NCBI GenBank assembly: GCA_017450925.1
Contig: JAFSSS010000002.1
Coordinates: 1 to 47,806 of the forward strand
Length of the DNA stretch: 47,806 nucleotides
Source of the DNA: Ruminococcus sp.
GTDB taxonomy: Bacteria; Bacillota; Clostridia; Oscillospirales; Ruminococcaceae
Direction: 5' to 3'
The position numbers and the translations under genes were made by a program. Within the stretch, counting starts at the first letter, position 1. Each line of letters opens with the position of its first letter. Under the pieces are notes generated by a model. That model made no database searches. It had not been told where the DNA came from and worked only from the letters and a program-made list of their open reading frames with translations. Below, piece by piece: positions 1 through 47,806 of the stretch.

Positions 1-1
1 A

Positions 2-256
2 GCGCGCGGTCAAGCCTCGCGCCAGAGGCTTGCGGGGTCAAGGGGCAGCGCCCCTTGCAGGGCGTGGGACAGCGTCCCACTCGGCGCGATAGCGACGACC
101 CGGCGCTGCACAAAAAAACAAAAGGGCATAAAAGTGAAATCCGACTTCAACAGCAATGAGGACACACCAAATTGCAGCGCCGGAAAAGCCACCCTCCCGC
201 ACTCGCAGGAAACAGCAAGGGAGCGAAGCGACCGCGCGCATTTCCGTCCGGTGACG
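2..256. repeat. Mosaic hairpin repeat, copy A
   Basis: This is one of five related intergenic copies in the window. From left to right it has a hairpin CAAGCCTC/GAGGCTTG (11-18/25-32), a triloop hairpin CAAGGGGC-AGC-GCCCCTTG (39-57), and a triloop hairpin GTGGGAC-AGC-GTCCCAC (64-80). Next come an 11-bp inverted repeat CCGGCGCTGCA (100-110) and TGCAGCGCCGG (173-183) around a 62-base core, and then an arm ending near TTTCCGTCC. Several short open frames cross it but none has a ribosome binding site. The window begins inside or at the edge of the repeat, so its left end may be incomplete. Confidence 0.85.
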
Positions 257-560
257 AACCAAAGCATAGCGCAAACATGGCTTATACGATTGTAGGCGGC
301 GAGCTGGACGATGTGTTAAACCTGCGTGCGCCGCCCCGTTTGGGGGCTTTCCAGTCGTCTCCAAGCCCCTTCGGAATGCAAACTATTTCAAAGTGTGGGA
401 ACAGCTCAAGCCAACGTGAGAGAGCATCTAACGAGCCTCGGTCGAAAGAATGCGAGCGTCCCACGTCACATCACGAAAAGCCGCACGGACGCGGCACAAC
501 AACTACATCACGAAACCAACCCAAGCCCCCCAGAGGGGGGCGCAGCGTGAACTAAAAAGG
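257..560. other. Non-coding stretch upstream of the decarboxylase
   Basis: No convincing gene is visible. An ATG at 276 opens a 93-codon frame, but it has no ribosome binding site and its C-terminal half is low-complexity (Ser, Arg, Thr, Pro). A G/C hairpin (CCCCCC-AGA-GGGGGG, about 526-540) resembles the triloop hairpins of the adjacent repeat. I cannot assign the rest. It could be the far end of a longer repeat or a decayed element. Confidence 0.4.
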
Positions 561-590
561 GCGCGGAGCGTGAAATAAGAAGGTGGATTT

Positions 591-1928
591 ATGTCAGATA
601 CCCCTATCAGCGATTTTGTCAGGAGCTACAACGAGAGCGGCACCGTCCGTATGCATATGCCCGGTCACAAGGGGCACCCCCTCTTGGGCCCCGAAGTGCT
701 GGATATAACCGAGATCAAAGGCGCCGACTTCCTGTTTGAGGCAGAGGGCATTATCCGTAAGAGTCACGGCAGGGTGAACGAACTCTACGGATCAATGCGG
801 TCTCTCTTCTCGACAGAAGGCTCCTCGCTTTCGATCAAGGGTATGCTCGCCGCCGCAAGAGCTTTCCTCGGTGCCGATGCTAAATTTGCCTCCGCCCGGA
901 ACTGCCACCGCGCTTTCCTCAACGGCTGCATCCTGCTCGGTATCGACCCGGTCTGGATCTTTCCCGGGAAAACCTCAACATCGGTCTGCGCCTCCGAGGT
1001 GACCCCTGCGGACGTTGCACGGGCTCTTGACGCTGACCCGATGATAAAGGCGGTATATATCACCTCTCCCGATTATTTCGGAAATATGTCGGATATCCGC
1101 GGGATAGCAGAGGTGTGTCACAGCCGCGGGGCGCTGCTGCTGGTGGATAATGCTCACGGCGCTTATCTGAAATTCGCCGGCGAGGGGCTGCATCCTCTTG
1201 ACCTCGGAGCGGACATCTGCTGCGACTCTGCGCACAAAACGCTCCCTGCTCTGACCGGGGCGAGCCTGCTGCACATTTCAAAGGGTGCGCCGGACTGGCT
1301 GGCGGAACACGCGGCCGCAGAGATGTCGCTGTTTGCCTCCACAAGTCCGAGCTATGTGATAATGCAGAGCATCGAGCGGTGTATGCATGAACTGAAAAAC
1401 GGTCTTGCCGAGGGGATAAGGGACTGCTGCCGGCAGGTCTCGGAATGCCGTAAAAGGCTGGTGGCTGCGGGCTTTGAGCTTATCGGTGACGAGCCCATGA
1501 AGCTTACCGTTTCGGCGGCGGCAAAGGGTTACACCGGCGAGGAGCTTGCGGGATATCTCCGGGAGCATAATATAGAGCCGGAGTATGCGGACAGGCTTTA
1601 TGTGGTGCTTATGCCCTCGCCCTTTAACCGTCCCGGAGAGCTTTTGGCGGTGACCTCGGCGCTGGAGGCGCTGCCCGGCCGTGGGGCGGCGGTCATATGC
1701 GATGACCCGGTCATCACTGTGCCTAAGAAGGCAATGTCCCCGCGCGAGGCGTATTTCCGGCCTTTCAGCCGCATTGCGGTCGAAGAGGCAGAGGGCAGGG
1801 TCTGTGCCAGAACGGCTATGTCCTGTCAACCGTCCGTACCTGTTATCGCGGGGGGAGAGGTCTTCGACAAAAAAATTATAAAAATTCTGAAAAACTATGG
1901 AATTTTCTTTGCAGATGTGATAGAATAG
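591..1928 (+). CDS. Orn/Lys/Arg decarboxylase-family PLP enzyme (YaaO-like)
   Basis: This is a 445-residue fold-type I PLP enzyme of the major Orn/Lys/Arg decarboxylase family, in the short form found in Firmicutes (Bacillus YaaO/SpeA-like) without the N-terminal wing domain of the E. coli enzymes. Near the N terminus it has MPGHKG (about residue 23). The PLP-lysine motif is SAHKTLPALTG with Lys near residue 216, preceded by the cofactor Asp in DNAHG. A C-terminal domain follows. The start has a good site (AGAAGGTGG). It lies 49 bases upstream of darA, the order seen at the yaaO locus. Lysine, arginine and ornithine cannot be told apart by eye, and many YaaO proteins lack a tested substrate. 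Confidence 0.88.
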   Translation: MSDTPISDFVRSYNESGTVRMHMPGHKGHPLLGPEVLDITEIKGADFLFEAEGIIRKSHGRVNELYGSMRSLFSTEGSSLSIKGMLAAARAFLGADAKFASARNCHRAFLNGCILLGIDPVWIFPGKTSTSVCASEVTPADVARALDADPMIKAVYITSPDYFGNMSDIRGIAEVCHSRGALLLVDNAHGAYLKFAGEGLHPLDLGADICCDSAHKTLPALTGASLLHISKGAPDWLAEHAAAEMSLFASTSPSYVIMQSIERCMHELKNGLAEGIRDCCRQVSECRKRLVAAGFELIGDEPMKLTVSAAAKGYTGEELAGYLREHNIEPEYADRLYVVLMPSPFNRPGELLAVTSALEALPGRGAAVICDDPVITVPKKAMSPREAYFRPFSRIAVEEAEGRVCARTAMSCQPSVPVIAGGEVFDKKIIKILKNYGIFFADVIE

Positions 1929-1977
1929 AATAAGGCATAGGCTAAGTGCGGCCTTACTCTTTTTCGGAGGTAATGAT

Positions 1978-2301
1978 ATGAAGCTTGTATATGCGATAGT
2001 AAACGACGACGATACATACGCGGTCAGCAAGGAGCTGCAAAAGCACGGCATCAGAGCCACGAAGCTGGCATCCACCGGCAGCTTTCTTTCAAGGGGGAAC
2101 ACCACCTTTATGATCTGCTGCAAGGATGACGAGGTTGAAACGGTCATCGAAAGCTGCCGCAGCCACTCCCGCAGGCGCAAGCAGGTGGTATCGGCAAGCA
2201 CGATCTCGGAGGGGACGATGAGCCTCGGGCAGCCGGTAGAGGTAACTATCGGCGGAGCGACGATCTTTGTCACCGACATCGAGAGATTTGAGCAGGTCTG
2301 A
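1978..2301 (+). CDS. darA: Cyclic-di-AMP receptor DarA (YaaQ/PstA)
   Basis: This 107-residue protein belongs to the PII-like YaaQ/DarA/PstA family, cytosolic trimers that bind c-di-AMP. It matches the family in length (about 109) and in conserved stretches: the MKLVYAIV start, KLASTGSFL (about residues 30-38), the GNTT/TFMI segment, and the C-terminal GGATIFV strand. The ribosome site is CGGAGG before ATG 1978. The stop is one base before the holB start, so the two are probably co-translated. The downstream partner of DarA is not known in most species, and nothing here identifies it. Confidence 0.92.
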   Translation: MKLVYAIVNDDDTYAVSKELQKHGIRATKLASTGSFLSRGNTTFMICCKDDEVETVIESCRSHSRRRKQVVSASTISEGTMSLGQPVEVTIGGATIFVTDIERFEQV

Positions 2302-2302
2302 C

Positions 2303-3280
2303 ATGAAGCTTTATTCAAACGAAGAGAACAAGCGGCTGATCTCGCTTTTGACCGCCAAGGGGCGAGAGCCTCACTCGGTGATAATCACCGGCGAGAGGGG
2401 CTCCGGGCGCAGGACGCTGGGGAAATACTTAGCGGCAGCGCTGATGTGTGAAAGGCGCTCCGGCGAGCCCTGCGGGGTCTGCAAGAGCTGCCGTATGCTG
2501 GAGGACGGAAATCATCCCGACTTCATCACGGCTAAGGCCAACGAAAACGGCAACTATAAGCTGGACGACATACGGGCACTGGTATCGGACTCGGTCATCA
2601 AGCCCAACGAGGGGGATCTCAAGGTCTATATGATACCGGAGCTTGACCGCTCGGTGAACACGGCGGTGCCGGTACAGAACGTACTGCTGAAATTCATTGA
2701 GGAGCCGCCCGACCACTGTGTTATCATACTTACGGCGGCGACCAAGGAGATATTTCTTCCCACGGTGATATCCCGGTGCATAACTCTCGGGACGCAGCGC
2801 TGCCGCCGAAGCGATGCGGAGCAGTGGCTGACGGTACAGGGCGGCTACGGACAGGATGACATAATCCGGGCGGTGAGCTGCTGCGGCGGGAATTTCGGGC
2901 GGTGTCTTGAATTTCTCAACGGCAAGGAGCTGCCCTTGGCCTTTGAATGTGCTAAGGCGGTCTCGGCGGGGATGCTCCGCAGGGACGAATATCTTATCCT
3001 TAAAGGGCTTTTCATGTGCGACGGCCAAAAGGCGGTACTGCGGCAGGCGCTGGTCTTTCTGTCGGAGATACTGCGGGGGGCTTGTCTTATCAGTCTTGGA
3101 GAGAAGCCGGAGGACTGCTGCTTTGAAAACGGAGCGGAGCAGCTTGCCGCCTCTCTCGGCAGCGGCAGGAGCCAAGAGCTTTACCGGCTGATGACCGACT
3201 ACATCGGGCGGCTGGACGCAAACTGCAATCAGTCTCTGACCGTCAACTCGCTGACGGGGGAGATATTTGTCAGACTGTAA
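2303..3280 (+). CDS. holB: DNA polymerase III delta' subunit
   Basis: This 325-residue AAA+ clamp-loader subunit belongs to the DnaX complex that loads the sliding clamp. I chose ATG 2303, one base after the darA stop, over the longer in-frame start at 2267, which would overlap darA by 35 bases. Visible features are a P-loop-like GERGSGRRT (about residues 31-39, with Arg in place of the usual Lys, as expected for a non-hydrolysing delta'), a zinc module of four Cys (CERRSGEPCGVCKSC, about residues 50-64), and the KFIEEPP and SRC motifs. darA, holB and ricT follow in the order known from Bacillus, but tmk and yaaR are absent between them. Confidence 0.92.
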   Translation: MKLYSNEENKRLISLLTAKGREPHSVIITGERGSGRRTLGKYLAAALMCERRSGEPCGVCKSCRMLEDGNHPDFITAKANENGNYKLDDIRALVSDSVIKPNEGDLKVYMIPELDRSVNTAVPVQNVLLKFIEEPPDHCVIILTAATKEIFLPTVISRCITLGTQRCRRSDAEQWLTVQGGYGQDDIIRAVSCCGGNFGRCLEFLNGKELPLAFECAKAVSAGMLRRDEYLILKGLFMCDGQKAVLRQALVFLSEILRGACLISLGEKPEDCCFENGAEQLAASLGSGRSQELYRLMTDYIGRLDANCNQSLTVNSLTGEIFVRL

Positions 3281-3331
3281 GCAGCATTCAATGCACAATT
3301 CTTACATTATACAGATAGACGGAGGTCAAGT

Positions 3332-4195
3332 ATGTTAAAGATAATCGGAGTAAGGTTCAAGTCGGTGGGGAAGATATATTATTTCGACCCCGCGGGACTG
3401 GATATAAAAATGGGTGACAAGGTCATCGTGGAGACCGCAAGAGGCGTTGAGTGCGGAGATGTGGCTCTCACCGACAGGGAGATAGACGAGACAAGGTTTT
3501 CAAGCCCGCTGAAGAAGGTCATCAGAGTGGCCACAAAGCAGGACTTCGCACAGATCGAGCGCAACAAGAAAAAGGAGGCAGAGGCCTTTGAGATCTGCCA
3601 GCAGAAGATCGCCGCTCACAAGCTGAAGATGAACCTTATAGAGGTGGAGTGTACCTTTGACAACAGCAAGCTGCTGTTCTACTTCACCGCCGAAAACAGG
3701 GTGGATTTCAGAGAGCTTGTCAAGGATCTGGCTTCGGTGTTCCGCACAAGGATAGAGCTGCGGCAGATAGGCGTAAGGGACGAAGCCAAGATGCTGGGAG
3801 GCCTCGGCATCTGCGGACAGCCCTTCTGCTGCTCACGGTTTTTGGGAGAGTTCCACCCGGTGTCAATAAAAATGGCAAAGGAGCAGTCGCTTTCGCTCAA
3901 TCCCACGAAGATCTCCGGCACCTGCGGGAGACTTATGTGCTGTCTGAAATACGAGCAGGACAGCTACGAGGAGCTTTACCGCACCACTCCGAAGGCAGGG
4001 TCGGTAGTCAAGACGGCAGAGGGCAAGGGCATCGTGGAGGATGCCAACCTTCTGACGGGCAAGCTAAGGGTCAAGATAGACAAGAGCGACAACGTCATCA
4101 CCGTGAGCAAGGACGAGGTCGAGGTCATCAAGGCTGGTGTGGAGCGCGTGAGCAGAAACGAAATGAAAGCCCTCAAGGGACTGGAGGACAACTGA
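3332..4195 (+). CDS. ricT: PSP1-domain protein RicT (YaaT)
   Basis: This 287-residue PSP1 family protein is the RicT/YaaT component of the RicA-RicF-RicT complex, which in Bacillus assists RNase Y-dependent mRNA maturation and affects sporulation and competence. The family-typical cysteine cluster is clear: CGQPFCCSRF, then SGTCGRLMCCLKYE (about residues 160-210). These cysteines are known to bind iron-sulfur clusters in the Ric complex. The start has an ACGGAGG site. It follows holB by 51 bases. yabA, usually next in Bacillus, is replaced here by a deaminase gene. Confidence 0.92.
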   Translation: MLKIIGVRFKSVGKIYYFDPAGLDIKMGDKVIVETARGVECGDVALTDREIDETRFSSPLKKVIRVATKQDFAQIERNKKKEAEAFEICQQKIAAHKLKMNLIEVECTFDNSKLLFYFTAENRVDFRELVKDLASVFRTRIELRQIGVRDEAKMLGGLGICGQPFCCSRFLGEFHPVSIKMAKEQSLSLNPTKISGTCGRLMCCLKYEQDSYEELYRTTPKAGSVVKTAEGKGIVEDANLLTGKLRVKIDKSDNVITVSKDEVEVIKAGVERVSRNEMKALKGLEDN

Positions 4196-4254
4196 CCGCG
4201 GCTTTGTGCGGAGCGCTGCAGGCTGCAACGTAATAACAGAAAGGGAGCAGATAC

Positions 4255-5535
4255 ATGATACGGTTTAAGAACGGCAATGTGCTGACTATGGACGGCGGCT
4301 GCGCTGTTGAGAGCAAGGAAGTATGGGTCGAGGGCGACAGGATATGCTTTGTGGGCAAGCCCACGGACGAGCAGCTAAAGGCTGCGGTATTTGAGAGGGA
4401 ATTCGATCTGGACGGAGACCTGCTGATGCCGGCCTTAAAGAACGCCCACACTCACTCGGCGATGACCTTTCTGCGGTCATACGCGGACGATCTGCCTCTG
4501 CAGCAGTGGCTGTTCGACAGGGTCTTCCCGCTGGAGGCAAAGCTGACTGGAGAGGACGTTTACTGGTTCGCACGGCTGGCGATACTGGAATATCTGACGA
4601 GCGGTGTTTCTGCCAGCTTTGATATGTATTTCAAGCTGGACGACTATGTAAAGGCGAACATCGACAGCGGGTTCAGAACTGTAATGTGCCACGCGGTATC
4701 GGGGCCGGGAGAGAGAGTAAAGGAGGTCGAGGAGTGCTATCTGAAATTCAACGGGATGCACCCGCTGATCGGCCTGCAGCTGGGCTTCCACGCAGAATAC
4801 ACTGCAAGCTATGAGCTTATGGAGAACCTCGGGGGGCTGGCGGAAAAGTACAAGGCGCCGGTGTCGATGCACAGCTCGGAGACAGACAGCGAGGTAGCGG
4901 ACTGCATAAAGCGCTGGGGCAAGACGCCCACACAGCTGTTTGACAGTCTGGGGCTTTACAACTACGGCGGCTCGGCCTATCACTGCGTACACGTTACGGA
5001 GGAGGACGAGCGGATACTGGCAGAGCGCGGGGTATGGGTGGTAACGAACCCCTGCTCGAATGCGAAGCTGATAAGCGGCACAGCCCCCATTGCGGAAATG
5101 GATCGCAGGGGCATAAGGCTGGCTATCGGAACTGACGGCCCTGCCTCGAACAACGCGCTGGATATGTTCAGAGAGATGTATCTGCTGTCGGTGCTGCAGA
5201 AGCTGAAGGAGGCAGATGCCACTGCTATGCAGCCGGAGAGGATACTTGAAATGGCCTGCCGAGGCTCGGCGCTTGCCATGGGGCTTGACGACTGCGACTG
5301 CATTGCACAGGGCAAGCAGGCAGATCTGATAGTTATAGACATGAAGCGGCCGAATATGCAGCCGGTACACAACATCCCGAAGAACCTTATCTACAGCGGC
5401 TCAAAGGAGAACGTGAGGATGACAATGGTAGCGGGAAAGGTAAGGTATCTTGACGGAGAGTTTTTCGTAGGCGAGGACGCCGAGAGGATATACGCCAAGT
5501 GCAACGAACACACACAGGAACTGATAAAGAGATAA
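4255..5535 (+). CDS. mtaD: 5-methylthioadenosine/S-adenosylhomocysteine deaminase
   Basis: This is a 426-residue amidohydrolase of the TRZ/ATZ group, a cytosolic metal-dependent deaminase acting on MTA and SAH. The metal site is visible as KNAHTHSAM (about residue 62), a histidine in LGFHAEYT (about 178), HSSETDSE (about 205), and the catalytic DGPASNN (about 294). The length fits the family. The start has a GGGAG site. It ends just before a strong terminator, closing the + strand block. Guanine or other aminohydrolase activity cannot be excluded, but the motif spacing fits MtaD best. Confidence 0.85.
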   Translation: MIRFKNGNVLTMDGGCAVESKEVWVEGDRICFVGKPTDEQLKAAVFEREFDLDGDLLMPALKNAHTHSAMTFLRSYADDLPLQQWLFDRVFPLEAKLTGEDVYWFARLAILEYLTSGVSASFDMYFKLDDYVKANIDSGFRTVMCHAVSGPGERVKEVEECYLKFNGMHPLIGLQLGFHAEYTASYELMENLGGLAEKYKAPVSMHSSETDSEVADCIKRWGKTPTQLFDSLGLYNYGGSAYHCVHVTEEDERILAERGVWVVTNPCSNAKLISGTAPIAEMDRRGIRLAIGTDGPASNNALDMFREMYLLSVLQKLKEADATAMQPERILEMACRGSALAMGLDDCDCIAQGKQADLIVIDMKRPNMQPVHNIPKNLIYSGSKENVRMTMVAGKVRYLDGEFFVGEDAERIYAKCNEHTQELIKR

Positions 5536-5540
5536 AGCAA

Positions 5541-5572
5541 AACGGGCTGTCGGGTGACAGTCCGTTTTTTTG
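5541..5572. terminator. Terminator between mtaD and tex
   Basis: The stem ACGGGCTGTC/GACAGTCCGT is followed by seven T on the + strand, with an A-rich run on the left side. It lies between the convergent mtaD and tex genes and could serve both strands. Confidence 0.85.
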
Positions 5573-5591
5573 TACATTTTATACTGCCGTA

Positions 5592-7745
5592 TCAGTTGGC
5601 AGGCTGTTTAACGCCTTTCATGGTAAGGGAGATGCGTTTCTTTTTCACATCCACCGAAAGGACTCTGACCTTAACTATCTGGCCGACCCTGACGGCATCG
5701 AGGGGATGCTTGATGAAGCGGTCGGCAAGCTGGGAGACGTGGACGAGGCCGTCCTCGTGGACGCCGATATCGACGAAGGCGCCGAAGTCGATGACATTGC
5801 GGACGGTACCCATAAGCTCCATGCCCTCCTGCAGGTCGGAAAGCTCCATGACATCGCCGGAGCGCATAAGTGGAGGCGGCAGCTCGTCACGGGGGTCACG
5901 GCCGGGCTTCATCAGCTCGGAGATGATATCCCGGAGGGTGGGAACGCCTATGCCAAGCTCCTCGGCGAGGGTCTTAACGCCCAGCTTATCGGCGCGGTCG
6001 GTCAGTTCGGAGAGGCTGCCGATATCGGAGGGGGCATAGCCGCACTTTTCGAGCAGCAGCTTTGCGGCGGCGTAGCTTTCGGGGTGGACGGCGGTATTAT
6101 CGAGGGGGTTCTTACCCTCTCTTACTCTTAGGAAGCCGGCGCACTGCTCGAAGGCCTTAGCGCCGAGCTTGCTTACCTTGAGAAGCTGCTTGCGGTCGGT
6201 GAAGGCGCCGTTCTCCTCGCGGTAGGCGACGATATTTTTCGCAACGGCGGCATTGATGCCGGCGATATAGGACAGGAGGGAATGGGAGGCAGTATTGAGG
6301 TCAACGCCGACGGAGTTGACGCAGTCCTCGACGACGCCTGTGAGAGCCTCGTCCATACGCTTGGGGGGCATATCGTGCTGATACTGGCCGACGCCTATAG
6401 CCTTGGGGTCGATCTTGACCAGCTCAGCGAGGGGATCCTGCAGGCGGCGGGCTATTGAGACTGCGGAGCGCAGCGAAACATCGTAATCGGGGAACTCCTC
6501 GGCGGCCAGCTTAGAGGCGGAATAGACAGAGGCTCCTGCCTCGGAGACGACGATATAGCTCACGCCCTGCACCTCTCTGACGATCTCGGCCACGAGTGCC
6601 TCGCTCTCACGGGAGGCGGTGCCGTTGCCTATAGCGACGTTTTCAACGTTATTTTTCTTTATCATACGGATAAGCTTGGTCTTGGCATCTGCGGTCTGAT
6701 TTTTGGTATTGATATAGACGATGCCGGTATCGAGTACCTTGCCTGTTCCGTCAACGACGGCCAGCTTACAGCCGTGGGCGTAGCCGGGGTCGAGGCCGAG
6801 GGTGATCTTACCCTTTACGGGGGGCTGCATCAGCAGCTGGTGGAGGTTCTCCTTGAACACCTTGATAGCGCTTTCCTGTGCCTTTTCGGTAAGCTCGGAG
6901 CGTATCTCGTTTTCGACAGAGGGATAGATAAGGCGCTTATAGCTGTCGGTGCAGGCGGCCTCAACGAGCTGGGAGCAGCGGCCTGTTCCCTTTGAATAGC
7001 GTGAGACGCAGGCACGCTCGCCGGCGCCCTCGTTCAGCTCTACCGACACCTTCAGAGCGCCCTCCTTTTCGCCGCGGTCGATAGCGAGGATCCTATGTCC
7101 TGCGATACGGGAGACGGGCTCGGAGAAGTCATAATAGTTTTCATAGACGGTCTCGGCGGTCTCGTCGGCGGCCTTGGAGGTGACCCTTCCCACCTGCATG
7201 AAGAGGGTGCGGAGGTACTTTCTAAGCTCGGCGTTATCGGAGACATCCTCGGCTATGATATCCATAGCGCCCTGCAATGCCTCCTCGGGGCTGCTGACAC
7301 CCTTTTCGGTATCCACATACTTCGCGGCCTCGGCATCGGGGTCGGCGGCGGGAGACTGCTCCATCAGCAGCTGTGCCAGCGGCTCCAGCCCCCTTTCCCT
7401 TGCCACGGAGGCGCGGGTACGGCGCTTGGGCTTATAGGGGCGGTAGATATCCTCCACCTCAACAAGCACGGTGGCTTTATTGATCGCCTCCATTAGCTCG
7501 TCGGTCATCTTGCCCTGCTCGGTGATCGAATTGATGATCTCCTGCTTGCGCTTTTCGAGATTGCGCAGATAGTTCAGTCTGTCATATATCAGACGGAGGG
7601 TCTGGTCGTCCAGCGAGCCGGTGACCTCCTTGCGGTAGCGGGCGATGAACGGTATCGTTTTGTCGTCGTCGATCAAGGCAACGGTGTTGTCGATCTGCTC
7701 CTGGCGCAGGCCGAATTCTTTGGCGAGGATCTCGTTGATGTTCAT
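5592..7745 (-). CDS. tex: Tex, S1 RNA-binding transcription accessory protein
   Basis: This 717-residue Tex/YhgF family protein is a nucleic-acid-binding factor related to eukaryotic Spt6. In order it has an N-terminal helical domain, a YqgF/RuvX-like fold with LGLDPGYAHG (about residue 317), tandem helix-hairpin-helix segments (around residues 490-555, including AGINAAVAKNIV), and a C-terminal S1 domain (about 640-713, including GMELMGTVRN and FGAFVDIGVHEDGLVH). The length matches the family. The start has an AAAGGA site. It lies downstream of the superoxide reductase gene on the same strand, separated by two hairpins. Confidence 0.95.
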   Translation of the reverse strand: MNINEILAKEFGLRQEQIDNTVALIDDDKTIPFIARYRKEVTGSLDDQTLRLIYDRLNYLRNLEKRKQEIINSITEQGKMTDELMEAINKATVLVEVEDIYRPYKPKRRTRASVARERGLEPLAQLLMEQSPAADPDAEAAKYVDTEKGVSSPEEALQGAMDIIAEDVSDNAELRKYLRTLFMQVGRVTSKAADETAETVYENYYDFSEPVSRIAGHRILAIDRGEKEGALKVSVELNEGAGERACVSRYSKGTGRCSQLVEAACTDSYKRLIYPSVENEIRSELTEKAQESAIKVFKENLHQLLMQPPVKGKITLGLDPGYAHGCKLAVVDGTGKVLDTGIVYINTKNQTADAKTKLIRMIKKNNVENVAIGNGTASRESEALVAEIVREVQGVSYIVVSEAGASVYSASKLAAEEFPDYDVSLRSAVSIARRLQDPLAELVKIDPKAIGVGQYQHDMPPKRMDEALTGVVEDCVNSVGVDLNTASHSLLSYIAGINAAVAKNIVAYREENGAFTDRKQLLKVSKLGAKAFEQCAGFLRVREGKNPLDNTAVHPESYAAAKLLLEKCGYAPSDIGSLSELTDRADKLGVKTLAEELGIGVPTLRDIISELMKPGRDPRDELPPPLMRSGDVMELSDLQEGMELMGTVRNVIDFGAFVDIGVHEDGLVHVSQLADRFIKHPLDAVRVGQIVKVRVLSVDVKKKRISLTMKGVKQPAN

Positions 7746-7780
7746 AGGGGTGTTCCTTTCTTTTGCTTTTTGGGGGAGAT

Positions 7781-7807
7781 GTATAGGCGGATATTATCCG
7801 CCTATAC
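7781..7807. other. 12-bp perfect hairpin upstream of tex
   Basis: GTATAGGCGGAT and ATCCGCCTATAC form a perfect 12-bp stem around ATT. It lies 36 bases before the tex start in the tex transcript and has no T run on either strand. It could be a leader structure or part of a regulator-binding palindrome. Confidence 0.5.
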
Positions 7808-7820
7808 GCCTATACGCCGA

Positions 7821-7859
7821 GAAAACGGCACCTCTGCCCTCGGGCGAGATACCGTTTTC
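7821..7859 (-). terminator. Probable terminator of the superoxide reductase gene
   Basis: GAAAACGG and CCGTTTTC form an 8-bp stem enclosing a second inverted segment (CTCGGGCGAG), just after the superoxide reductase stop codon. The T run is inside the stem, not after it, so terminator strength is uncertain. Confidence 0.5.
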
Positions 7860-7889
7860 CGCATCATTCGTAAGCTATGCGGGCACTGT

Positions 7890-8234
7890 TCAAGCTTTCC
7901 AGAGGCCGTGGAGATTGCAGTAAGCATAGACTGCCTCGACTGCTTCATCCACAAGAGTGAACACGGCAGCGGGGGGATCTCCGGCCTTGAGAAATCTGAA
8001 ATACAGTCCCTTATCCGTTTTGACTGCGACCCACTCGATGAGATGCTCGGCGGTCATGGGGTGAGCGACACTGCCCACCTTGACATAAGCCTTGCCGTCC
8101 TTGACCTCGAGAATGGGAACGTGCTTTTCGCGGGCAGCATCGGTGGTGCCGGCGTTAAGCTCCTTGAGTTCCGTGTTCTCGCCCGAGATAAGGGCGAGGA
8201 CGTTTTTTTCGCTAAGGTAGAATTTCTGATCCAT
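7890..8234 (-). CDS. Superoxide reductase with a cysteine-free N-terminal domain
   Basis: This 114-residue desulfoferrodoxin/neelaredoxin family protein reduces superoxide to peroxide without making oxygen, a common anaerobe defence. All ligands of the active iron centre are visible: EKH (His38, with the catalytic Lys37), VAHPM (His59), AEH (His64), and YCNLHG (Cys106, His109). The N-terminal 35 residues align with the desulforedoxin domain of two-iron enzymes, but all four iron-binding cysteines are missing; Cys106 is the only cysteine. This is the arrangement of class III enzymes such as that of Treponema pallidum. A perfect-consensus promoter and an AAAGGAGGTC site precede it, so it is probably strongly expressed as a single gene. 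Confidence 0.9.
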   Translation of the reverse strand: MDQKFYLSEKNVLALISGENTELKELNAGTTDAAREKHVPILEVKDGKAYVKVGSVAHPMTAEHLIEWVAVKTDKGLYFRFLKAGDPPAAVFTLVDEAVEAVYAYCNLHGLWKA

Positions 8235-8272
8235 GTAAATGACCTCCTTTGTATTTGATCCTGTTACATACT

Positions 8273-8301
8273 ATTATATAGTAAAACGGACAAAATGTCA
8301 A
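8273..8301 (-). promoter_or_regulatory. Promoter of the superoxide reductase gene
   Basis: Read on the minus strand it is TTGACA (8301-8296), a 17-base spacer, and TATAAT (8278-8273), all consensus. It points at the gene starting at 8234, leaving a leader of about 30 bases. Confidence 0.88.
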
Positions 8302-8320
8302 GGAGGTTCAAGGGAGGATA

Positions 8321-9535
8321 TCAAACACTTAGGCGGCGAAGCTTTTCAACTGCGGTCTTTACTGCGGTGATGATATGCTCCGTATCGGCGTCGGTGAGAT
8401 CATGGGATATGGACAGGCGCAGTGAGCCTTTGACATACCCGGGAGGGGTGCCTATCGCGGTGAGGACGTGGGAGGGTGCGTCGGTGCCGGAGGTGCAGGC
8501 GGAGCCGCCGGAGGCACTGATGCCCTGCATATCCAGCATAAGGACGAGGCTCTCGCTCTCCAGTCCGGCGAAGGAGATGTTCACATTTCCGGCGAGGCGG
8601 TTTTCGCGGCTGCCGTTGAGGCGGCTGTCGGGTATCTCGAGGAGGGCATCTATTAGGCGGTCGCGGTGAGCGGCCATGCGGGCATTCTTTTCGTCAAGCC
8701 CCTCAAGGCTTTCAGTAAGAGCCTCGGCCAGTGAAACGATCTGCGGCAGGGGCTCGGTACCGGCGCGGCGGCCGTACTCCTGCGGGCCGCCTATGATATA
8801 GGGAGGCAGAGATATCCCCTGCCGGACATACAGTCCGCCGACACCCTTCATGGCTCCGAACTTATGGCCGGAGAATGAGAGCATATCCGCGCCGAGGGCT
8901 TTTACATCAATTGCGATATGCCCTGCTGCCTGAACGGCATCGGTATGAAGGAGGACTCCCCTTTCGCGGCAGACGGCGGCGATCTCACGCACCGGCTGGA
9001 GCGTGCCGATCTCGTTATTGGCAAGCATAATGCTCACAAGGCAGGTATCGTCCGTGAGGGCGGCGGCGACCTGTGAAGCGGTCACAAAGCCCTCGCTGTC
9101 CGGGGGGAGGTATGTGACGGTGAAGCCCTGCTTTTCCAGCGCCTTACAGCAGTTCAGCACCGCATGATGCTCCATAGCGGTGGTCACTATATGCCGTCTG
9201 CCCTGCTCTGCTCCGAGGACTGCGGCGGCGCGGAGGGCGTGGTTATCCGACTCGGTGCCGCCGGAGGTGAAAACTATCTCCCTTGCATCGGCGCCGAGAG
9301 CGGCGGCTGTCCTGCGGCGGGCGGCAAGCAGCGCCGAGGCTGCGTTCATGCCCATTGTATGGACAGCAGAGGGATTGGCATAATCGGTGCGGAAATAGGG
9401 CATAGCTGCCGCAAGGGCGCGCTCGCTCACCGGCATGGAGGCGGCATTATCGGCGTATATACGTTTCCTATTATTAAGCTGCTCTGCGGCCGCGCGGGCG
9501 GCGGGGGGGATATTCGGTTTAGGCGTTATGCTCAT
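8321..9535 (-). CDS. Cysteine desulfurase (NifS/IscS family)
   Basis: This 404-residue fold-type I PLP enzyme removes sulfur from cysteine for Fe-S clusters or thio-modification. Visible are the N-terminal YADNAAS segment, the cofactor region TSGGTESDNHA, the PLP lysine in SFSGHKFGAMKG, and the catalytic persulfide Cys in GGSACTSG, in a short loop typical of NifS/IscS group I. About 25 extra residues precede the usual start. I chose ATG 9535 because the AAGGA site sits nine bases upstream; ATG 9544 overlaps that site. No iscU or nifU neighbour is present, so the sulfur acceptor is unknown. Confidence 0.9.
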   Translation of the reverse strand: MSITPKPNIPPAARAAAEQLNNRKRIYADNAASMPVSERALAAAMPYFRTDYANPSAVHTMGMNAASALLAARRRTAAALGADAREIVFTSGGTESDNHALRAAAVLGAEQGRRHIVTTAMEHHAVLNCCKALEKQGFTVTYLPPDSEGFVTASQVAAALTDDTCLVSIMLANNEIGTLQPVREIAAVCRERGVLLHTDAVQAAGHIAIDVKALGADMLSFSGHKFGAMKGVGGLYVRQGISLPPYIIGGPQEYGRRAGTEPLPQIVSLAEALTESLEGLDEKNARMAAHRDRLIDALLEIPDSRLNGSRENRLAGNVNISFAGLESESLVLMLDMQGISASGGSACTSGTDAPSHVLTAIGTPPGYVKGSLRLSISHDLTDADTEHIITAVKTAVEKLRRLSV

Positions 9536-9606
9536 TCTGTTCATTCCTTACATGGTCGGTATCGGGCAGGGACGAGGTCTGACGAGGGAAGGATATGCTG
9601 CTTTCA

Positions 9607-10101
9607 TTATTCCTCCGGGATAAGCTCGATGTAGTAGGGACAGATATTCTCATAGCTGCCGTCCTTCATACGGTAGCCGCCGGGGACGGTTCCAAGCTGT
9701 GTAAAGCCCAAGCGCTCGTAAAGATGACGGGCGGACAGATTGGACTCGACCACTGCATTGAACTGCAGCACGCGAAAGCCAAGCTCACGCGCCTGCCGGA
9801 TGCAGTCAACCACCAGCATACTGCCGATATGCTGGCCGCGGCAGGCGGCGAGAACGGCATAGGAGGCGTTGCAGATATGTGAGCAGCGTCCTACGTTATT
9901 GGGGTGGAGGATATAGAGCCCCACCACCCTGCCGAGGTCGTTCTCGGCGACGGCGGTATAGCTTTGAGAGGCGAAGAACTCGGCGGCGGACGTCGGGGTC
10001 AGCAGCTCCTCCTGCGGGAAAGCGTTGCCCTCCTCCACCACCTCGTTCCAAATTGCTGTCATCTGTTCAAGGTCGGCGGGGGCGTATTGTCTTATTTGCA
10101 T
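9607..10101 (-). CDS. GNAT family N-acetyltransferase
   Basis: This is a 164-residue GNAT acetyltransferase. The acetyl-CoA loop is CRGQHIGSMLVVDCIRQAR (Q/RxxGxG/A type, about residues 90-108), followed by a conserved Asn/Tyr region (NLSARHLYERLGF). The N-terminal IRQYAPADLEQM is typical of the family. The final YYIEL segment fits the phosphinothricin/amino-acid acetyltransferase-like subgroup, but the substrate cannot be predicted. The start has AAAGGAG. It lies about 70 bases upstream of the cysteine desulfurase on the same strand. Confidence 0.85.
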   Translation of the reverse strand: MQIRQYAPADLEQMTAIWNEVVEEGNAFPQEELLTPTSAAEFFASQSYTAVAENDLGRVVGLYILHPNNVGRCSHICNASYAVLAACRGQHIGSMLVVDCIRQARELGFRVLQFNAVVESNLSARHLYERLGFTQLGTVPGGYRMKDGSYENICPYYIELIPEE

Positions 10102-10148
10102 TGCAGTGATACTCCTTTACATTGCATCGCCGCGAGGGACAATGCATT

Positions 10149-10337
10149 AGCTGATAGTTGATAATGGATAGTGAAAGGAGCGCCCTTGGCGCGTTATGTC
10201 CATTCGGGCGCGGCAGAAAGTGCGTAAACACGCAGCGTACATTATCTGAACGATCTGCGGCATCCGGACGGACATGATGCGCCCTGCGGGCGATCCTTTC
10301 ATTGTCAGCTGTCCATTATCAACTGTCAACTGTATTT
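10149..10337. repeat. ATTATCAACT-bounded inverted-repeat element
   Basis: The ends are imperfect inverted repeats: TAGTTGATAATGGATAG with GTGAAAGGAGCGCCC on the left, and on the right the complement of CAGTTGATAATGGACAG with AATGAAAGGATCGCCC. The interior is GC-rich with short palindromes (CGTAAACACGCAG, GCGCCCTGCGGGCG). Related pieces occur near 12903, 31751, 36095, 37508 and 42131. It has no coding capacity. It looks like a small non-autonomous mobile element or dispersed repeat. Confidence 0.7.
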
Positions 10338-10356
10338 TGTCGTTTGCTGTCCTGTT

Positions 10357-12378
10357 CTATTTGAACTGGCTGTTCACCCACTTGATGATGTTGGGGATGC
10401 CGCTTGTGCCGCGCTTTGAGATGAAATCGCGGATGCACCGGGCGGAGCTGTAGCCGCCCTCAAGCGCCTCCTTGGCATCGCCGGTGCCGGGGTAGCGGTC
10501 AAAGAACTGGGGATAGAGGGGGCCGTACTGGGCGGAAAGACTGTCCAGTTTTTCGGACAGTTTATCCTTGGCGTAGTCGCCCTCGGAGAGCTTTTCGAGG
10601 CGGTCGAGGTAATCGGTACGGAAGGCCTCGTTGGTCATCAGATAGGCAAAGCAGAGGACGGCGGGGTTATTGGTGCCCATATCGAGCAGACCCTTGGGCT
10701 TATAGTTATCCTCCTTGATCGTATTGGTGCGGACATCCTGCGAGCCGGAGACACCGCCGAACTCAAGGTCATAGAACATAAATCTCCAGCGGCCGTCGGC
10801 GTAGGGGTTGGAGTCGTCGGTCTCGGAGGTCTTCCACATTGACCAGTTCTTGCCCGGCCAGTCCCACTTGTTGTTTATCCACACCTCGGTGAGGAAGTAG
10901 TCGCGGCAGCTTTCGATATCCACCAGCTTGGCGAACTCGTCGTAATCCTTCTGATCGGCGAGGGTCTTATGGGACTTGAAGAAATCCAGCAGGGGCTGGA
11001 AGTAATAGGTCTCCTTTTCGCCCTCGGGAAGCTCACCCTCGTCCAGCTTATAGCCGAGCTTGAGAGCCTCGGCATCGCCCTTATAGACTAATACCTTATT
11101 GTTATCGACTCCGTAGTGATCCTCGAAATAGTTATCGGAATAATCCTCCTCGAGGACATAAAGCCCCCAGTACTCGCCATTGAGATAGACAACGCAGGGG
11201 CGTGAGGCCTTGGTGGTGCAGTCCATATTTTGGGACAGCTGCTGCCAATAGGTATCATTGAACTTTGCGGAGAAGGCGGTATTTCCGCCTGCGCGGAGGA
11301 CGAGGGTCTTAAATGAAGTGATATCCTCGCCGGCGGTATTTTTCAGTCCTGCAAAGACGGGAGCCTCAAAGCGGGAGGCGCCGTAGTCCTTGCGGGCGTA
11401 GAGGCGGAGACCCTTGATAAGGTCGGAGCGGGAATAATTTCCTTGGACACGGATGCCGCAGTCCTGAGAAATGACGGTCTTGGTGCCGTCGGGAGAGAAC
11501 TCAAAGAACTCGGCGTGGGCGGGGCGCTCCCATTCACGCCCCTTCTGCTTATAGTTAGCGTCGGCCTTACGGGCGGTCTCGGGCTCAAAGGCGGCGCCCT
11601 CGGCTATGATCTCGGGGAGACTCTTATCGAAGATATCGCCCTTGACGTAGATGCCGTGGTCTAGCGAGAAGAAGTCGTCGTAATTCACGGACAGTGACAC
11701 TACAGAGAGGGATGTACCCATAGCCTTACAGCTTTCGGCGAGGCCTTGGATATGCTCCTCCTCGGTGCCGATGAAGTAGGTATTGGAGAAGGCTTTTGTA
11801 ACGGTGCCGTCCTCCATTTCGGCGCAGGCGCGGATGACGGTACACTTATCCACGGCGCTGTCGGAGGGGGGAGCTATCTTACACTTAAAGCCTCGGGAGG
11901 CGAAATCGACCTCGTTGAAATTGCCGGAGATAAGGGTGGTATCCACGGCGGAGACCACGTTTTTATCGCCGTCGCGCTTATCGACACTGACCGCGGCCTC
12001 GTACTTTATGCGGGTGTCGCTGGAGCGGGGGTCGGAGCCGTCAAGGGTATAGTAGATCGTGCCGCCGTCCTTTGAGGAAAGCTCTATGGACTGTTTATCC
12101 TTATAGACGCCGCCGGCCTTGGAGAAGGTTATCTCGGAGGCATTCTCCTTAAATGCCGGAGGGGTATAACTGTCCGAAGCTTTGGACTCGTCCGCTTTAG
12201 AGGAGTTAGTTTCCTCGGCTGCGGAGGCATCTGTTTTTGAGTCCTCTGATGCTTGAGACGAAGAAGCATCGGGTTTTGAGGAGGAGGCGCTGTCGGACTT
12301 GGAGGAGCTGTCGCCAGCGGCGCAGCCCGAGAGCATCAGGAGGGCGCAGAGGGCGGAGAGTAATCGTTTACTTTTCAT
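10357..12378 (-). CDS. CotH-family lipoprotein with a chitobiase-like domain
   Basis: This is a 673-residue lipoprotein of the CotH (spore-coat-type protein kinase) family. I chose ATG 12378 because of the GAAAGGAG site and the signal peptide that follows; the lipobox LMLSGC (Cys at about 19) predicts lipid anchoring outside the cell. A Ser/Lys/Asp-rich linker (about 20-75) follows, then a chitobiase C-terminal-like beta domain (YYTLDGSDPRSS, about 110-140). The CotH domain (about 220-640) has RVQGNYSR, the NGEYWGLYVLEEDY strand, a WINNKWDW catalytic-region motif and FYDLEFGG. CotH proteins are frequent in fibre-degrading ruminococci, often with dockerins; this one has none. Its phosphorylation target is unknown. 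Confidence 0.87.
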   Translation of the reverse strand: MKSKRLLSALCALLMLSGCAAGDSSSKSDSASSSKPDASSSQASEDSKTDASAAEETNSSKADESKASDSYTPPAFKENASEITFSKAGGVYKDKQSIELSSKDGGTIYYTLDGSDPRSSDTRIKYEAAVSVDKRDGDKNVVSAVDTTLISGNFNEVDFASRGFKCKIAPPSDSAVDKCTVIRACAEMEDGTVTKAFSNTYFIGTEEEHIQGLAESCKAMGTSLSVVSLSVNYDDFFSLDHGIYVKGDIFDKSLPEIIAEGAAFEPETARKADANYKQKGREWERPAHAEFFEFSPDGTKTVISQDCGIRVQGNYSRSDLIKGLRLYARKDYGASRFEAPVFAGLKNTAGEDITSFKTLVLRAGGNTAFSAKFNDTYWQQLSQNMDCTTKASRPCVVYLNGEYWGLYVLEEDYSDNYFEDHYGVDNNKVLVYKGDAEALKLGYKLDEGELPEGEKETYYFQPLLDFFKSHKTLADQKDYDEFAKLVDIESCRDYFLTEVWINNKWDWPGKNWSMWKTSETDDSNPYADGRWRFMFYDLEFGGVSGSQDVRTNTIKEDNYKPKGLLDMGTNNPAVLCFAYLMTNEAFRTDYLDRLEKLSEGDYAKDKLSEKLDSLSAQYGPLYPQFFDRYPGTGDAKEALEGGYSSARCIRDFISKRGTSGIPNIIKWVNSQFK

Positions 12379-12589
12379 AATGGGGAACTCCTTTCGTGGA
12401 TATCCATACATTCCTTTTTGATTGTAGCACATTTATATTGAAATTGCTATAGGATATTTTTGCTATATATAAGTATATTGACGGTTTTTCTGTGAAACTA
12501 TTGCAAAATCGGGTGGAGTGGGTTATACTATAGGAGTAGCCTTTGTTTGCTTAGGGCGGCGGGGGTGCGGGGTGTCGGTTATGTTTGGG

Positions 12590-12862
12590 CTCCGGCTTTG
12601 TGGTTCTGTGAACGGAAATACGCGCGGTCGCTTTGCTCCTTTGCTGTTTCCTGCGGGTGCGGGAGGACGGCTTTTTCCGGCGCTGCATTTTGTTTGTCCC
12701 CGTTACTTGGGATGTGACCTCCTGCTGCTGCGGCCTTTCGGTTCTTTGTGCAGCGCCGGGTTGTCTCGCTTTCGCGAGCCAAGTGGGACGCTGTCCCACA
12801 CCCTGCAAGGGGCTCTGCCCCTTGACCCCGCAAGCCTCTGGCGCGAGGCTTGACCGCGCGCT
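12590..12862. repeat. Mosaic hairpin repeat, copy B (inverted)
   Basis: This is the reverse orientation of copy A and very similar to it. The core is bounded by CCGGCGCTGCA (12677-12687) and TGCAGCGCCGG (12749-12759). The hairpins GTGGGAC-GCT-GTCCCAC (12783-12799), CAAGGGGC-TCT-GCCCCTTG (12806-12824) and CAAGCCTC/GAGGCTTG (12831-12852) follow. It lies between the divergent CotH and CxxC-protein genes. A long open frame crosses it without a ribosome site. Confidence 0.85.
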
Positions 12863-12942
12863 TTTTAATTCGCTTCGCGGTCGTTCCCCCTATGCTTTTC
12901 TGCAATTATCAACTATCAACTATATTAGAGATGAGGTTTGTT

Positions 12943-13632
12943 ATGAGAGAAAGTATTCTTACTATCCCCGTTAATGAGATCTTCGAGCCCAAGGACGGCT
13001 GCCCTATCTGCCGCATGAGGGATATGCTCGAAAGCCGAACTATCGAATACATAATGGGTGCCGCTATGATGGAGCCGGATGTGCGTATCGAGACCAACAG
13101 ACAAGGCTTCTGCAAGGTGCATTTCGAGCAGATGCGCGCCTGCAAGAACCGCCTCTCACTCGCTCTTATGCTCCAGACACATCTTCAGCAGCTGCAGAGA
13201 GATGTCTTCAGCAAAGCCAAAACAGGTATGTTTGAAAGCAAGACCGCCAAGCAGAAAAAGGTCTCGGCCGTGAACAACGACTGCTTTGTATGCTCGAAGA
13301 TCGAATGGGGTATGTCGCGGCTTATGGTGACCTTCTTTGAGCTGTATCAGAAGGAGCGGGAGTTCCGTGAGCTGTTTGCCTCACAGGAGCAGCTTTGTCT
13401 GCCGCACTATGATATGCTGGTGGCTAACGGGGCTGCTGTGCTGGAGAAAAAGTGGCTGGGGCAGTTCGTGAACGAATGCAGCGAGCTGACAAAGAAGTAT
13501 CTCGATGCGCTGGAGGCGGATGTTTCTCACTACTGCAAGATGTACGACTACCGCAACACCAGCAAGAACGCTGACTGGGGCAACTCGAAGGACTCGATAG
13601 AGCGGGCGATCAAGTTCTTGACTACAAGATAA
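12943..13632 (+). CDS. CxxC-containing protein, DUF6062-like
   Basis: This is a 229-residue soluble protein without a signal peptide or membrane segment. It resembles a family of uncharacterised Firmicutes proteins (DUF6062, assigned from memory). It has two spaced cysteine-histidine sets: CPICRM (about residue 23) with FCKVHFEQM (about 60), and CFVCSKIEW (about 112) with LCLPHYDML (about 150). This suggests two repeated zinc- or Fe-S-binding modules. The start at 12943 is supported by GATGAGG six bases upstream; longer in-frame starts run into repeat copy B. No function can be assigned. Confidence 0.7.
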   Translation: MRESILTIPVNEIFEPKDGCPICRMRDMLESRTIEYIMGAAMMEPDVRIETNRQGFCKVHFEQMRACKNRLSLALMLQTHLQQLQRDVFSKAKTGMFESKTAKQKKVSAVNNDCFVCSKIEWGMSRLMVTFFELYQKEREFRELFASQEQLCLPHYDMLVANGAAVLEKKWLGQFVNECSELTKKYLDALEADVSHYCKMYDYRNTSKNADWGNSKDSIERAIKFLTTR

Positions 13633-14217
13633 GGCGCAAAGGTTACACATTGGTTACAGATGTGACAGGATTGACGTCTGCCGTATTTCGGGGGAGAGTA
13701 CGGTTTTCGGGACTTTAACTCCTTGAAGTGCGGGGCTGTGGGGAATATCGTATAAGTGTACGTTTTTCGGGACTGTTTACGAAAATTTGTGCAGCTTGGG
13801 TCTGAACAAATTCAAAAAACGACATATTCCGCGGAGGTAGGGCGTGTGCGGTTTACGAAAAAGTTTCAGACGGTTTTCGTTAATCGTTTGTTCATATCTG
13901 TAATCGGATATTTGGAAATATATACCAAATTTTCGGGCTTTTTGTACGTTTTTTCAGACAGCCAAATCTTTCAACATCCGTAAAACCGCGTAAAATCAAG
14001 GCGTTTTTCAACGGTTTCAACAGACTTTTCAACAGTTTTGAGGACTGGAAACGGACTTTCAACCGTAGTTTTCAACAAAATGTTGAAAAGTTGAGGCTTT
14101 GGAGCGTTTTTATACATAAATGTGAGATATTCAACATTTGACCGTAAGCAAGGTGAAAAAATCATCGGAAAATTGTTAAATTTTTGTTAATGAGCAGTGC
14201 CGATCCGGGACGGTTTA
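13633..14217. other. AT-rich intergenic region with TTTCAAC repeats
   Basis: This 585-base stretch has no credible gene. Two short copies of TTTTCGGGACT (near 13706 and 13764) lie at its left. Between 13970 and 14130 the motif TTTCAAC or its complement occurs about eight times, including ATGTTGAAAAGTTGA and TTTTCAACAGTTTTGA. The open frames crossing it are repetitive (TVEK units) and lack ribosome sites. Confidence 0.5.
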
Positions 14218-14246
14218 TTGACAGGAAAAGATTCCGGTGGTATAAT
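14218..14246 (+). promoter_or_regulatory. Promoter of the dockerin-LRR gene
   Basis: TTGACA (14218-14223), a 17-base spacer, and TATAAT (14241-14246), all consensus. The start codon at 14280 is about 27 bases beyond the predicted +1. Confidence 0.9.
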
Positions 14247-14279
14247 TAAACGGTATGTTAAGGCATGGGAGGAAGCAGA

Positions 14280-15740
14280 ATGAAAGCTGGAAAAAGGTTA
14301 ATATCGTTTGCTGCGGCTTTGGCTGTAGTAATGACTGCGGGAGCGGTTATGCCGGGTGAGCCGGCTGATCTCGGGGCGGCTGTGACCGCCAGCGCTGCCG
14401 TCCCGGAATACAGCTATGTGGTGAGCAAGGACGGAAAAATGGAGATCACGAAATACAACGGAACGGACAGTGTGGTGGTGATCCCGTCGGTGATCGAGGG
14501 CGTAAATGTACATAGCATCGGAGCAGAGGCATTTTACGACAACGACACGGTCACCAAGGTGGTTATCCCGGAGGGGGTAACGAAGATCGGGGAGCAGGCC
14601 TTCAGCAGCTGCTCCAATCTGACGGAGACAGTCATCCCGGACACGGTAACGAGCATCGGCCGGGAGGCCTTCAGCTACTGTCACGGGCTGACGGCGCTGC
14701 CGAACATTGCGCAGGTAACGGACTTCGGGGAGGGTGTATTCAGCTGCTGCAAAGGGCTGAAGGACATAACGCTGCCGGAGGGCATGAAGGTCATCGGGGA
14801 CAGTATGTTCAAGGAATGCAGCAGCCTTGTAAGCGCAAAGCTGCCGGAGAGTCTTACAGAAATCGGAGATTCGGCATTCTATCATTGCATCGCTTTGGAA
14901 AAGGTCGTGCTGCCGAAGAGTGTAAAGGAGATCGACAGATACGCCTTTGCCTACTGCAAGGGCATGAAGAGCGTGAATCTCCCGGAGGGGATCACGCACA
15001 TCAGCGAGGATACATTCCGGGGCTGTGAAGGTCTGACGAACATTATCATACCCGAAAGCGTTACCGAGATATACGACAGTGCATTTGACGGATGCACTGC
15101 ATTATCTGTGGTGCTGTTCCGGGGCGATGACATGGACACTATCGCGGCCCATGCATTCAGCAATACAAAGTGGCTGGACATTCAGCGGGAAAAGGATCCG
15201 CTGGTAATAAGGTTCGGGATACTGATAGACGGAGCGGCTGCGACCGGGAAGGTCGTTATCCCCGACGGAGTAAAGCGGATAAGCGGCTATGCATTCTACC
15301 AAAACAAGGAGATCACGGAGGTCAGGCTCCCGGAGGGTCTGAAGCGTGTTGACACCTGTGCCTTCTACTCCTGTGACAATCTGAAAACGGTGAACGTGCC
15401 GGAGAGTGTAACTTATATCGGCAACTATGCTTTCGGGTTCAAGTCATCGGGTCAGTTTGGCGTCAGAGATACGGTAGAGGGGTTCACTCTGAAATGCTAT
15501 AATGACACAGAGGGACACAACTATGCGAAGCTGAACGGTATCAACTATGTTCTGACAGGCAGTCTGCTGGGGGACGTGAATGACAGCGGAGAGGTCAACA
15601 TGAAGGATCTGACCGATCTGCAGCGCTACGTCAACGGCTGGCCGATAGAAATCAACCGCGTAAACGCTGATCTTGACAACAGCGGAGATGTGGGCATGAA
15701 GGACATTACGGGACTGCAGAGACTGATAAACTCCAAATAA
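14280..15740 (+). CDS. Secreted BspA-like leucine-rich repeat protein with C-terminal dockerin
   Basis: This is a 486-residue exported protein. I chose ATG 14280 because GGGAGG lies seven bases upstream; the ATG at 14265 overlaps that site. A signal peptide (KAGKR, hydrophobic core, cleavage near TASA, about residue 38) is followed by about eleven LRR_5 units of 23 residues with the pattern I-G--AF--C--L--V-IP (about 55-420). The last 60 residues are a type I dockerin with two calcium loops, DVNDSGEVNMKDLTDLQ and DLDNSGDVGMKDITGLQ. Dockerins bind cohesins on scaffoldins, so the protein is probably held on a cell-surface complex. The repeats suggest a binding role. No catalytic domain is seen. 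Confidence 0.9.
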   Translation: MKAGKRLISFAAALAVVMTAGAVMPGEPADLGAAVTASAAVPEYSYVVSKDGKMEITKYNGTDSVVVIPSVIEGVNVHSIGAEAFYDNDTVTKVVIPEGVTKIGEQAFSSCSNLTETVIPDTVTSIGREAFSYCHGLTALPNIAQVTDFGEGVFSCCKGLKDITLPEGMKVIGDSMFKECSSLVSAKLPESLTEIGDSAFYHCIALEKVVLPKSVKEIDRYAFAYCKGMKSVNLPEGITHISEDTFRGCEGLTNIIIPESVTEIYDSAFDGCTALSVVLFRGDDMDTIAAHAFSNTKWLDIQREKDPLVIRFGILIDGAAATGKVVIPDGVKRISGYAFYQNKEITEVRLPEGLKRVDTCAFYSCDNLKTVNVPESVTYIGNYAFGFKSSGQFGVRDTVEGFTLKCYNDTEGHNYAKLNGINYVLTGSLLGDVNDSGEVNMKDLTDLQRYVNGWPIEINRVNADLDNSGDVGMKDITGLQRLINSK

Positions 15741-15758
15741 CAGTTGACATCTTTCAAA

Positions 15759-15801
15759 GCACAATGCCCGGTCTCACAGAACGTGAGACTGGGCATTGTG
15801 C
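15759..15801. terminator. 19-bp palindrome between convergent genes
   Basis: GCACAATGCCCGGTCTCAC (15759-15777) and GTGAGACTGGGCATTGTGC (15783-15801) pair over 19 bp with one G-T, around a five-base loop. It lies between the convergent LRR and MATE genes, where a bidirectional terminator would be expected, but there is no T run. Related palindromes occur at 43451-43483 and 31714-31744. Confidence 0.6.
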
Positions 15802-15818
15802 ATTGTGCATTGGAGCAG

Positions 15819-17183
15819 CTATTTGGCTGCGGCAAGCTTTGTTACCGGGCGGGAGGTACGGCTGCGGCGGATATCCTTATTGGAGAAAAAGCCGATGCTA
15901 AGGATGCCGGCCATGACTATCCAGACGAGAGGCTCGGAGACCTTGACGCCTGTATAGCCGATGCGCGGGGCAAGGAGAGCGGCTATCAGCAGCTTTCCGG
16001 CAAGCTCAACGAGGCTGGAGATAAGGGGAAAAAGCTTTACGCCGATGCCCTGCAGGGCGTTGCGGAACACGATGACTATGCTTAGAATAAAATAGAAGGG
16101 CGTATTGAAGCGGAGATAGCTGACGGAGAGGTCGGTGATAAAGGGGTTATCCATGCCTGTTACCAGACGTATCATAAACGGAGCAAAGGCATAGTTGGCG
16201 ATAACGGAGACTGCCGACCATATCCATGCCAAGAGGGTGGCATCGTAGAAGCCCTTGCGGACGCGGTCGAGGCGGCCGGCGCCGTAATTCTGTCCGGCGA
16301 AGTTGGCGGCGGCGGCTCCGAAAACGGAGAAGGGGGTCATGAACATCTCGCTTATCTTGCGGGAGGCGGCGTGGGAGGCGATAGTCTCGGTGCCAAAGCC
16401 GTTGATAGTGCCCTGCATAACGAGGGAGCCTATAGACACAAGCGAATACATAAGCCCCATTGAGGCGCCTTGGGCATACATATCGCCTGCGAGGGAGCGG
16501 GAGAAGCGGAAGTGGCGCCGTGAGGGCAGAAGCTCGGTATGGCGGGTGAACATATAGCGCACGCAAAGGGCGACAGAGACGGCCTGTGAGATAAGGGTAG
16601 CATAGGCGGCGCCCTCAACTCCCATGCCGAAGGCGCAGATGAAGAGGAGGTCAAGACCGATATTGACGAAAGCGGAAACGACGAGGAAGACGAGGGGCAT
16701 GACGGTATCGCCGACGGCACGCATAAGGGCGGCGGCGATGTTATAGCACATTGTAACGGACATTCCTGCGAGGATGACGCTGATATAGCTGCGGGAGGCG
16801 GTGAAGATATCGTCGCCGACGTTTATGAGGCGAAGGAGGGGGTCGAGGAAGACGAGGCTAAGAACGGTCAGCACGGCGGCGGTAGCGAAGCCGAGGGTAA
16901 GCGTAGCGGCGACAGTCTGCTTGACCTTTTCCTTATCCTTTGCGCCGAAGAAGCGGGCTGTTACGAGGCCAAAGCCGGTGGTGAGGCCGTTGAGGAAGCC
17001 GATGACGGTGCTGTTGAGGGAGGAGGTCGCGCCGACGGCGGCGTAGGACTCCTCGCCCAAGAACTGGCCGACGATGCGGGCATCGGCGAGGTTATAGAAC
17101 TGCTGGAAGAGGTTTCCGAGGAGGAGGGGGACGGCGAACCAGATAATTATCTTCATAGGTCTGCCTTGGGTGAGGTCTTTCAT
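15819..17183 (-). CDS. MATE family efflux transporter
   Basis: This is a 454-residue MATE family transporter with about twelve membrane helices in two six-helix halves. Typical segments are the N-terminal LTQGRPMKIIIWFAVPLLLG, QQFYNLADARIVGQFLG and FGTETIASHAASRKI. It would export cationic or other small molecules using a Na+ or H+ gradient. I chose ATG 17183 because an AGGAT site sits ten bases upstream; GTG 17192 is too close to it. It has no regulator next to it. The substrate is not predictable. Confidence 0.93.
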   Translation of the reverse strand: MKDLTQGRPMKIIIWFAVPLLLGNLFQQFYNLADARIVGQFLGEESYAAVGATSSLNSTVIGFLNGLTTGFGLVTARFFGAKDKEKVKQTVAATLTLGFATAAVLTVLSLVFLDPLLRLINVGDDIFTASRSYISVILAGMSVTMCYNIAAALMRAVGDTVMPLVFLVVSAFVNIGLDLLFICAFGMGVEGAAYATLISQAVSVALCVRYMFTRHTELLPSRRHFRFSRSLAGDMYAQGASMGLMYSLVSIGSLVMQGTINGFGTETIASHAASRKISEMFMTPFSVFGAAAANFAGQNYGAGRLDRVRKGFYDATLLAWIWSAVSVIANYAFAPFMIRLVTGMDNPFITDLSVSYLRFNTPFYFILSIVIVFRNALQGIGVKLFPLISSLVELAGKLLIAALLAPRIGYTGVKVSEPLVWIVMAGILSIGFFSNKDIRRSRTSRPVTKLAAAK

Positions 17184-17403
17184 GGTATTCACTATCCTAA
17201 TTTAACATTTTCTATTGTGCAATATGCAAAAAACGAAACAGGGTTAATTTGTGCAATTTCACATCCGGGAGATAGTATAGCACTTTAGGGAGAAGTTTGC
17301 AATGAAATAAAATTGTATCAAAAATAAACTTTCTATAAAGCAAACGTTTTCGGGTCAGCAGGGAGACAGAGTAGGCGGAACGAACAAAGCTGGTGGAAAG
17401 AGA

Positions 17404-17708
17404 CGCGAAGCGCATTCCGCAGTCCAGGGCGCGGTAGCCCTGGCGGGTCAAGGGCAGAGCCCTTGCAGGGACGGGGGCAGAGCCCCAGCGGGGTCAAGGG
17501 GCAGAGCCCCTTGCAGAGTGTGGGACAGCGTCCCACTTGGCTCGCGGCAGCGAGACAATCCGGCGCTGCACACAGTAACAAAAGGGCATCACAGTAGAGA
17601 CATAATCTAAAGCTGCAAGGACAAACAAACTGCAGCGCCGGAAAAAGTTGTCCGTCTGCACTCGCAGGAAAGAGCGTTAGCGATTTTCCGTCCCGTAGGA
17701 ACACAAAG
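17404..17708. repeat. Mosaic hairpin repeat, copy C
   Basis: Same orientation as copy A but with a longer hairpin array: CAGGGC/GCCCTG (17425-17442), CAAGGGC-AGA-GCCCTTG (17449-17465), GGGGC-AGA-GCCCC (17474-17486), CAAGGGGC-AGA-GCCCCTTG (17495-17513), GTGGGAC-AGC-GTCCCAC (17520-17536) and CTCGC/GCGAG (17541-17554). The core is bounded by CCGGCGCTGCA (17560-17570) and TGCAGCGCCGG (17631-17641). Confidence 0.87.
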
Positions 17709-17769
17709 CCGGAGCGCTAACGGGAACGGTGCAAGGCGGAGCTTGTGCGGTCGGTTGCGATGTTGTGCG

Positions 17770-18068
17770 ATACGGCTTTGCGTTCTACGGACGGAAATAC
17801 GCGCGGTCGCTTCGCTCCCTTGCTGTTTCCTGTGAGTGTGGGAGGTCAACTTTTCCGGCGCTGCATTTGGTTTGTCCCCGTAACTTGGGATGTGTGTACC
17901 TGCTTTTGTGCCCTACTGTTTTCTTTGTGCAGCGCCGGTCGTCGCTAACGCGCCGAGTGGGGCTCTGCCCCAAACCCCGCTGGGGCTCTGCCCCCGTCCC
18001 CGCAAGGGCTCTGCCCTTGACCCGCCAAGGGCTACCGCGCCCTTGGATGGGCGGAACGCGCTTTGCGG
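17770..18068. repeat. Mosaic hairpin repeat, copy D (inverted, next to C)
   Basis: This is in the opposite orientation to copy C and about 60 bases from it, making a large inverted pair. The core is bounded by CCGGCGCTGCA (17855-17865) and TGCAGCGCCGG (17938-17948). GGGGC-TCT-GCCCC hairpins (twice), CAAGGGC-TCT-GCCCTTG, and CCAAGGGC/GCCCTTGG around the same six-base loop sequence as copy C follow. Confidence 0.87.
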
Positions 18069-18094
18069 TTTGGGTTACAGCTCCTTCTGTATGC

Positions 18095-18132
18095 AAAAAC
18101 CTCCTGCACCGCTTTTTATGCAGTACAGGAGG
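18095..18132 (-). terminator. Terminator of glnN
   Basis: On the minus strand CCTCCTGTACTGC pairs with GCGGTGCAGGAGG over 13 bp (with G-T pairs) around ATAAAAA and is followed by TTTTTG. It lies just after the glnN stop at 18151. Confidence 0.9.
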
Positions 18133-18150
18133 CATTTCTGGTTTTTTTGC

Positions 18151-20229
18151 TTACATCACATAGAAAAGCAATGCGCCGTAGGTGGGATAAGGCCAATATT
18201 TTTCGCCTACAAGTGACTCTATGCCGTCAGCAGAGGTGCGAAGATCGGTCATAGCGGCAAACACCCTGTCGTGGAAGCAGTTGGCCTGCGCCTCGATGTC
18301 CGTGATCTCTCTGCACTTCTCCAGCTCCTTCTCAAGCACACCAAGCTTGCGGTAGGTGTCGGAGGCATAGGCGGAAATGCGCTGTACCATGTCACGCTCG
18401 AAGCTGTTGTCAGCACCAAAGGTCTCGGCAAGCTGGGCAGTCTGCGACAGATCCTTTATGTAGGACGCCGCGGCGGGAAGAATGTCCTTCTTGACCATAT
18501 CTATCATCGTGAGAGCCTCGATCTTCAAGGTCTTGCAATACTCGTCAAGAATGATCTCGACACGGCTTTTCAGCTCGGCGGCGGAATAGACACCGTATTT
18601 TGAGAACATCTCAACATTCTTGGGAGCGGTGAAGCAGGGGACGGACTCGGGGGTCGATCTAAGATTGAGCAGACCGCGCCTTGCGGCCTCGGCCTCCCAG
18701 TCGGCAGAATAGCCGTTGCCGTTGAACACGATGCGGGAGTTTTCCTTATACTCGCGCTTGATAAGCTCGTCCAGCGCCTCGCGGAAGTTTCCGGCAGAGC
18801 CAAGCTCGTCGGCGAACTTATCGAGGGTGGCGGCTACGATAGTGTTTATGACTGTGATAGGGCCGCCGCAGGAGAGCCTTGAACCGGGCATTCTGAACTC
18901 GAACTTATTGCCCGTAAAGGCAAAGGGCGAGGTACGGTTGCGGTCGGTAGTATCCTTGGGGAAATGGGGGAGGACGTCCACGCCTATCTCCATTTCAACG
19001 CGCTTGCCCTCGTACTTATCGCCGTGAGCGAGAGCATCGAGGATGCCTGTAAGCTCGTCGCCGAGGAAGATAGAGATTATAGCGGGGGGAGCCTCGTTAG
19101 CGCCGAGGCGGTGGTCATTTCCGGCGGTGGCAACAGAGGCTCTCAAGATATCCTGATAATCGTTGACGGCCTTGATTATAGCCACGAGGAACAGCAGGAA
19201 CTGGGCATTCTCGGCGGGAGTTTTTCCGGGGTCTAAAAGGTTCACACCGGTATTGGTGGAAAGCGACCAGTTATTATGCTTGCCGGAGCCGTTTATTCCG
19301 GCGAAGGGCTTTTCATGGAGGAGGCACTTGAAGCCGTGCTTGCGAGCGGTGCGCTTCATGATCTCCATAGTGAGCTGGTTATGGTCGGTGGCGACGTTGG
19401 CGGTATCGTAGATCGGAGCCAGCTCGTGCTGACAGGGGGCGACCTCGTTATGCTTGGTCTTGGCTAAGATGCCAAGTCTCCAGAGCTGTTCATCAACGTC
19501 CCGCATATAGGCGGCGACGCGAGTCTTTATGGTGCCGAAGTAATGATCCTCAAGCTCCTGCCCCTTGGGAGCGGGGGCGCCGAAGAGGGTACGGCCGGTG
19601 AAGATAAGGTCTTTACGGTGGGAGTACATTTCTCTGTCAACGAGGAAATACTCCTGCTCGGCGCCGCAGTTGGCGATAACGCGGGTGGCGCTGGAGCCGA
19701 ACATTTTCAGGATGCGCAGAGAGGCGCGGTTTATGGCCTCCATAGACTTGAGCAGGGGGGTCTTTTTATCGAGAGCCTCGCCGTTATAGGAGCAGAAGGC
19801 TGTGGGGATACAGAGGGTCTTCTCCTTTATGAAGGCATAGGAGGTAGCATCCCACGCGGTATAGCCTCGCGCCTCGAAGGTCGCGCGGAGGCCGCCGGAG
19901 GGGAAGGAGGAGGCATCGGCCTCGCCCTTGATAAGCTCCTTGCCCGAGAAATCCATGATAACGCTGCCGTTTTCGGCGGGGGTGATAAAGCTGTCCAGCT
20001 TTTCGGCGGTCAGGCCGGTCATAGGCTGGAACCAATGGGTATAATGGGTCGCGCCCTTTTCGACTGCCCAGTCCTTCATAGCATTGGCGACAACATTTGC
20101 CAGATGTATATCCAGCGGGAGCCCCTCGGCTATAGTCTTTTTGAGCGCCTTATAGGTATCCTTGGGGAGTTTCTCCCGCATTGCCCTATCGTCGAACACA
20201 TCGCTTCCGAAAATCTCGGGTACGTTCAT
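18151..20229 (-). CDS. glnN: Glutamine synthetase type III
   Basis: This is a 692-residue type III glutamine synthetase, the large dodecameric form of anaerobes that makes glutamine from glutamate, ammonia and ATP. Seen in order are the family start (VPEIFGSDVF), THYTHWFQPMTG, the AEQEYFLVD metal site (about residue 220), the CQHELAPI segment, the ATP loop GINGSGKHNNWS (about residue 310), and the C-terminal FNGNGYSADW. The start has GAGGAGG. It lies 32 bases downstream of the DUF308 gene, so it may be co-transcribed with it. No GlnR-type site or riboswitch is evident. Confidence 0.96.
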   Translation of the reverse strand: MNVPEIFGSDVFDDRAMREKLPKDTYKALKKTIAEGLPLDIHLANVVANAMKDWAVEKGATHYTHWFQPMTGLTAEKLDSFITPAENGSVIMDFSGKELIKGEADASSFPSGGLRATFEARGYTAWDATSYAFIKEKTLCIPTAFCSYNGEALDKKTPLLKSMEAINRASLRILKMFGSSATRVIANCGAEQEYFLVDREMYSHRKDLIFTGRTLFGAPAPKGQELEDHYFGTIKTRVAAYMRDVDEQLWRLGILAKTKHNEVAPCQHELAPIYDTANVATDHNQLTMEIMKRTARKHGFKCLLHEKPFAGINGSGKHNNWSLSTNTGVNLLDPGKTPAENAQFLLFLVAIIKAVNDYQDILRASVATAGNDHRLGANEAPPAIISIFLGDELTGILDALAHGDKYEGKRVEMEIGVDVLPHFPKDTTDRNRTSPFAFTGNKFEFRMPGSRLSCGGPITVINTIVAATLDKFADELGSAGNFREALDELIKREYKENSRIVFNGNGYSADWEAEAARRGLLNLRSTPESVPCFTAPKNVEMFSKYGVYSAAELKSRVEIILDEYCKTLKIEALTMIDMVKKDILPAAASYIKDLSQTAQLAETFGADNSFERDMVQRISAYASDTYRKLGVLEKELEKCREITDIEAQANCFHDRVFAAMTDLRTSADGIESLVGEKYWPYPTYGALLFYVM

Positions 20230-20261
20230 AAATTTCCTCCTCTGTTGATATTTTATAACAA

Positions 20262-20864
20262 TTACTGCACGTCTATATATTTTTTATCATTACCGGAGCT
20301 GCTCTTATCTGACGATGCAGTGAGACCCAGCAGCTTTTCGACCTTTCTCTTGCCAGAGAAGGCGCCGATGATATTTGACACGCCGGAAATGACAAGCATA
20401 ACGCCCAGCACCACATACTGTGTAAATGGCGCGAAGAGCATTACAAGGCCGATGATTATGGTAATGGAAGCCATAACGCAGGTAGGCTGCCAGCCGACGC
20501 CGTTATTATGCTTTCTGATACGCATTGCGTCATACAGTGAGAGCGAGCCGCTGGCGAGCATATAGATGCCGAACGCAAAGGAGATGACTCTGAAAACGAA
20601 ATCGGGTCTTAAAATCAGAAAGAGGCCTATCGCGCCGAAGATGATACCGCGGATTATTCCCACGGGGCCGACACCCTCGGGGTCGCTCTGCGTCATAAGG
20701 AAACGGCTGATGTCCAGCACGCCCAACAGAATGGTAACTCCTCCGATGATATAGCTTATCACATTATTAATTCCCTCCGGCCAGATTATAAAAAACAGGC
20801 CGAGAAGGATGCACAATGCGGAAAGCAGAAGATAATTGCCGAACAGCTTTTTCACATTACTCAT
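20262..20864 (-). CDS. DUF308/HdeD-family membrane protein
   Basis: This is a 200-residue protein with six predicted membrane helices in three hairpins, as in the HdeD/DUF308 family. Hydrophobic segments are at about 9-25, 32-50, 70-85, 92-108, 124-140 and 147-165. A hydrophilic Ser/Lys tail follows. HdeD of E. coli is linked to acid resistance, but other members have no defined role. The start has AAAGGAGG. It is immediately upstream of glnN on the same strand. Confidence 0.8.
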   Translation of the reverse strand: MSNVKKLFGNYLLLSALCILLGLFFIIWPEGINNVISYIIGGVTILLGVLDISRFLMTQSDPEGVGPVGIIRGIIFGAIGLFLILRPDFVFRVISFAFGIYMLASGSLSLYDAMRIRKHNNGVGWQPTCVMASITIIIGLVMLFAPFTQYVVLGVMLVISGVSNIIGAFSGKRKVEKLLGLTASSDKSSSGNDKKYIDVQ

Positions 20865-21004
20865 ATTTCGTTTCCTCCTTTTTTATAGTAAACGACGTTA
20901 GAAACTGTACTTTGCGAACTTCGCAAGGAAGCTATTTCAATGTCGTTTATTATTGTTCGCGCTTTGCGCCGAAGGGCGCTTGGGGGTTTGCTTTACTGCT
21001 TTTT

Positions 21005-21631
21005 TCAGTGCTTTGACTTCTTTATCTTTATTGCCTTTATTACCTTTAATCGGGAGAACTCCTCCCTCTCTTTTTCTTCAAGAGAATCTGCTATATACTT
21101 CACTGTCGCCTTGCTCCGGGGTATGATGATGTTCTGCAATGCATTCGCTCGCCGCTGCGTTTTTCTTATCGCTACCGACAAGCGGTATATACTGTTCTCA
21201 ACCTCCGCCAGCGTGACCGTTGTCCTCTTGACTTTATCAAAGGCGATATACGCCTCGTCAAGCTGCGCTGTGGTGTTCAGAAAGCCGTAGTTGATATCCA
21301 GCTCCTGCGGCTCAAAGGTTATCCTCGGAAGCTCGACTCCCATTACGCTCTTGCTTGTCAGTCCGATGCCGTTCTCTATCGGCACGCACTCGGCGTAGGG
21401 TGTGATGACCCCCAGCGAGATGTTCGCAAGCTGCAGCGCAGAATAGGCCTGCTTATAGGTGTCCTCTATGGTGGAACGAAGCTCGGCGGCCTTATCCACC
21501 AGTGTCATCAGCTCACGGATAAGGATGTTGCGCTTTCTGTCCAGCAGATCATAGCCGAGCAGTGCCAGTGCGAGCGAACGCTTCATAGCGATCAGATTGC
21601 CCTTGGTGGGGAATACCTGCTGCTCTGCCAT
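21005..21631 (-). CDS. ntpD: V-type ATPase subunit D
   Basis: This 208-residue central-stalk subunit is a long antiparallel coiled coil that turns inside the A3B3 head. The family start PTKGNLIAMKRSLALALLGYDLLDRK is recognisable, as is the C-terminal helix ending in NALQNIIIPR. It is the last gene of the operon, 19 bases after the B subunit. The 140 bases after its stop contain a small TTGCGA/TCGCAA hairpin but no clear terminator. Confidence 0.95.
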   Translation of the reverse strand: MAEQQVFPTKGNLIAMKRSLALALLGYDLLDRKRNILIRELMTLVDKAAELRSTIEDTYKQAYSALQLANISLGVITPYAECVPIENGIGLTSKSVMGVELPRITFEPQELDINYGFLNTTAQLDEAYIAFDKVKRTTVTLAEVENSIYRLSVAIRKTQRRANALQNIIIPRSKATVKYIADSLEEKEREEFSRLKVIKAIKIKKSKH

Positions 21632-21650
21632 AGATCACATCTCCGTTTCG

Positions 21651-23051
21651 TTATAGATTAAAAATGGTCTTTGCCCTTTCGGGGTCATAGAATTTTTCGA
21701 TATGCTCCTCGTCAACACGGTCGAGTTCATTTTTCGGCAGGGTGGATAAAAGCTCCCAGCCGAGGTCGAGGGTCTGCTGAATGGAGCGGTTGACCTCGAA
21801 GCCCTGATCTATGAAATGCTCCTCGAAGAGCCTGCCGAAGCGAAGGTAGCTCTTATCGGCAGCGGAAAGCTCCTCCTCGCCGATCACAGAGGCGAGCGAG
21901 CGGGCATCCGACACCTTGGCATAGGCGGCGAAGAGCTGGTTTGCGCACATCTGGTGATCCTCGCGGGTATAGCCCTCGCCGATGCCGTCCTTCATCAGTC
22001 GGGAGAGGCTGGGAAGCACGGACACGGCGGGATATACGCCGGTCTGGTCGAGGCCTCTGTCCAGAACGATCTGACCCTCGGTGATATAGCCGGTAAGGTC
22101 GGGGACGGGGTGAGTTATATCGTCGTTGGGCATAGTAAGTATCGGTATTTGGGTGACCGAGCCCTTTGAGCCCTTGACAACGCCTGCTCTTTCATAGAGT
22201 GAGGCGAGGTCGGAATAGAGGTAGCCGGGGTAGCCCTTTCTTGCGGGGATCTCTCCCTTGGATGACGAGAACTCACGGAGCGCCTCGGCATAGGCGGTCA
22301 TATCCGTCAAGATGACGAGGATATGCATATCATGCTCGAAGGCGAGGTACTCGGCGCAGGTCAGTGCGCACCGCGGTGTAAGGATACGCTCGATAATGGG
22401 GTCGTTGGACATATTGAGGAACATAACGACTCTTTGGAGGGAGCCTGTTTCCTCAAAAGAACGGCGGAAGTAATCGGCAACGTCGTTCTTAACACCCATA
22501 GCTCCGAACACGACGGCGAAATCTCTTCCGCTCTCCTCGGCTATCCTTGCCTGCCGAACTATCTGGACGGCCAGCTTATTATGGGAGAGGCCGGAGCCGG
22601 AGAAGATAGGGAGCTTTTGTCCGCGGATAAGGGTCATAAGGGCATCAATGGAGGAGATGCCGGTATTTATATAGTTTCTCGGATATTCTCTTGAAACGGG
22701 GTTAAGGGGTTTGCCGTTGATATCGGCGAACCTTTCGGGATAGACATCGCCGAGGCCGTCGATAGGCTTTCCGGCGCCGGAGAAGATACGTCCCAGCATT
22801 TCGGTGGAGAGGGGGAGCATCATAGGCTTGCCCTCGAACTTAGTGGTGGTATTTCCCAGCGAAAGTCCCTTAGTGCCCTCAAAGACTTGAAGCACGGCTC
22901 TGTCCTCGGAGACCTCTACCACACGGCCGAGGCGTTTTGTGCCGTCGGCGAGGCGAAGCTCGGCCATTTCGTCATAGCCTATGCCGCTCACGCCCTCGAG
23001 CGCCACGAGGGGGCCGTTTATCTCGTCGAGGCCGATATATTTAAGCTCCAA
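21651..23051 (-). CDS. ntpB: V-type ATPase subunit B
   Basis: This is the 466-residue non-catalytic nucleotide-binding subunit of the V1 head. In place of a Walker A motif it has the family-typical [15 protein letters not shown] (about residue 150), and FVVLTDM-type and [13 protein letters not shown] segments follow. I chose TTG 23051 because TGGAGG lies six bases upstream; GTG 23060 in the same frame overlaps that site. Either start overlaps the end of subunit A, suggesting coupled translation. Confidence 0.93.
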
Positions 23052-24810
23052 CCGTGACACCTCCAGTCAGCTCTGCAAAATCCTTCTGCATCCGGTCGAT
23101 ATACTCGTCGAACAGCTCCGGCTTATCATTGGGGATATCGTACTTGACCTTTATGATACGCTCGACCCAGCCGGTCCCGGTGATACTGCTGACGGTACAG
23201 CCCTTTTCGAGGGCTTCCCTGCCCTGCTCAAAGAAGCAGAGGATAAGCTTCATCATACGGTACTGCTTATCAAGGGGGACGTAGGTATCGTCCTTATGGT
23301 AGGCATTCTGCTGAAGGAAACCCACGCGGACGGCCTTAGCTGTTTCTATCAGCAGCTTCTGGTCATCGGGGAGGACATCTGCGCCCATAAGCTTGACTAT
23401 CTCCATAAGGGAGCTTTCCTTGGCGAGGATATTTGATATTTCCTGTCTTACCTCCATAAAATCGGGGGCGACGTTTTTCCTGTAATAATCTGCCAGATCG
23501 TCGGTATATTCGGAATAGCTGGCGGTCCAGTTGATAGCGGGGTAATGTCTTGCATAGGCAAGGCTTTTATCCAGCGCCCAAAAGCATCTTACGAAGCGCT
23601 TGGTATTCTGTGTGACCGGCTCGGAGAAATCGCTTCCCTGCGGGGAAACGGCGCCGATTATCGACACCGAGCCCTCGGCCCCCGAAAGCGTTTCCACATA
23701 TCCGGCGCGTTCATAGAACTCGGAGATACGGGAAGGCAGGTATGCGGGGAAGCCCTCCTCGGCGGGCATTTCCTCGAGGCGGCCGGAAAGCTCACGCAGA
23801 GCCTCGGCCCAGCGGGAGGTAGAGTCGGCCATGATAGCGATATGATAGCCCATATCGCGGTAATACTCCGCGAGGGTGATGCCGGTATATATCGAGGCCT
23901 CACGGGCGGAGACGGGCATATTCGAGGTATTTGCGATAAGGACTGTTCTGTCGGTAAGGGGGCGGCCGGTGCGGGGGTCAATAAGCTCAGAGAACTCCTC
24001 GAGCACCTGGGTCATCTCGTTGCCGCGCTCGCCGCAGCCGATATAGACGATGATATCGGCATCGCACCACTTAGCCAGCTGATGCTGGGTCATTGTCTTG
24101 CCGGTGCCGAAGCCGCCGGGGATAGCGGCGGTGCCGCCCTTGGCGATAGGGGCGATAGTATCTATGACACGCTGTCCTGTTATCAGCGGGCGGTCGATAG
24201 GCAGACGCCGGGCACTTGGGCGGGGCGTTCTTATCGGCCAGCGCTGGCAGAGGGTAAGCTCCTCCTCGGTGCCGCGGTCTGTTCTGATCTTAGCGACTGT
24301 GTCATTGATGCAATACTCGCCGTCGGGAGCAGTCCAGACCACCTCGCCGCCCTTTGAGAGGGGGCTTAGCATACACCTATGTGTAATGACGGGGGTCTCG
24401 GGGCAGGTGGCATAGACCTGTCCGGCGGAGAGACGGTCTCCCTTTTTGACAGTGAGGGTGACTTGATACTTTTTTTCGGTATCAAGCGAAGAGACGGCGG
24501 CGCCGTCGCCGATGAAAGCGCCGGTAAGCTCTGCGAGGCTTCTAAGGGGCCTTTCGATGCCGTCGAAGATATTGGTTATGATACCGGGGCCGAGGAGCGC
24601 GGACATAGCGGCTCCTGTACCGACCACCGGCTCGCCGGGCATCAGCCCGGTAGTGCCTTCATAGACCTGTATTGTAGTGAACTCGGAATTAACTCCGATG
24701 ACCTCGGAGATAAGCCGCTTATTGCCCACATAGACCATTTCGAGCATAGAAAAGCTGCGGCTGTTTTTCACCTTGACCACGGGGCCGTTTATTGAATATA
24801 TCTTATCCAT
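23041..24810 (-). CDS. ntpA: V-type ATPase catalytic subunit A
   Basis: This is the 589-residue catalytic subunit that binds and hydrolyses ATP in the V1 head. It has the N-terminal barrel ([13 protein letters not shown]), the bulge domain insert typical of A subunits, the Walker A loop [10 protein letters not shown] (about residue 235), and the [14 protein letters not shown] motif. I chose ATG 24810 with GGGAG upstream; an in-frame ATG nine codons earlier overlaps subunit E. It sits between E and B. Confidence 0.96.
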
Positions 24811-24814
24811 AGCA

Positions 24815-25402
24815 TTACTCCCGATCATCGGACGCAAGTCCGCTGTTGCTGCTGAACTCTGACCGTTCCTTTTCGAGCATAGCGTCGAAGGTACAGTCGA
24901 TGACGGCGCTTATCCCCTCAAAGCCCACGGTAACTCCGCCCAGCAGGATAGAAGCGTCCTCGTCTGCGGGAAGGTCAAGAGCATCCGCATACTTCATATC
25001 CTCGGGGGCAAGGCGGATGAAGGCCTTTTTGCCGGGATATTTTTCCTGTGCGGAGGAGACGGCTTTTTTCAGCCAGTCTGCGTAGGCGCTGCTGCGGCGG
25101 AACTCTGCCAGCCTGGTCTTTACCTTTTCAAAAACGCCCTCGGCCAGCTCACTGCGCTTTCTAAGCACGGAGCGCTGTGCCTCGAGTCTGGCAGCAGAGA
25201 TCCTGCGGGTCATAGCCAGCTCGGAGGCAGTGCGTAGGCTTTCGCGCTCCTCTTCGGAATGACGTGATACAGTGATGCGGGTATGGTCCATCATACTGTC
25301 GCACTCCTGCTGCGCCTCGTCAAGCATACGGCTGACCTGTGCATCTATATCGGCGCTTACCGCCTCTTTGAACCGCTGCAGCTTCAGAGCTTCATCGGTC
25401 AT
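24815..25402 (-). CDS. ntpE: V-type ATPase subunit E
   Basis: This 195-residue peripheral-stalk subunit has a long charged N-terminal helix (about residues 1-110, rich in Glu, Arg and Lys) and a small globular C-terminal domain. It is identified mainly by this shape, its length and its operon position, since E subunits are poorly conserved. The start follows AAGGGTGG. The stop is four bases before the A subunit start. Confidence 0.85.
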   Translation of the reverse strand: MTDEALKLQRFKEAVSADIDAQVSRMLDEAQQECDSMMDHTRITVSRHSEEERESLRTASELAMTRRISAARLEAQRSVLRKRSELAEGVFEKVKTRLAEFRRSSAYADWLKKAVSSAQEKYPGKKAFIRLAPEDMKYADALDLPADEDASILLGGVTVGFEGISAVIDCTFDAMLEKERSEFSSNSGLASDDRE

Positions 25403-25422
25403 AGTTATCCACCCTTTCTAAG

Positions 25423-25731
25423 TCAGAGCTTTATTCCGACGGCGCTGCTCAGGTATTCCGAGATAGTCTCGGATATGCCCGAAGCGGCGTGGCGGTCGGG
25501 TATCTCCACAATAAGGGGCTGTTTTCTTGACAGCTTATAGTCATAGACTCTTTCGCGGCACTGTCTGACTGCGAAGTCGGTCATCAGTATGATGCCCACG
25601 TCCTCCATAGACATAGCCTTATCAAGGGCTGCGGCGGTCTCCTCGGGGCCGTGGACGACCACGCCCTCGATGCCGCTTAGCCTTAGTCCCATTTGTGTGT
25701 CGATATTATCGCTTATCAGATAGAACTTCAT
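25423..25731 (-). CDS. ntpG: V-type ATPase subunit F
   Basis: This 102-residue central-stalk subunit (NtpG in Enterococcus naming) has a small Rossmann-like fold: FYLISDNIDTQMGLRLSGI, then VGIILMTDFAV and a PLIVEIPD strand. The upstream ribosome site is weak, so translation may be coupled to the proteolipid gene, which ends four bases before it. Confidence 0.9.
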   Translation of the reverse strand: MKFYLISDNIDTQMGLRLSGIEGVVVHGPEETAAALDKAMSMEDVGIILMTDFAVRQCRERVYDYKLSRKQPLIVEIPDRHAASGISETISEYLSSAVGIKL

Positions 25732-25735
25732 GATA

Positions 25736-26173
25736 TCAGCCGAGGTTATTAACGATAAGGATAGAGATCAGCAGGCCGTAGAGAGCGATACCCTCGCCCA
25801 GCACGACGAAGATCAGAGCCTTAACGAAGTTCTTGGGGTCCTCGGAGGTCGCGCCGATAGCGGCGGGAGCGCCGGCGGCAACTGCGATGCCGGAGCCTAT
25901 GCAGGAGAGGCCTACCGAAAGTGCGGCGGCCAGATAACCGAGGCCTGCGCCGGTGGTAACGGCGGCCTTAGCGCTGCCCTCCTCGGCGGCGAAGGCGACC
26001 ACCTTGCCGATCGACAGGATAAGGCCTGTGAGCATCGTGCCGCCGAAGATCGACAGATTGCCGATGAATGCGGGCTTGGCAGACTTACCGGCCTTTACTC
26101 TTTTGGCACAGATGATGAACGGGGCGCAAAGCAGCGCAACTGCGATAAGGGGCAAAACGAACAAGATAACCAT
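25736..26173 (-). CDS. ntpK: V-type ATPase proteolipid subunit K
   Basis: This 145-residue ring subunit has four membrane helices in two hairpins. I chose ATG 26173 because GGAGGA lies eight bases before it; the ATG at 26188 is five codons earlier with no site. The C-terminal hairpin carries the ion-binding glutamate in VVLGEGIALYG (about residue 127) and the glycine-rich IGSGIAVAAGA helix. The N-terminal hairpin has no carboxylate at the matching place, giving one ion site per four helices, as in Enterococcus NtpK. Compared with NtpK, the Na+-coordinating Gln in the third helix is replaced by Val, which may favour H+. Confidence 0.9.
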   Translation of the reverse strand: MVILFVLPLIAVALLCAPFIICAKRVKAGKSAKPAFIGNLSIFGGTMLTGLILSIGKVVAFAAEEGSAKAAVTTGAGLGYLAAALSVGLSCIGSGIAVAAGAPAAIGATSEDPKNFVKALIFVVLGEGIALYGLLISILIVNNLG

Positions 26174-26188
26174 AACATATTCCTCCAT

Positions 26189-28147
26189 TTATTCGATCTC
26201 GGTTGAAAATCCTGCCTTGACGGGTTCAAAGGGCTTTCCGCTGCCGCTGTAGAACCGCGAGAAGATCTCGTAGAATTCCAGCCTTATTATCTGTATCGCA
26301 ACGATCATGCCCTCCATGACCATAACGAATGCATTTCCGATGACAAGCACTGCGGGCTTTGCGCCTGTGCTTACCATATTCATAAGGGTGGAGACCACCA
26401 GCATCATGCCGGCGTGAGAGAGGACGAAGCCGCCCACCCTAAGAAAGCTCATGGTATTTGAAACATAGCTTAGCACATACTCGAACATCTCGAAGAAATT
26501 CTCGACGATGAAGTTGCCGAAGGTCATATCCTCCTCTTCATTGGAAAGGCGGAACTCCTTATACTTCACGACTGCGGCGAAGGGCACCTTACAGAAGATG
26601 CACACCGCGGGGATAACGATGAAGAATATCACGAAGGGAGCGGACATTATCTTAACATCGAAGAGCATCATCGCGGCGACCCCGCCGGCTATGGAGCCGT
26701 AGAAGAGCAATCCGGCGATGCCGTTGTTTGAGAACACGGCTTTTTCTATATCTCCCTCGCGGAAGCCGATGATGATATTGAGTATCATGGATATCAGTAT
26801 CAATGCCACGCCCAGCCCGACTGCGGTCAGCAGGATGAAGCTGGTATTATGGAAGGGGTGCAGGGGGAGGAAGCTTATCCCGATGCTTTCATAGACGGGA
26901 TCGAGCAGATCCTCAAAGCCGAAGACGGAGCCGTAGATCGCTCCGAATATCATGCTTGACACACCGCAGCGGGTCATCATGCCGCCGAAGTTCTTATGGA
27001 CCTTCCTGCCTATTATCAGACCCAGCAGGAAGATTATGAAGCCCTGTCCGAGGTCGCCGAACATGATGCCGAACATCAGCGTATAGGTAAGCGCCACGAA
27101 GGCGGTGGGGTTATAGCCGGTATAATCCGGGAGGCCGTACATCTCCACCAGCATTGAATAGGGGCGGGTGAACCAGGTATTCTTCAGCACGGTAGGCGGC
27201 ACGCAGCTGGAGTCGGCATCCGGGGGCATAAAGGTGAGAGCTGCGCCGGGGAGGCCGGCAAAAAGCTGTTCAAAGTCCTTATGCTTTTTCTTGGGGATAA
27301 AGCCCTTGATGAACACCTTATCCCGAAGCACGCCCACCTTGCGTCTCAACTCAAAGACGGCGCGTTTATGGCAGAGCTTTGAGAACGCCCGCTGGATCTC
27401 CTCCTCGTGGACGCGGGCGAAGTTTTTAAGCTCCCGATCCGCCTTGGCCACATTTTTCTCCTCCTCGGCGATCTCGCTTTCAAGACGCTGAAAGGCCTCC
27501 TCGGTATTGCCGGTCACGAAATCGGGGATCCTTACCGCCTCGAAGTAGAGGGAGGTAAAGATATCGTCAACGATCTCCTTATCGTTCTTGGGGCAGAAAT
27601 ACATTCCCCAGCAGTAATTGCGGTCATGCTCAAAGGGGACGAAGAAGAAATTCTGGTCGTAATAATCCAGCTTGCGGTGGCTTTCCAGCGGGAGCTTTCC
27701 GACTCTCACATGGACGTGCTTGCAGCTGAATATCCTGTCGAACTGGGCGTTGAGGCCGTGGAGGTGAGTTATCTGTATCAAGGCGGCCTTACGCTGGGAG
27801 ATTATCTGCTGGGCGGCCTGTTTCATCTTTGAGGCCTCTGCCAGCGACTCCTCGAGGCTGTCGATGAACTCTGTGAAATCGGCGCCCGACTCAAGGGGAC
27901 AGGCAGAATAATTCGTTTCGGACAGCTCGATGCCAAGCTCGGTAGCTATTGACACCAGACCCTTGAACGGCACATCGTAAGGATTTTTATCATTCATAAG
28001 CTGAAGCGTTCTCTCGCCGCTTCCGGAAGCAGAGGCCACCGCCGACTCGATCTGGAAGCAGCCGCTTTCGCAGCATTTTTCCAGCACGCTGTCGAGACAG
28101 TCTCTGGAGGCGGTCACGGAGACGAACTCCATTTTTTCTATCGCCAT
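26189..28147 (-). CDS. ntpI: V-type ATPase subunit I (a subunit)
   Basis: This is the 652-residue stator subunit that forms the ion half-channels. It has a cytoplasmic N-terminal half (about 1-330, with coiled-coil segments near 95-125 and 215-265) and a C-terminal half with about seven to eight membrane helices starting near TAFVALTYTLMFGIMFGDLG. The late helix SNTMSFLRVGGFVLSHAGM carries the essential Arg facing the ring. The start has AAGGAG nearby. It abuts the proteolipid gene downstream. Confidence 0.94.
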   Translation of the reverse strand: MAIEKMEFVSVTASRDCLDSVLEKCCESGCFQIESAVASASGSGERTLQLMNDKNPYDVPFKGLVSIATELGIELSETNYSACPLESGADFTEFIDSLEESLAEASKMKQAAQQIISQRKAALIQITHLHGLNAQFDRIFSCKHVHVRVGKLPLESHRKLDYYDQNFFFVPFEHDRNYCWGMYFCPKNDKEIVDDIFTSLYFEAVRIPDFVTGNTEEAFQRLESEIAEEEKNVAKADRELKNFARVHEEEIQRAFSKLCHKRAVFELRRKVGVLRDKVFIKGFIPKKKHKDFEQLFAGLPGAALTFMPPDADSSCVPPTVLKNTWFTRPYSMLVEMYGLPDYTGYNPTAFVALTYTLMFGIMFGDLGQGFIIFLLGLIIGRKVHKNFGGMMTRCGVSSMIFGAIYGSVFGFEDLLDPVYESIGISFLPLHPFHNTSFILLTAVGLGVALILISMILNIIIGFREGDIEKAVFSNNGIAGLLFYGSIAGGVAAMMLFDVKIMSAPFVIFFIVIPAVCIFCKVPFAAVVKYKEFRLSNEEEDMTFGNFIVENFFEMFEYVLSYVSNTMSFLRVGGFVLSHAGMMLVVSTLMNMVSTGAKPAVLVIGNAFVMVMEGMIVAIQIIRLEFYEIFSRFYSGSGKPFEPVKAGFSTEIE

Positions 28148-28164
28148 TTCCTTACTCCTTTCGC

Positions 28165-29199
28165 TTAAAAGATAAGCAGCTTATATATCATCGCCGGGTC
28201 AACGTCATAGCGGACGCCCTCGATGACGCGGACTATATTCCGCAATTCATTCTCGCAGACATACATAAACGCATAAAGTGAGACGGGGGCGGCGCAGGTA
28301 CGGGCGAGGGTATGCTTCATGGTTGTCAGCGTCCGTTTGCGCAGCGGGGGCTCGATATCGTCATCCTCTGCGGACATATATCTGCCGTAGGGTGAGGCGG
28401 CCACGACGTTCCGCATTTTCCCGGCCTCGGGGCAGTTATAGAGCTTATTCATGCTGGTTTTTCCCATTTGGGTAAAGGGCAGCACTGTTTTTCTGATCTC
28501 GTCGGGGGTATAGCCGAAAAAGGCTTTAAGGCGGTAAGCGTTTATGATATTGATGACGTCGATCTCGGAGCGGATAAGGCTCAAAAGCTCGTCGCCGTCG
28601 CGGCCGAAGCCGCTTTTCTCAACATCCTCGATAAGCCCCTCATAGAGGCTTGTACGGAGCTTGATCTCGGCATCGGTGAAATCCACCTTGCCCTCGGGGG
28701 TACGGCCGAAGCTGCGGAAAAGCTTATAATAGCGGGTGCCCTTCAGGGCGGCAGTCAGCTCCTCCACCGACCGGCAGCGGGCGAGGGCGAGGAAATCTAT
28801 CCTCGAGCCGTTTATAAGGTAGCTGGGCAGTGTCTGGACGAAGCTTAGCTGCAGGCCGCAGCTGACGGCATTGACCAGATTTATCAGCTGGCGGCACTCG
28901 TGCCGCTTCAGCAGGAAGTCATAAAACGGCTTATCCTCCAGCCCGGAGAAGCTTGTCAAGCGGCGGTAGAGTGTATAATTCTCCTCGTCCAGCAGCTGTT
29001 CAAGAAAGCCGCGGTGGACGGTATTGGGGTCAATATCTCTAAGGCGCTCGCTGTAGCGGGGGGTATGGGCGAGATAATCCGCCACCTCGGCCACGCTGCG
29101 CTTTGCGACCATTTCCATAAAGTCGTCCATAGTGAGCATCCTGCCGCAGACGGCTCTTATCTTGGCGGCCACGGCATTGGTGGAATACTTTTCAAGCAA
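28165..29199 (-). CDS. ntpC: V-type ATPase subunit C (d subunit)
   Basis: This is a 344-residue funnel-shaped subunit that joins the central stalk to the membrane ring. It is mostly helical, with family-like segments KYSTNAVAAKIRA at the start and DVINIINAYRLKAFFG near residue 210. The start is TTG 29199: the reading frame is closed just upstream and AAGGAG lies about 12 bases before it. In Enterococcus this gene lies after ntpE; here it lies before ntpI. Confidence 0.88.
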   Translation of the reverse strand: MLEKYSTNAVAAKIRAVCGRMLTMDDFMEMVAKRSVAEVADYLAHTPRYSERLRDIDPNTVHRGFLEQLLDEENYTLYRRLTSFSGLEDKPFYDFLLKRHECRQLINLVNAVSCGLQLSFVQTLPSYLINGSRIDFLALARCRSVEELTAALKGTRYYKLFRSFGRTPEGKVDFTDAEIKLRTSLYEGLIEDVEKSGFGRDGDELLSLIRSEIDVINIINAYRLKAFFGYTPDEIRKTVLPFTQMGKTSMNKLYNCPEAGKMRNVVAASPYGRYMSAEDDDIEPPLRKRTLTTMKHTLARTCAAPVSLYAFMYVCENELRNIVRVIEGVRYDVDPAMIYKLLIF

Positions 29200-29236
29200 C
29201 GGTCAATCATCTCCTTGCGGCGTGAAGCTGTATCTG

Positions 29237-29545
29237 TCAGAGTGCGGTGATCCTTGAAAAGATCTCGTCCGCCCACCTGCCGCTGTTCTTTTCAAACACA
29301 GCCTCAAGCTCGGAAAACTCCTTCTGCTTACGGGCATCAAGCTCTTCAAGCTCGCGGTCGAGGCGGGAATTGTTCTCGGCCTCGAGGGCGGCGGCGTAGG
29401 AAGCGCTGTCCTCGCGGGCGATATTCTCAAAGCGCTCCTGCTCACTTCTGACATTTTCGAGCATTGCGGCGCGTTTCCTTTCGGCCTCGGCCAGCTTTTC
29501 CTCTGCGAGCCTGTCGGTCTCAAGGATCTCGGCAATTATATCCAC
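29237..29545 (-). CDS. V-type ATPase peripheral-stalk subunit G/H-like
   Basis: This is a 102-residue, highly charged, nearly all-helical protein rich in Glu, Ala, Arg and Lys, as expected for the peripheral-stalk partner of subunit E (NtpF, also called subunit H or G). Its position as first gene of the operon also fits. The start is GTG 29545 after GGAGGGG. Sequence conservation in this family is low, so the call rests on shape and context. Confidence 0.75.
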   Translation of the reverse strand: MDIIAEILETDRLAEEKLAEAERKRAAMLENVRSEQERFENIAREDSASYAAALEAENNSRLDRELEELDARKQKEFSELEAVFEKNSGRWADEIFSRITAL

Positions 29546-29638
29546 ACAAATCCCCTCCGTTTCAGTTCATGCCGGGCGCTTGGTTCTGTTTTGCGATGCG
29601 GCTGATATGCCGCCTGCACAAATACATATTATTAAGTA

Positions 29639-29667
29639 ATTGTACACCATATTTTAGGCTAATTCAA
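29639..29667 (-). promoter_or_regulatory. Likely promoter of the V-ATPase operon
   Basis: On the minus strand TTGAAT (29667-29662), a 17-base spacer, and TACAAT (29644-29639). It is the best match upstream of the first V-ATPase gene, about 90 bases from its start. Confidence 0.6.
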
Positions 29668-29867
29668 TAACATTTTTGAAATATTTAAGGCTGCCGGCGG
29701 GATTTTGTTTACTATGACCAAGAGTCAGAAATAAGGTGGAGCAATTTTGTTGACTTTGTGCAATATCATGAATATCGGGTTCTGCAATTGTGCGAAATGC
29801 ACATTGACCTTATGCAAAAACCCTGTTTATTTGTCGGGGTAAGGTGTAAATAATATGTTTCTGACTA

Positions 29868-29896
29868 TTGACAAAGGGGGCGGATTGTGTTATATT
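29868..29896 (+). promoter_or_regulatory. Promoter of the ACT protein and homoserine dehydrogenase genes
   Basis: TTGACA (29868-29873), a 17-base spacer and TATATT (29891-29896). It is about 40 bases upstream of the GTG start at 29940. The bases before it show no clear riboswitch or T-box. Confidence 0.8.
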
Positions 29897-29939
29897 TGTA
29901 TTTGTCGCAAGCACACTTGTTTTTCGGAGGTGGACTGTT

Positions 29940-30383
29940 GTGGAAGACAGCGGCGGCAGACTGGTCATTGTAAGCGAGCAGGTACTGCCCGAAATTATCT
30001 CGAAGGTGCTGGAGGCCAAAAGGCTCCGGGCGAGCGGTGAGGCCGCAAATTCTGCGGAGGCCTGCCGTGCTGTAGGCATCTCAAGGAGCGCCTACTACAA
30101 ATACAAGGATCAGGTATGGGCTTACGAGGAGCAGTTCTCGAACCGCATAGCATCGGTCTATCTGGTACTCAAGGATGAAAAGGGAGTACTTTCCTCCATT
30201 ATCGGAAAGCTTTACGAGCTGGGGGCGAACATTCTGACTATCAATCAGAACATCCCGGTGGATTCGGTGGCGACGGTGACTATTTCGGTGAAATACGATT
30301 CCAACTGCTCGACGGGAAGGATCAAGGCAGAGCTGGCGGGTCTCAGGGGCGTTGTTGACGTCAGAATGATCGCCGGGGAATAA
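29940..30383 (+). CDS. ACT domain-containing protein (PheB/UPF0735 family)
   Basis: This is a 147-residue protein of the UPF0735/PheB family. The N-terminal half is helix-turn-helix-like (SAEACRAVGISRSAYYKYKD, about residues 38-57). The C-terminal half is an ACT domain (VYLVLKDEKGVLSSIIGKLY, about 73-92), which typically binds an amino acid. I chose GTG 29940 because CGGAGG lies nine bases upstream; no ATG fits. It is 23 bases upstream of homoserine dehydrogenase, and this pairing is common in Firmicutes. A role in sensing an aspartate-family amino acid is plausible but inferred. Confidence 0.9.
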   Translation: MEDSGGRLVIVSEQVLPEIISKVLEAKRLRASGEAANSAEACRAVGISRSAYYKYKDQVWAYEEQFSNRIASVYLVLKDEKGVLSSIIGKLYELGANILTINQNIPVDSVATVTISVKYDSNCSTGRIKAELAGLRGVVDVRMIAGE

Positions 30384-30406
30384 TCAAGAACAGGAAGGTT
30401 TTGAAA

Positions 30407-31645
30407 ATGCAGAATATAGCGGTAATAGGCTATGGAGTTGTGGGCTCGGGAACGGTCGAGCTGTTCGAGAAGAACAGAGAGGATATCTGCCGGAAGATCG
30501 GCAGGGATTGTGATATCAAGTACATCTGTGACCTTAGGGATTTCCCGGGGGACAGGTACGAGAGCAAGCTGGTAAAGGACTTCAATGTTATACTGAACGA
30601 TGACGAGATCGAGGTCGTTGCCGAGGTGGTAGGCGGGGCTACCTTCGCCTATGAATACACGAAGAAGCTTTTAGAGAGGGGCAAGAGCGTTGTCACCTCC
30701 AACAAGGAGCTGGTGGCGACCCACGGTGCGGAGCTGTTTGAGATCGCAAAGGCACACGACTGCAACTATCTCTTTGAGGCCAGCGTAGGCGGCGGCATAC
30801 CGATCATCAGACCGCTGAACAAATGCCTTGCGGGAAACTCTATCGAGGAGATCTCGGGCATTCTGAACGGAACAACCAACTTCATACTGACGAAGATGAT
30901 AAGGGAGCAAATGGACTTTGACTCGGCGCTGAAAATGGCGCAGGAGCTGGGCTATGCCGAGGCTGACCCCACGGCTGACGTTGAGGGTCACGACGCCTGC
31001 AGGAAGATATGCATACTCGGGTCACTGGCATTCGGCAGGCACATTTATCCCCAGTATGTTCACTGCTCGGGCATTTCGCGGATAACGCTCACGGATGTGG
31101 AATATGCAGAGAACGCGGGCTACAGCATCAAGCTTATCGGCACCGTAAAGCCGGAGGGCAGGGACAGGATAAGCGCTATCGTATGTCCGAGGCTGGTTGA
31201 GAAGAGCAATATGCTTTCATCGGTAGATGATGTTTACAACGCTATCACGGTACGCGGCGACGGTGTGGGCGATGTACTGTTCTACGGCAGGGGTGCGGGC
31301 AAGCTGCCCACGGCATCGGCTGTTGTGGGAGACATCATCGACTGTCTGAAGCACAGGGACAGGCGCATAATGATCGACTGGGAGGACTGCAGGGACAAGG
31401 ACTATGTAGTTCCCTACAAGCAGATAAACAACTCCATGTATGTACGCATCACGGCTGATAATGCAGAGGCGCTGAAGCCTGTGATCTCGGAGCTTTTCGG
31501 CAAGGTGATGTATCTTGAGCGCAACGACCGCCCGGAGGAGGAGCTGGCCTTCATCACTCCGATGATGAAGGAGGCGGACATCGACGCGGCTTTGGAGAAG
31601 CTTTCGGAGTCAGCGGAGATAGGCTCGAAGATCAGATTACTGTAA
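30407..31645 (+). CDS. hom: Homoserine dehydrogenase
   Basis: This 412-residue enzyme reduces aspartate semialdehyde to homoserine with NAD(P)H, the branch step toward threonine and methionine. The nucleotide loop is VIGYGVVGSGTV (about residues 5-16). The catalytic region has TSNKELVATHG, SVGGGIPIIRPL and GILNGTTNFILTKM. Glu and Asp residues in ELGYAEADPTADVEGHDA bind substrate. A C-terminal ACT domain (about 335-412) suggests feedback control. I chose ATG 30407 with GGAAGG eight bases upstream; TTG 30401 is too close to that site. Confidence 0.96.
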   Translation: MQNIAVIGYGVVGSGTVELFEKNREDICRKIGRDCDIKYICDLRDFPGDRYESKLVKDFNVILNDDEIEVVAEVVGGATFAYEYTKKLLERGKSVVTSNKELVATHGAELFEIAKAHDCNYLFEASVGGGIPIIRPLNKCLAGNSIEEISGILNGTTNFILTKMIREQMDFDSALKMAQELGYAEADPTADVEGHDACRKICILGSLAFGRHIYPQYVHCSGISRITLTDVEYAENAGYSIKLIGTVKPEGRDRISAIVCPRLVEKSNMLSSVDDVYNAITVRGDGVGDVLFYGRGAGKLPTASAVVGDIIDCLKHRDRRIMIDWEDCRDKDYVVPYKQINNSMYVRITADNAEALKPVISELFGKVMYLERNDRPEEELAFITPMMKEADIDAALEKLSESAEIGSKIRLL

Positions 31646-31657
31646 AAAACAGACAAG

Positions 31658-31695
31658 GCACCTCTGCCGGGGAAAGAAAGGCAGAGGTGCTTTTT
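31658..31695 (+). terminator. Terminator of the hom operon
   Basis: GCACCTCTGCC (31658-31668) pairs with GGCAGAGGTGC (31680-31690) and is followed by TTTTT. The arm sequence belongs to a terminator family repeated at 33645, 42094 and 42539. Confidence 0.92.
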
Positions 31696-31703
31696 GCTTA
31701 TCA

Positions 31704-31820
31704 ATGCAAAATGCACAATGCCCAGTCTCACGTTCCGTGAGACCGCACGATCAAAGGAGTGCGCCTCCGGCACACAGATGCCCATTCGGGCGCTCCTTCA
31801 TTATCAACTGTCCATTAACT
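31704..31820. repeat. Chimeric remnant of two repeat families
   Basis: The left part (TGCACAATGCCCAGTCTCACG, 31713 onward) is the left arm and loop of the 19-bp palindrome family. After GTGAGAC it switches to GGAGTGCGCCTCC, GGGCGCTCCTTCATTATCAACTG, the right end of the ATTATCAACT family. Both look truncated. Confidence 0.6.
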
Positions 31821-31844
31821 AAACATTGTGCGGCCGGTGGTGAC

Positions 31845-31873
31845 TTGACAATTCATGTTATTTGCGGTATAAT
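31845..31873 (+). promoter_or_regulatory. Promoter of the 210-residue protein gene
   Basis: TTGACA (31845-31850), a 17-base spacer and TATAAT (31868-31873), all consensus. The start codon at 31920 follows AAAGGAG. Confidence 0.9.
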
Positions 31874-31919
31874 AACAAAAGCATGATACTGACCTAATTT
31901 CCGCAAAGGAGTTTTACTT

Positions 31920-32552
31920 ATGAAAACAAATGTTATTCCTATCAGAAGTGATCTGGCCGGCAAGGACAAGGCGCTTAGAGAGGCTGAAAAGTTTGCCGAA
32001 TACAACGACCTCACCGGCAAGAACTCTATGCATCTGCGTTTGCTCACCGAGGAGACGCTTAGCATGGTTCACGGCATCGTAAGCGATTTTCAAGGCAAGC
32101 TCTGGTTTGAGAGCCTTGATATGACGGACAGCATACTCTGCCGGATCTGTGTTTCTGCCAACAAGGACGTTGACATGAAGCAGGAGGAGCAGCTGCTTTC
32201 GGTATCGACCTCGGGCAAGAACGTGCGTGCCAAGGGCATCATGGGCAAGATAAGAGAGATGTTCCGGGTAAGTATGCAATGCTCTGCGGACGGCACCTAC
32301 AGCGGCAGCGCTATGCAGGACTCCTGGTACAGAATGGGGACGCACTATGACCCTATGGCATACAATTCGGCTTTGACCGACGGCTACTGGTCGCTGCAGC
32401 GCTACCGTGAGAACATCCAGAGCAACGAGGAGTCGGAGGAGGAATGGGACGAGCTGGAGAAATCCATTGTCGGAAAGCTGGCAGACGAGGTCAAGGTAGG
32501 ACTTCTTAGCGGCCTGGCAGAGGTCATCATCGAAAAGAAATTCATGAAATAA
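31920..32552 (+). CDS. Uncharacterised protein, 210 residues
   Basis: I do not recognise this family with certainty. It is a soluble protein without a signal peptide or membrane helix. Residues 38-60 (MHLRLLTEETLSMVHGI) resemble the first helix of GHKL/anti-sigma-type ATP-binding domains, and STSGKNVRAKGIMGKI (about 97-112) could be a decayed later motif, but the Asn of the N box and a DxGxG loop are missing. The C-terminal region (about 160-185) is strongly acidic. It has its own perfect-consensus promoter and a terminator, so it is a single-gene unit and probably well expressed. Confidence 0.65.
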   Translation: MKTNVIPIRSDLAGKDKALREAEKFAEYNDLTGKNSMHLRLLTEETLSMVHGIVSDFQGKLWFESLDMTDSILCRICVSANKDVDMKQEEQLLSVSTSGKNVRAKGIMGKIREMFRVSMQCSADGTYSGSAMQDSWYRMGTHYDPMAYNSALTDGYWSLQRYRENIQSNEESEEEWDELEKSIVGKLADEVKVGLLSGLAEVIIEKKFMK

Positions 32553-32592
32553 GGGCGGCGCGGAATGCGCTGACTATACAGCAATAAAAAAA

Positions 32593-32627
32593 CAAGGTAT
32601 TCGCTCTGCGGACACCTTGATTTTTTT
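32593..32627 (+). terminator. Terminator after the 210-residue protein gene
   Basis: CAAGGT (32593-32598) pairs with ACCTTG (32614-32619), with a further TTCGC/GCGGA inner stem. It is followed by a run of seven T and preceded by seven A, so it could also act for the opposing HTH gene. Confidence 0.85.
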
Positions 32628-32688
32628 ATAGTTGGCAGTTGATCGCAATCCTTCATTGTGCATTGAAAACGTCACAGCGGTGTTGTTA

Positions 32689-33501
32689 TCAATATGTTTC
32701 GGAGATATGCGTGCGCTCGCTCTTTATCCTCTCCAGCATTGGGAGGTAGTACTGCTCAAGCTCGCTCAAAAGCGCTTTTTCCTGCGGGGTCACCTCCGGG
32801 CGGGTGTCGGGGTGCAGCCGGCCGTCGCTGTAAAGCTCAAAGCCCCGGGCAGAGGTAGAGGCCGCACCGTCGGACACAACACCGACAAAGTAACGGTCAT
32901 CCCATGGGAACATATCCTCGCTGTAATTCACATCAAGGTAATACTCGCTGCCCCCTACCGTGACCGGCTGTGTACGCCGCAGAACATATACCGCGCTGAA
33001 GCGGCTGCCGGCAGGGACTCTTATGGAAAGTGCAGCTTCAGCGCCGTCAACCTCAACTGACCTATAGAACGTTCTGCCGCCGAATTCGCCCTCTGACTCG
33101 GCATTGTATTCAGCATAGGCTGCCTTGGTCAAGGGGTCTATCACCCTGCTCTGAAAGCTGTGCTTCATGATCTCGTAGGAAAGGAAAAGCACCGCGATCA
33201 GAATTAGCAGTATAAGACCTGCCAGCTTGACCCTGCTGAATCGCCGTTTGCTCGGGAGTGCGAGCGCAGGAGCGCTTATGCTTTCATGGGCGGGGCTGCC
33301 GCTTTTGACCACCTCGCTGACGTCTGTACCGAGGGCTTCCGAGAGGGACTCCAGCATACCAAGCTCCGGCAGATTGCTGCCGGTCTCCCAGCGGCTGACC
33401 GTCCTTGCCGACACCCCCAGCTGCTCGGCAAGCTGCTCTTGAGTAAGAGCCTTATCTCTCCTAAGCTGTTTCAAATATTCACCGATCTTGATCTGATCCA
33501 T
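32689..33501 (-). CDS. Membrane-anchored XRE-type HTH regulator
   Basis: This is a 270-residue one-component regulator. Residues 5-62 are a Cro/C1-type helix-turn-helix (LKQLRRDKALTQEQLAEQLG, then SARTVSRWETG and LSEALGTDVSEV). A single membrane helix lies at about 92-112 (LAGLILLILIAVLFLSYEIM). The C-terminal 155 residues are predicted to be outside the cell and have no family I recognise. The start has GGAGGCGG. It stands alone, opposing the gene at 31920, so its target genes cannot be read from context. Confidence 0.85.
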   Translation of the reverse strand: MDQIKIGEYLKQLRRDKALTQEQLAEQLGVSARTVSRWETGSNLPELGMLESLSEALGTDVSEVVKSGSPAHESISAPALALPSKRRFSRVKLAGLILLILIAVLFLSYEIMKHSFQSRVIDPLTKAAYAEYNAESEGEFGGRTFYRSVEVDGAEAALSIRVPAGSRFSAVYVLRRTQPVTVGGSEYYLDVNYSEDMFPWDDRYFVGVVSDGAASTSARGFELYSDGRLHPDTRPEVTPQEKALLSELEQYYLPMLERIKSERTHISETY

Positions 33502-33644
33502 TTCTGCCGCCTCCTTTCACGGATAATTATACACATCAAGGGCGGGAAAGTCAACGACACAGAGCAGGACATTTGGTGTCTGCTCTGCGAAAGAGCATAA
33601 ATCTTATCGCCGGAGGCGACAGCTTGCTTATTCTTTATAAGAAG

Positions 33645-33677
33645 AGACACCTCTGCCGTGATACAGCAGAGGTGTCT
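33645..33677 (-). terminator. Terminator-like hairpin after the SPFH operon
   Basis: AGACACCTCTGC (33645-33656) and GCAGAGGTGTCT (33666-33677) form a perfect 12-bp stem just after the SPFH stop at 33700. The minus strand continues CTTCTTATAAAG, a weak T-rich tail. The arms match the repeated terminator family. Confidence 0.7.
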
Positions 33678-33699
33678 TTGATCAAACAAGTTTTATTGG

Positions 33700-34644
33700 T
33701 CACTGAACGTCCTTAGGGGTCTCTGTGATAACGCCCTTAAGACCGGCTGCGAGACCGGCGATGCCCTGTATCTCGCTGGGGATAATGATCTTGGTAGCCT
33801 TGCCGTCGGCGGCCTTTGCGAAGGCCTCGAGGCTCTTGAGAGCGATGACGTTCTCGGAGGGGTTGGCCTGATTCAGCTTTACAAGGCTGTCGGCCAGAGC
33901 GCGCTGTACCATTTCGATAGCCTGCGCTTCACCCTCGGCCTCCAGAATCTTCTGCTGCTTGACGGCATCGGCCTGGAGGATCTTGGACTCTCTCTCGGCC
34001 TCGGCGCGGAGGATCTTGGATTCCTTTTCACCCTCGGCCACAAGGATCTGAGACTTCTTCTCGGCCTCGGCCTGAATTACCTTTTCACGTCTTTCACGGT
34101 CGGCCTTCATCTGCTTTTCCATAGCATCTCTGATCTCTGCGGGAGGCAGGATGTTTTTCAGCTCGACTCTCTGCACCTTGATGCCCCAGCGGTCGGTAGC
34201 CTCGTCGAGGATCTTGGTGATATTGGTATTGATGAAGTCACGGGAAGTGAGGGTAGCCTCGAGATCCATATCGCCGACGATATTTCTGAGCGTAGTGGCT
34301 GTAAGGTTCTCGATAGCGGAGATAGGTCTTTCAACGCCGTAGGTGAACTGCATCGCGTTGGTGATCTGGAAGAACACAACGGTGTCGATCTGCATGGTTA
34401 CGTTATCCTTGGTGATAACGGACTGGGGCTTGAAGTCAACGACCTGTTCCTTGATAGACACCTTCTTGGCGATCTTGTCGATGAAGGGTATCTTGACATG
34501 GAGGCCGGTCGTCCATGCGGCATGGAAAGCGCCGAAGCGCTCGACTACATAGACATAGGCCTGCGGAACTACCTTGATGTTTGAGATTATCACCAAGAGA
34601 ATGAATGCTGCGACGATAAGCGCAATGATTAACGGTGTTTCCAT
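33700..34644 (-). CDS. SPFH/Band 7 (stomatin-like) membrane protein
   Basis: This is a 314-residue SPFH protein of the stomatin/QmcA type. It has an N-terminal membrane helix (about 3-24), the SPFH domain (about 28-200, with YVVERFGAFHAAWTTGLH and RVELKNILPPAEIRDAM), and a long Glu/Ala/Arg coiled coil (about 200-265, repeated ESKILRAEAE-like units). Such proteins form ring-shaped oligomers that organise membrane domains and partner with NfeD proteins. I chose ATG 34644 with GGAGG upstream. It is the third gene of an NfeD-SPFH-SPFH operon. Confidence 0.93.
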   Translation of the reverse strand: METPLIIALIVAAFILLVIISNIKVVPQAYVYVVERFGAFHAAWTTGLHVKIPFIDKIAKKVSIKEQVVDFKPQSVITKDNVTMQIDTVVFFQITNAMQFTYGVERPISAIENLTATTLRNIVGDMDLEATLTSRDFINTNITKILDEATDRWGIKVQRVELKNILPPAEIRDAMEKQMKADRERREKVIQAEAEKKSQILVAEGEKESKILRAEAERESKILQADAVKQQKILEAEGEAQAIEMVQRALADSLVKLNQANPSENVIALKSLEAFAKAADGKATKIIIPSEIQGIAGLAAGLKGVITETPKDVQ

Positions 34645-34664
34645 AAATTCTTTACCTCCGATTT

Positions 34665-35162
34665 TTAGATTAAAGAAAGCTCGGTGAGCTTTATTTCCGA
34701 CACATTCAGCCCCCACTGCTCCGCGGCGGCGGAGACTGCGCGAAAGACTGTTTTTTCGATCGTATCCTGCGACTTAACGGCATCGCCGGCACTGACTGCC
34801 GAGATGACGTTTCTGAAGGCTGTGAGAGTAAGGCTGCTAAGAGCGGCAGGGGTATTTTCGGTACTGCAGCTATATTTTTGAGCATCTGTCACAGAGAAAC
34901 GTATCAAAGCCGAGAGGCGCAGTGAAACTTGGTCGGCCGAGACTGCCGCAGCCTTTTCAAGCGGCAGGCACTGCGGCGCGAGGCTGATCTTAGCGATGAC
35001 TTTATCGAGGAGGGGCACAACGAAATGCACGCCCTCGCCGTAGGACGCATAGAACGAACCCATTCTTTCCACGACGAACACTGTTTCCGGGGGGACTTTT
35101 TTGAATGATGCGGCTGTCATCACAATTATGACGGCGGCCAGTGCAATAAAGGCATAGATCAT
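34665..35162 (-). CDS. Short SPFH protein lacking the coiled coil
   Basis: This 165-residue protein is a paralogue of the N-terminal half of the downstream SPFH protein: membrane helix (about 2-18), PPETVFVVERMGSFYASYGEGVH, and the conserved end WGLNVSEIKLTEL. It then stops, without the 100-residue coiled coil used for oligomerisation. The stop is clean and no continuation in another frame is seen before the next start 20 bases away. Its start overlaps the NfeD stop in ATGA style. It could be a shortened functional partner or a decaying duplicate. Confidence 0.85.
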   Translation of the reverse strand: MIYAFIALAAVIIVMTAASFKKVPPETVFVVERMGSFYASYGEGVHFVVPLLDKVIAKISLAPQCLPLEKAAAVSADQVSLRLSALIRFSVTDAQKYSCSTENTPAALSSLTLTAFRNVISAVSAGDAVKSQDTIEKTVFRAVSAAAEQWGLNVSEIKLTELSLI

Positions 35163-35599
35163 GATGTTTGCTTAGACACTATCAGCTTTGTGCCGTCAAC
35201 CATTTTGACGGTAACGACAGCGTCCTTTTCAATCTCGGAGCCGTCCTCCGAGCGGGCAGCCCAGTCAGTGCCGTCCAGCTTTACGCGCCCCTCGCCGAGG
35301 GCATTGTTTATAGGCTCGATGACACGGGCGGTCTTGCCTATATCAAGCTCAAAGTTCGTGGCATATCTTCTGCCCTGCATTTTCTTGACGAGCGGCCGTG
35401 TAGCGATAAGTATGACAGCTGAAAGGCCGACGAACATGACCATTTGCCACACAAAGCTGATATCGGCTATTGCAAAGAACATAGCGCCCAGCGAGCCTAT
35501 GGCAAACCACACCGAGACCAGTGCATTGGCTGTTGCGATCTCTGCAACGACGAACACTACGAAGCACACTGCCCAGAAGATGACCATTGTTGTATCCAT
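35159..35599 (-). CDS. NfeD-like membrane protein
   Basis: This is a 146-residue short NfeD protein with two to three N-terminal membrane helices (about 4-70, VIFWAVCFVVFVVAEIA onward) and a C-terminal OB fold (about 85-146, with GKTARVIEPINNALGEGRVKLDGTDWAARS). NfeD proteins act with SPFH proteins, matching the two genes that follow. I chose ATG 35599 with GGAGG upstream; the longer open frame starts in the AT-rich leader. The last four bases overlap the next start. Confidence 0.9.
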   Translation of the reverse strand: MDTTMVIFWAVCFVVFVVAEIATANALVSVWFAIGSLGAMFFAIADISFVWQMVMFVGLSAVILIATRPLVKKMQGRRYATNFELDIGKTARVIEPINNALGEGRVKLDGTDWAARSEDGSEIEKDAVVTVKMVDGTKLIVSKQTS

Positions 35600-35754
35600 T
35601 CCTCTTTCCTCCTTTTCCTTTTTGGTACAGGATATCTGTCTGATGCTTATTATATCATATATGTTAAAATTTTTCAATAGTTTTCATATATTTTTTTGTC
35701 GGAGCGCCGGGGGAGTTGATGTTTTGCGGGGTGGAAAAATGCTGCAAAGCAAGC

Positions 35755-36028
35755 CGCGAAGCGCGTTCCGCAGTCCAGGGCGCGGTAGCCCTGGCGGGGA
35801 CGGGGGCAGAGCCCCAGCGGGTCAAGGGCAGAGCCCTTGCAGAGTGTGGGACAGCGTCCCACTCGGCGCGCCAGCGACGACCGGCGCTGCACAAAGAAAC
35901 AAAAGGGCATCACAGTAGAGACATAAACTAAAGCTGCGGGGACAGACCCAATGCAGCGCCGGAAAAACGCAGGCCTCCGTACTTACAGGAAAGAGCGATA
36001 GCGATTTTCCGTCCGTAGAACACAAAAC
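35755..36028. repeat. Mosaic hairpin repeat, copy E
   Basis: Same orientation as A and C. The array has CAGGGC/GCCCTG, GGGGC-AGA-GCCCC, CAAGGGC-AGA-GCCCTTG and GTGGGAC-AGC-GTCCCAC. The core is bounded by CCGGCGCTGCA (35881-35891) and TGCAGCGCCGG (35952-35962). The arm ends with TTTTCCGTCCGTAG. It lies between the SPFH operon start and the export-family gene. Confidence 0.87.
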
Positions 36029-36094
36029 TGCAGCCCAAACAGAACCGCCCCCGCACTTGCAGAAAAGAGTGCCAGCATTTGTGCAGGCTGACAC

Positions 36095-36135
36095 AATTAT
36101 CAACTATCAATTGTCAATTATCAATTATCAGCTGC
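36095..36135. repeat. Tandem ATTATCAACT-type end sequences
   Basis: Three tandem near-copies of AATTATCAACTATCA / AATTGTCAATTATCA. They match the outer ends of the ATTATCAACT element family but lack an interior or opposite end. Confidence 0.55.
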
Positions 36136-36139
36136 AGGG

Positions 36140-36613
36140 TCAGGTTGCTGCGTTGAAGGCTGCTACGCCTGTCAGACTTAACACCGTCATGATGATGCCC
36201 GCTAAAAGGACTCCCAATACTACGGATACTACACTCTTCTTGAAGTCAAGGTCAAGCATACTCGCCGCAAGCGTACCGGTCCATGCTCCCGTTCCCGGCA
36301 GCGGTATGCCCACAAACAAAAGCAGCGCTATGTATATCCCCCGCCCTGCCTTGGCCTGCAGCTTCTCGCCGCCGCGGGTGCCCTTTTCAAGGCAGAAGGA
36401 GAAGAATTTTCCTATGTATTTCTTGTCAGCACCCCATACCAGCACCTTCCTCGCAAAGAAGAAAATGAAAGGAACGGGGACCATGTTCGCCACCATGCAC
36501 AGCGGCAGCGCCTGCTGCCACGGAATGCCGTTTATGATGCCGAAGGGGACTCCCCCTCTGAGCTCCACCAGCGGTACCATGGAAATAAGGAATGTAAGAA
36601 TGTAGCTTGTCAT
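36140..36613 (-). CDS. Small multidrug export-like membrane protein (COG2426)
   Basis: This 157-residue membrane protein resembles the Sm_multidrug_ex family. It has about four helices, with the signature LVELRGGVPFGIINGIPW (about residues 16-33) and MVANMVPVPFIFFF. The export role is only a database name for this family; it is distantly related to DedA/SNARE-associated proteins. I chose ATG 36613 with AAAGGA upstream. It is 19 bases after the TPR membrane gene on the same strand. Confidence 0.82.
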   Translation of the reverse strand: MTSYILTFLISMVPLVELRGGVPFGIINGIPWQQALPLCMVANMVPVPFIFFFARKVLVWGADKKYIGKFFSFCLEKGTRGGEKLQAKAGRGIYIALLLFVGIPLPGTGAWTGTLAASMLDLDFKKSVVSVVLGVLLAGIIMTVLSLTGVAAFNAAT

Positions 36614-36632
36614 AAGTAATGCTGTCCTTTCT

Positions 36633-37442
36633 TTATGCTCCGGCGGCTGCCTGCTCCAGCTGCGCTCTAAGCCCCTCGATGCTGCGCCGCTGATAAACGG
36701 TGGTGGCATCCTTGGCGGCGGTCTTTGCGGCTCTTACCGCATACTGCAGCCGGCCGGTCTTCAGATAGCAGAGGGAGAGGAACATCTCGCAGTCACAGCG
36801 GGCGGCCTTTCCCACCGCATAGGCCAGAGCCTGTGTGAAGTAGTTCTCTGCCCGAAGGTAATCGCCCTCGGCATACTCCAGCGCTCCGAGAGTGTGAAGC
36901 ACGGGCATCGGAGAGCTGCGCATACGGGCGCGGTCGAAGAAATAGCGGGCGGAGTTGTAGATACTGCGGGCGGCTGATACATCCCCCGCCATAAGATTTG
37001 TATAGACGTAAATGTTGAAATATTCCTCCTTGGAGCTTTCCGACAGCTCCCGCGGGTCGATCTGGCCGAGTATCTCGAAGCTGCGTTCATAGCAGCAGCC
37101 CTCGCTAAGGTAGGAGGCAAGGTCAAGCTGTGCCTCGGCCTTCCGGGAGGGCTCTGCGGCCTTATTGACACGTTTGAGCATGATGCCGAGGATCTCGGGG
37201 GTAACGCCCTGCTCGTACATTATGCGGCGGATGCGCCTGTCCTCGGAGCGGAGGCGGAACCAAAGGAAGAGCCTAAGGACAAGGCCGAGGCCGATAACGA
37301 CCAAAGCAGTGACGGCTCCGAACTTGATACACTCCAGCATCACCAGCGGCCAACCGGTTATCAGCCAGACTGCGGCGGTGATGAAAACCGCTGTCCAAAA
37401 GGAGGTTATCATGACGCGGGTATAGTTAAATGGCTTCAGCAC
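36633..37442 (-). CDS. Membrane protein with TPR-like repeats
   Basis: This is a 269-residue protein with two N-terminal membrane helices (about 12-30 and 38-60) followed by a cytoplasmic helical region. Segments such as GALEYAEGDYLRAENYFTQALAYA (about 185-208) and FLSLCYLKTGRLQYAVRAAKTA (about 218-239) are TPR units, so it probably holds a partner protein at the membrane. The start is GTG 37442 with AAAGGAG eight bases upstream. It heads a two-gene unit with the small export-like gene. No specific function is recognised. Confidence 0.75.
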   Translation of the reverse strand: MLKPFNYTRVMITSFWTAVFITAAVWLITGWPLVMLECIKFGAVTALVVIGLGLVLRLFLWFRLRSEDRRIRRIMYEQGVTPEILGIMLKRVNKAAEPSRKAEAQLDLASYLSEGCCYERSFEILGQIDPRELSESSKEEYFNIYVYTNLMAGDVSAARSIYNSARYFFDRARMRSSPMPVLHTLGALEYAEGDYLRAENYFTQALAYAVGKAARCDCEMFLSLCYLKTGRLQYAVRAAKTAAKDATTVYQRRSIEGLRAQLEQAAAGA

Positions 37443-37507
37443 GGCGGCATCTCCTTTCCGGCAATTTTACATCGGGGCAGAAACGATTCTGATACGCACT
37501 TAACTTA

Positions 37508-37615
37508 GTTGATAGTTGACAGTTGACAATGGACAAAGCGAATGTTCCATTCGCTCCCGCGCCCTGCGGGCGCTCCTTTCATTATCAACTATCCATTATC
37601 AACTATGCATTGTTG
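37508..37615. repeat. ATTATCAACT-bounded inverted-repeat element
   Basis: Left end TTGATAGTTGACAGTTGACAATGGACA and right end TTTCATTATCAACTATCCATTATCAACTATGC are inverted. The interior holds GCGCCCTGCGGGCGCTCCTTTC, as in the 10149 element. About 108 bases, between divergent transcription units. Bases 37620-37860 after it hold AT-rich leader sequence for the enzyme I gene. Confidence 0.68.
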
Positions 37616-37864
37616 CGATACAGTTTATATCATAGCATATTTTGTTTGGTTTGTAAAGAGAAAGTTCAATTTTTAGTTCATGATCGGCTGCGGACGGGCG
37701 GGTAAATCTGAACAATATCTGAACTTTTCTTGAAGTTCTTGTAATTTACACTGTATTGTTATAAAATAGAAACAAAGAAATCTTTATAATTAAGGTATAG
37801 GCAGAGTAAACGACAAAGAGCGGGCAGACCGCGATGTGAACAAATAGTAAGGAGTGAACATGGA

Positions 37865-39535
37865 ATGCTGATACTTTCAGGGAAGCCCGTGTTCGGAGGA
37901 ATTGCAAAGGGTAAGCTGTTCTATTTCCAGCAGGATGAGAACGAGGTCACCAAGCGAATCATCAAGGATACGGAGTATGAGCTGCAAAGATACGAATATG
38001 CCAAAAAGCAGGCGATAGCCGAGCTGGACGAGCTTTACGAGACTGCCCTTTCCAAGGTGGGCGAGAATGAAGCGAGCATCTTTATCATACACAAGATGCT
38101 GATAGAGGACAGCGCCTTCAGAGGCAGCATAAACGACCGCATCATGGTGGATCACTTCTGCGCGGATTATGCGGTGGCGCAGACTGCAAGAGACCTTACG
38201 CAGACCTTTTCCGATCTCGGCTCGACCTACATCAAGGAGCGGGCGGCTGACCTCAAGGACGTATGCGACAGGCTTATAAGGCACATACAGAACAAGGACG
38301 AAAAGCGCATCACGCTGACGGAAAAGGTGATACTCTGTGCGGACGAGCTTTATCCCTCGGAGACCATGCAGATCGACCTTTCAATGGTGCTGGCTATCGT
38401 GACGAGATACGGCTCTTCAAACTCTCACACGGCAATACTGGCGAGGACGCTGGGGATACCGGCGATAATTGGCATCGGGGCCGAAAAGCTTAGTATGCTC
38501 CGGGACATGGAGGCTATCGTTGACGGCTACAACGGGAACGTATATATCGAGCCGGACGAGGCGGCGCTGAAGCGCCTCGATCAGCTGGCCGAGAACGAGG
38601 CCAAGAAGCGTGAGATGCTAAAGCGGTTCAAGGGGCGCAAGAACGTGACCCTTGACGGCACGGAGATCGAGGTGTTCGCCAATATCGCGGGGCTGAACGA
38701 TCTCAACTATGCGCTGGAGAACGACGCCGGGGGAGTGGGGCTTTTCAGAAGCGAGTTCCTTTATTTGGGAAGGACGCAGATGCCGGAGGAGGACGAGCAG
38801 TTCTACAACTACCGGCAGGTGCTGGAGCGCATGGGCGGAAGGAAGGTCATCATCCGCACAATGGATGCGGGGGCTGACAAGAACATCAAATATTTCGGGC
38901 TTGCCAAGGAGGAAAATCCTGCGCTCGGAGTAAGGTCGATAAGGCTCTGCCTGCTGAGACCGGAGATGTTCAAGACGCAGCTTAGGGCTCTGCTCAGGGC
39001 ATCGGTATATGGGAACTTAGCGATAATGCTGCCGCTTATCACAACGGCGGACGAGATACACCGGGCTAAAAAGCTGATAGAAGAGGCAAAGGATCAGCTC
39101 CGCGCCAAGGGGCAGGCCTTTGCGGAAAATATACAGGTCGGGATAATGGTGGAGACTCCGGCGGCGGTCATCATGAGCGATGAATTTGCACAGGAGTCGG
39201 ATTTCTTCTCTATCGGCACAAACGATTTGGAGCAGTATATAATGGCGCACGACAGGCAGAACCTTGCGCTGGAGAGCTACTATGAGGGCAGGGATCACGA
39301 GCCGCTGCTAAGGGCTATGAGATACGTCTGCGAGAACGCTCACAGGCACGGGATACCCGTAGGCATCTGCGGTGAGCTGGGGGCTGACCTTGAGCTGACG
39401 GAGGAGTTCCTGAAAATGGGCATCGACGAGATCTCGGTCACAGCCTCACAGGTGCTGCCGCTTAGACAGCGCATAAGGACTATCAAGCTGGACGAAAGAA
39501 AGCAGCTTTTCGATCCGGCGGCGCTGAAGGCGTAG
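37865..39535 (+). CDS. ptsI: Phosphoenolpyruvate-protein phosphotransferase (PTS enzyme I)
   Basis: This 556-residue cytosolic enzyme takes phosphate from PEP and passes it to HPr to drive sugar uptake. The phosphorylated His is His188 in SNSHTAILAR. PEP-binding signatures are GGVGLFRSEFLYLGR, IIRTMDAGADKN and DFFSIGTNDLEQYIMAHDR. The active-site Cys is Cys502 in GICGELGAD. The His loop reads YGSSNSH, not the usual GGRTSH, a moderate deviation. The start at 37865 has GGAG ten bases upstream. A TTGTAA/TATAAA pair with a 15-base spacer (about 37739-37765) is a weak promoter candidate. No HPr gene is adjacent. Confidence 0.94.
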   Translation: MLILSGKPVFGGIAKGKLFYFQQDENEVTKRIIKDTEYELQRYEYAKKQAIAELDELYETALSKVGENEASIFIIHKMLIEDSAFRGSINDRIMVDHFCADYAVAQTARDLTQTFSDLGSTYIKERAADLKDVCDRLIRHIQNKDEKRITLTEKVILCADELYPSETMQIDLSMVLAIVTRYGSSNSHTAILARTLGIPAIIGIGAEKLSMLRDMEAIVDGYNGNVYIEPDEAALKRLDQLAENEAKKREMLKRFKGRKNVTLDGTEIEVFANIAGLNDLNYALENDAGGVGLFRSEFLYLGRTQMPEEDEQFYNYRQVLERMGGRKVIIRTMDAGADKNIKYFGLAKEENPALGVRSIRLCLLRPEMFKTQLRALLRASVYGNLAIMLPLITTADEIHRAKKLIEEAKDQLRAKGQAFAENIQVGIMVETPAAVIMSDEFAQESDFFSIGTNDLEQYIMAHDRQNLALESYYEGRDHEPLLRAMRYVCENAHRHGIPVGICGELGADLELTEEFLKMGIDEISVTASQVLPLRQRIRTIKLDERKQLFDPAALKA

Positions 39536-39598
39536 GACGTACAGGAGAAAGCCGATAATGAAAGGAGAGCCCTGCTGCAGAGGCGGGGTGAAGATAAA

Positions 39599-42055
39599 AT
39601 GGGCATCGGAAAAACGATAAGGCCGGCAGCGGGGCTGCTGGCTGTAATGCTGGCTGTGAACGGAGGCCTTTCCGCTTATGCGGCGGATGAGGCGCAGACC
39701 GTCAGCAACAGCGACAGCGAAATAAAGATAGAGCAGACATTCCCGGAGGCCTTCGACCTTCGGAACGTGGACGGAGTGAACTATGTCACTCCTGTGAAGT
39801 CACAGGGGCCGTGGCTGACCTGCTGGGGCTTTGCGGCGGCGGCGGCCTGCGAGACGAGCATCCTCTACGAGCTAAGGAACAAGCAGGGGGTAGAAATACC
39901 GGCGGAGGAGCTGGATATCTCGGAGCTGCAGCTGGCATGGTTCTCGCACAAGCCCCTGCCCGATCCCAACGTCTACTACCCGACTCAAGGCGGCGAGGGA
40001 GGCAACTCGCTGAACATTGATATGAGCGACCACGACCGCTACACGCTGAACGCGGGAGGTCAAAGCTTTACTGCTACCTCGGTGCTGGCTATGGGTATCG
40101 GCCCCATTTCCGAGAGTGAGGTGCCGTACCGGAACAAGAGCGGAAAGCTCGTCTATAACGACAAGGGCGACCCGATATTCTATTCCACGGAGAACGAGGA
40201 CTGGAGCGTGGATGAGGAGTACCGTTTCCGGTCGATGCTGGAGCTGGAGGAAAGCAATATACTGCCTTCGCCTGCAGAAATAACGGCTGACGGGGACGGC
40301 AGGATCTCCTACAGCTACGATCCCGAGGCCACCAAGGCTATGAAATCGGAGCTGACAAACGGCAGAGCCCTTTCTGTATCCTATTTTGCCGACTCGCCCT
40401 CCTTCGACACTCTTGATACGGAAAAGCATTATATCAGCGACAGCTATGCTCAATATACCAATACGCCCTTGAACGCGAACCACTGCGTCTGCATAGTCGG
40501 CTGGGACGATAATTATTCCAAGGACAACTTTTTGCAGGGAACGGACGAGAACGGCTTGAGTCTGACTCCTCCTGCGGACGGCGCGTGGATAGTAAAGAAC
40601 AGCTGGGGCTCCAAAAACAGCGAATTCCCCAACAAAGATGACTGGGGCGTTGACGGCAGCGGTTATTTCTATCTTTCATATTATGACCAGTCGATACGCG
40701 AGGTTGAGAGCTTTGATTTCTACACAGAAAACTACAACAGCGATCAAGAATATCTGTCTATCGACCAGTATGACCTTATGCCCACCGGCGCTTTGGCGGG
40801 ACACGTCTATTCGGAGCCGGCACTGTCGGCCAATGTTTTCAAGGCGAAGAGCGATCAGATGCTAAGAGCCGTTTCCACAGAGACTGTCATGGCGGATACA
40901 GAGGTGACATATGCGGTCTATAAGCTGAAAAAGGGCTTCAAGGATCCCACCGACGGCGAGCTGGTGTCTGTTTCTGTAAAGAAGTACGATTATTCCGGCT
41001 ATCACCGGGTCAACCTTGACCGACCGATATTCATCGGAGAGGACGAATACTATTCTGTTACTGTGACCCAAAGAAGCCCGGAGGGCTACATCGTCCCGGA
41101 AAAGGAGAACACCAATCTGAACAAAGCTCTCCGGGATATCAACGATGAAGAGACGTTAAAGCATCTGCAGAGCAGCCGGAACAAAGCCTTATCGTATTTC
41201 ACCGGCGTAGTGAACCGCGGTGAGAGTCTGGTCTATTATCGAGACACTCACGGCAAATACGATTGGTATGACCTCGTGGATGTCATCGATGACTGGAAGG
41301 ATATTGACAACAAGGACGAGGGAGGGATGTACTGGGAATACGACAACTTCCCTATCAAGGCTTACTCCGACCCCGACATCCGGGAGGACAGTGATGAGCT
41401 GCTGAAGGACGGCACATGGGCTGACGACGGCGGCAACGGCTGTGTTTTCATACAGATTGAAAACGGCACAGAGAAGATGCGCATCATCGACCCGGCCTTT
41501 GGCTATGACAGGGCGGCAGAGGGAGATTTCCAATACACCGAAAAGCTGGGCAAGCTCAGGTACATACTGAACGACGTCCCGAACCTGCTTAGGATAGTAT
41601 ATATCGACTATGACGGCGGCGACACAGCGGTGCTGACGGACGAAAGCGGCAACAAGCTGCAGTGGCGGTATGTCTCCGACAAGACAGGGGCTGACTTTGA
41701 ATACTACGATGACAGCGAGCTTTCGGAACTGGCTGTGATATATTACAAGTCAGTATCGAGCCACACGGGAGAGATCATGACCGAGGTGGTCGGGTCGCCC
41801 TTCGGGACGGCGAAGGTCGATGTGCTGGACACAGAGGGAAATGTGCTGGCGGAATACACCGTAAGCCGTCTGACGGCTATGGGGACTGACAAGGCCGGGA
41901 ACGCGGTGGATCTTAAGACCCCGGCGGCCTATGCCGAGAAGGAGGACAAGGCTCCCGAAAAGGACAGCAACCCTGCCACGGGTGCCAAAGCGGCTGCGCT
42001 GGCGATATGCGCTGCTGCGCTCTTAGCTTCGGCGGCAATAAGGAAAAAGCGCTGA
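39599..42055 (+). CDS. Cell-wall-anchored C1-family (papain-like) protease
   Basis: This is an 818-residue exported protein. It has a signal peptide (about 1-28, ending SAYA), a C1 peptidase domain (about 50-370) with catalytic Cys75 in GPWLTCWGF, His295 in NANHCVCIVGW and Asn334 in VKNSWGS, then a lectin-like beta domain (about 375-500) of the type often following clostridial C1 peptidases, and further beta-rich sequence. The C terminus is a sortase signal: NPATG, a hydrophobic helix, and RKKR. The usual GSC before the catalytic Cys is LTC here. It follows ptsI by 63 bases. The site before the start (GGGGTG) is weak. Confidence 0.88.
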   Translation: MGIGKTIRPAAGLLAVMLAVNGGLSAYAADEAQTVSNSDSEIKIEQTFPEAFDLRNVDGVNYVTPVKSQGPWLTCWGFAAAAACETSILYELRNKQGVEIPAEELDISELQLAWFSHKPLPDPNVYYPTQGGEGGNSLNIDMSDHDRYTLNAGGQSFTATSVLAMGIGPISESEVPYRNKSGKLVYNDKGDPIFYSTENEDWSVDEEYRFRSMLELEESNILPSPAEITADGDGRISYSYDPEATKAMKSELTNGRALSVSYFADSPSFDTLDTEKHYISDSYAQYTNTPLNANHCVCIVGWDDNYSKDNFLQGTDENGLSLTPPADGAWIVKNSWGSKNSEFPNKDDWGVDGSGYFYLSYYDQSIREVESFDFYTENYNSDQEYLSIDQYDLMPTGALAGHVYSEPALSANVFKAKSDQMLRAVSTETVMADTEVTYAVYKLKKGFKDPTDGELVSVSVKKYDYSGYHRVNLDRPIFIGEDEYYSVTVTQRSPEGYIVPEKENTNLNKALRDINDEETLKHLQSSRNKALSYFTGVVNRGESLVYYRDTHGKYDWYDLVDVIDDWKDIDNKDEGGMYWEYDNFPIKAYSDPDIREDSDELLKDGTWADDGGNGCVFIQIENGTEKMRIIDPAFGYDRAAEGDFQYTEKLGKLRYILNDVPNLLRIVYIDYDGGDTAVLTDESGNKLQWRYVSDKTGADFEYYDDSELSELAVIYYKSVSSHTGEIMTEVVGSPFGTAKVDVLDTEGNVLAEYTVSRLTAMGTDKAGNAVDLKTPAAYAEKEDKAPEKDSNPATGAKAAALAICAAALLASAAIRKKR

Positions 42056-42067
42056 CAGCATTTCGGT

Positions 42068-42130
42068 GCGGGCGTCATAAAACAGTTTGATCCAGACACT
42101 TCTGCTGTAACACGGCAGAGGTGTCTTTTT
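42068..42130 (+). terminator. Terminator of the protease gene, left copy of a direct repeat
   Basis: AGACACTTCTGC (42094-42105) pairs with GCAGAGGTGTCT (42115-42126) and TTTT follows. The preceding GCGGGCGTCATAA (42068-42080) and the whole block recur at 42512-42575, on the other side of the tRNA genes. Confidence 0.85.
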
Positions 42131-42232
42131 TAGTTGACAGTTGATAATGAGCAATATAGGAGCCCATGAATGGGGATCGGTGCCCGAGGGTGTTCCTTTC
42201 ATCATCCATTATCAGCTGTCAGCTAACGATCA
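42131..42232. repeat. ATTATCAACT-family element, third copy
   Basis: Left end TAGTTGACAGTTGATAATGAGCA and right end TTCCTTTCATCATCCATTATCAGCTGTCAGCTAACG are inverted. The interior has short G/C palindromes. It is about 100 bases and directly abuts the terminator. Confidence 0.6.
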
Positions 42233-42266
42233 ATAACAAAATTTTTGTAAATTTAGCTGTGATCGG

Positions 42267-42295
42267 TTGACAAACGGGCGGTAAAGTAGTATAAT
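42267..42295 (+). promoter_or_regulatory. Promoter of the tRNA pair
   Basis: TTGACA (42267-42272), a 17-base spacer and TATAAT (42290-42295), all consensus, 18 bases before the first tRNA. Confidence 0.92.
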
Positions 42296-42313
42296 AATAT
42301 GTACTGTGATGAT

Positions 42314-42388
42314 GCCCCCATAGTTAAATGGATATAACAAGCCCCTCCTAAGGGCTAGTTGTAGGTTCGATTCCTACTGGGGGTGCCA
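42314..42388 (+). tRNA. tRNA-Arg (CCT)
   Basis: A 75-base cloverleaf with encoded CCA. The anticodon loop CTCCTAA gives anticodon CCT, reading AGG. The anticodon stem AGCCC/GGGCT and T arm GTAGG-TTCGATT-CCTAC are perfect. The acceptor stem GCCCCCA/TGGGGGT has G-U at the first pair. It is closely similar to the E. coli argW tRNA in the D and anticodon arms. Confidence 0.96.
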
Positions 42389-42393
42389 GTCAC

Positions 42394-42469
42394 GGGCTTG
42401 TAGCTCAGTTGGGAGAGCGCTGCGTTCGCAACGCAGAGGTCGGGAGTTCGAACCTCCTCAGGTCCACCA
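42394..42469 (+). tRNA. tRNA-Ala (CGC)
   Basis: A 76-base cloverleaf with encoded CCA. The anticodon loop TTCGCAA gives anticodon CGC, reading GCG (Ala). The G3-U70 pair that marks alanine tRNAs is present (GGGCTTG against CAGGTCC), and the discriminator is A. The anticodon stem CTGCG/CGCAG and T arm GGGAG-TTCGAAC-CTCCT are sound. Five bases separate it from the Arg tRNA, so both come from one transcript. Confidence 0.94.
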
Positions 42470-42511
42470 GCAGGAGCTTGACCCTGCACTCAACGCCCTC
42501 GCAGGTAAAGC

Positions 42512-42575
42512 GCGGGCGTCATAATGTGAATTGATACGGGCACCTCTGCTGTAATACGGCGGAGGTGTCTTTGTG
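42512..42575 (+). terminator. Terminator of the tRNA pair, right copy of a direct repeat
   Basis: CACCTCTGC (42541-42549) pairs with GCGGAGGTG (42559-42567), with a short T run. GCGGGCGTCATAA (42512-42524) and the hairpin repeat the block at 42068-42130. Immediately after it comes TTTGTGCAGCGCCG, matching one boundary of the mosaic repeat core. Confidence 0.7.
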
Positions 42576-42589
42576 CAGCGCCGCTTCTT

Positions 42590-42705
42590 AAAGAAGAAAG
42601 AACAAAGAATAAATAAGAAATAAAAATGAAGGTATCGCCTTCGGCGATGATTATAATACCGTCAGAAACGCAGACACCTTGTTTATTCTTTATTCTTTCT
42701 TCTTT
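42590..42705. repeat. Element with 28-bp imperfect inverted ends
   Basis: Positions 42590-42617 and 42678-42705 are inverted copies with two mismatches (AAAGAAGAAAGAA, AAAGAATAAA). The 60-base interior carries the hairpin TCGCC-TTC-GGCGA and complementary GGTAT/ATACC. The 116-base structure would fold into a single long hairpin. It has no coding capacity and may be a miniature element. Confidence 0.75.
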
Positions 42706-42733
42706 ATTTTTATTAGCGGCAACGGGAGGTCTA

Positions 42734-42762
42734 TTGACAAAAGGCTGTCCGGCTGATAAAAT
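42734..42762 (+). promoter_or_regulatory. Promoter of the HAD hydrolase gene
   Basis: TTGACA (42734-42739), a 17-base spacer and TAAAAT (42757-42762), 30 bases before the start codon. Confidence 0.82.
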
Positions 42763-42792
42763 AGAAATATGCATTTTTATGGAGGTTATTGT

Positions 42793-43425
42793 ATGACTAA
42801 AGGAATACTTTTTGATCTGGACGGCACGCTGTGGGACTCCTCGGAGATCGTGGTGGATGCGTGGAACGCCTGCATTGCGGAAAAGACCGACCGCCCGGAG
42901 CGGATAACTGTTGCGGACATGAAAAGCTACATGGGCAAGACGCTGGACGTTATCGCGTCGCTGATCTTCCCTTCCCTGCCGGCGGAGGAGCAGCTAAGGA
43001 TAATCAAGATGTGCTTTATATATGAAGAGGAATACATCCGCAGGCACAAGCCACGTTTCTTCGACCGCGAGAGGGAGATACTGGAGGCGCTTTCAAAGGA
43101 CTACAAGCTGGCGGTGGTGAGCAACTGCCAGGTGGGCTACATTGAGCTTTACATGGGTCACTGCGGCTTTCCGGAGCTGTTCTGCGATTTCGAAAGTGCG
43201 GGGAACACCGGGCTTTCCAAGGGACAGAACATCCGGCTGGTAATGGAGCGTCAGGGAATTGACAAATGCGTTTACGTCGGTGACACGGCAGGAGACGAGC
43301 AGGCCTCTCGGGAGGCGGGTGTCCCCTTTATCCATGCGGCCTACGGCTTCGGCACTCCCGAAGCGCCGGATGCCTCTATCCGCTCACTGGACGAGCTGGC
43401 GGAGGCAGCGGCAAAGCTTATCTGA
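42793..43425 (+). CDS. HAD-family hydrolase (phosphoglycolate phosphatase-like)
   Basis: This is a 210-residue HAD superfamily phosphatase. Motif I is FDLDGTLWDS (about residues 8-17), motif II is VVSNCQ (about 108), and the lysine and motif III/IV region is GLSKGQN with YVGDTAGDEQASREAG (about 157-172). An alpha-helical cap between motifs I and II fits the Gph/YjjG-like subgroup. I chose ATG 42793 with TGGAGG upstream; an ATG eight codons earlier lies within the leader. It is a single-gene unit followed by a palindrome. The substrate is unknown. Confidence 0.9.
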   Translation: MTKGILFDLDGTLWDSSEIVVDAWNACIAEKTDRPERITVADMKSYMGKTLDVIASLIFPSLPAEEQLRIIKMCFIYEEEYIRRHKPRFFDREREILEALSKDYKLAVVSNCQVGYIELYMGHCGFPELFCDFESAGNTGLSKGQNIRLVMERQGIDKCVYVGDTAGDEQASREAGVPFIHAAYGFGTPEAPDASIRSLDELAEAAAKLI

Positions 43426-43433
43426 CATCAGTT

Positions 43434-43493
43434 TCAATGCACAATGCATAATGCCCAGTCTCACGGAGCGTGAGACTGGGCATTGTGCATTGA
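43434..43493 (+). terminator. Palindrome after the HAD gene
   Basis: ATGCCCAGTCTCACG (43451-43465) pairs with CGTGAGACTGGGCAT (43469-43483) around GAG, and the flanking TCAATGCACAATG and CATTGTGCATTGA extend the symmetry. It is the same family as 15759-15801. There is no T run directly after it. Confidence 0.6.
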
Positions 43494-43519
43494 AAAGCTT
43501 TTTGCATTGAAAAAAATTC

Positions 43520-43548
43520 TTTACATTCTGCGAAAAGTGTGTTATAAT
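43520..43548 (+). promoter_or_regulatory. Promoter of the SpoU methyltransferase gene
   Basis: TTTACA (43520-43525), a 17-base spacer and TATAAT (43543-43548), 35 bases before the start codon. Confidence 0.85.
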
Positions 43549-43583
43549 GATTTTGTATGCAATATATTGCGGAAGGATAGTTT

Positions 43584-44384
43584 ATGGATAACAACAAATT
43601 CAAGGACAGGAAAAACAGACCCGCTCCCCGCGAGGAGGATGACAGCGGGCTGATAATAGGCCGCAACCCGGTAACGGAGGCGCTTAAAGCAGGTCTGCCG
43701 ATAGATACCGTATATATCGACCCGGCGGCGGGCGGCTCTGCGGGTCATATCAGAGCGCTGGCAAAGGAGCGGGGCATCGTCGTCAAGGACGCGGATGACA
43801 GGAAGCTGTCGAAAATGTGCAGAGGGGCTTCGCATCAGGGCGTAGCCGCTGTGGGGGCGTGTGCGGAATATGCGGAGATAGACGACATATTCAGAGCTGC
43901 AGAGGAAAAGGGCGAGGAGCCGTTTATAATCATCTGCGACGAGATCGAGGATCCGCACAACTTAGGCGCGATAATCAGAACGGCTGAAACTGCCGGGGCT
44001 CACGGGGTCATCATCCCGAAGAGGAGGAGCGCTTCGCTGAACTTTACGGTGTTCAAGACCTCGGCGGGGGCGGCAAGCTATGTGCCTGTGGCAAGGGTCG
44101 CCAATCTGGCGGCGGCTGTGGAGGAGCTGAAGGAACGGGGCGTATGGATATACGGCACCGACGGCTCCGGGCAGGACTATACCGAGGTGAGCATGACGGG
44201 AGCTGTGGGGCTGGTGATCGGCTCGGAGGGCTTTGGAATGGGCAGGCTGATGAAGGAAAAATGTGACTTCCTGCTGAAGCTGCCTATGGCTGGCAGGATA
44301 ACGTCGCTGAATGCGTCGGTGGCTGCCGGGATATTTATGTATGAGATCGTCCGTCAGCGGAGGTCTGCAAATGGACAGGGGTGA
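43584..44384 (+). CDS. rlmB: SpoU-family rRNA 2'-O-methyltransferase (RlmB/TrmH-like)
   Basis: This 266-residue SPOUT methyltransferase methylates the ribose of a nucleotide in rRNA (or tRNA) using SAM. The N-terminal substrate-binding domain (about 20-95) begins IIGRNPVTEALKAG. The three knot motifs are PHNLGAIIRTAETAGAHGV, GLVIGSEGFGMGRL, and LPMAGRITSLNASVAAGIFMYE. The length and N-terminal domain fit RlmB, the 23S G2251 enzyme, but TrmH-type relatives cannot be excluded. AAGGA precedes the start. The stop overlaps the next start. Confidence 0.9.
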   Translation: MDNNKFKDRKNRPAPREEDDSGLIIGRNPVTEALKAGLPIDTVYIDPAAGGSAGHIRALAKERGIVVKDADDRKLSKMCRGASHQGVAAVGACAEYAEIDDIFRAAEEKGEEPFIIICDEIEDPHNLGAIIRTAETAGAHGVIIPKRRSASLNFTVFKTSAGAASYVPVARVANLAAAVEELKERGVWIYGTDGSGQDYTEVSMTGAVGLVIGSEGFGMGRLMKEKCDFLLKLPMAGRITSLNASVAAGIFMYEIVRQRRSANGQG

Positions 44385-46573
44385 AGATTTTGAGCGATAA
44401 GCGTTCAATTGAAAATATGAGCGGCGATATCGACGGCATCATGGACAAGGCAAGGGGCAGGGTCGAGGAGATCAGCCCGGTCATTCCGGAGGATGAGGGC
44501 CGCAGCCGCGCTGAAAGGAATGCGGACGAGATAAGCCGCAGGATGAAGGAGCGCCGCGCAAGAGGCGAGGTGCGTGAGGAAAGTGAGGAGACCCCCGTTA
44601 AGCGCACGGAGGTCAGCGAGATAGATATGCAGCTGACCGGGAAGATACTTGCGCGGACGGGTGAATTCGAGCGTGCCACCGACATTCCCAACGACTTGGA
44701 TTACGAGACACGCTCCGGGATGCTGAAGGAAAAGCGTCAAGGGAAGGTCGATAATTTCCGGTACAGGCGGGACAGCGACGTGCCGGAGGAGGATGAGGAC
44801 ATGACCGAGACAAGGCACAAGGGTCAGCACGAGTTCGAGGGCTACGGCGACGAGAAAAAAGTGCTGGAGGACATTCTGCAGGTCAAGAGCAACCTTACGG
44901 TGAGGATGTGCGTGCTGCTTTTTGCGGGCATCTTCACGCTGCTGCTGACGCTGGCGAATGACCTTTCGCTGCCGCTGGTGACCATATTCGACAAGGTGGA
45001 AAATCCCTCGACCTTCATGTTCACCAACACCATACTCGGCATTGCGGCTGTTGCCGTGAGCTACACGGTGATAGTTGAGGGCATAAAGAACCTGTTCAAG
45101 GGACGTGCGGACTGCGACAGCCTTGCGGCTGCGGGGATGATCGTTACGGTGGTCACGGGAATAGTCACCCTGTTTGAGCCCTCGATAGTAAGGCAGCAGT
45201 TCTATCATGTTTATACGACAACTGCGATATTCGGGCTGATATTCAACACACTGGGCAAGCTGATGATAGTCAAGCGGACGGAGAGGAATTTCCGCTTTGT
45301 GGCAGAGGGCTTTGACAAATACGCGGTGGTATCGGTCGATAACGAGGACACTGCCGGAAAGATGACCGGCGGGGTGCTGAACGATTTCCCGGAGCTGGCC
45401 ACCATGAAGAAGACAGAGTTCGTCAGGGACTTTATGAAAAACAGCTACTCGACGGATGTAGCCGACCTTTACGCCCGCCGGATGACGCCGGTGATACTTA
45501 TCGTGTCGGTGGCGGTGGGACTGCTTTCGCTGGTGTTTGAAAAAAGCACTGCCGGCACCACCGAAAAGATATTCAACATCTTCGGCGTGATCTCGGGGAC
45601 GGTAACGCTCTGCTCCTCGCTTTCGCTGATGCTGATCGTCAACATCCCGCTGGGGAGAGCCCAGAACAAGTATCTTAGGTATTCCGGCGTTATGCTGGGC
45701 TATTCGGCGGTGGACAAGTTCTCGGACACCAACTCGGTGCTGATAGACGCGGAGCAGCTTTTCCCGCGGAGCATGGTGGATATCAAGAATCTGAAGCTTA
45801 TCGGCTCAAACAAGATAGAGGAATGCATACTCTATGCGGCGAGCCTGTCCTGCCAGGCAGGGAGCATACTTAGCTCGGCCTTTTACAAGATACTCCGGGG
45901 CAAGACAGAGATGCTCTGCCCGGTGGAGAGCTACATCTACGAGGACGGTCTGGGGCTTTCGGGCTGGATAGAGAACAAGCGGGTGCTGCTGGGTTCAAGG
46001 CAGCTGATGATAAATCACTCGATCGAGGGGCTGCCCTCGGAGGCTAAGGAGGCTGAATACGCCAAGGGCAACATGGTGCTGTATCTGTCGGTATCGGGCA
46101 TCGTATCCATGCTGTTTGTGGTGGAGGCAAAGGCCAGTCTTTCGGTTGCGAAGTGGCTTAAGGAGCTTGGCAAAAACGGCATCGTCAGCGTTGTGCGGAC
46201 GGTGGACGGGTTCATCGACCGGGACTTTATAGCGAGGCTTTTCGGGGTGAACGCCGACATGGTGAAGCTGCTGCCCTTCCGCTTCCATAACGACTATATC
46301 AAGGAGACAGGCTACACTGACGAGGTGTCGTCGCCAATGCTCTGCTCGGGGCACTTCCCCTCGTTTGCAATGCTTCTGACGGGAACAAAGAGGCTCAAGC
46401 AGATCTCGACCCTCGGTGTGGCGATACAGGCGGGGGCCTGCGTGCTGGGCTTCGGCATCGCGCTGATAATGACGCTGCTCGGCACCTTCGGGCAGCTGAC
46501 ACCGACATTCATTTTCATCTACAACATGGTGTTCCTGCTCATCACCGTATTCGCACAGAAGCAAAGAGTGTGA
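44381..46573 (+). CDS. P-type-ATPase-like membrane protein without catalytic motifs
   Basis: This is a 730-residue protein. Residues 1-165 are hydrophilic and highly charged. Two pairs of membrane helices (about 170-290), a loop, another pair (about 368-425), and a C-terminal pair (about 670-725) follow. The layout matches heavy-metal-type P-type ATPases: IVNIPLGRAQ stands where the CPx helix would be, then SDTNSVLID (Asp449) where DKTGT would be, then LGLSGWIENKRVLLGSRQLM resembling the nucleotide domain. The phosphorylation Lys-Thr-Gly-Thr, the TGES-type motif and GDGxNDAP are all missing. It is translationally coupled to rlmB (GTG 44381 overlaps its stop; TTG 44390 is an alternative start with a better-placed AGGGGTGA). 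Confidence 0.7.
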   Translation: MKILSDKRSIENMSGDIDGIMDKARGRVEEISPVIPEDEGRSRAERNADEISRRMKERRARGEVREESEETPVKRTEVSEIDMQLTGKILARTGEFERATDIPNDLDYETRSGMLKEKRQGKVDNFRYRRDSDVPEEDEDMTETRHKGQHEFEGYGDEKKVLEDILQVKSNLTVRMCVLLFAGIFTLLLTLANDLSLPLVTIFDKVENPSTFMFTNTILGIAAVAVSYTVIVEGIKNLFKGRADCDSLAAAGMIVTVVTGIVTLFEPSIVRQQFYHVYTTTAIFGLIFNTLGKLMIVKRTERNFRFVAEGFDKYAVVSVDNEDTAGKMTGGVLNDFPELATMKKTEFVRDFMKNSYSTDVADLYARRMTPVILIVSVAVGLLSLVFEKSTAGTTEKIFNIFGVISGTVTLCSSLSLMLIVNIPLGRAQNKYLRYSGVMLGYSAVDKFSDTNSVLIDAEQLFPRSMVDIKNLKLIGSNKIEECILYAASLSCQAGSILSSAFYKILRGKTEMLCPVESYIYEDGLGLSGWIENKRVLLGSRQLMINHSIEGLPSEAKEAEYAKGNMVLYLSVSGIVSMLFVVEAKASLSVAKWLKELGKNGIVSVVRTVDGFIDRDFIARLFGVNADMVKLLPFRFHNDYIKETGYTDEVSSPMLCSGHFPSFAMLLTGTKRLKQISTLGVAIQAGACVLGFGIALIMTLLGTFGQLTPTFIFIYNMVFLLITVFAQKQRV

Positions 46574-46629
46574 TAGGTGTCGCGGTCTGTCGAACGATAA
46601 ATTTATATGTAGAAATTTATAAAAAAGTG

Positions 46630-46658
46630 TTGCATTTTCCGCAACAATATGTTATAAT
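46630..46658 (+). promoter_or_regulatory. Promoter of mscL
   Basis: TTGCAT (46630-46635), a 17-base spacer and TATAAT (46653-46658), about 32 bases before the start codon. Confidence 0.8.
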
Positions 46659-46690
46659 GATTAAAATTATTGTTTAAAGAGGTGTTTCAC

Positions 46691-47104
46691 ATGAAGAAGT
46701 TTCTCAAGGAATTCAAGGAGTTTGCACTCAAGGGCAACGTAATGGATCTGGCGATAGGCGTTATCATCGGTGCTGCGTTCGGTAATATCGTTACCGCTTT
46801 CACCGAGGATATCATCAATCCGTTCATTGCGGGTATCGGCGGCGCAGAGTTCGGCTTTAGGATCCCGATCTACGGCGGCCAGCACATACTCCTCGGCGAT
46901 TTCCTGACAGCTGTTATCAACTTCGTTATCATGGCACTCTGCATCTTCCTGATGATGAAGGCCGTAAACAAGCTGATGAGCCTGGGCAAAAAGAAGGAGG
47001 AGGAGGCTGCTCCCACTACCAAGGTATGCCCCTTCTGCAAGACCGACATCAACATCGAGGCTACAAGGTGCCCCAACTGCACATCTGTTCTCGAGGAGAA
47101 TTAA
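46691..47104 (+). CDS. mscL: Large-conductance mechanosensitive channel with zinc-ribbon tail
   Basis: This 137-residue MscL opens under membrane tension to release solutes during osmotic down-shock. The N-terminal helix and first membrane helix FKEFALKGNVMDLAIGVIIG are classic. The second helix is at about 72-95. The C terminus carries a zinc ribbon, VCPFCKTDIN then RCPNC (about residues 111-130), after a KKKEEE-rich segment; many MscL proteins end before this. I chose ATG 46691 with AGAGGTG upstream; the ATG at 46670 lies in the leader. It is a single-gene unit with its own promoter and terminator. Confidence 0.95.
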   Translation: MKKFLKEFKEFALKGNVMDLAIGVIIGAAFGNIVTAFTEDIINPFIAGIGGAEFGFRIPIYGGQHILLGDFLTAVINFVIMALCIFLMMKAVNKLMSLGKKKEEEAAPTTKVCPFCKTDINIEATRCPNCTSVLEEN

Positions 47105-47123
47105 GTCAAACACTGCAAAGCCT

Positions 47124-47155
47124 GCGGGCGGCCGTTACGGCCGCCTGCTTTTTTT
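47124..47155 (+). terminator. Terminator of mscL
   Basis: GCGGGCGGCCG pairs with CGGCCGCCTGC (one G-U) around TTA, followed by seven or more T. Confidence 0.95.
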
Positions 47156-47249
47156 GTGCGTAAACACGCCCTTTGCGGAGAGCCGTGAGAGGGGTGTTAT
47201 ACAACTGTGAAATTATTGAAAAAAATGAGTAATAATCTATGAAAAGGGC

Positions 47250-47278
47250 TTGCAAAATTTATCCTGTTGTAGTATAAT
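47250..47278 (+). promoter_or_regulatory. Promoter of gapA
   Basis: TTGCAA (47250-47255), a 17-base spacer and TATAAT (47273-47278). AGGAGG follows before the start codon at 47311. Confidence 0.87.
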
Positions 47279-47310
47279 AGATATATAAAATTATTAGGAG
47301 GTACACTACA

Positions 47311-47806
47311 ATGGCTAATGTAAAAGTTGCAATCAACGGTTTTGGTCGTATCGGCCGTCTGGCTTTCAGACAGATGTTCGGTGCAGAGGGTTATGAGATC
47401 GTAGCTATCAACGATCTGACCAAGCCCTCGATGCTGGCTAACCTGCTCAAGTATGACACTGCCCAGAAGGGCTACTGCGGAGTTATCGGTGAAAATCTTC
47501 ACACTGTTTCCGCTGATGACGAGGCCAACACTATCACTGTTGACGGCAAGACTCTGAAGATCTATGCAATGGCTAACGCTGCAGAGCTGCCCTGGGGCGA
47601 GCTGGGCGTTGACGTTGTTCTCGAATGCACAGGTTTCTACTGCTCAAAGGCCAAGAGCCAGGCTCACATTGATGCAGGCGCTAAGAAGGTCGTTATCTCT
47701 GCTCCTGCAGGCAACGATCTCCCCACTATCGTTTACAGCGTAAACGAAAAGACCCTTACCAAGGACGACAAGAGCATTTCTGCTGCTTCCTGCACAACCA
47801 ACTGCC
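47311..47806 (+). CDS. gapA: Glyceraldehyde-3-phosphate dehydrogenase (3' end outside window)
   Basis: The first 165 residues of the glycolytic NAD-dependent enzyme are present. The N terminus [18 protein letters not shown] is the NAD loop, followed by [10 protein letters not shown], the ECTGFY strand, [12 protein letters not shown], and the catalytic Cys in SAASCTTNC right at the window edge. Only the first two thirds of the NAD domain and the start of the catalytic domain are in view. The gene has a strong AGGAGG site and its codon use looks strongly expressed. Confidence 0.97.

What the first reader, a model, noticed from the sequence alone, without database searches (positions are those of the whole stretch)
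1..36028. Five-copy mosaic intergenic repeat with a conserved 11-bp inverted boundary
Copies at 2-256, 12590-12862, 17404-17708, 17770-18068 and 35755-36028 share one architecture: a hairpin array, CCGGCGCTGCA, an AT-richer core of 60-72 bases containing an AAAGGGCAT-like segment in copies A, C and E, TGCAGCGCCGG, and an arm ending near TTTCCGTCC. All 11-bp boundaries are identical in five of five copies, while cores and arms vary. All lie between genes, in both orientations. Open frames cross them but have no ribosome sites. I do not recognise this as a named family. It could be a mobile non-autonomous element, a structured RNA, or a nucleoid/protein-binding element like E. coli BIMEs.
Basis: partly seen in the sequence, partly recalled or inferred. 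Interest (0 to 1): 0.8.

Follow-up and report, generated by a model that had tools for sequence, protein, structure and literature searches.

The report
Ruminococcus hairpin-array repeats after genes
Rumen Ruminococcus genomes carry dozens of copies of a roughly 300-base folded repeat that usually sits shortly after genes, resembles the REP/BIME repeats of other bacteria, and may be spread by a tamed transposase gene lodged in the ruvA-ruvB DNA-repair operon.

Summary
In detail: all ten 11-bp boundaries are exact, and the 66.6%-complete genome holds 32 strong copies. Nine of 16 genus genomes match, with 2 to 69 matches each; one genome of another genus holds a diverged tail-to-tail pair of the same layout. 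Each copy is one unit: hairpin array, 11-bp stem with a ~60-nt loop, hairpin arm. Between species stems change while staying paired. It is directional: collinear contexts 50 versus 14, usually shortly after a stop codon with the array first, so probably a 3'UTR. It turns over: a site empty in two sister species, strain alleles differing by one hairpin unit, an apparent core swap. A RAYT-like HUH gene lies between ruvA and ruvB in 6 of 9 element-bearing genus genomes and was not found in the 7 others. In one element-free species the array hairpin occurs once, inside a RAYT-like ORF. Best reading: a composite REP/BIME-like element, possibly RAYT-propagated. That link is correlational, confined to one clade, and absent in the other-genus carrier. 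No Rfam family matches.

The parts
1..283 (+). Copy 1, cut at its left end by the contig start: array hairpins 11-32, 39-57, 64-80; boundary stem 100-110 / 173-183; loop 111-172; right arm 184-249 (long type)
   Evidence: C65:100-249, E 9e-30
12588..12885 (-). Copy 2 (minus strand): boundary stem 12749-12759 / 12677-12687, array to the right, right arm (long type) to the left
   Evidence: C65:12610-12759, E 2e-29
17380..17720 (+). Copy 3, left member of a tail-to-tail inverted pair: five array hairpins plus a CTCGC hairpin, stem 17560-17570 / 17631-17641, short arm to 17693
   Evidence: RNA fold -133.8 kcal/mol, z -4.5
17765..18085 (-). Copy 4, right member of the tail-to-tail pair (gap 96 between the modelled parts): stem 17928-17938 / 17855-17865, long arm from 17789
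35740..36040 (+). Copy 5: array from about 35755, stem 35881-35891 / 35952-35962, short arm to 36014
   Evidence: RNA fold z -3.6 on + strand, -2.8 on - strand
17192..18151 (.). Intergenic region holding the pair; the orthologous intergenic regions of G009 and G002 are about 710 and 726 bp shorter and lack both copies (empty site)

Best explanation
It is a composite, non-autonomous REP/BIME-like repeat of Ruminococcus (with at least one diverged relative in another genus), about 300-340 bp long. Anatomy, 5' to 3' on the A-rich strand: a left cap palindrome; an array of about 3-6 near-perfect GC hairpins with recurring loop types (C-AGA-G, C-AGC-G, C-GNNA-G); a 10-11 bp stem closing a U-poor loop of about 60 nt; and a compound hairpin arm ending near TTTCCGTCC. 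Shown here: dispersal, turnover, and placement mostly shortly after stop codons with the array first. Inferred step 1: in RNA the array caps the 3' end of the upstream transcript, as E. coli REP/BIMEs are thought to do, impeding 3' exonucleases; it is not, as a rule, an intrinsic terminator on that strand. Inferred step 2: copies are spread or remodelled as single-stranded DNA hairpins by a single-copy RAYT-like HUH tyrosine nuclease encoded between ruvA and ruvB, with recombination between copies swapping hairpin units and loops.
For: Unit: on loci of five genomes 157 of 159 array hairpins lie in element spans, but those loci were chosen by core; genome-wide in G000, 23 hits to one array hairpin, 20 in elements and 3 at contig ends (my reading of the coordinates). 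Structure: 320 array hairpins from 128 flanks, 64 distinct, 2282 Watson-Crick pairs; boundary stem 96% of cells paired, two pairs changed on both sides, slid controls 16-67%; in G149, another genus, an 11-13 bp stem of different sequence closes loops of 57 and 60 nt beside the same kind of array. Direction: of 93 copies with a called gene on both sides '>E>' 50, '>E<' 21, '<E<' 14, '<E>' 8; collinear test p 7e-6, and 46 versus 11, p 3e-6, without duplicates and inverted pairs. Turnover. RAYT: PF01797 and best NCBIfam NF047646 (REP_Tyr_transpos) in 6 of 6; ruvA, RAYT, ruvB in that order in 6 of 6. In G011 the only CAAGGGCAGMGCCCTTG of the held assembly lies in frame inside a RAYT-like ORF; a RAYT-like ORF of another genus (L286) also contains and abuts hairpins.
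Against: No element lies on the fetched stretches around the six ruvAB RAYT genes. The NF047646 score is below cutoff (38 versus 80 bits for G000). Among genomes placed by ruvB, RAYT and full elements occur in one clade only, so the association may be one event. G002 has elements but no RAYT; G006 and G013 have elements but no ruvB in their assemblies. G149 carries the layout but is not among the 11 genomes with a RAYT-profile match (it was searched, judging by its handle number). No target-site duplication or exact end could be defined. No GTAG tag is apparent at hairpin feet (my reading). In 22 of 93 copies the left gene does not read into the element. Strand test not significant: G.U 14 versus A.C 1 overall, 6 versus 1 on distinct hairpins, p 0.125; a broader count gave 34 versus 23, p 0.18. 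Terminator-like U-run hairpins are commoner on the - strand (array 21, core 27, arm 3) than on + (array 8, core 8), so a role for the other strand is not excluded. The core-swap alleles could be an assembly artefact.
Confidence: 0.55

Rival explanations
1. A cis-acting structured RNA element of 3'UTRs, kept and homogenised by selection plus gene conversion, not by a dedicated transposase.
For: Orientation bias toward the upstream gene; paired changes on both sides of the stem; G.U over A.C trend on + strand (not significant); three sites occupied in both G000 and G012 with copies of each species' own type; allelic core difference at identical flanks; an other-genus carrier without a RAYT-profile match.
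Against: Only 3 two-flank matches were found among 32 G000 and 49 G012 copies, which are not complete sets. A site of G000 is empty in G009 and G002. A copy sits next to a phage portal gene. A regulatory RNA would be expected beside the same genes in most species.
Confidence: 0.24
2. A MITE of an ordinary DDE transposon, with the 11-bp inverted repeats as terminal repeats (the 82-85 bp core) inserted into older hairpin arrays.
For: Perfect 11-bp inverted repeats flanking a variable core; allelic difference centred on the core.
Against: Arrays were not found as pre-existing sites without the core, except one core-less copy in G000 and one array remnant in G001; no duplication flanks the core (sequence); the A-rich linker and arm outside the repeat are conserved across species.
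Confidence: 0.08
3. A nucleoid or topoisomerase binding element (gyrase/IHF-like role as for E. coli BIMEs).
For: Stem sequence conserved beyond what pairing needs (6 of 10 pairs never vary in 40 chosen copies); tail-to-tail pairs.
Against: No binding data; the direction bias relative to one flanking gene is not predicted for a symmetric DNA-binding role; the stem sequence differs in G149.
Confidence: 0.07

Closest known systems
REP / BIME elements and REPINs (GTAG- and CGTC-tagged REPs, PMC3733652; REPINs, PMC3116915)
   Same: Dispersed extragenic palindromes, mostly downstream of ORFs in collinear or convergent contexts, inverted dimers, variable stems, likely transcribed, often linked to a RAYT. 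(PMC3733652: I read the abstract, sections 6 and 15 and search passages. PMC3116915: only its listing.)
   Different: Unit of about 300 bp, not 20-40 bp; a hairpin array plus an 11-bp stem with a ~60-nt unpaired loop plus an arm; no GTAG foot tag seen; Clostridia; strongly directional; the RAYT is not next to copies.
RAYT / TnpA_REP tyrosine transposases (PF01797; NCBIfam NF047646; class 2 TnpA-Y1, PMC6006769)
   Same: HUH motif (PNHxH) and a conserved Y-I-x-x-N; single copy; relatives in G011 and G075 contain or abut hairpins.
   Different: Below the NF047646 cutoff; sits between ruvA and ruvB without flanking repeats. In section 10 of PMC6006769, the only section I read, Clostridia are named only for subclass 1.1 (TnpA IS200).
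BOX elements of Streptococcus pneumoniae (recalled, no call)
   Same: Mosaic modules with variable internal units, intergenic, structured when transcribed.
   Different: Not compared by any search; architecture as recalled is different.
Rfam families (release 15)
   Same: None.
   Different: At gathering threshold only two tRNAs in the window; on seven loci from G000, G002, G005, G006, G009, G012, G013 three sub-threshold hits at E 0.61-0.99, all on L053.

Membership tests
REP/BIME (RAYT-associated) | Dispersed, extragenic, many copies | tested here: met
   32 strong copies in 2.03 Mb; up to 69 matches in a relative; intergenic by my gene calls
REP/BIME (RAYT-associated) | Located downstream of ORFs, collinear or convergent rather than divergent | tested here: met
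   85 of 93 not divergent; left gene reads into the element in 71 of 93
REP/BIME (RAYT-associated) | Inverted dimers | tested here: met
   8 of 8 pairs closer than 600 bp are tail-to-tail among 110 copies; also one pair in G005 (coordinates) and one in G149
REP/BIME (RAYT-associated) | Unit of 20-40 bp with unpaired GTAG or CGTC tag at one end | tested here: not met
   Unit about 300 bp; no GTAG foot seen at array hairpins; CGTCC at the arm end in 60 of 110 copies, CGTAC in 37, other or none in 13
REP/BIME (RAYT-associated) | Dedicated RAYT gene flanked by the repeats | tested here: inconclusive
   RAYT-like gene present in 6 of 9 carriers of the genus but not flanked; in G011 the array hairpin lies inside a RAYT-like ORF; none found in G149
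RAYT protein family | Y1/HUH domain with H-x-H and conserved Tyr | tested here: met
   PF01797 in 6 of 6; PNHxH and Y-I-x-x-N invariant in 6 of 6
RAYT protein family | Over the curated NF047646 cutoff | tested here: not met
   38.2 bits versus 80 for the G000 protein; best-matching NCBIfam family, hit by 6 of 6
RAYT protein family | DNA cleavage activity on the repeats | not testable with these tools
   needs a bench assay
MITE with 11-bp terminal inverted repeats | Inverted repeats are the ends, flanked by target duplications | tested here: not met
   Conserved array and arm lie outside the repeats
Known Rfam structured RNA | Match to a family model | tested here: not met
Intrinsic terminator | GC hairpin followed by U-run on the strand co-directional with the upstream gene | tested here: not met
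   + strand calls inside copies: array 8, core 8 over 110 copies, some outside the unit proper; - strand calls are more frequent: array 21, core 27, arm 3

The most novel reading that the evidence does not exclude
A RAYT taken into the ruvA-ruvB operon works with Holliday-junction processing on cruciform-forming repeats. It keeps a population of modular 3'UTR hairpin arrays turning over, with the loop between the 11-bp arms exchanged like a cassette between copies: a Gram-positive REP system coupled to recombination machinery.
Probability: 0.15. Interest if true: 0.78.

Novelty: new variant of a known kind. Interest (0 to 1): 0.52.

Why it matters
In the REP survey I read (PMC3733652) most REP families are in Proteobacteria. 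A composite version in rumen Clostridia, with a RAYT-like gene fixed between ruvA and ruvB, gives a series of species (gene and many copies; apparent gene scar and few copies; neither) for testing how REP populations arise and what they do to mRNA. Copies also seem to break metagenome assemblies: many matches in this genus lie at contig ends (coordinates).

Tried and rejected
Tried without result: Rfam. Plasmid and phage records searched with copy 5 only, no match. Literature searches for Ruminococcus repeats gave nothing relevant among the papers listed (one search listed 10 of 267); RAYT with Firmicutes gave one unrelated paper. Target-site duplications could not be read because the empty sites are too diverged. 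Terminator idea rejected for the + strand, although a few cores in G012, G009 and G002 hold long near-perfect hairpins. MITE-with-11-bp-ends idea rejected. A right-arm regex was faulty and is not used. The first G.U versus A.C count included non-array hairpins; one search is restricted to array loop types; both are reported. Gene context uses my own small codon-usage gene finder; 17 of 110 copies lacked a called gene on at least one side and are outside the 93. A2 holds 40 copies that I picked by hand from six genomes, so one search is not a random sample.

Searches show a tail-to-tail pair of the same layout with another stem sequence, so the family is not confined to the genus, and since no RAYT-profile match is listed for G149 I lowered the best explanation from 0.58 to 0.55, the novel case from 0.17 to 0.15 and raised the RNA rival from 0.22 to 0.24. 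I had also put array starts about 185 nt left of the stem; copies 3 and 5 show about 156 and 126.

Outside the genus: first model 0 of 45 genomes; second model 3 of 148 family genomes, two of them G000 and G014 and the third G149. Both runs used strict filters. Three viral contigs matched the boundary pattern; only L340 is a real copy.
Full report
WHAT IS THERE. All ten 11-mers are perfect and far above shuffle expectation. The window is the whole of contig C65 of a 2.03-Mb, 66.6% complete draft genome. An exact-boundary scan gave 25 pairs and 0 for the control. A covariance model built from 24 of those 25 (the one cut by a contig end left out) found 43 matches in the genome at E up to 1. Of these, 32 have E below 1e-20 (one cut by a contig end); the other 11 are weaker and mostly lie beside strong copies.

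ONE UNIT. Read on the A-rich strand, each copy has a left cap (ACGCGAAGCGCATT-like), several GC hairpins, the 11-bp stem with its loop of about 60 nt, an A-rich linker and a compound hairpin arm. Hairpin units are swapped in and out between copies. On the loci of five genomes, 157 of 159 array hairpins lie inside element spans, but those loci were chosen because they hold a core. The fairer test is genome-wide in G000: 23 hits to one array hairpin, 20 in elements and 3 at contig ends. A second hairpin pattern led to one G000 copy with its core deleted (C23) and an array-only remnant in G001. The 11-mers are therefore internal to a larger unit.

DISTRIBUTION. With the second model, 9 of 16 genomes of the genus have matches at E up to 0.01: G000 40, G002 7, G005 3, G006 69, G007 2, G009 20, G012 65, G013 15, G014 26. 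The second matched 3 of 148 family genomes: G000, G014 and G149, a genome of another genus. In G149 I found two copies, tail to tail. Beside the first lie hairpins CAGCCTTTTCTAAAGGCTG, CAAGGGGGCGGCGCCCCTTG and TCGCCCGTCGCAACGGGCGA, and each copy has an 11-13 bp stem around GCACCGCACAC closing a loop of 57 or 60 nt (model scores 26.2 and 19.0 bits). So the layout is older than the genus, or shared with another genus by transfer, with the stem sequence changed on both sides.

STRUCTURE. In 40 hand-picked copies from six genomes the boundary stem is paired in 96% of cells. Two of ten pairs are changed on both sides (T-A to G-C in G002; G-C to A-T chiefly in G000), six never vary, five rows lose the innermost pair, and slid controls give 16-67% paired. 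Over 128 left flanks I counted 320 array hairpins, 64 distinct, with 2282 Watson-Crick pairs; non-canonical were G.A 25, G.U 14, A.C 1, G.G 1. G.U exceeding A.C would suggest the + strand RNA, but on distinct hairpins it is 6 versus 1 (p 0.125) and the earlier broad count was 34 versus 23 (p 0.18). Folding of copy 3 gives z -4.5; copy 5 gives -3.6 on + and -2.8 on -.

DIRECTION. With a small gene finder of my own, 93 of 110 copies have genes called on both sides: '>E>' 50, '>E<' 21, '<E<' 14, '<E>' 8. Collinear contexts favour the element pointing with the genes, 50 to 14 (p 7e-6); after removing allelic duplicates and inverted pairs it is 46 to 11 (p 3e-6). The median distance from an upstream stop codon to a point 140 nt left of the stem, about where arrays start, is 40-41 nt; the median gap on the right is 217-271 nt. 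So the unit begins within some tens of bases of the stop codon. Terminator-like U-run hairpins are rare on the + strand inside copies and commoner on the - strand. [quoted passage not shown]

TURNOVER. The site of the window's inverted pair is empty in G009 and G002, where the orthologous intergenic region is about 710 and 726 bp shorter. Between G000 and G012 three sites match on both flanks and carry copies of each species' own type (L006/L088, L041/L100, L016/L113), so either old copies are homogenised or sites are re-used. In G012 two contigs share identical flanks but have quite different loops and a few array differences; this could be an assembly artefact. Three other redundant contig pairs in G012 showed no such difference. 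A viral-collection contig (L340) is a 98.9% identical strain allele of the G000 C72 locus over 1322 bp; its array has one more hairpin unit and its right tail fewer tandem units. That copy lies upstream of a portal gene; in a relative (L343, 63% portal identity) the gene ending there is followed almost directly by the portal gene. Copies closer than 600 bp are tail to tail in 8 of 8 cases among the 110.

A CANDIDATE ENZYME. PF01797 over the genus gave strong IS200-like hits in some genomes and a weaker, single-copy class with open frames of 178-206 aa in G000, G005, G007, G009, G012 and G014. A profile of the six finds these six at E below 1e-108, with far weaker hits in G011, G004, and second genes of G014 and G009. 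In all six the order is ruvA, this gene, ruvB. Its best NCBIfam family is REP-associated tyrosine transposase, hit by 6 of 6 but, for the G000 protein, below cutoff. Of seven element-bearing genus genomes with ruvB assembled, six have it; in the seventh, G002, ruvA and ruvB are separated by a short spacer with sequence like both ends of the gene, which I read as a deletion scar (inference). Of six element-free genomes with ruvB (G001, G003, G004, G008, G010, G011), none has it there. G006, G013 and G015 have no ruvB match in their assemblies, only distant AAA+ hits. The ruvB tree puts all RAYT carriers, G002 and G001 (element-free but for one array remnant) in one clade and the other five element-free genomes in another, so this may be a single historical event. 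More direct: in G011, which lacks the element, the array hairpin CAAGGGCAGMGCCCTTG occurs once in the held assembly, in frame inside a RAYT-like ORF. A RAYT-like ORF of another genus (G075) also contains and abuts hairpins. Against the link: no element flanks the ruvAB gene, and G149 has the layout but no listed match to the RAYT profile.

JUDGEMENT. Shown: a real, dispersed, composite, directional, turning-over repeat with conserved pairing and no Rfam match. Inferred: action as a 3'UTR hairpin cap, and propagation or remodelling by the RAYT-like protein. It works like REP/BIME elements; it does not meet their size-and-tag definition, so I call it a new variant of that kind. My paper searches did not turn up a description of it; they cover an open-access library only.

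Noticed in passing
G000:C55:26682-27257 (L247, L274) and orthologous loci L252-L256: Single-copy RAYT-like HUH gene between ruvA and ruvB in six Ruminococcus genomes; apparent deletion scar in G002.
   Followed up: yes
L277 (G011 C131), L286 (G075 C79): RAYT-like ORFs that contain REP-like hairpins in frame inside the coding sequence.
   Followed up: partly
L421 (G149 C8), stems near 3667-3745 (-) and 3226-3307 (+): Tail-to-tail pair of the same layout in another genus, with a different stem sequence.
   Followed up: partly
G000 C23:4641 (L335); G012 L081, L092, L090, L095; G009, G002 and G006 copies: A second small palindrome with centre like CCTCGACAAGCTCGG and variable stems sits inside array hairpins, like a nested insertion.
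   Followed up: no
L018 (G000 C72) and L340 (IMG/VR contig): A copy of the element lies just upstream of a phage portal gene, so copies may ride on prophages.
   Followed up: partly
G012 L083, L090, L091, L104; G009 L119, L120, L123, L124; G002 L128: Some cores hold a long near-perfect hairpin in the loop (terminator-like in G012), unlike the usual U-poor loop.
   Followed up: partly
G000 L018, L020, L021, L012: Tandem copies of a right-arm segment trail the element; their number differs between strain alleles at the L018/L340 locus.
   Followed up: partly
window 42314-42385 and 42394-42466: Two adjacent tRNA genes.
   Followed up: no
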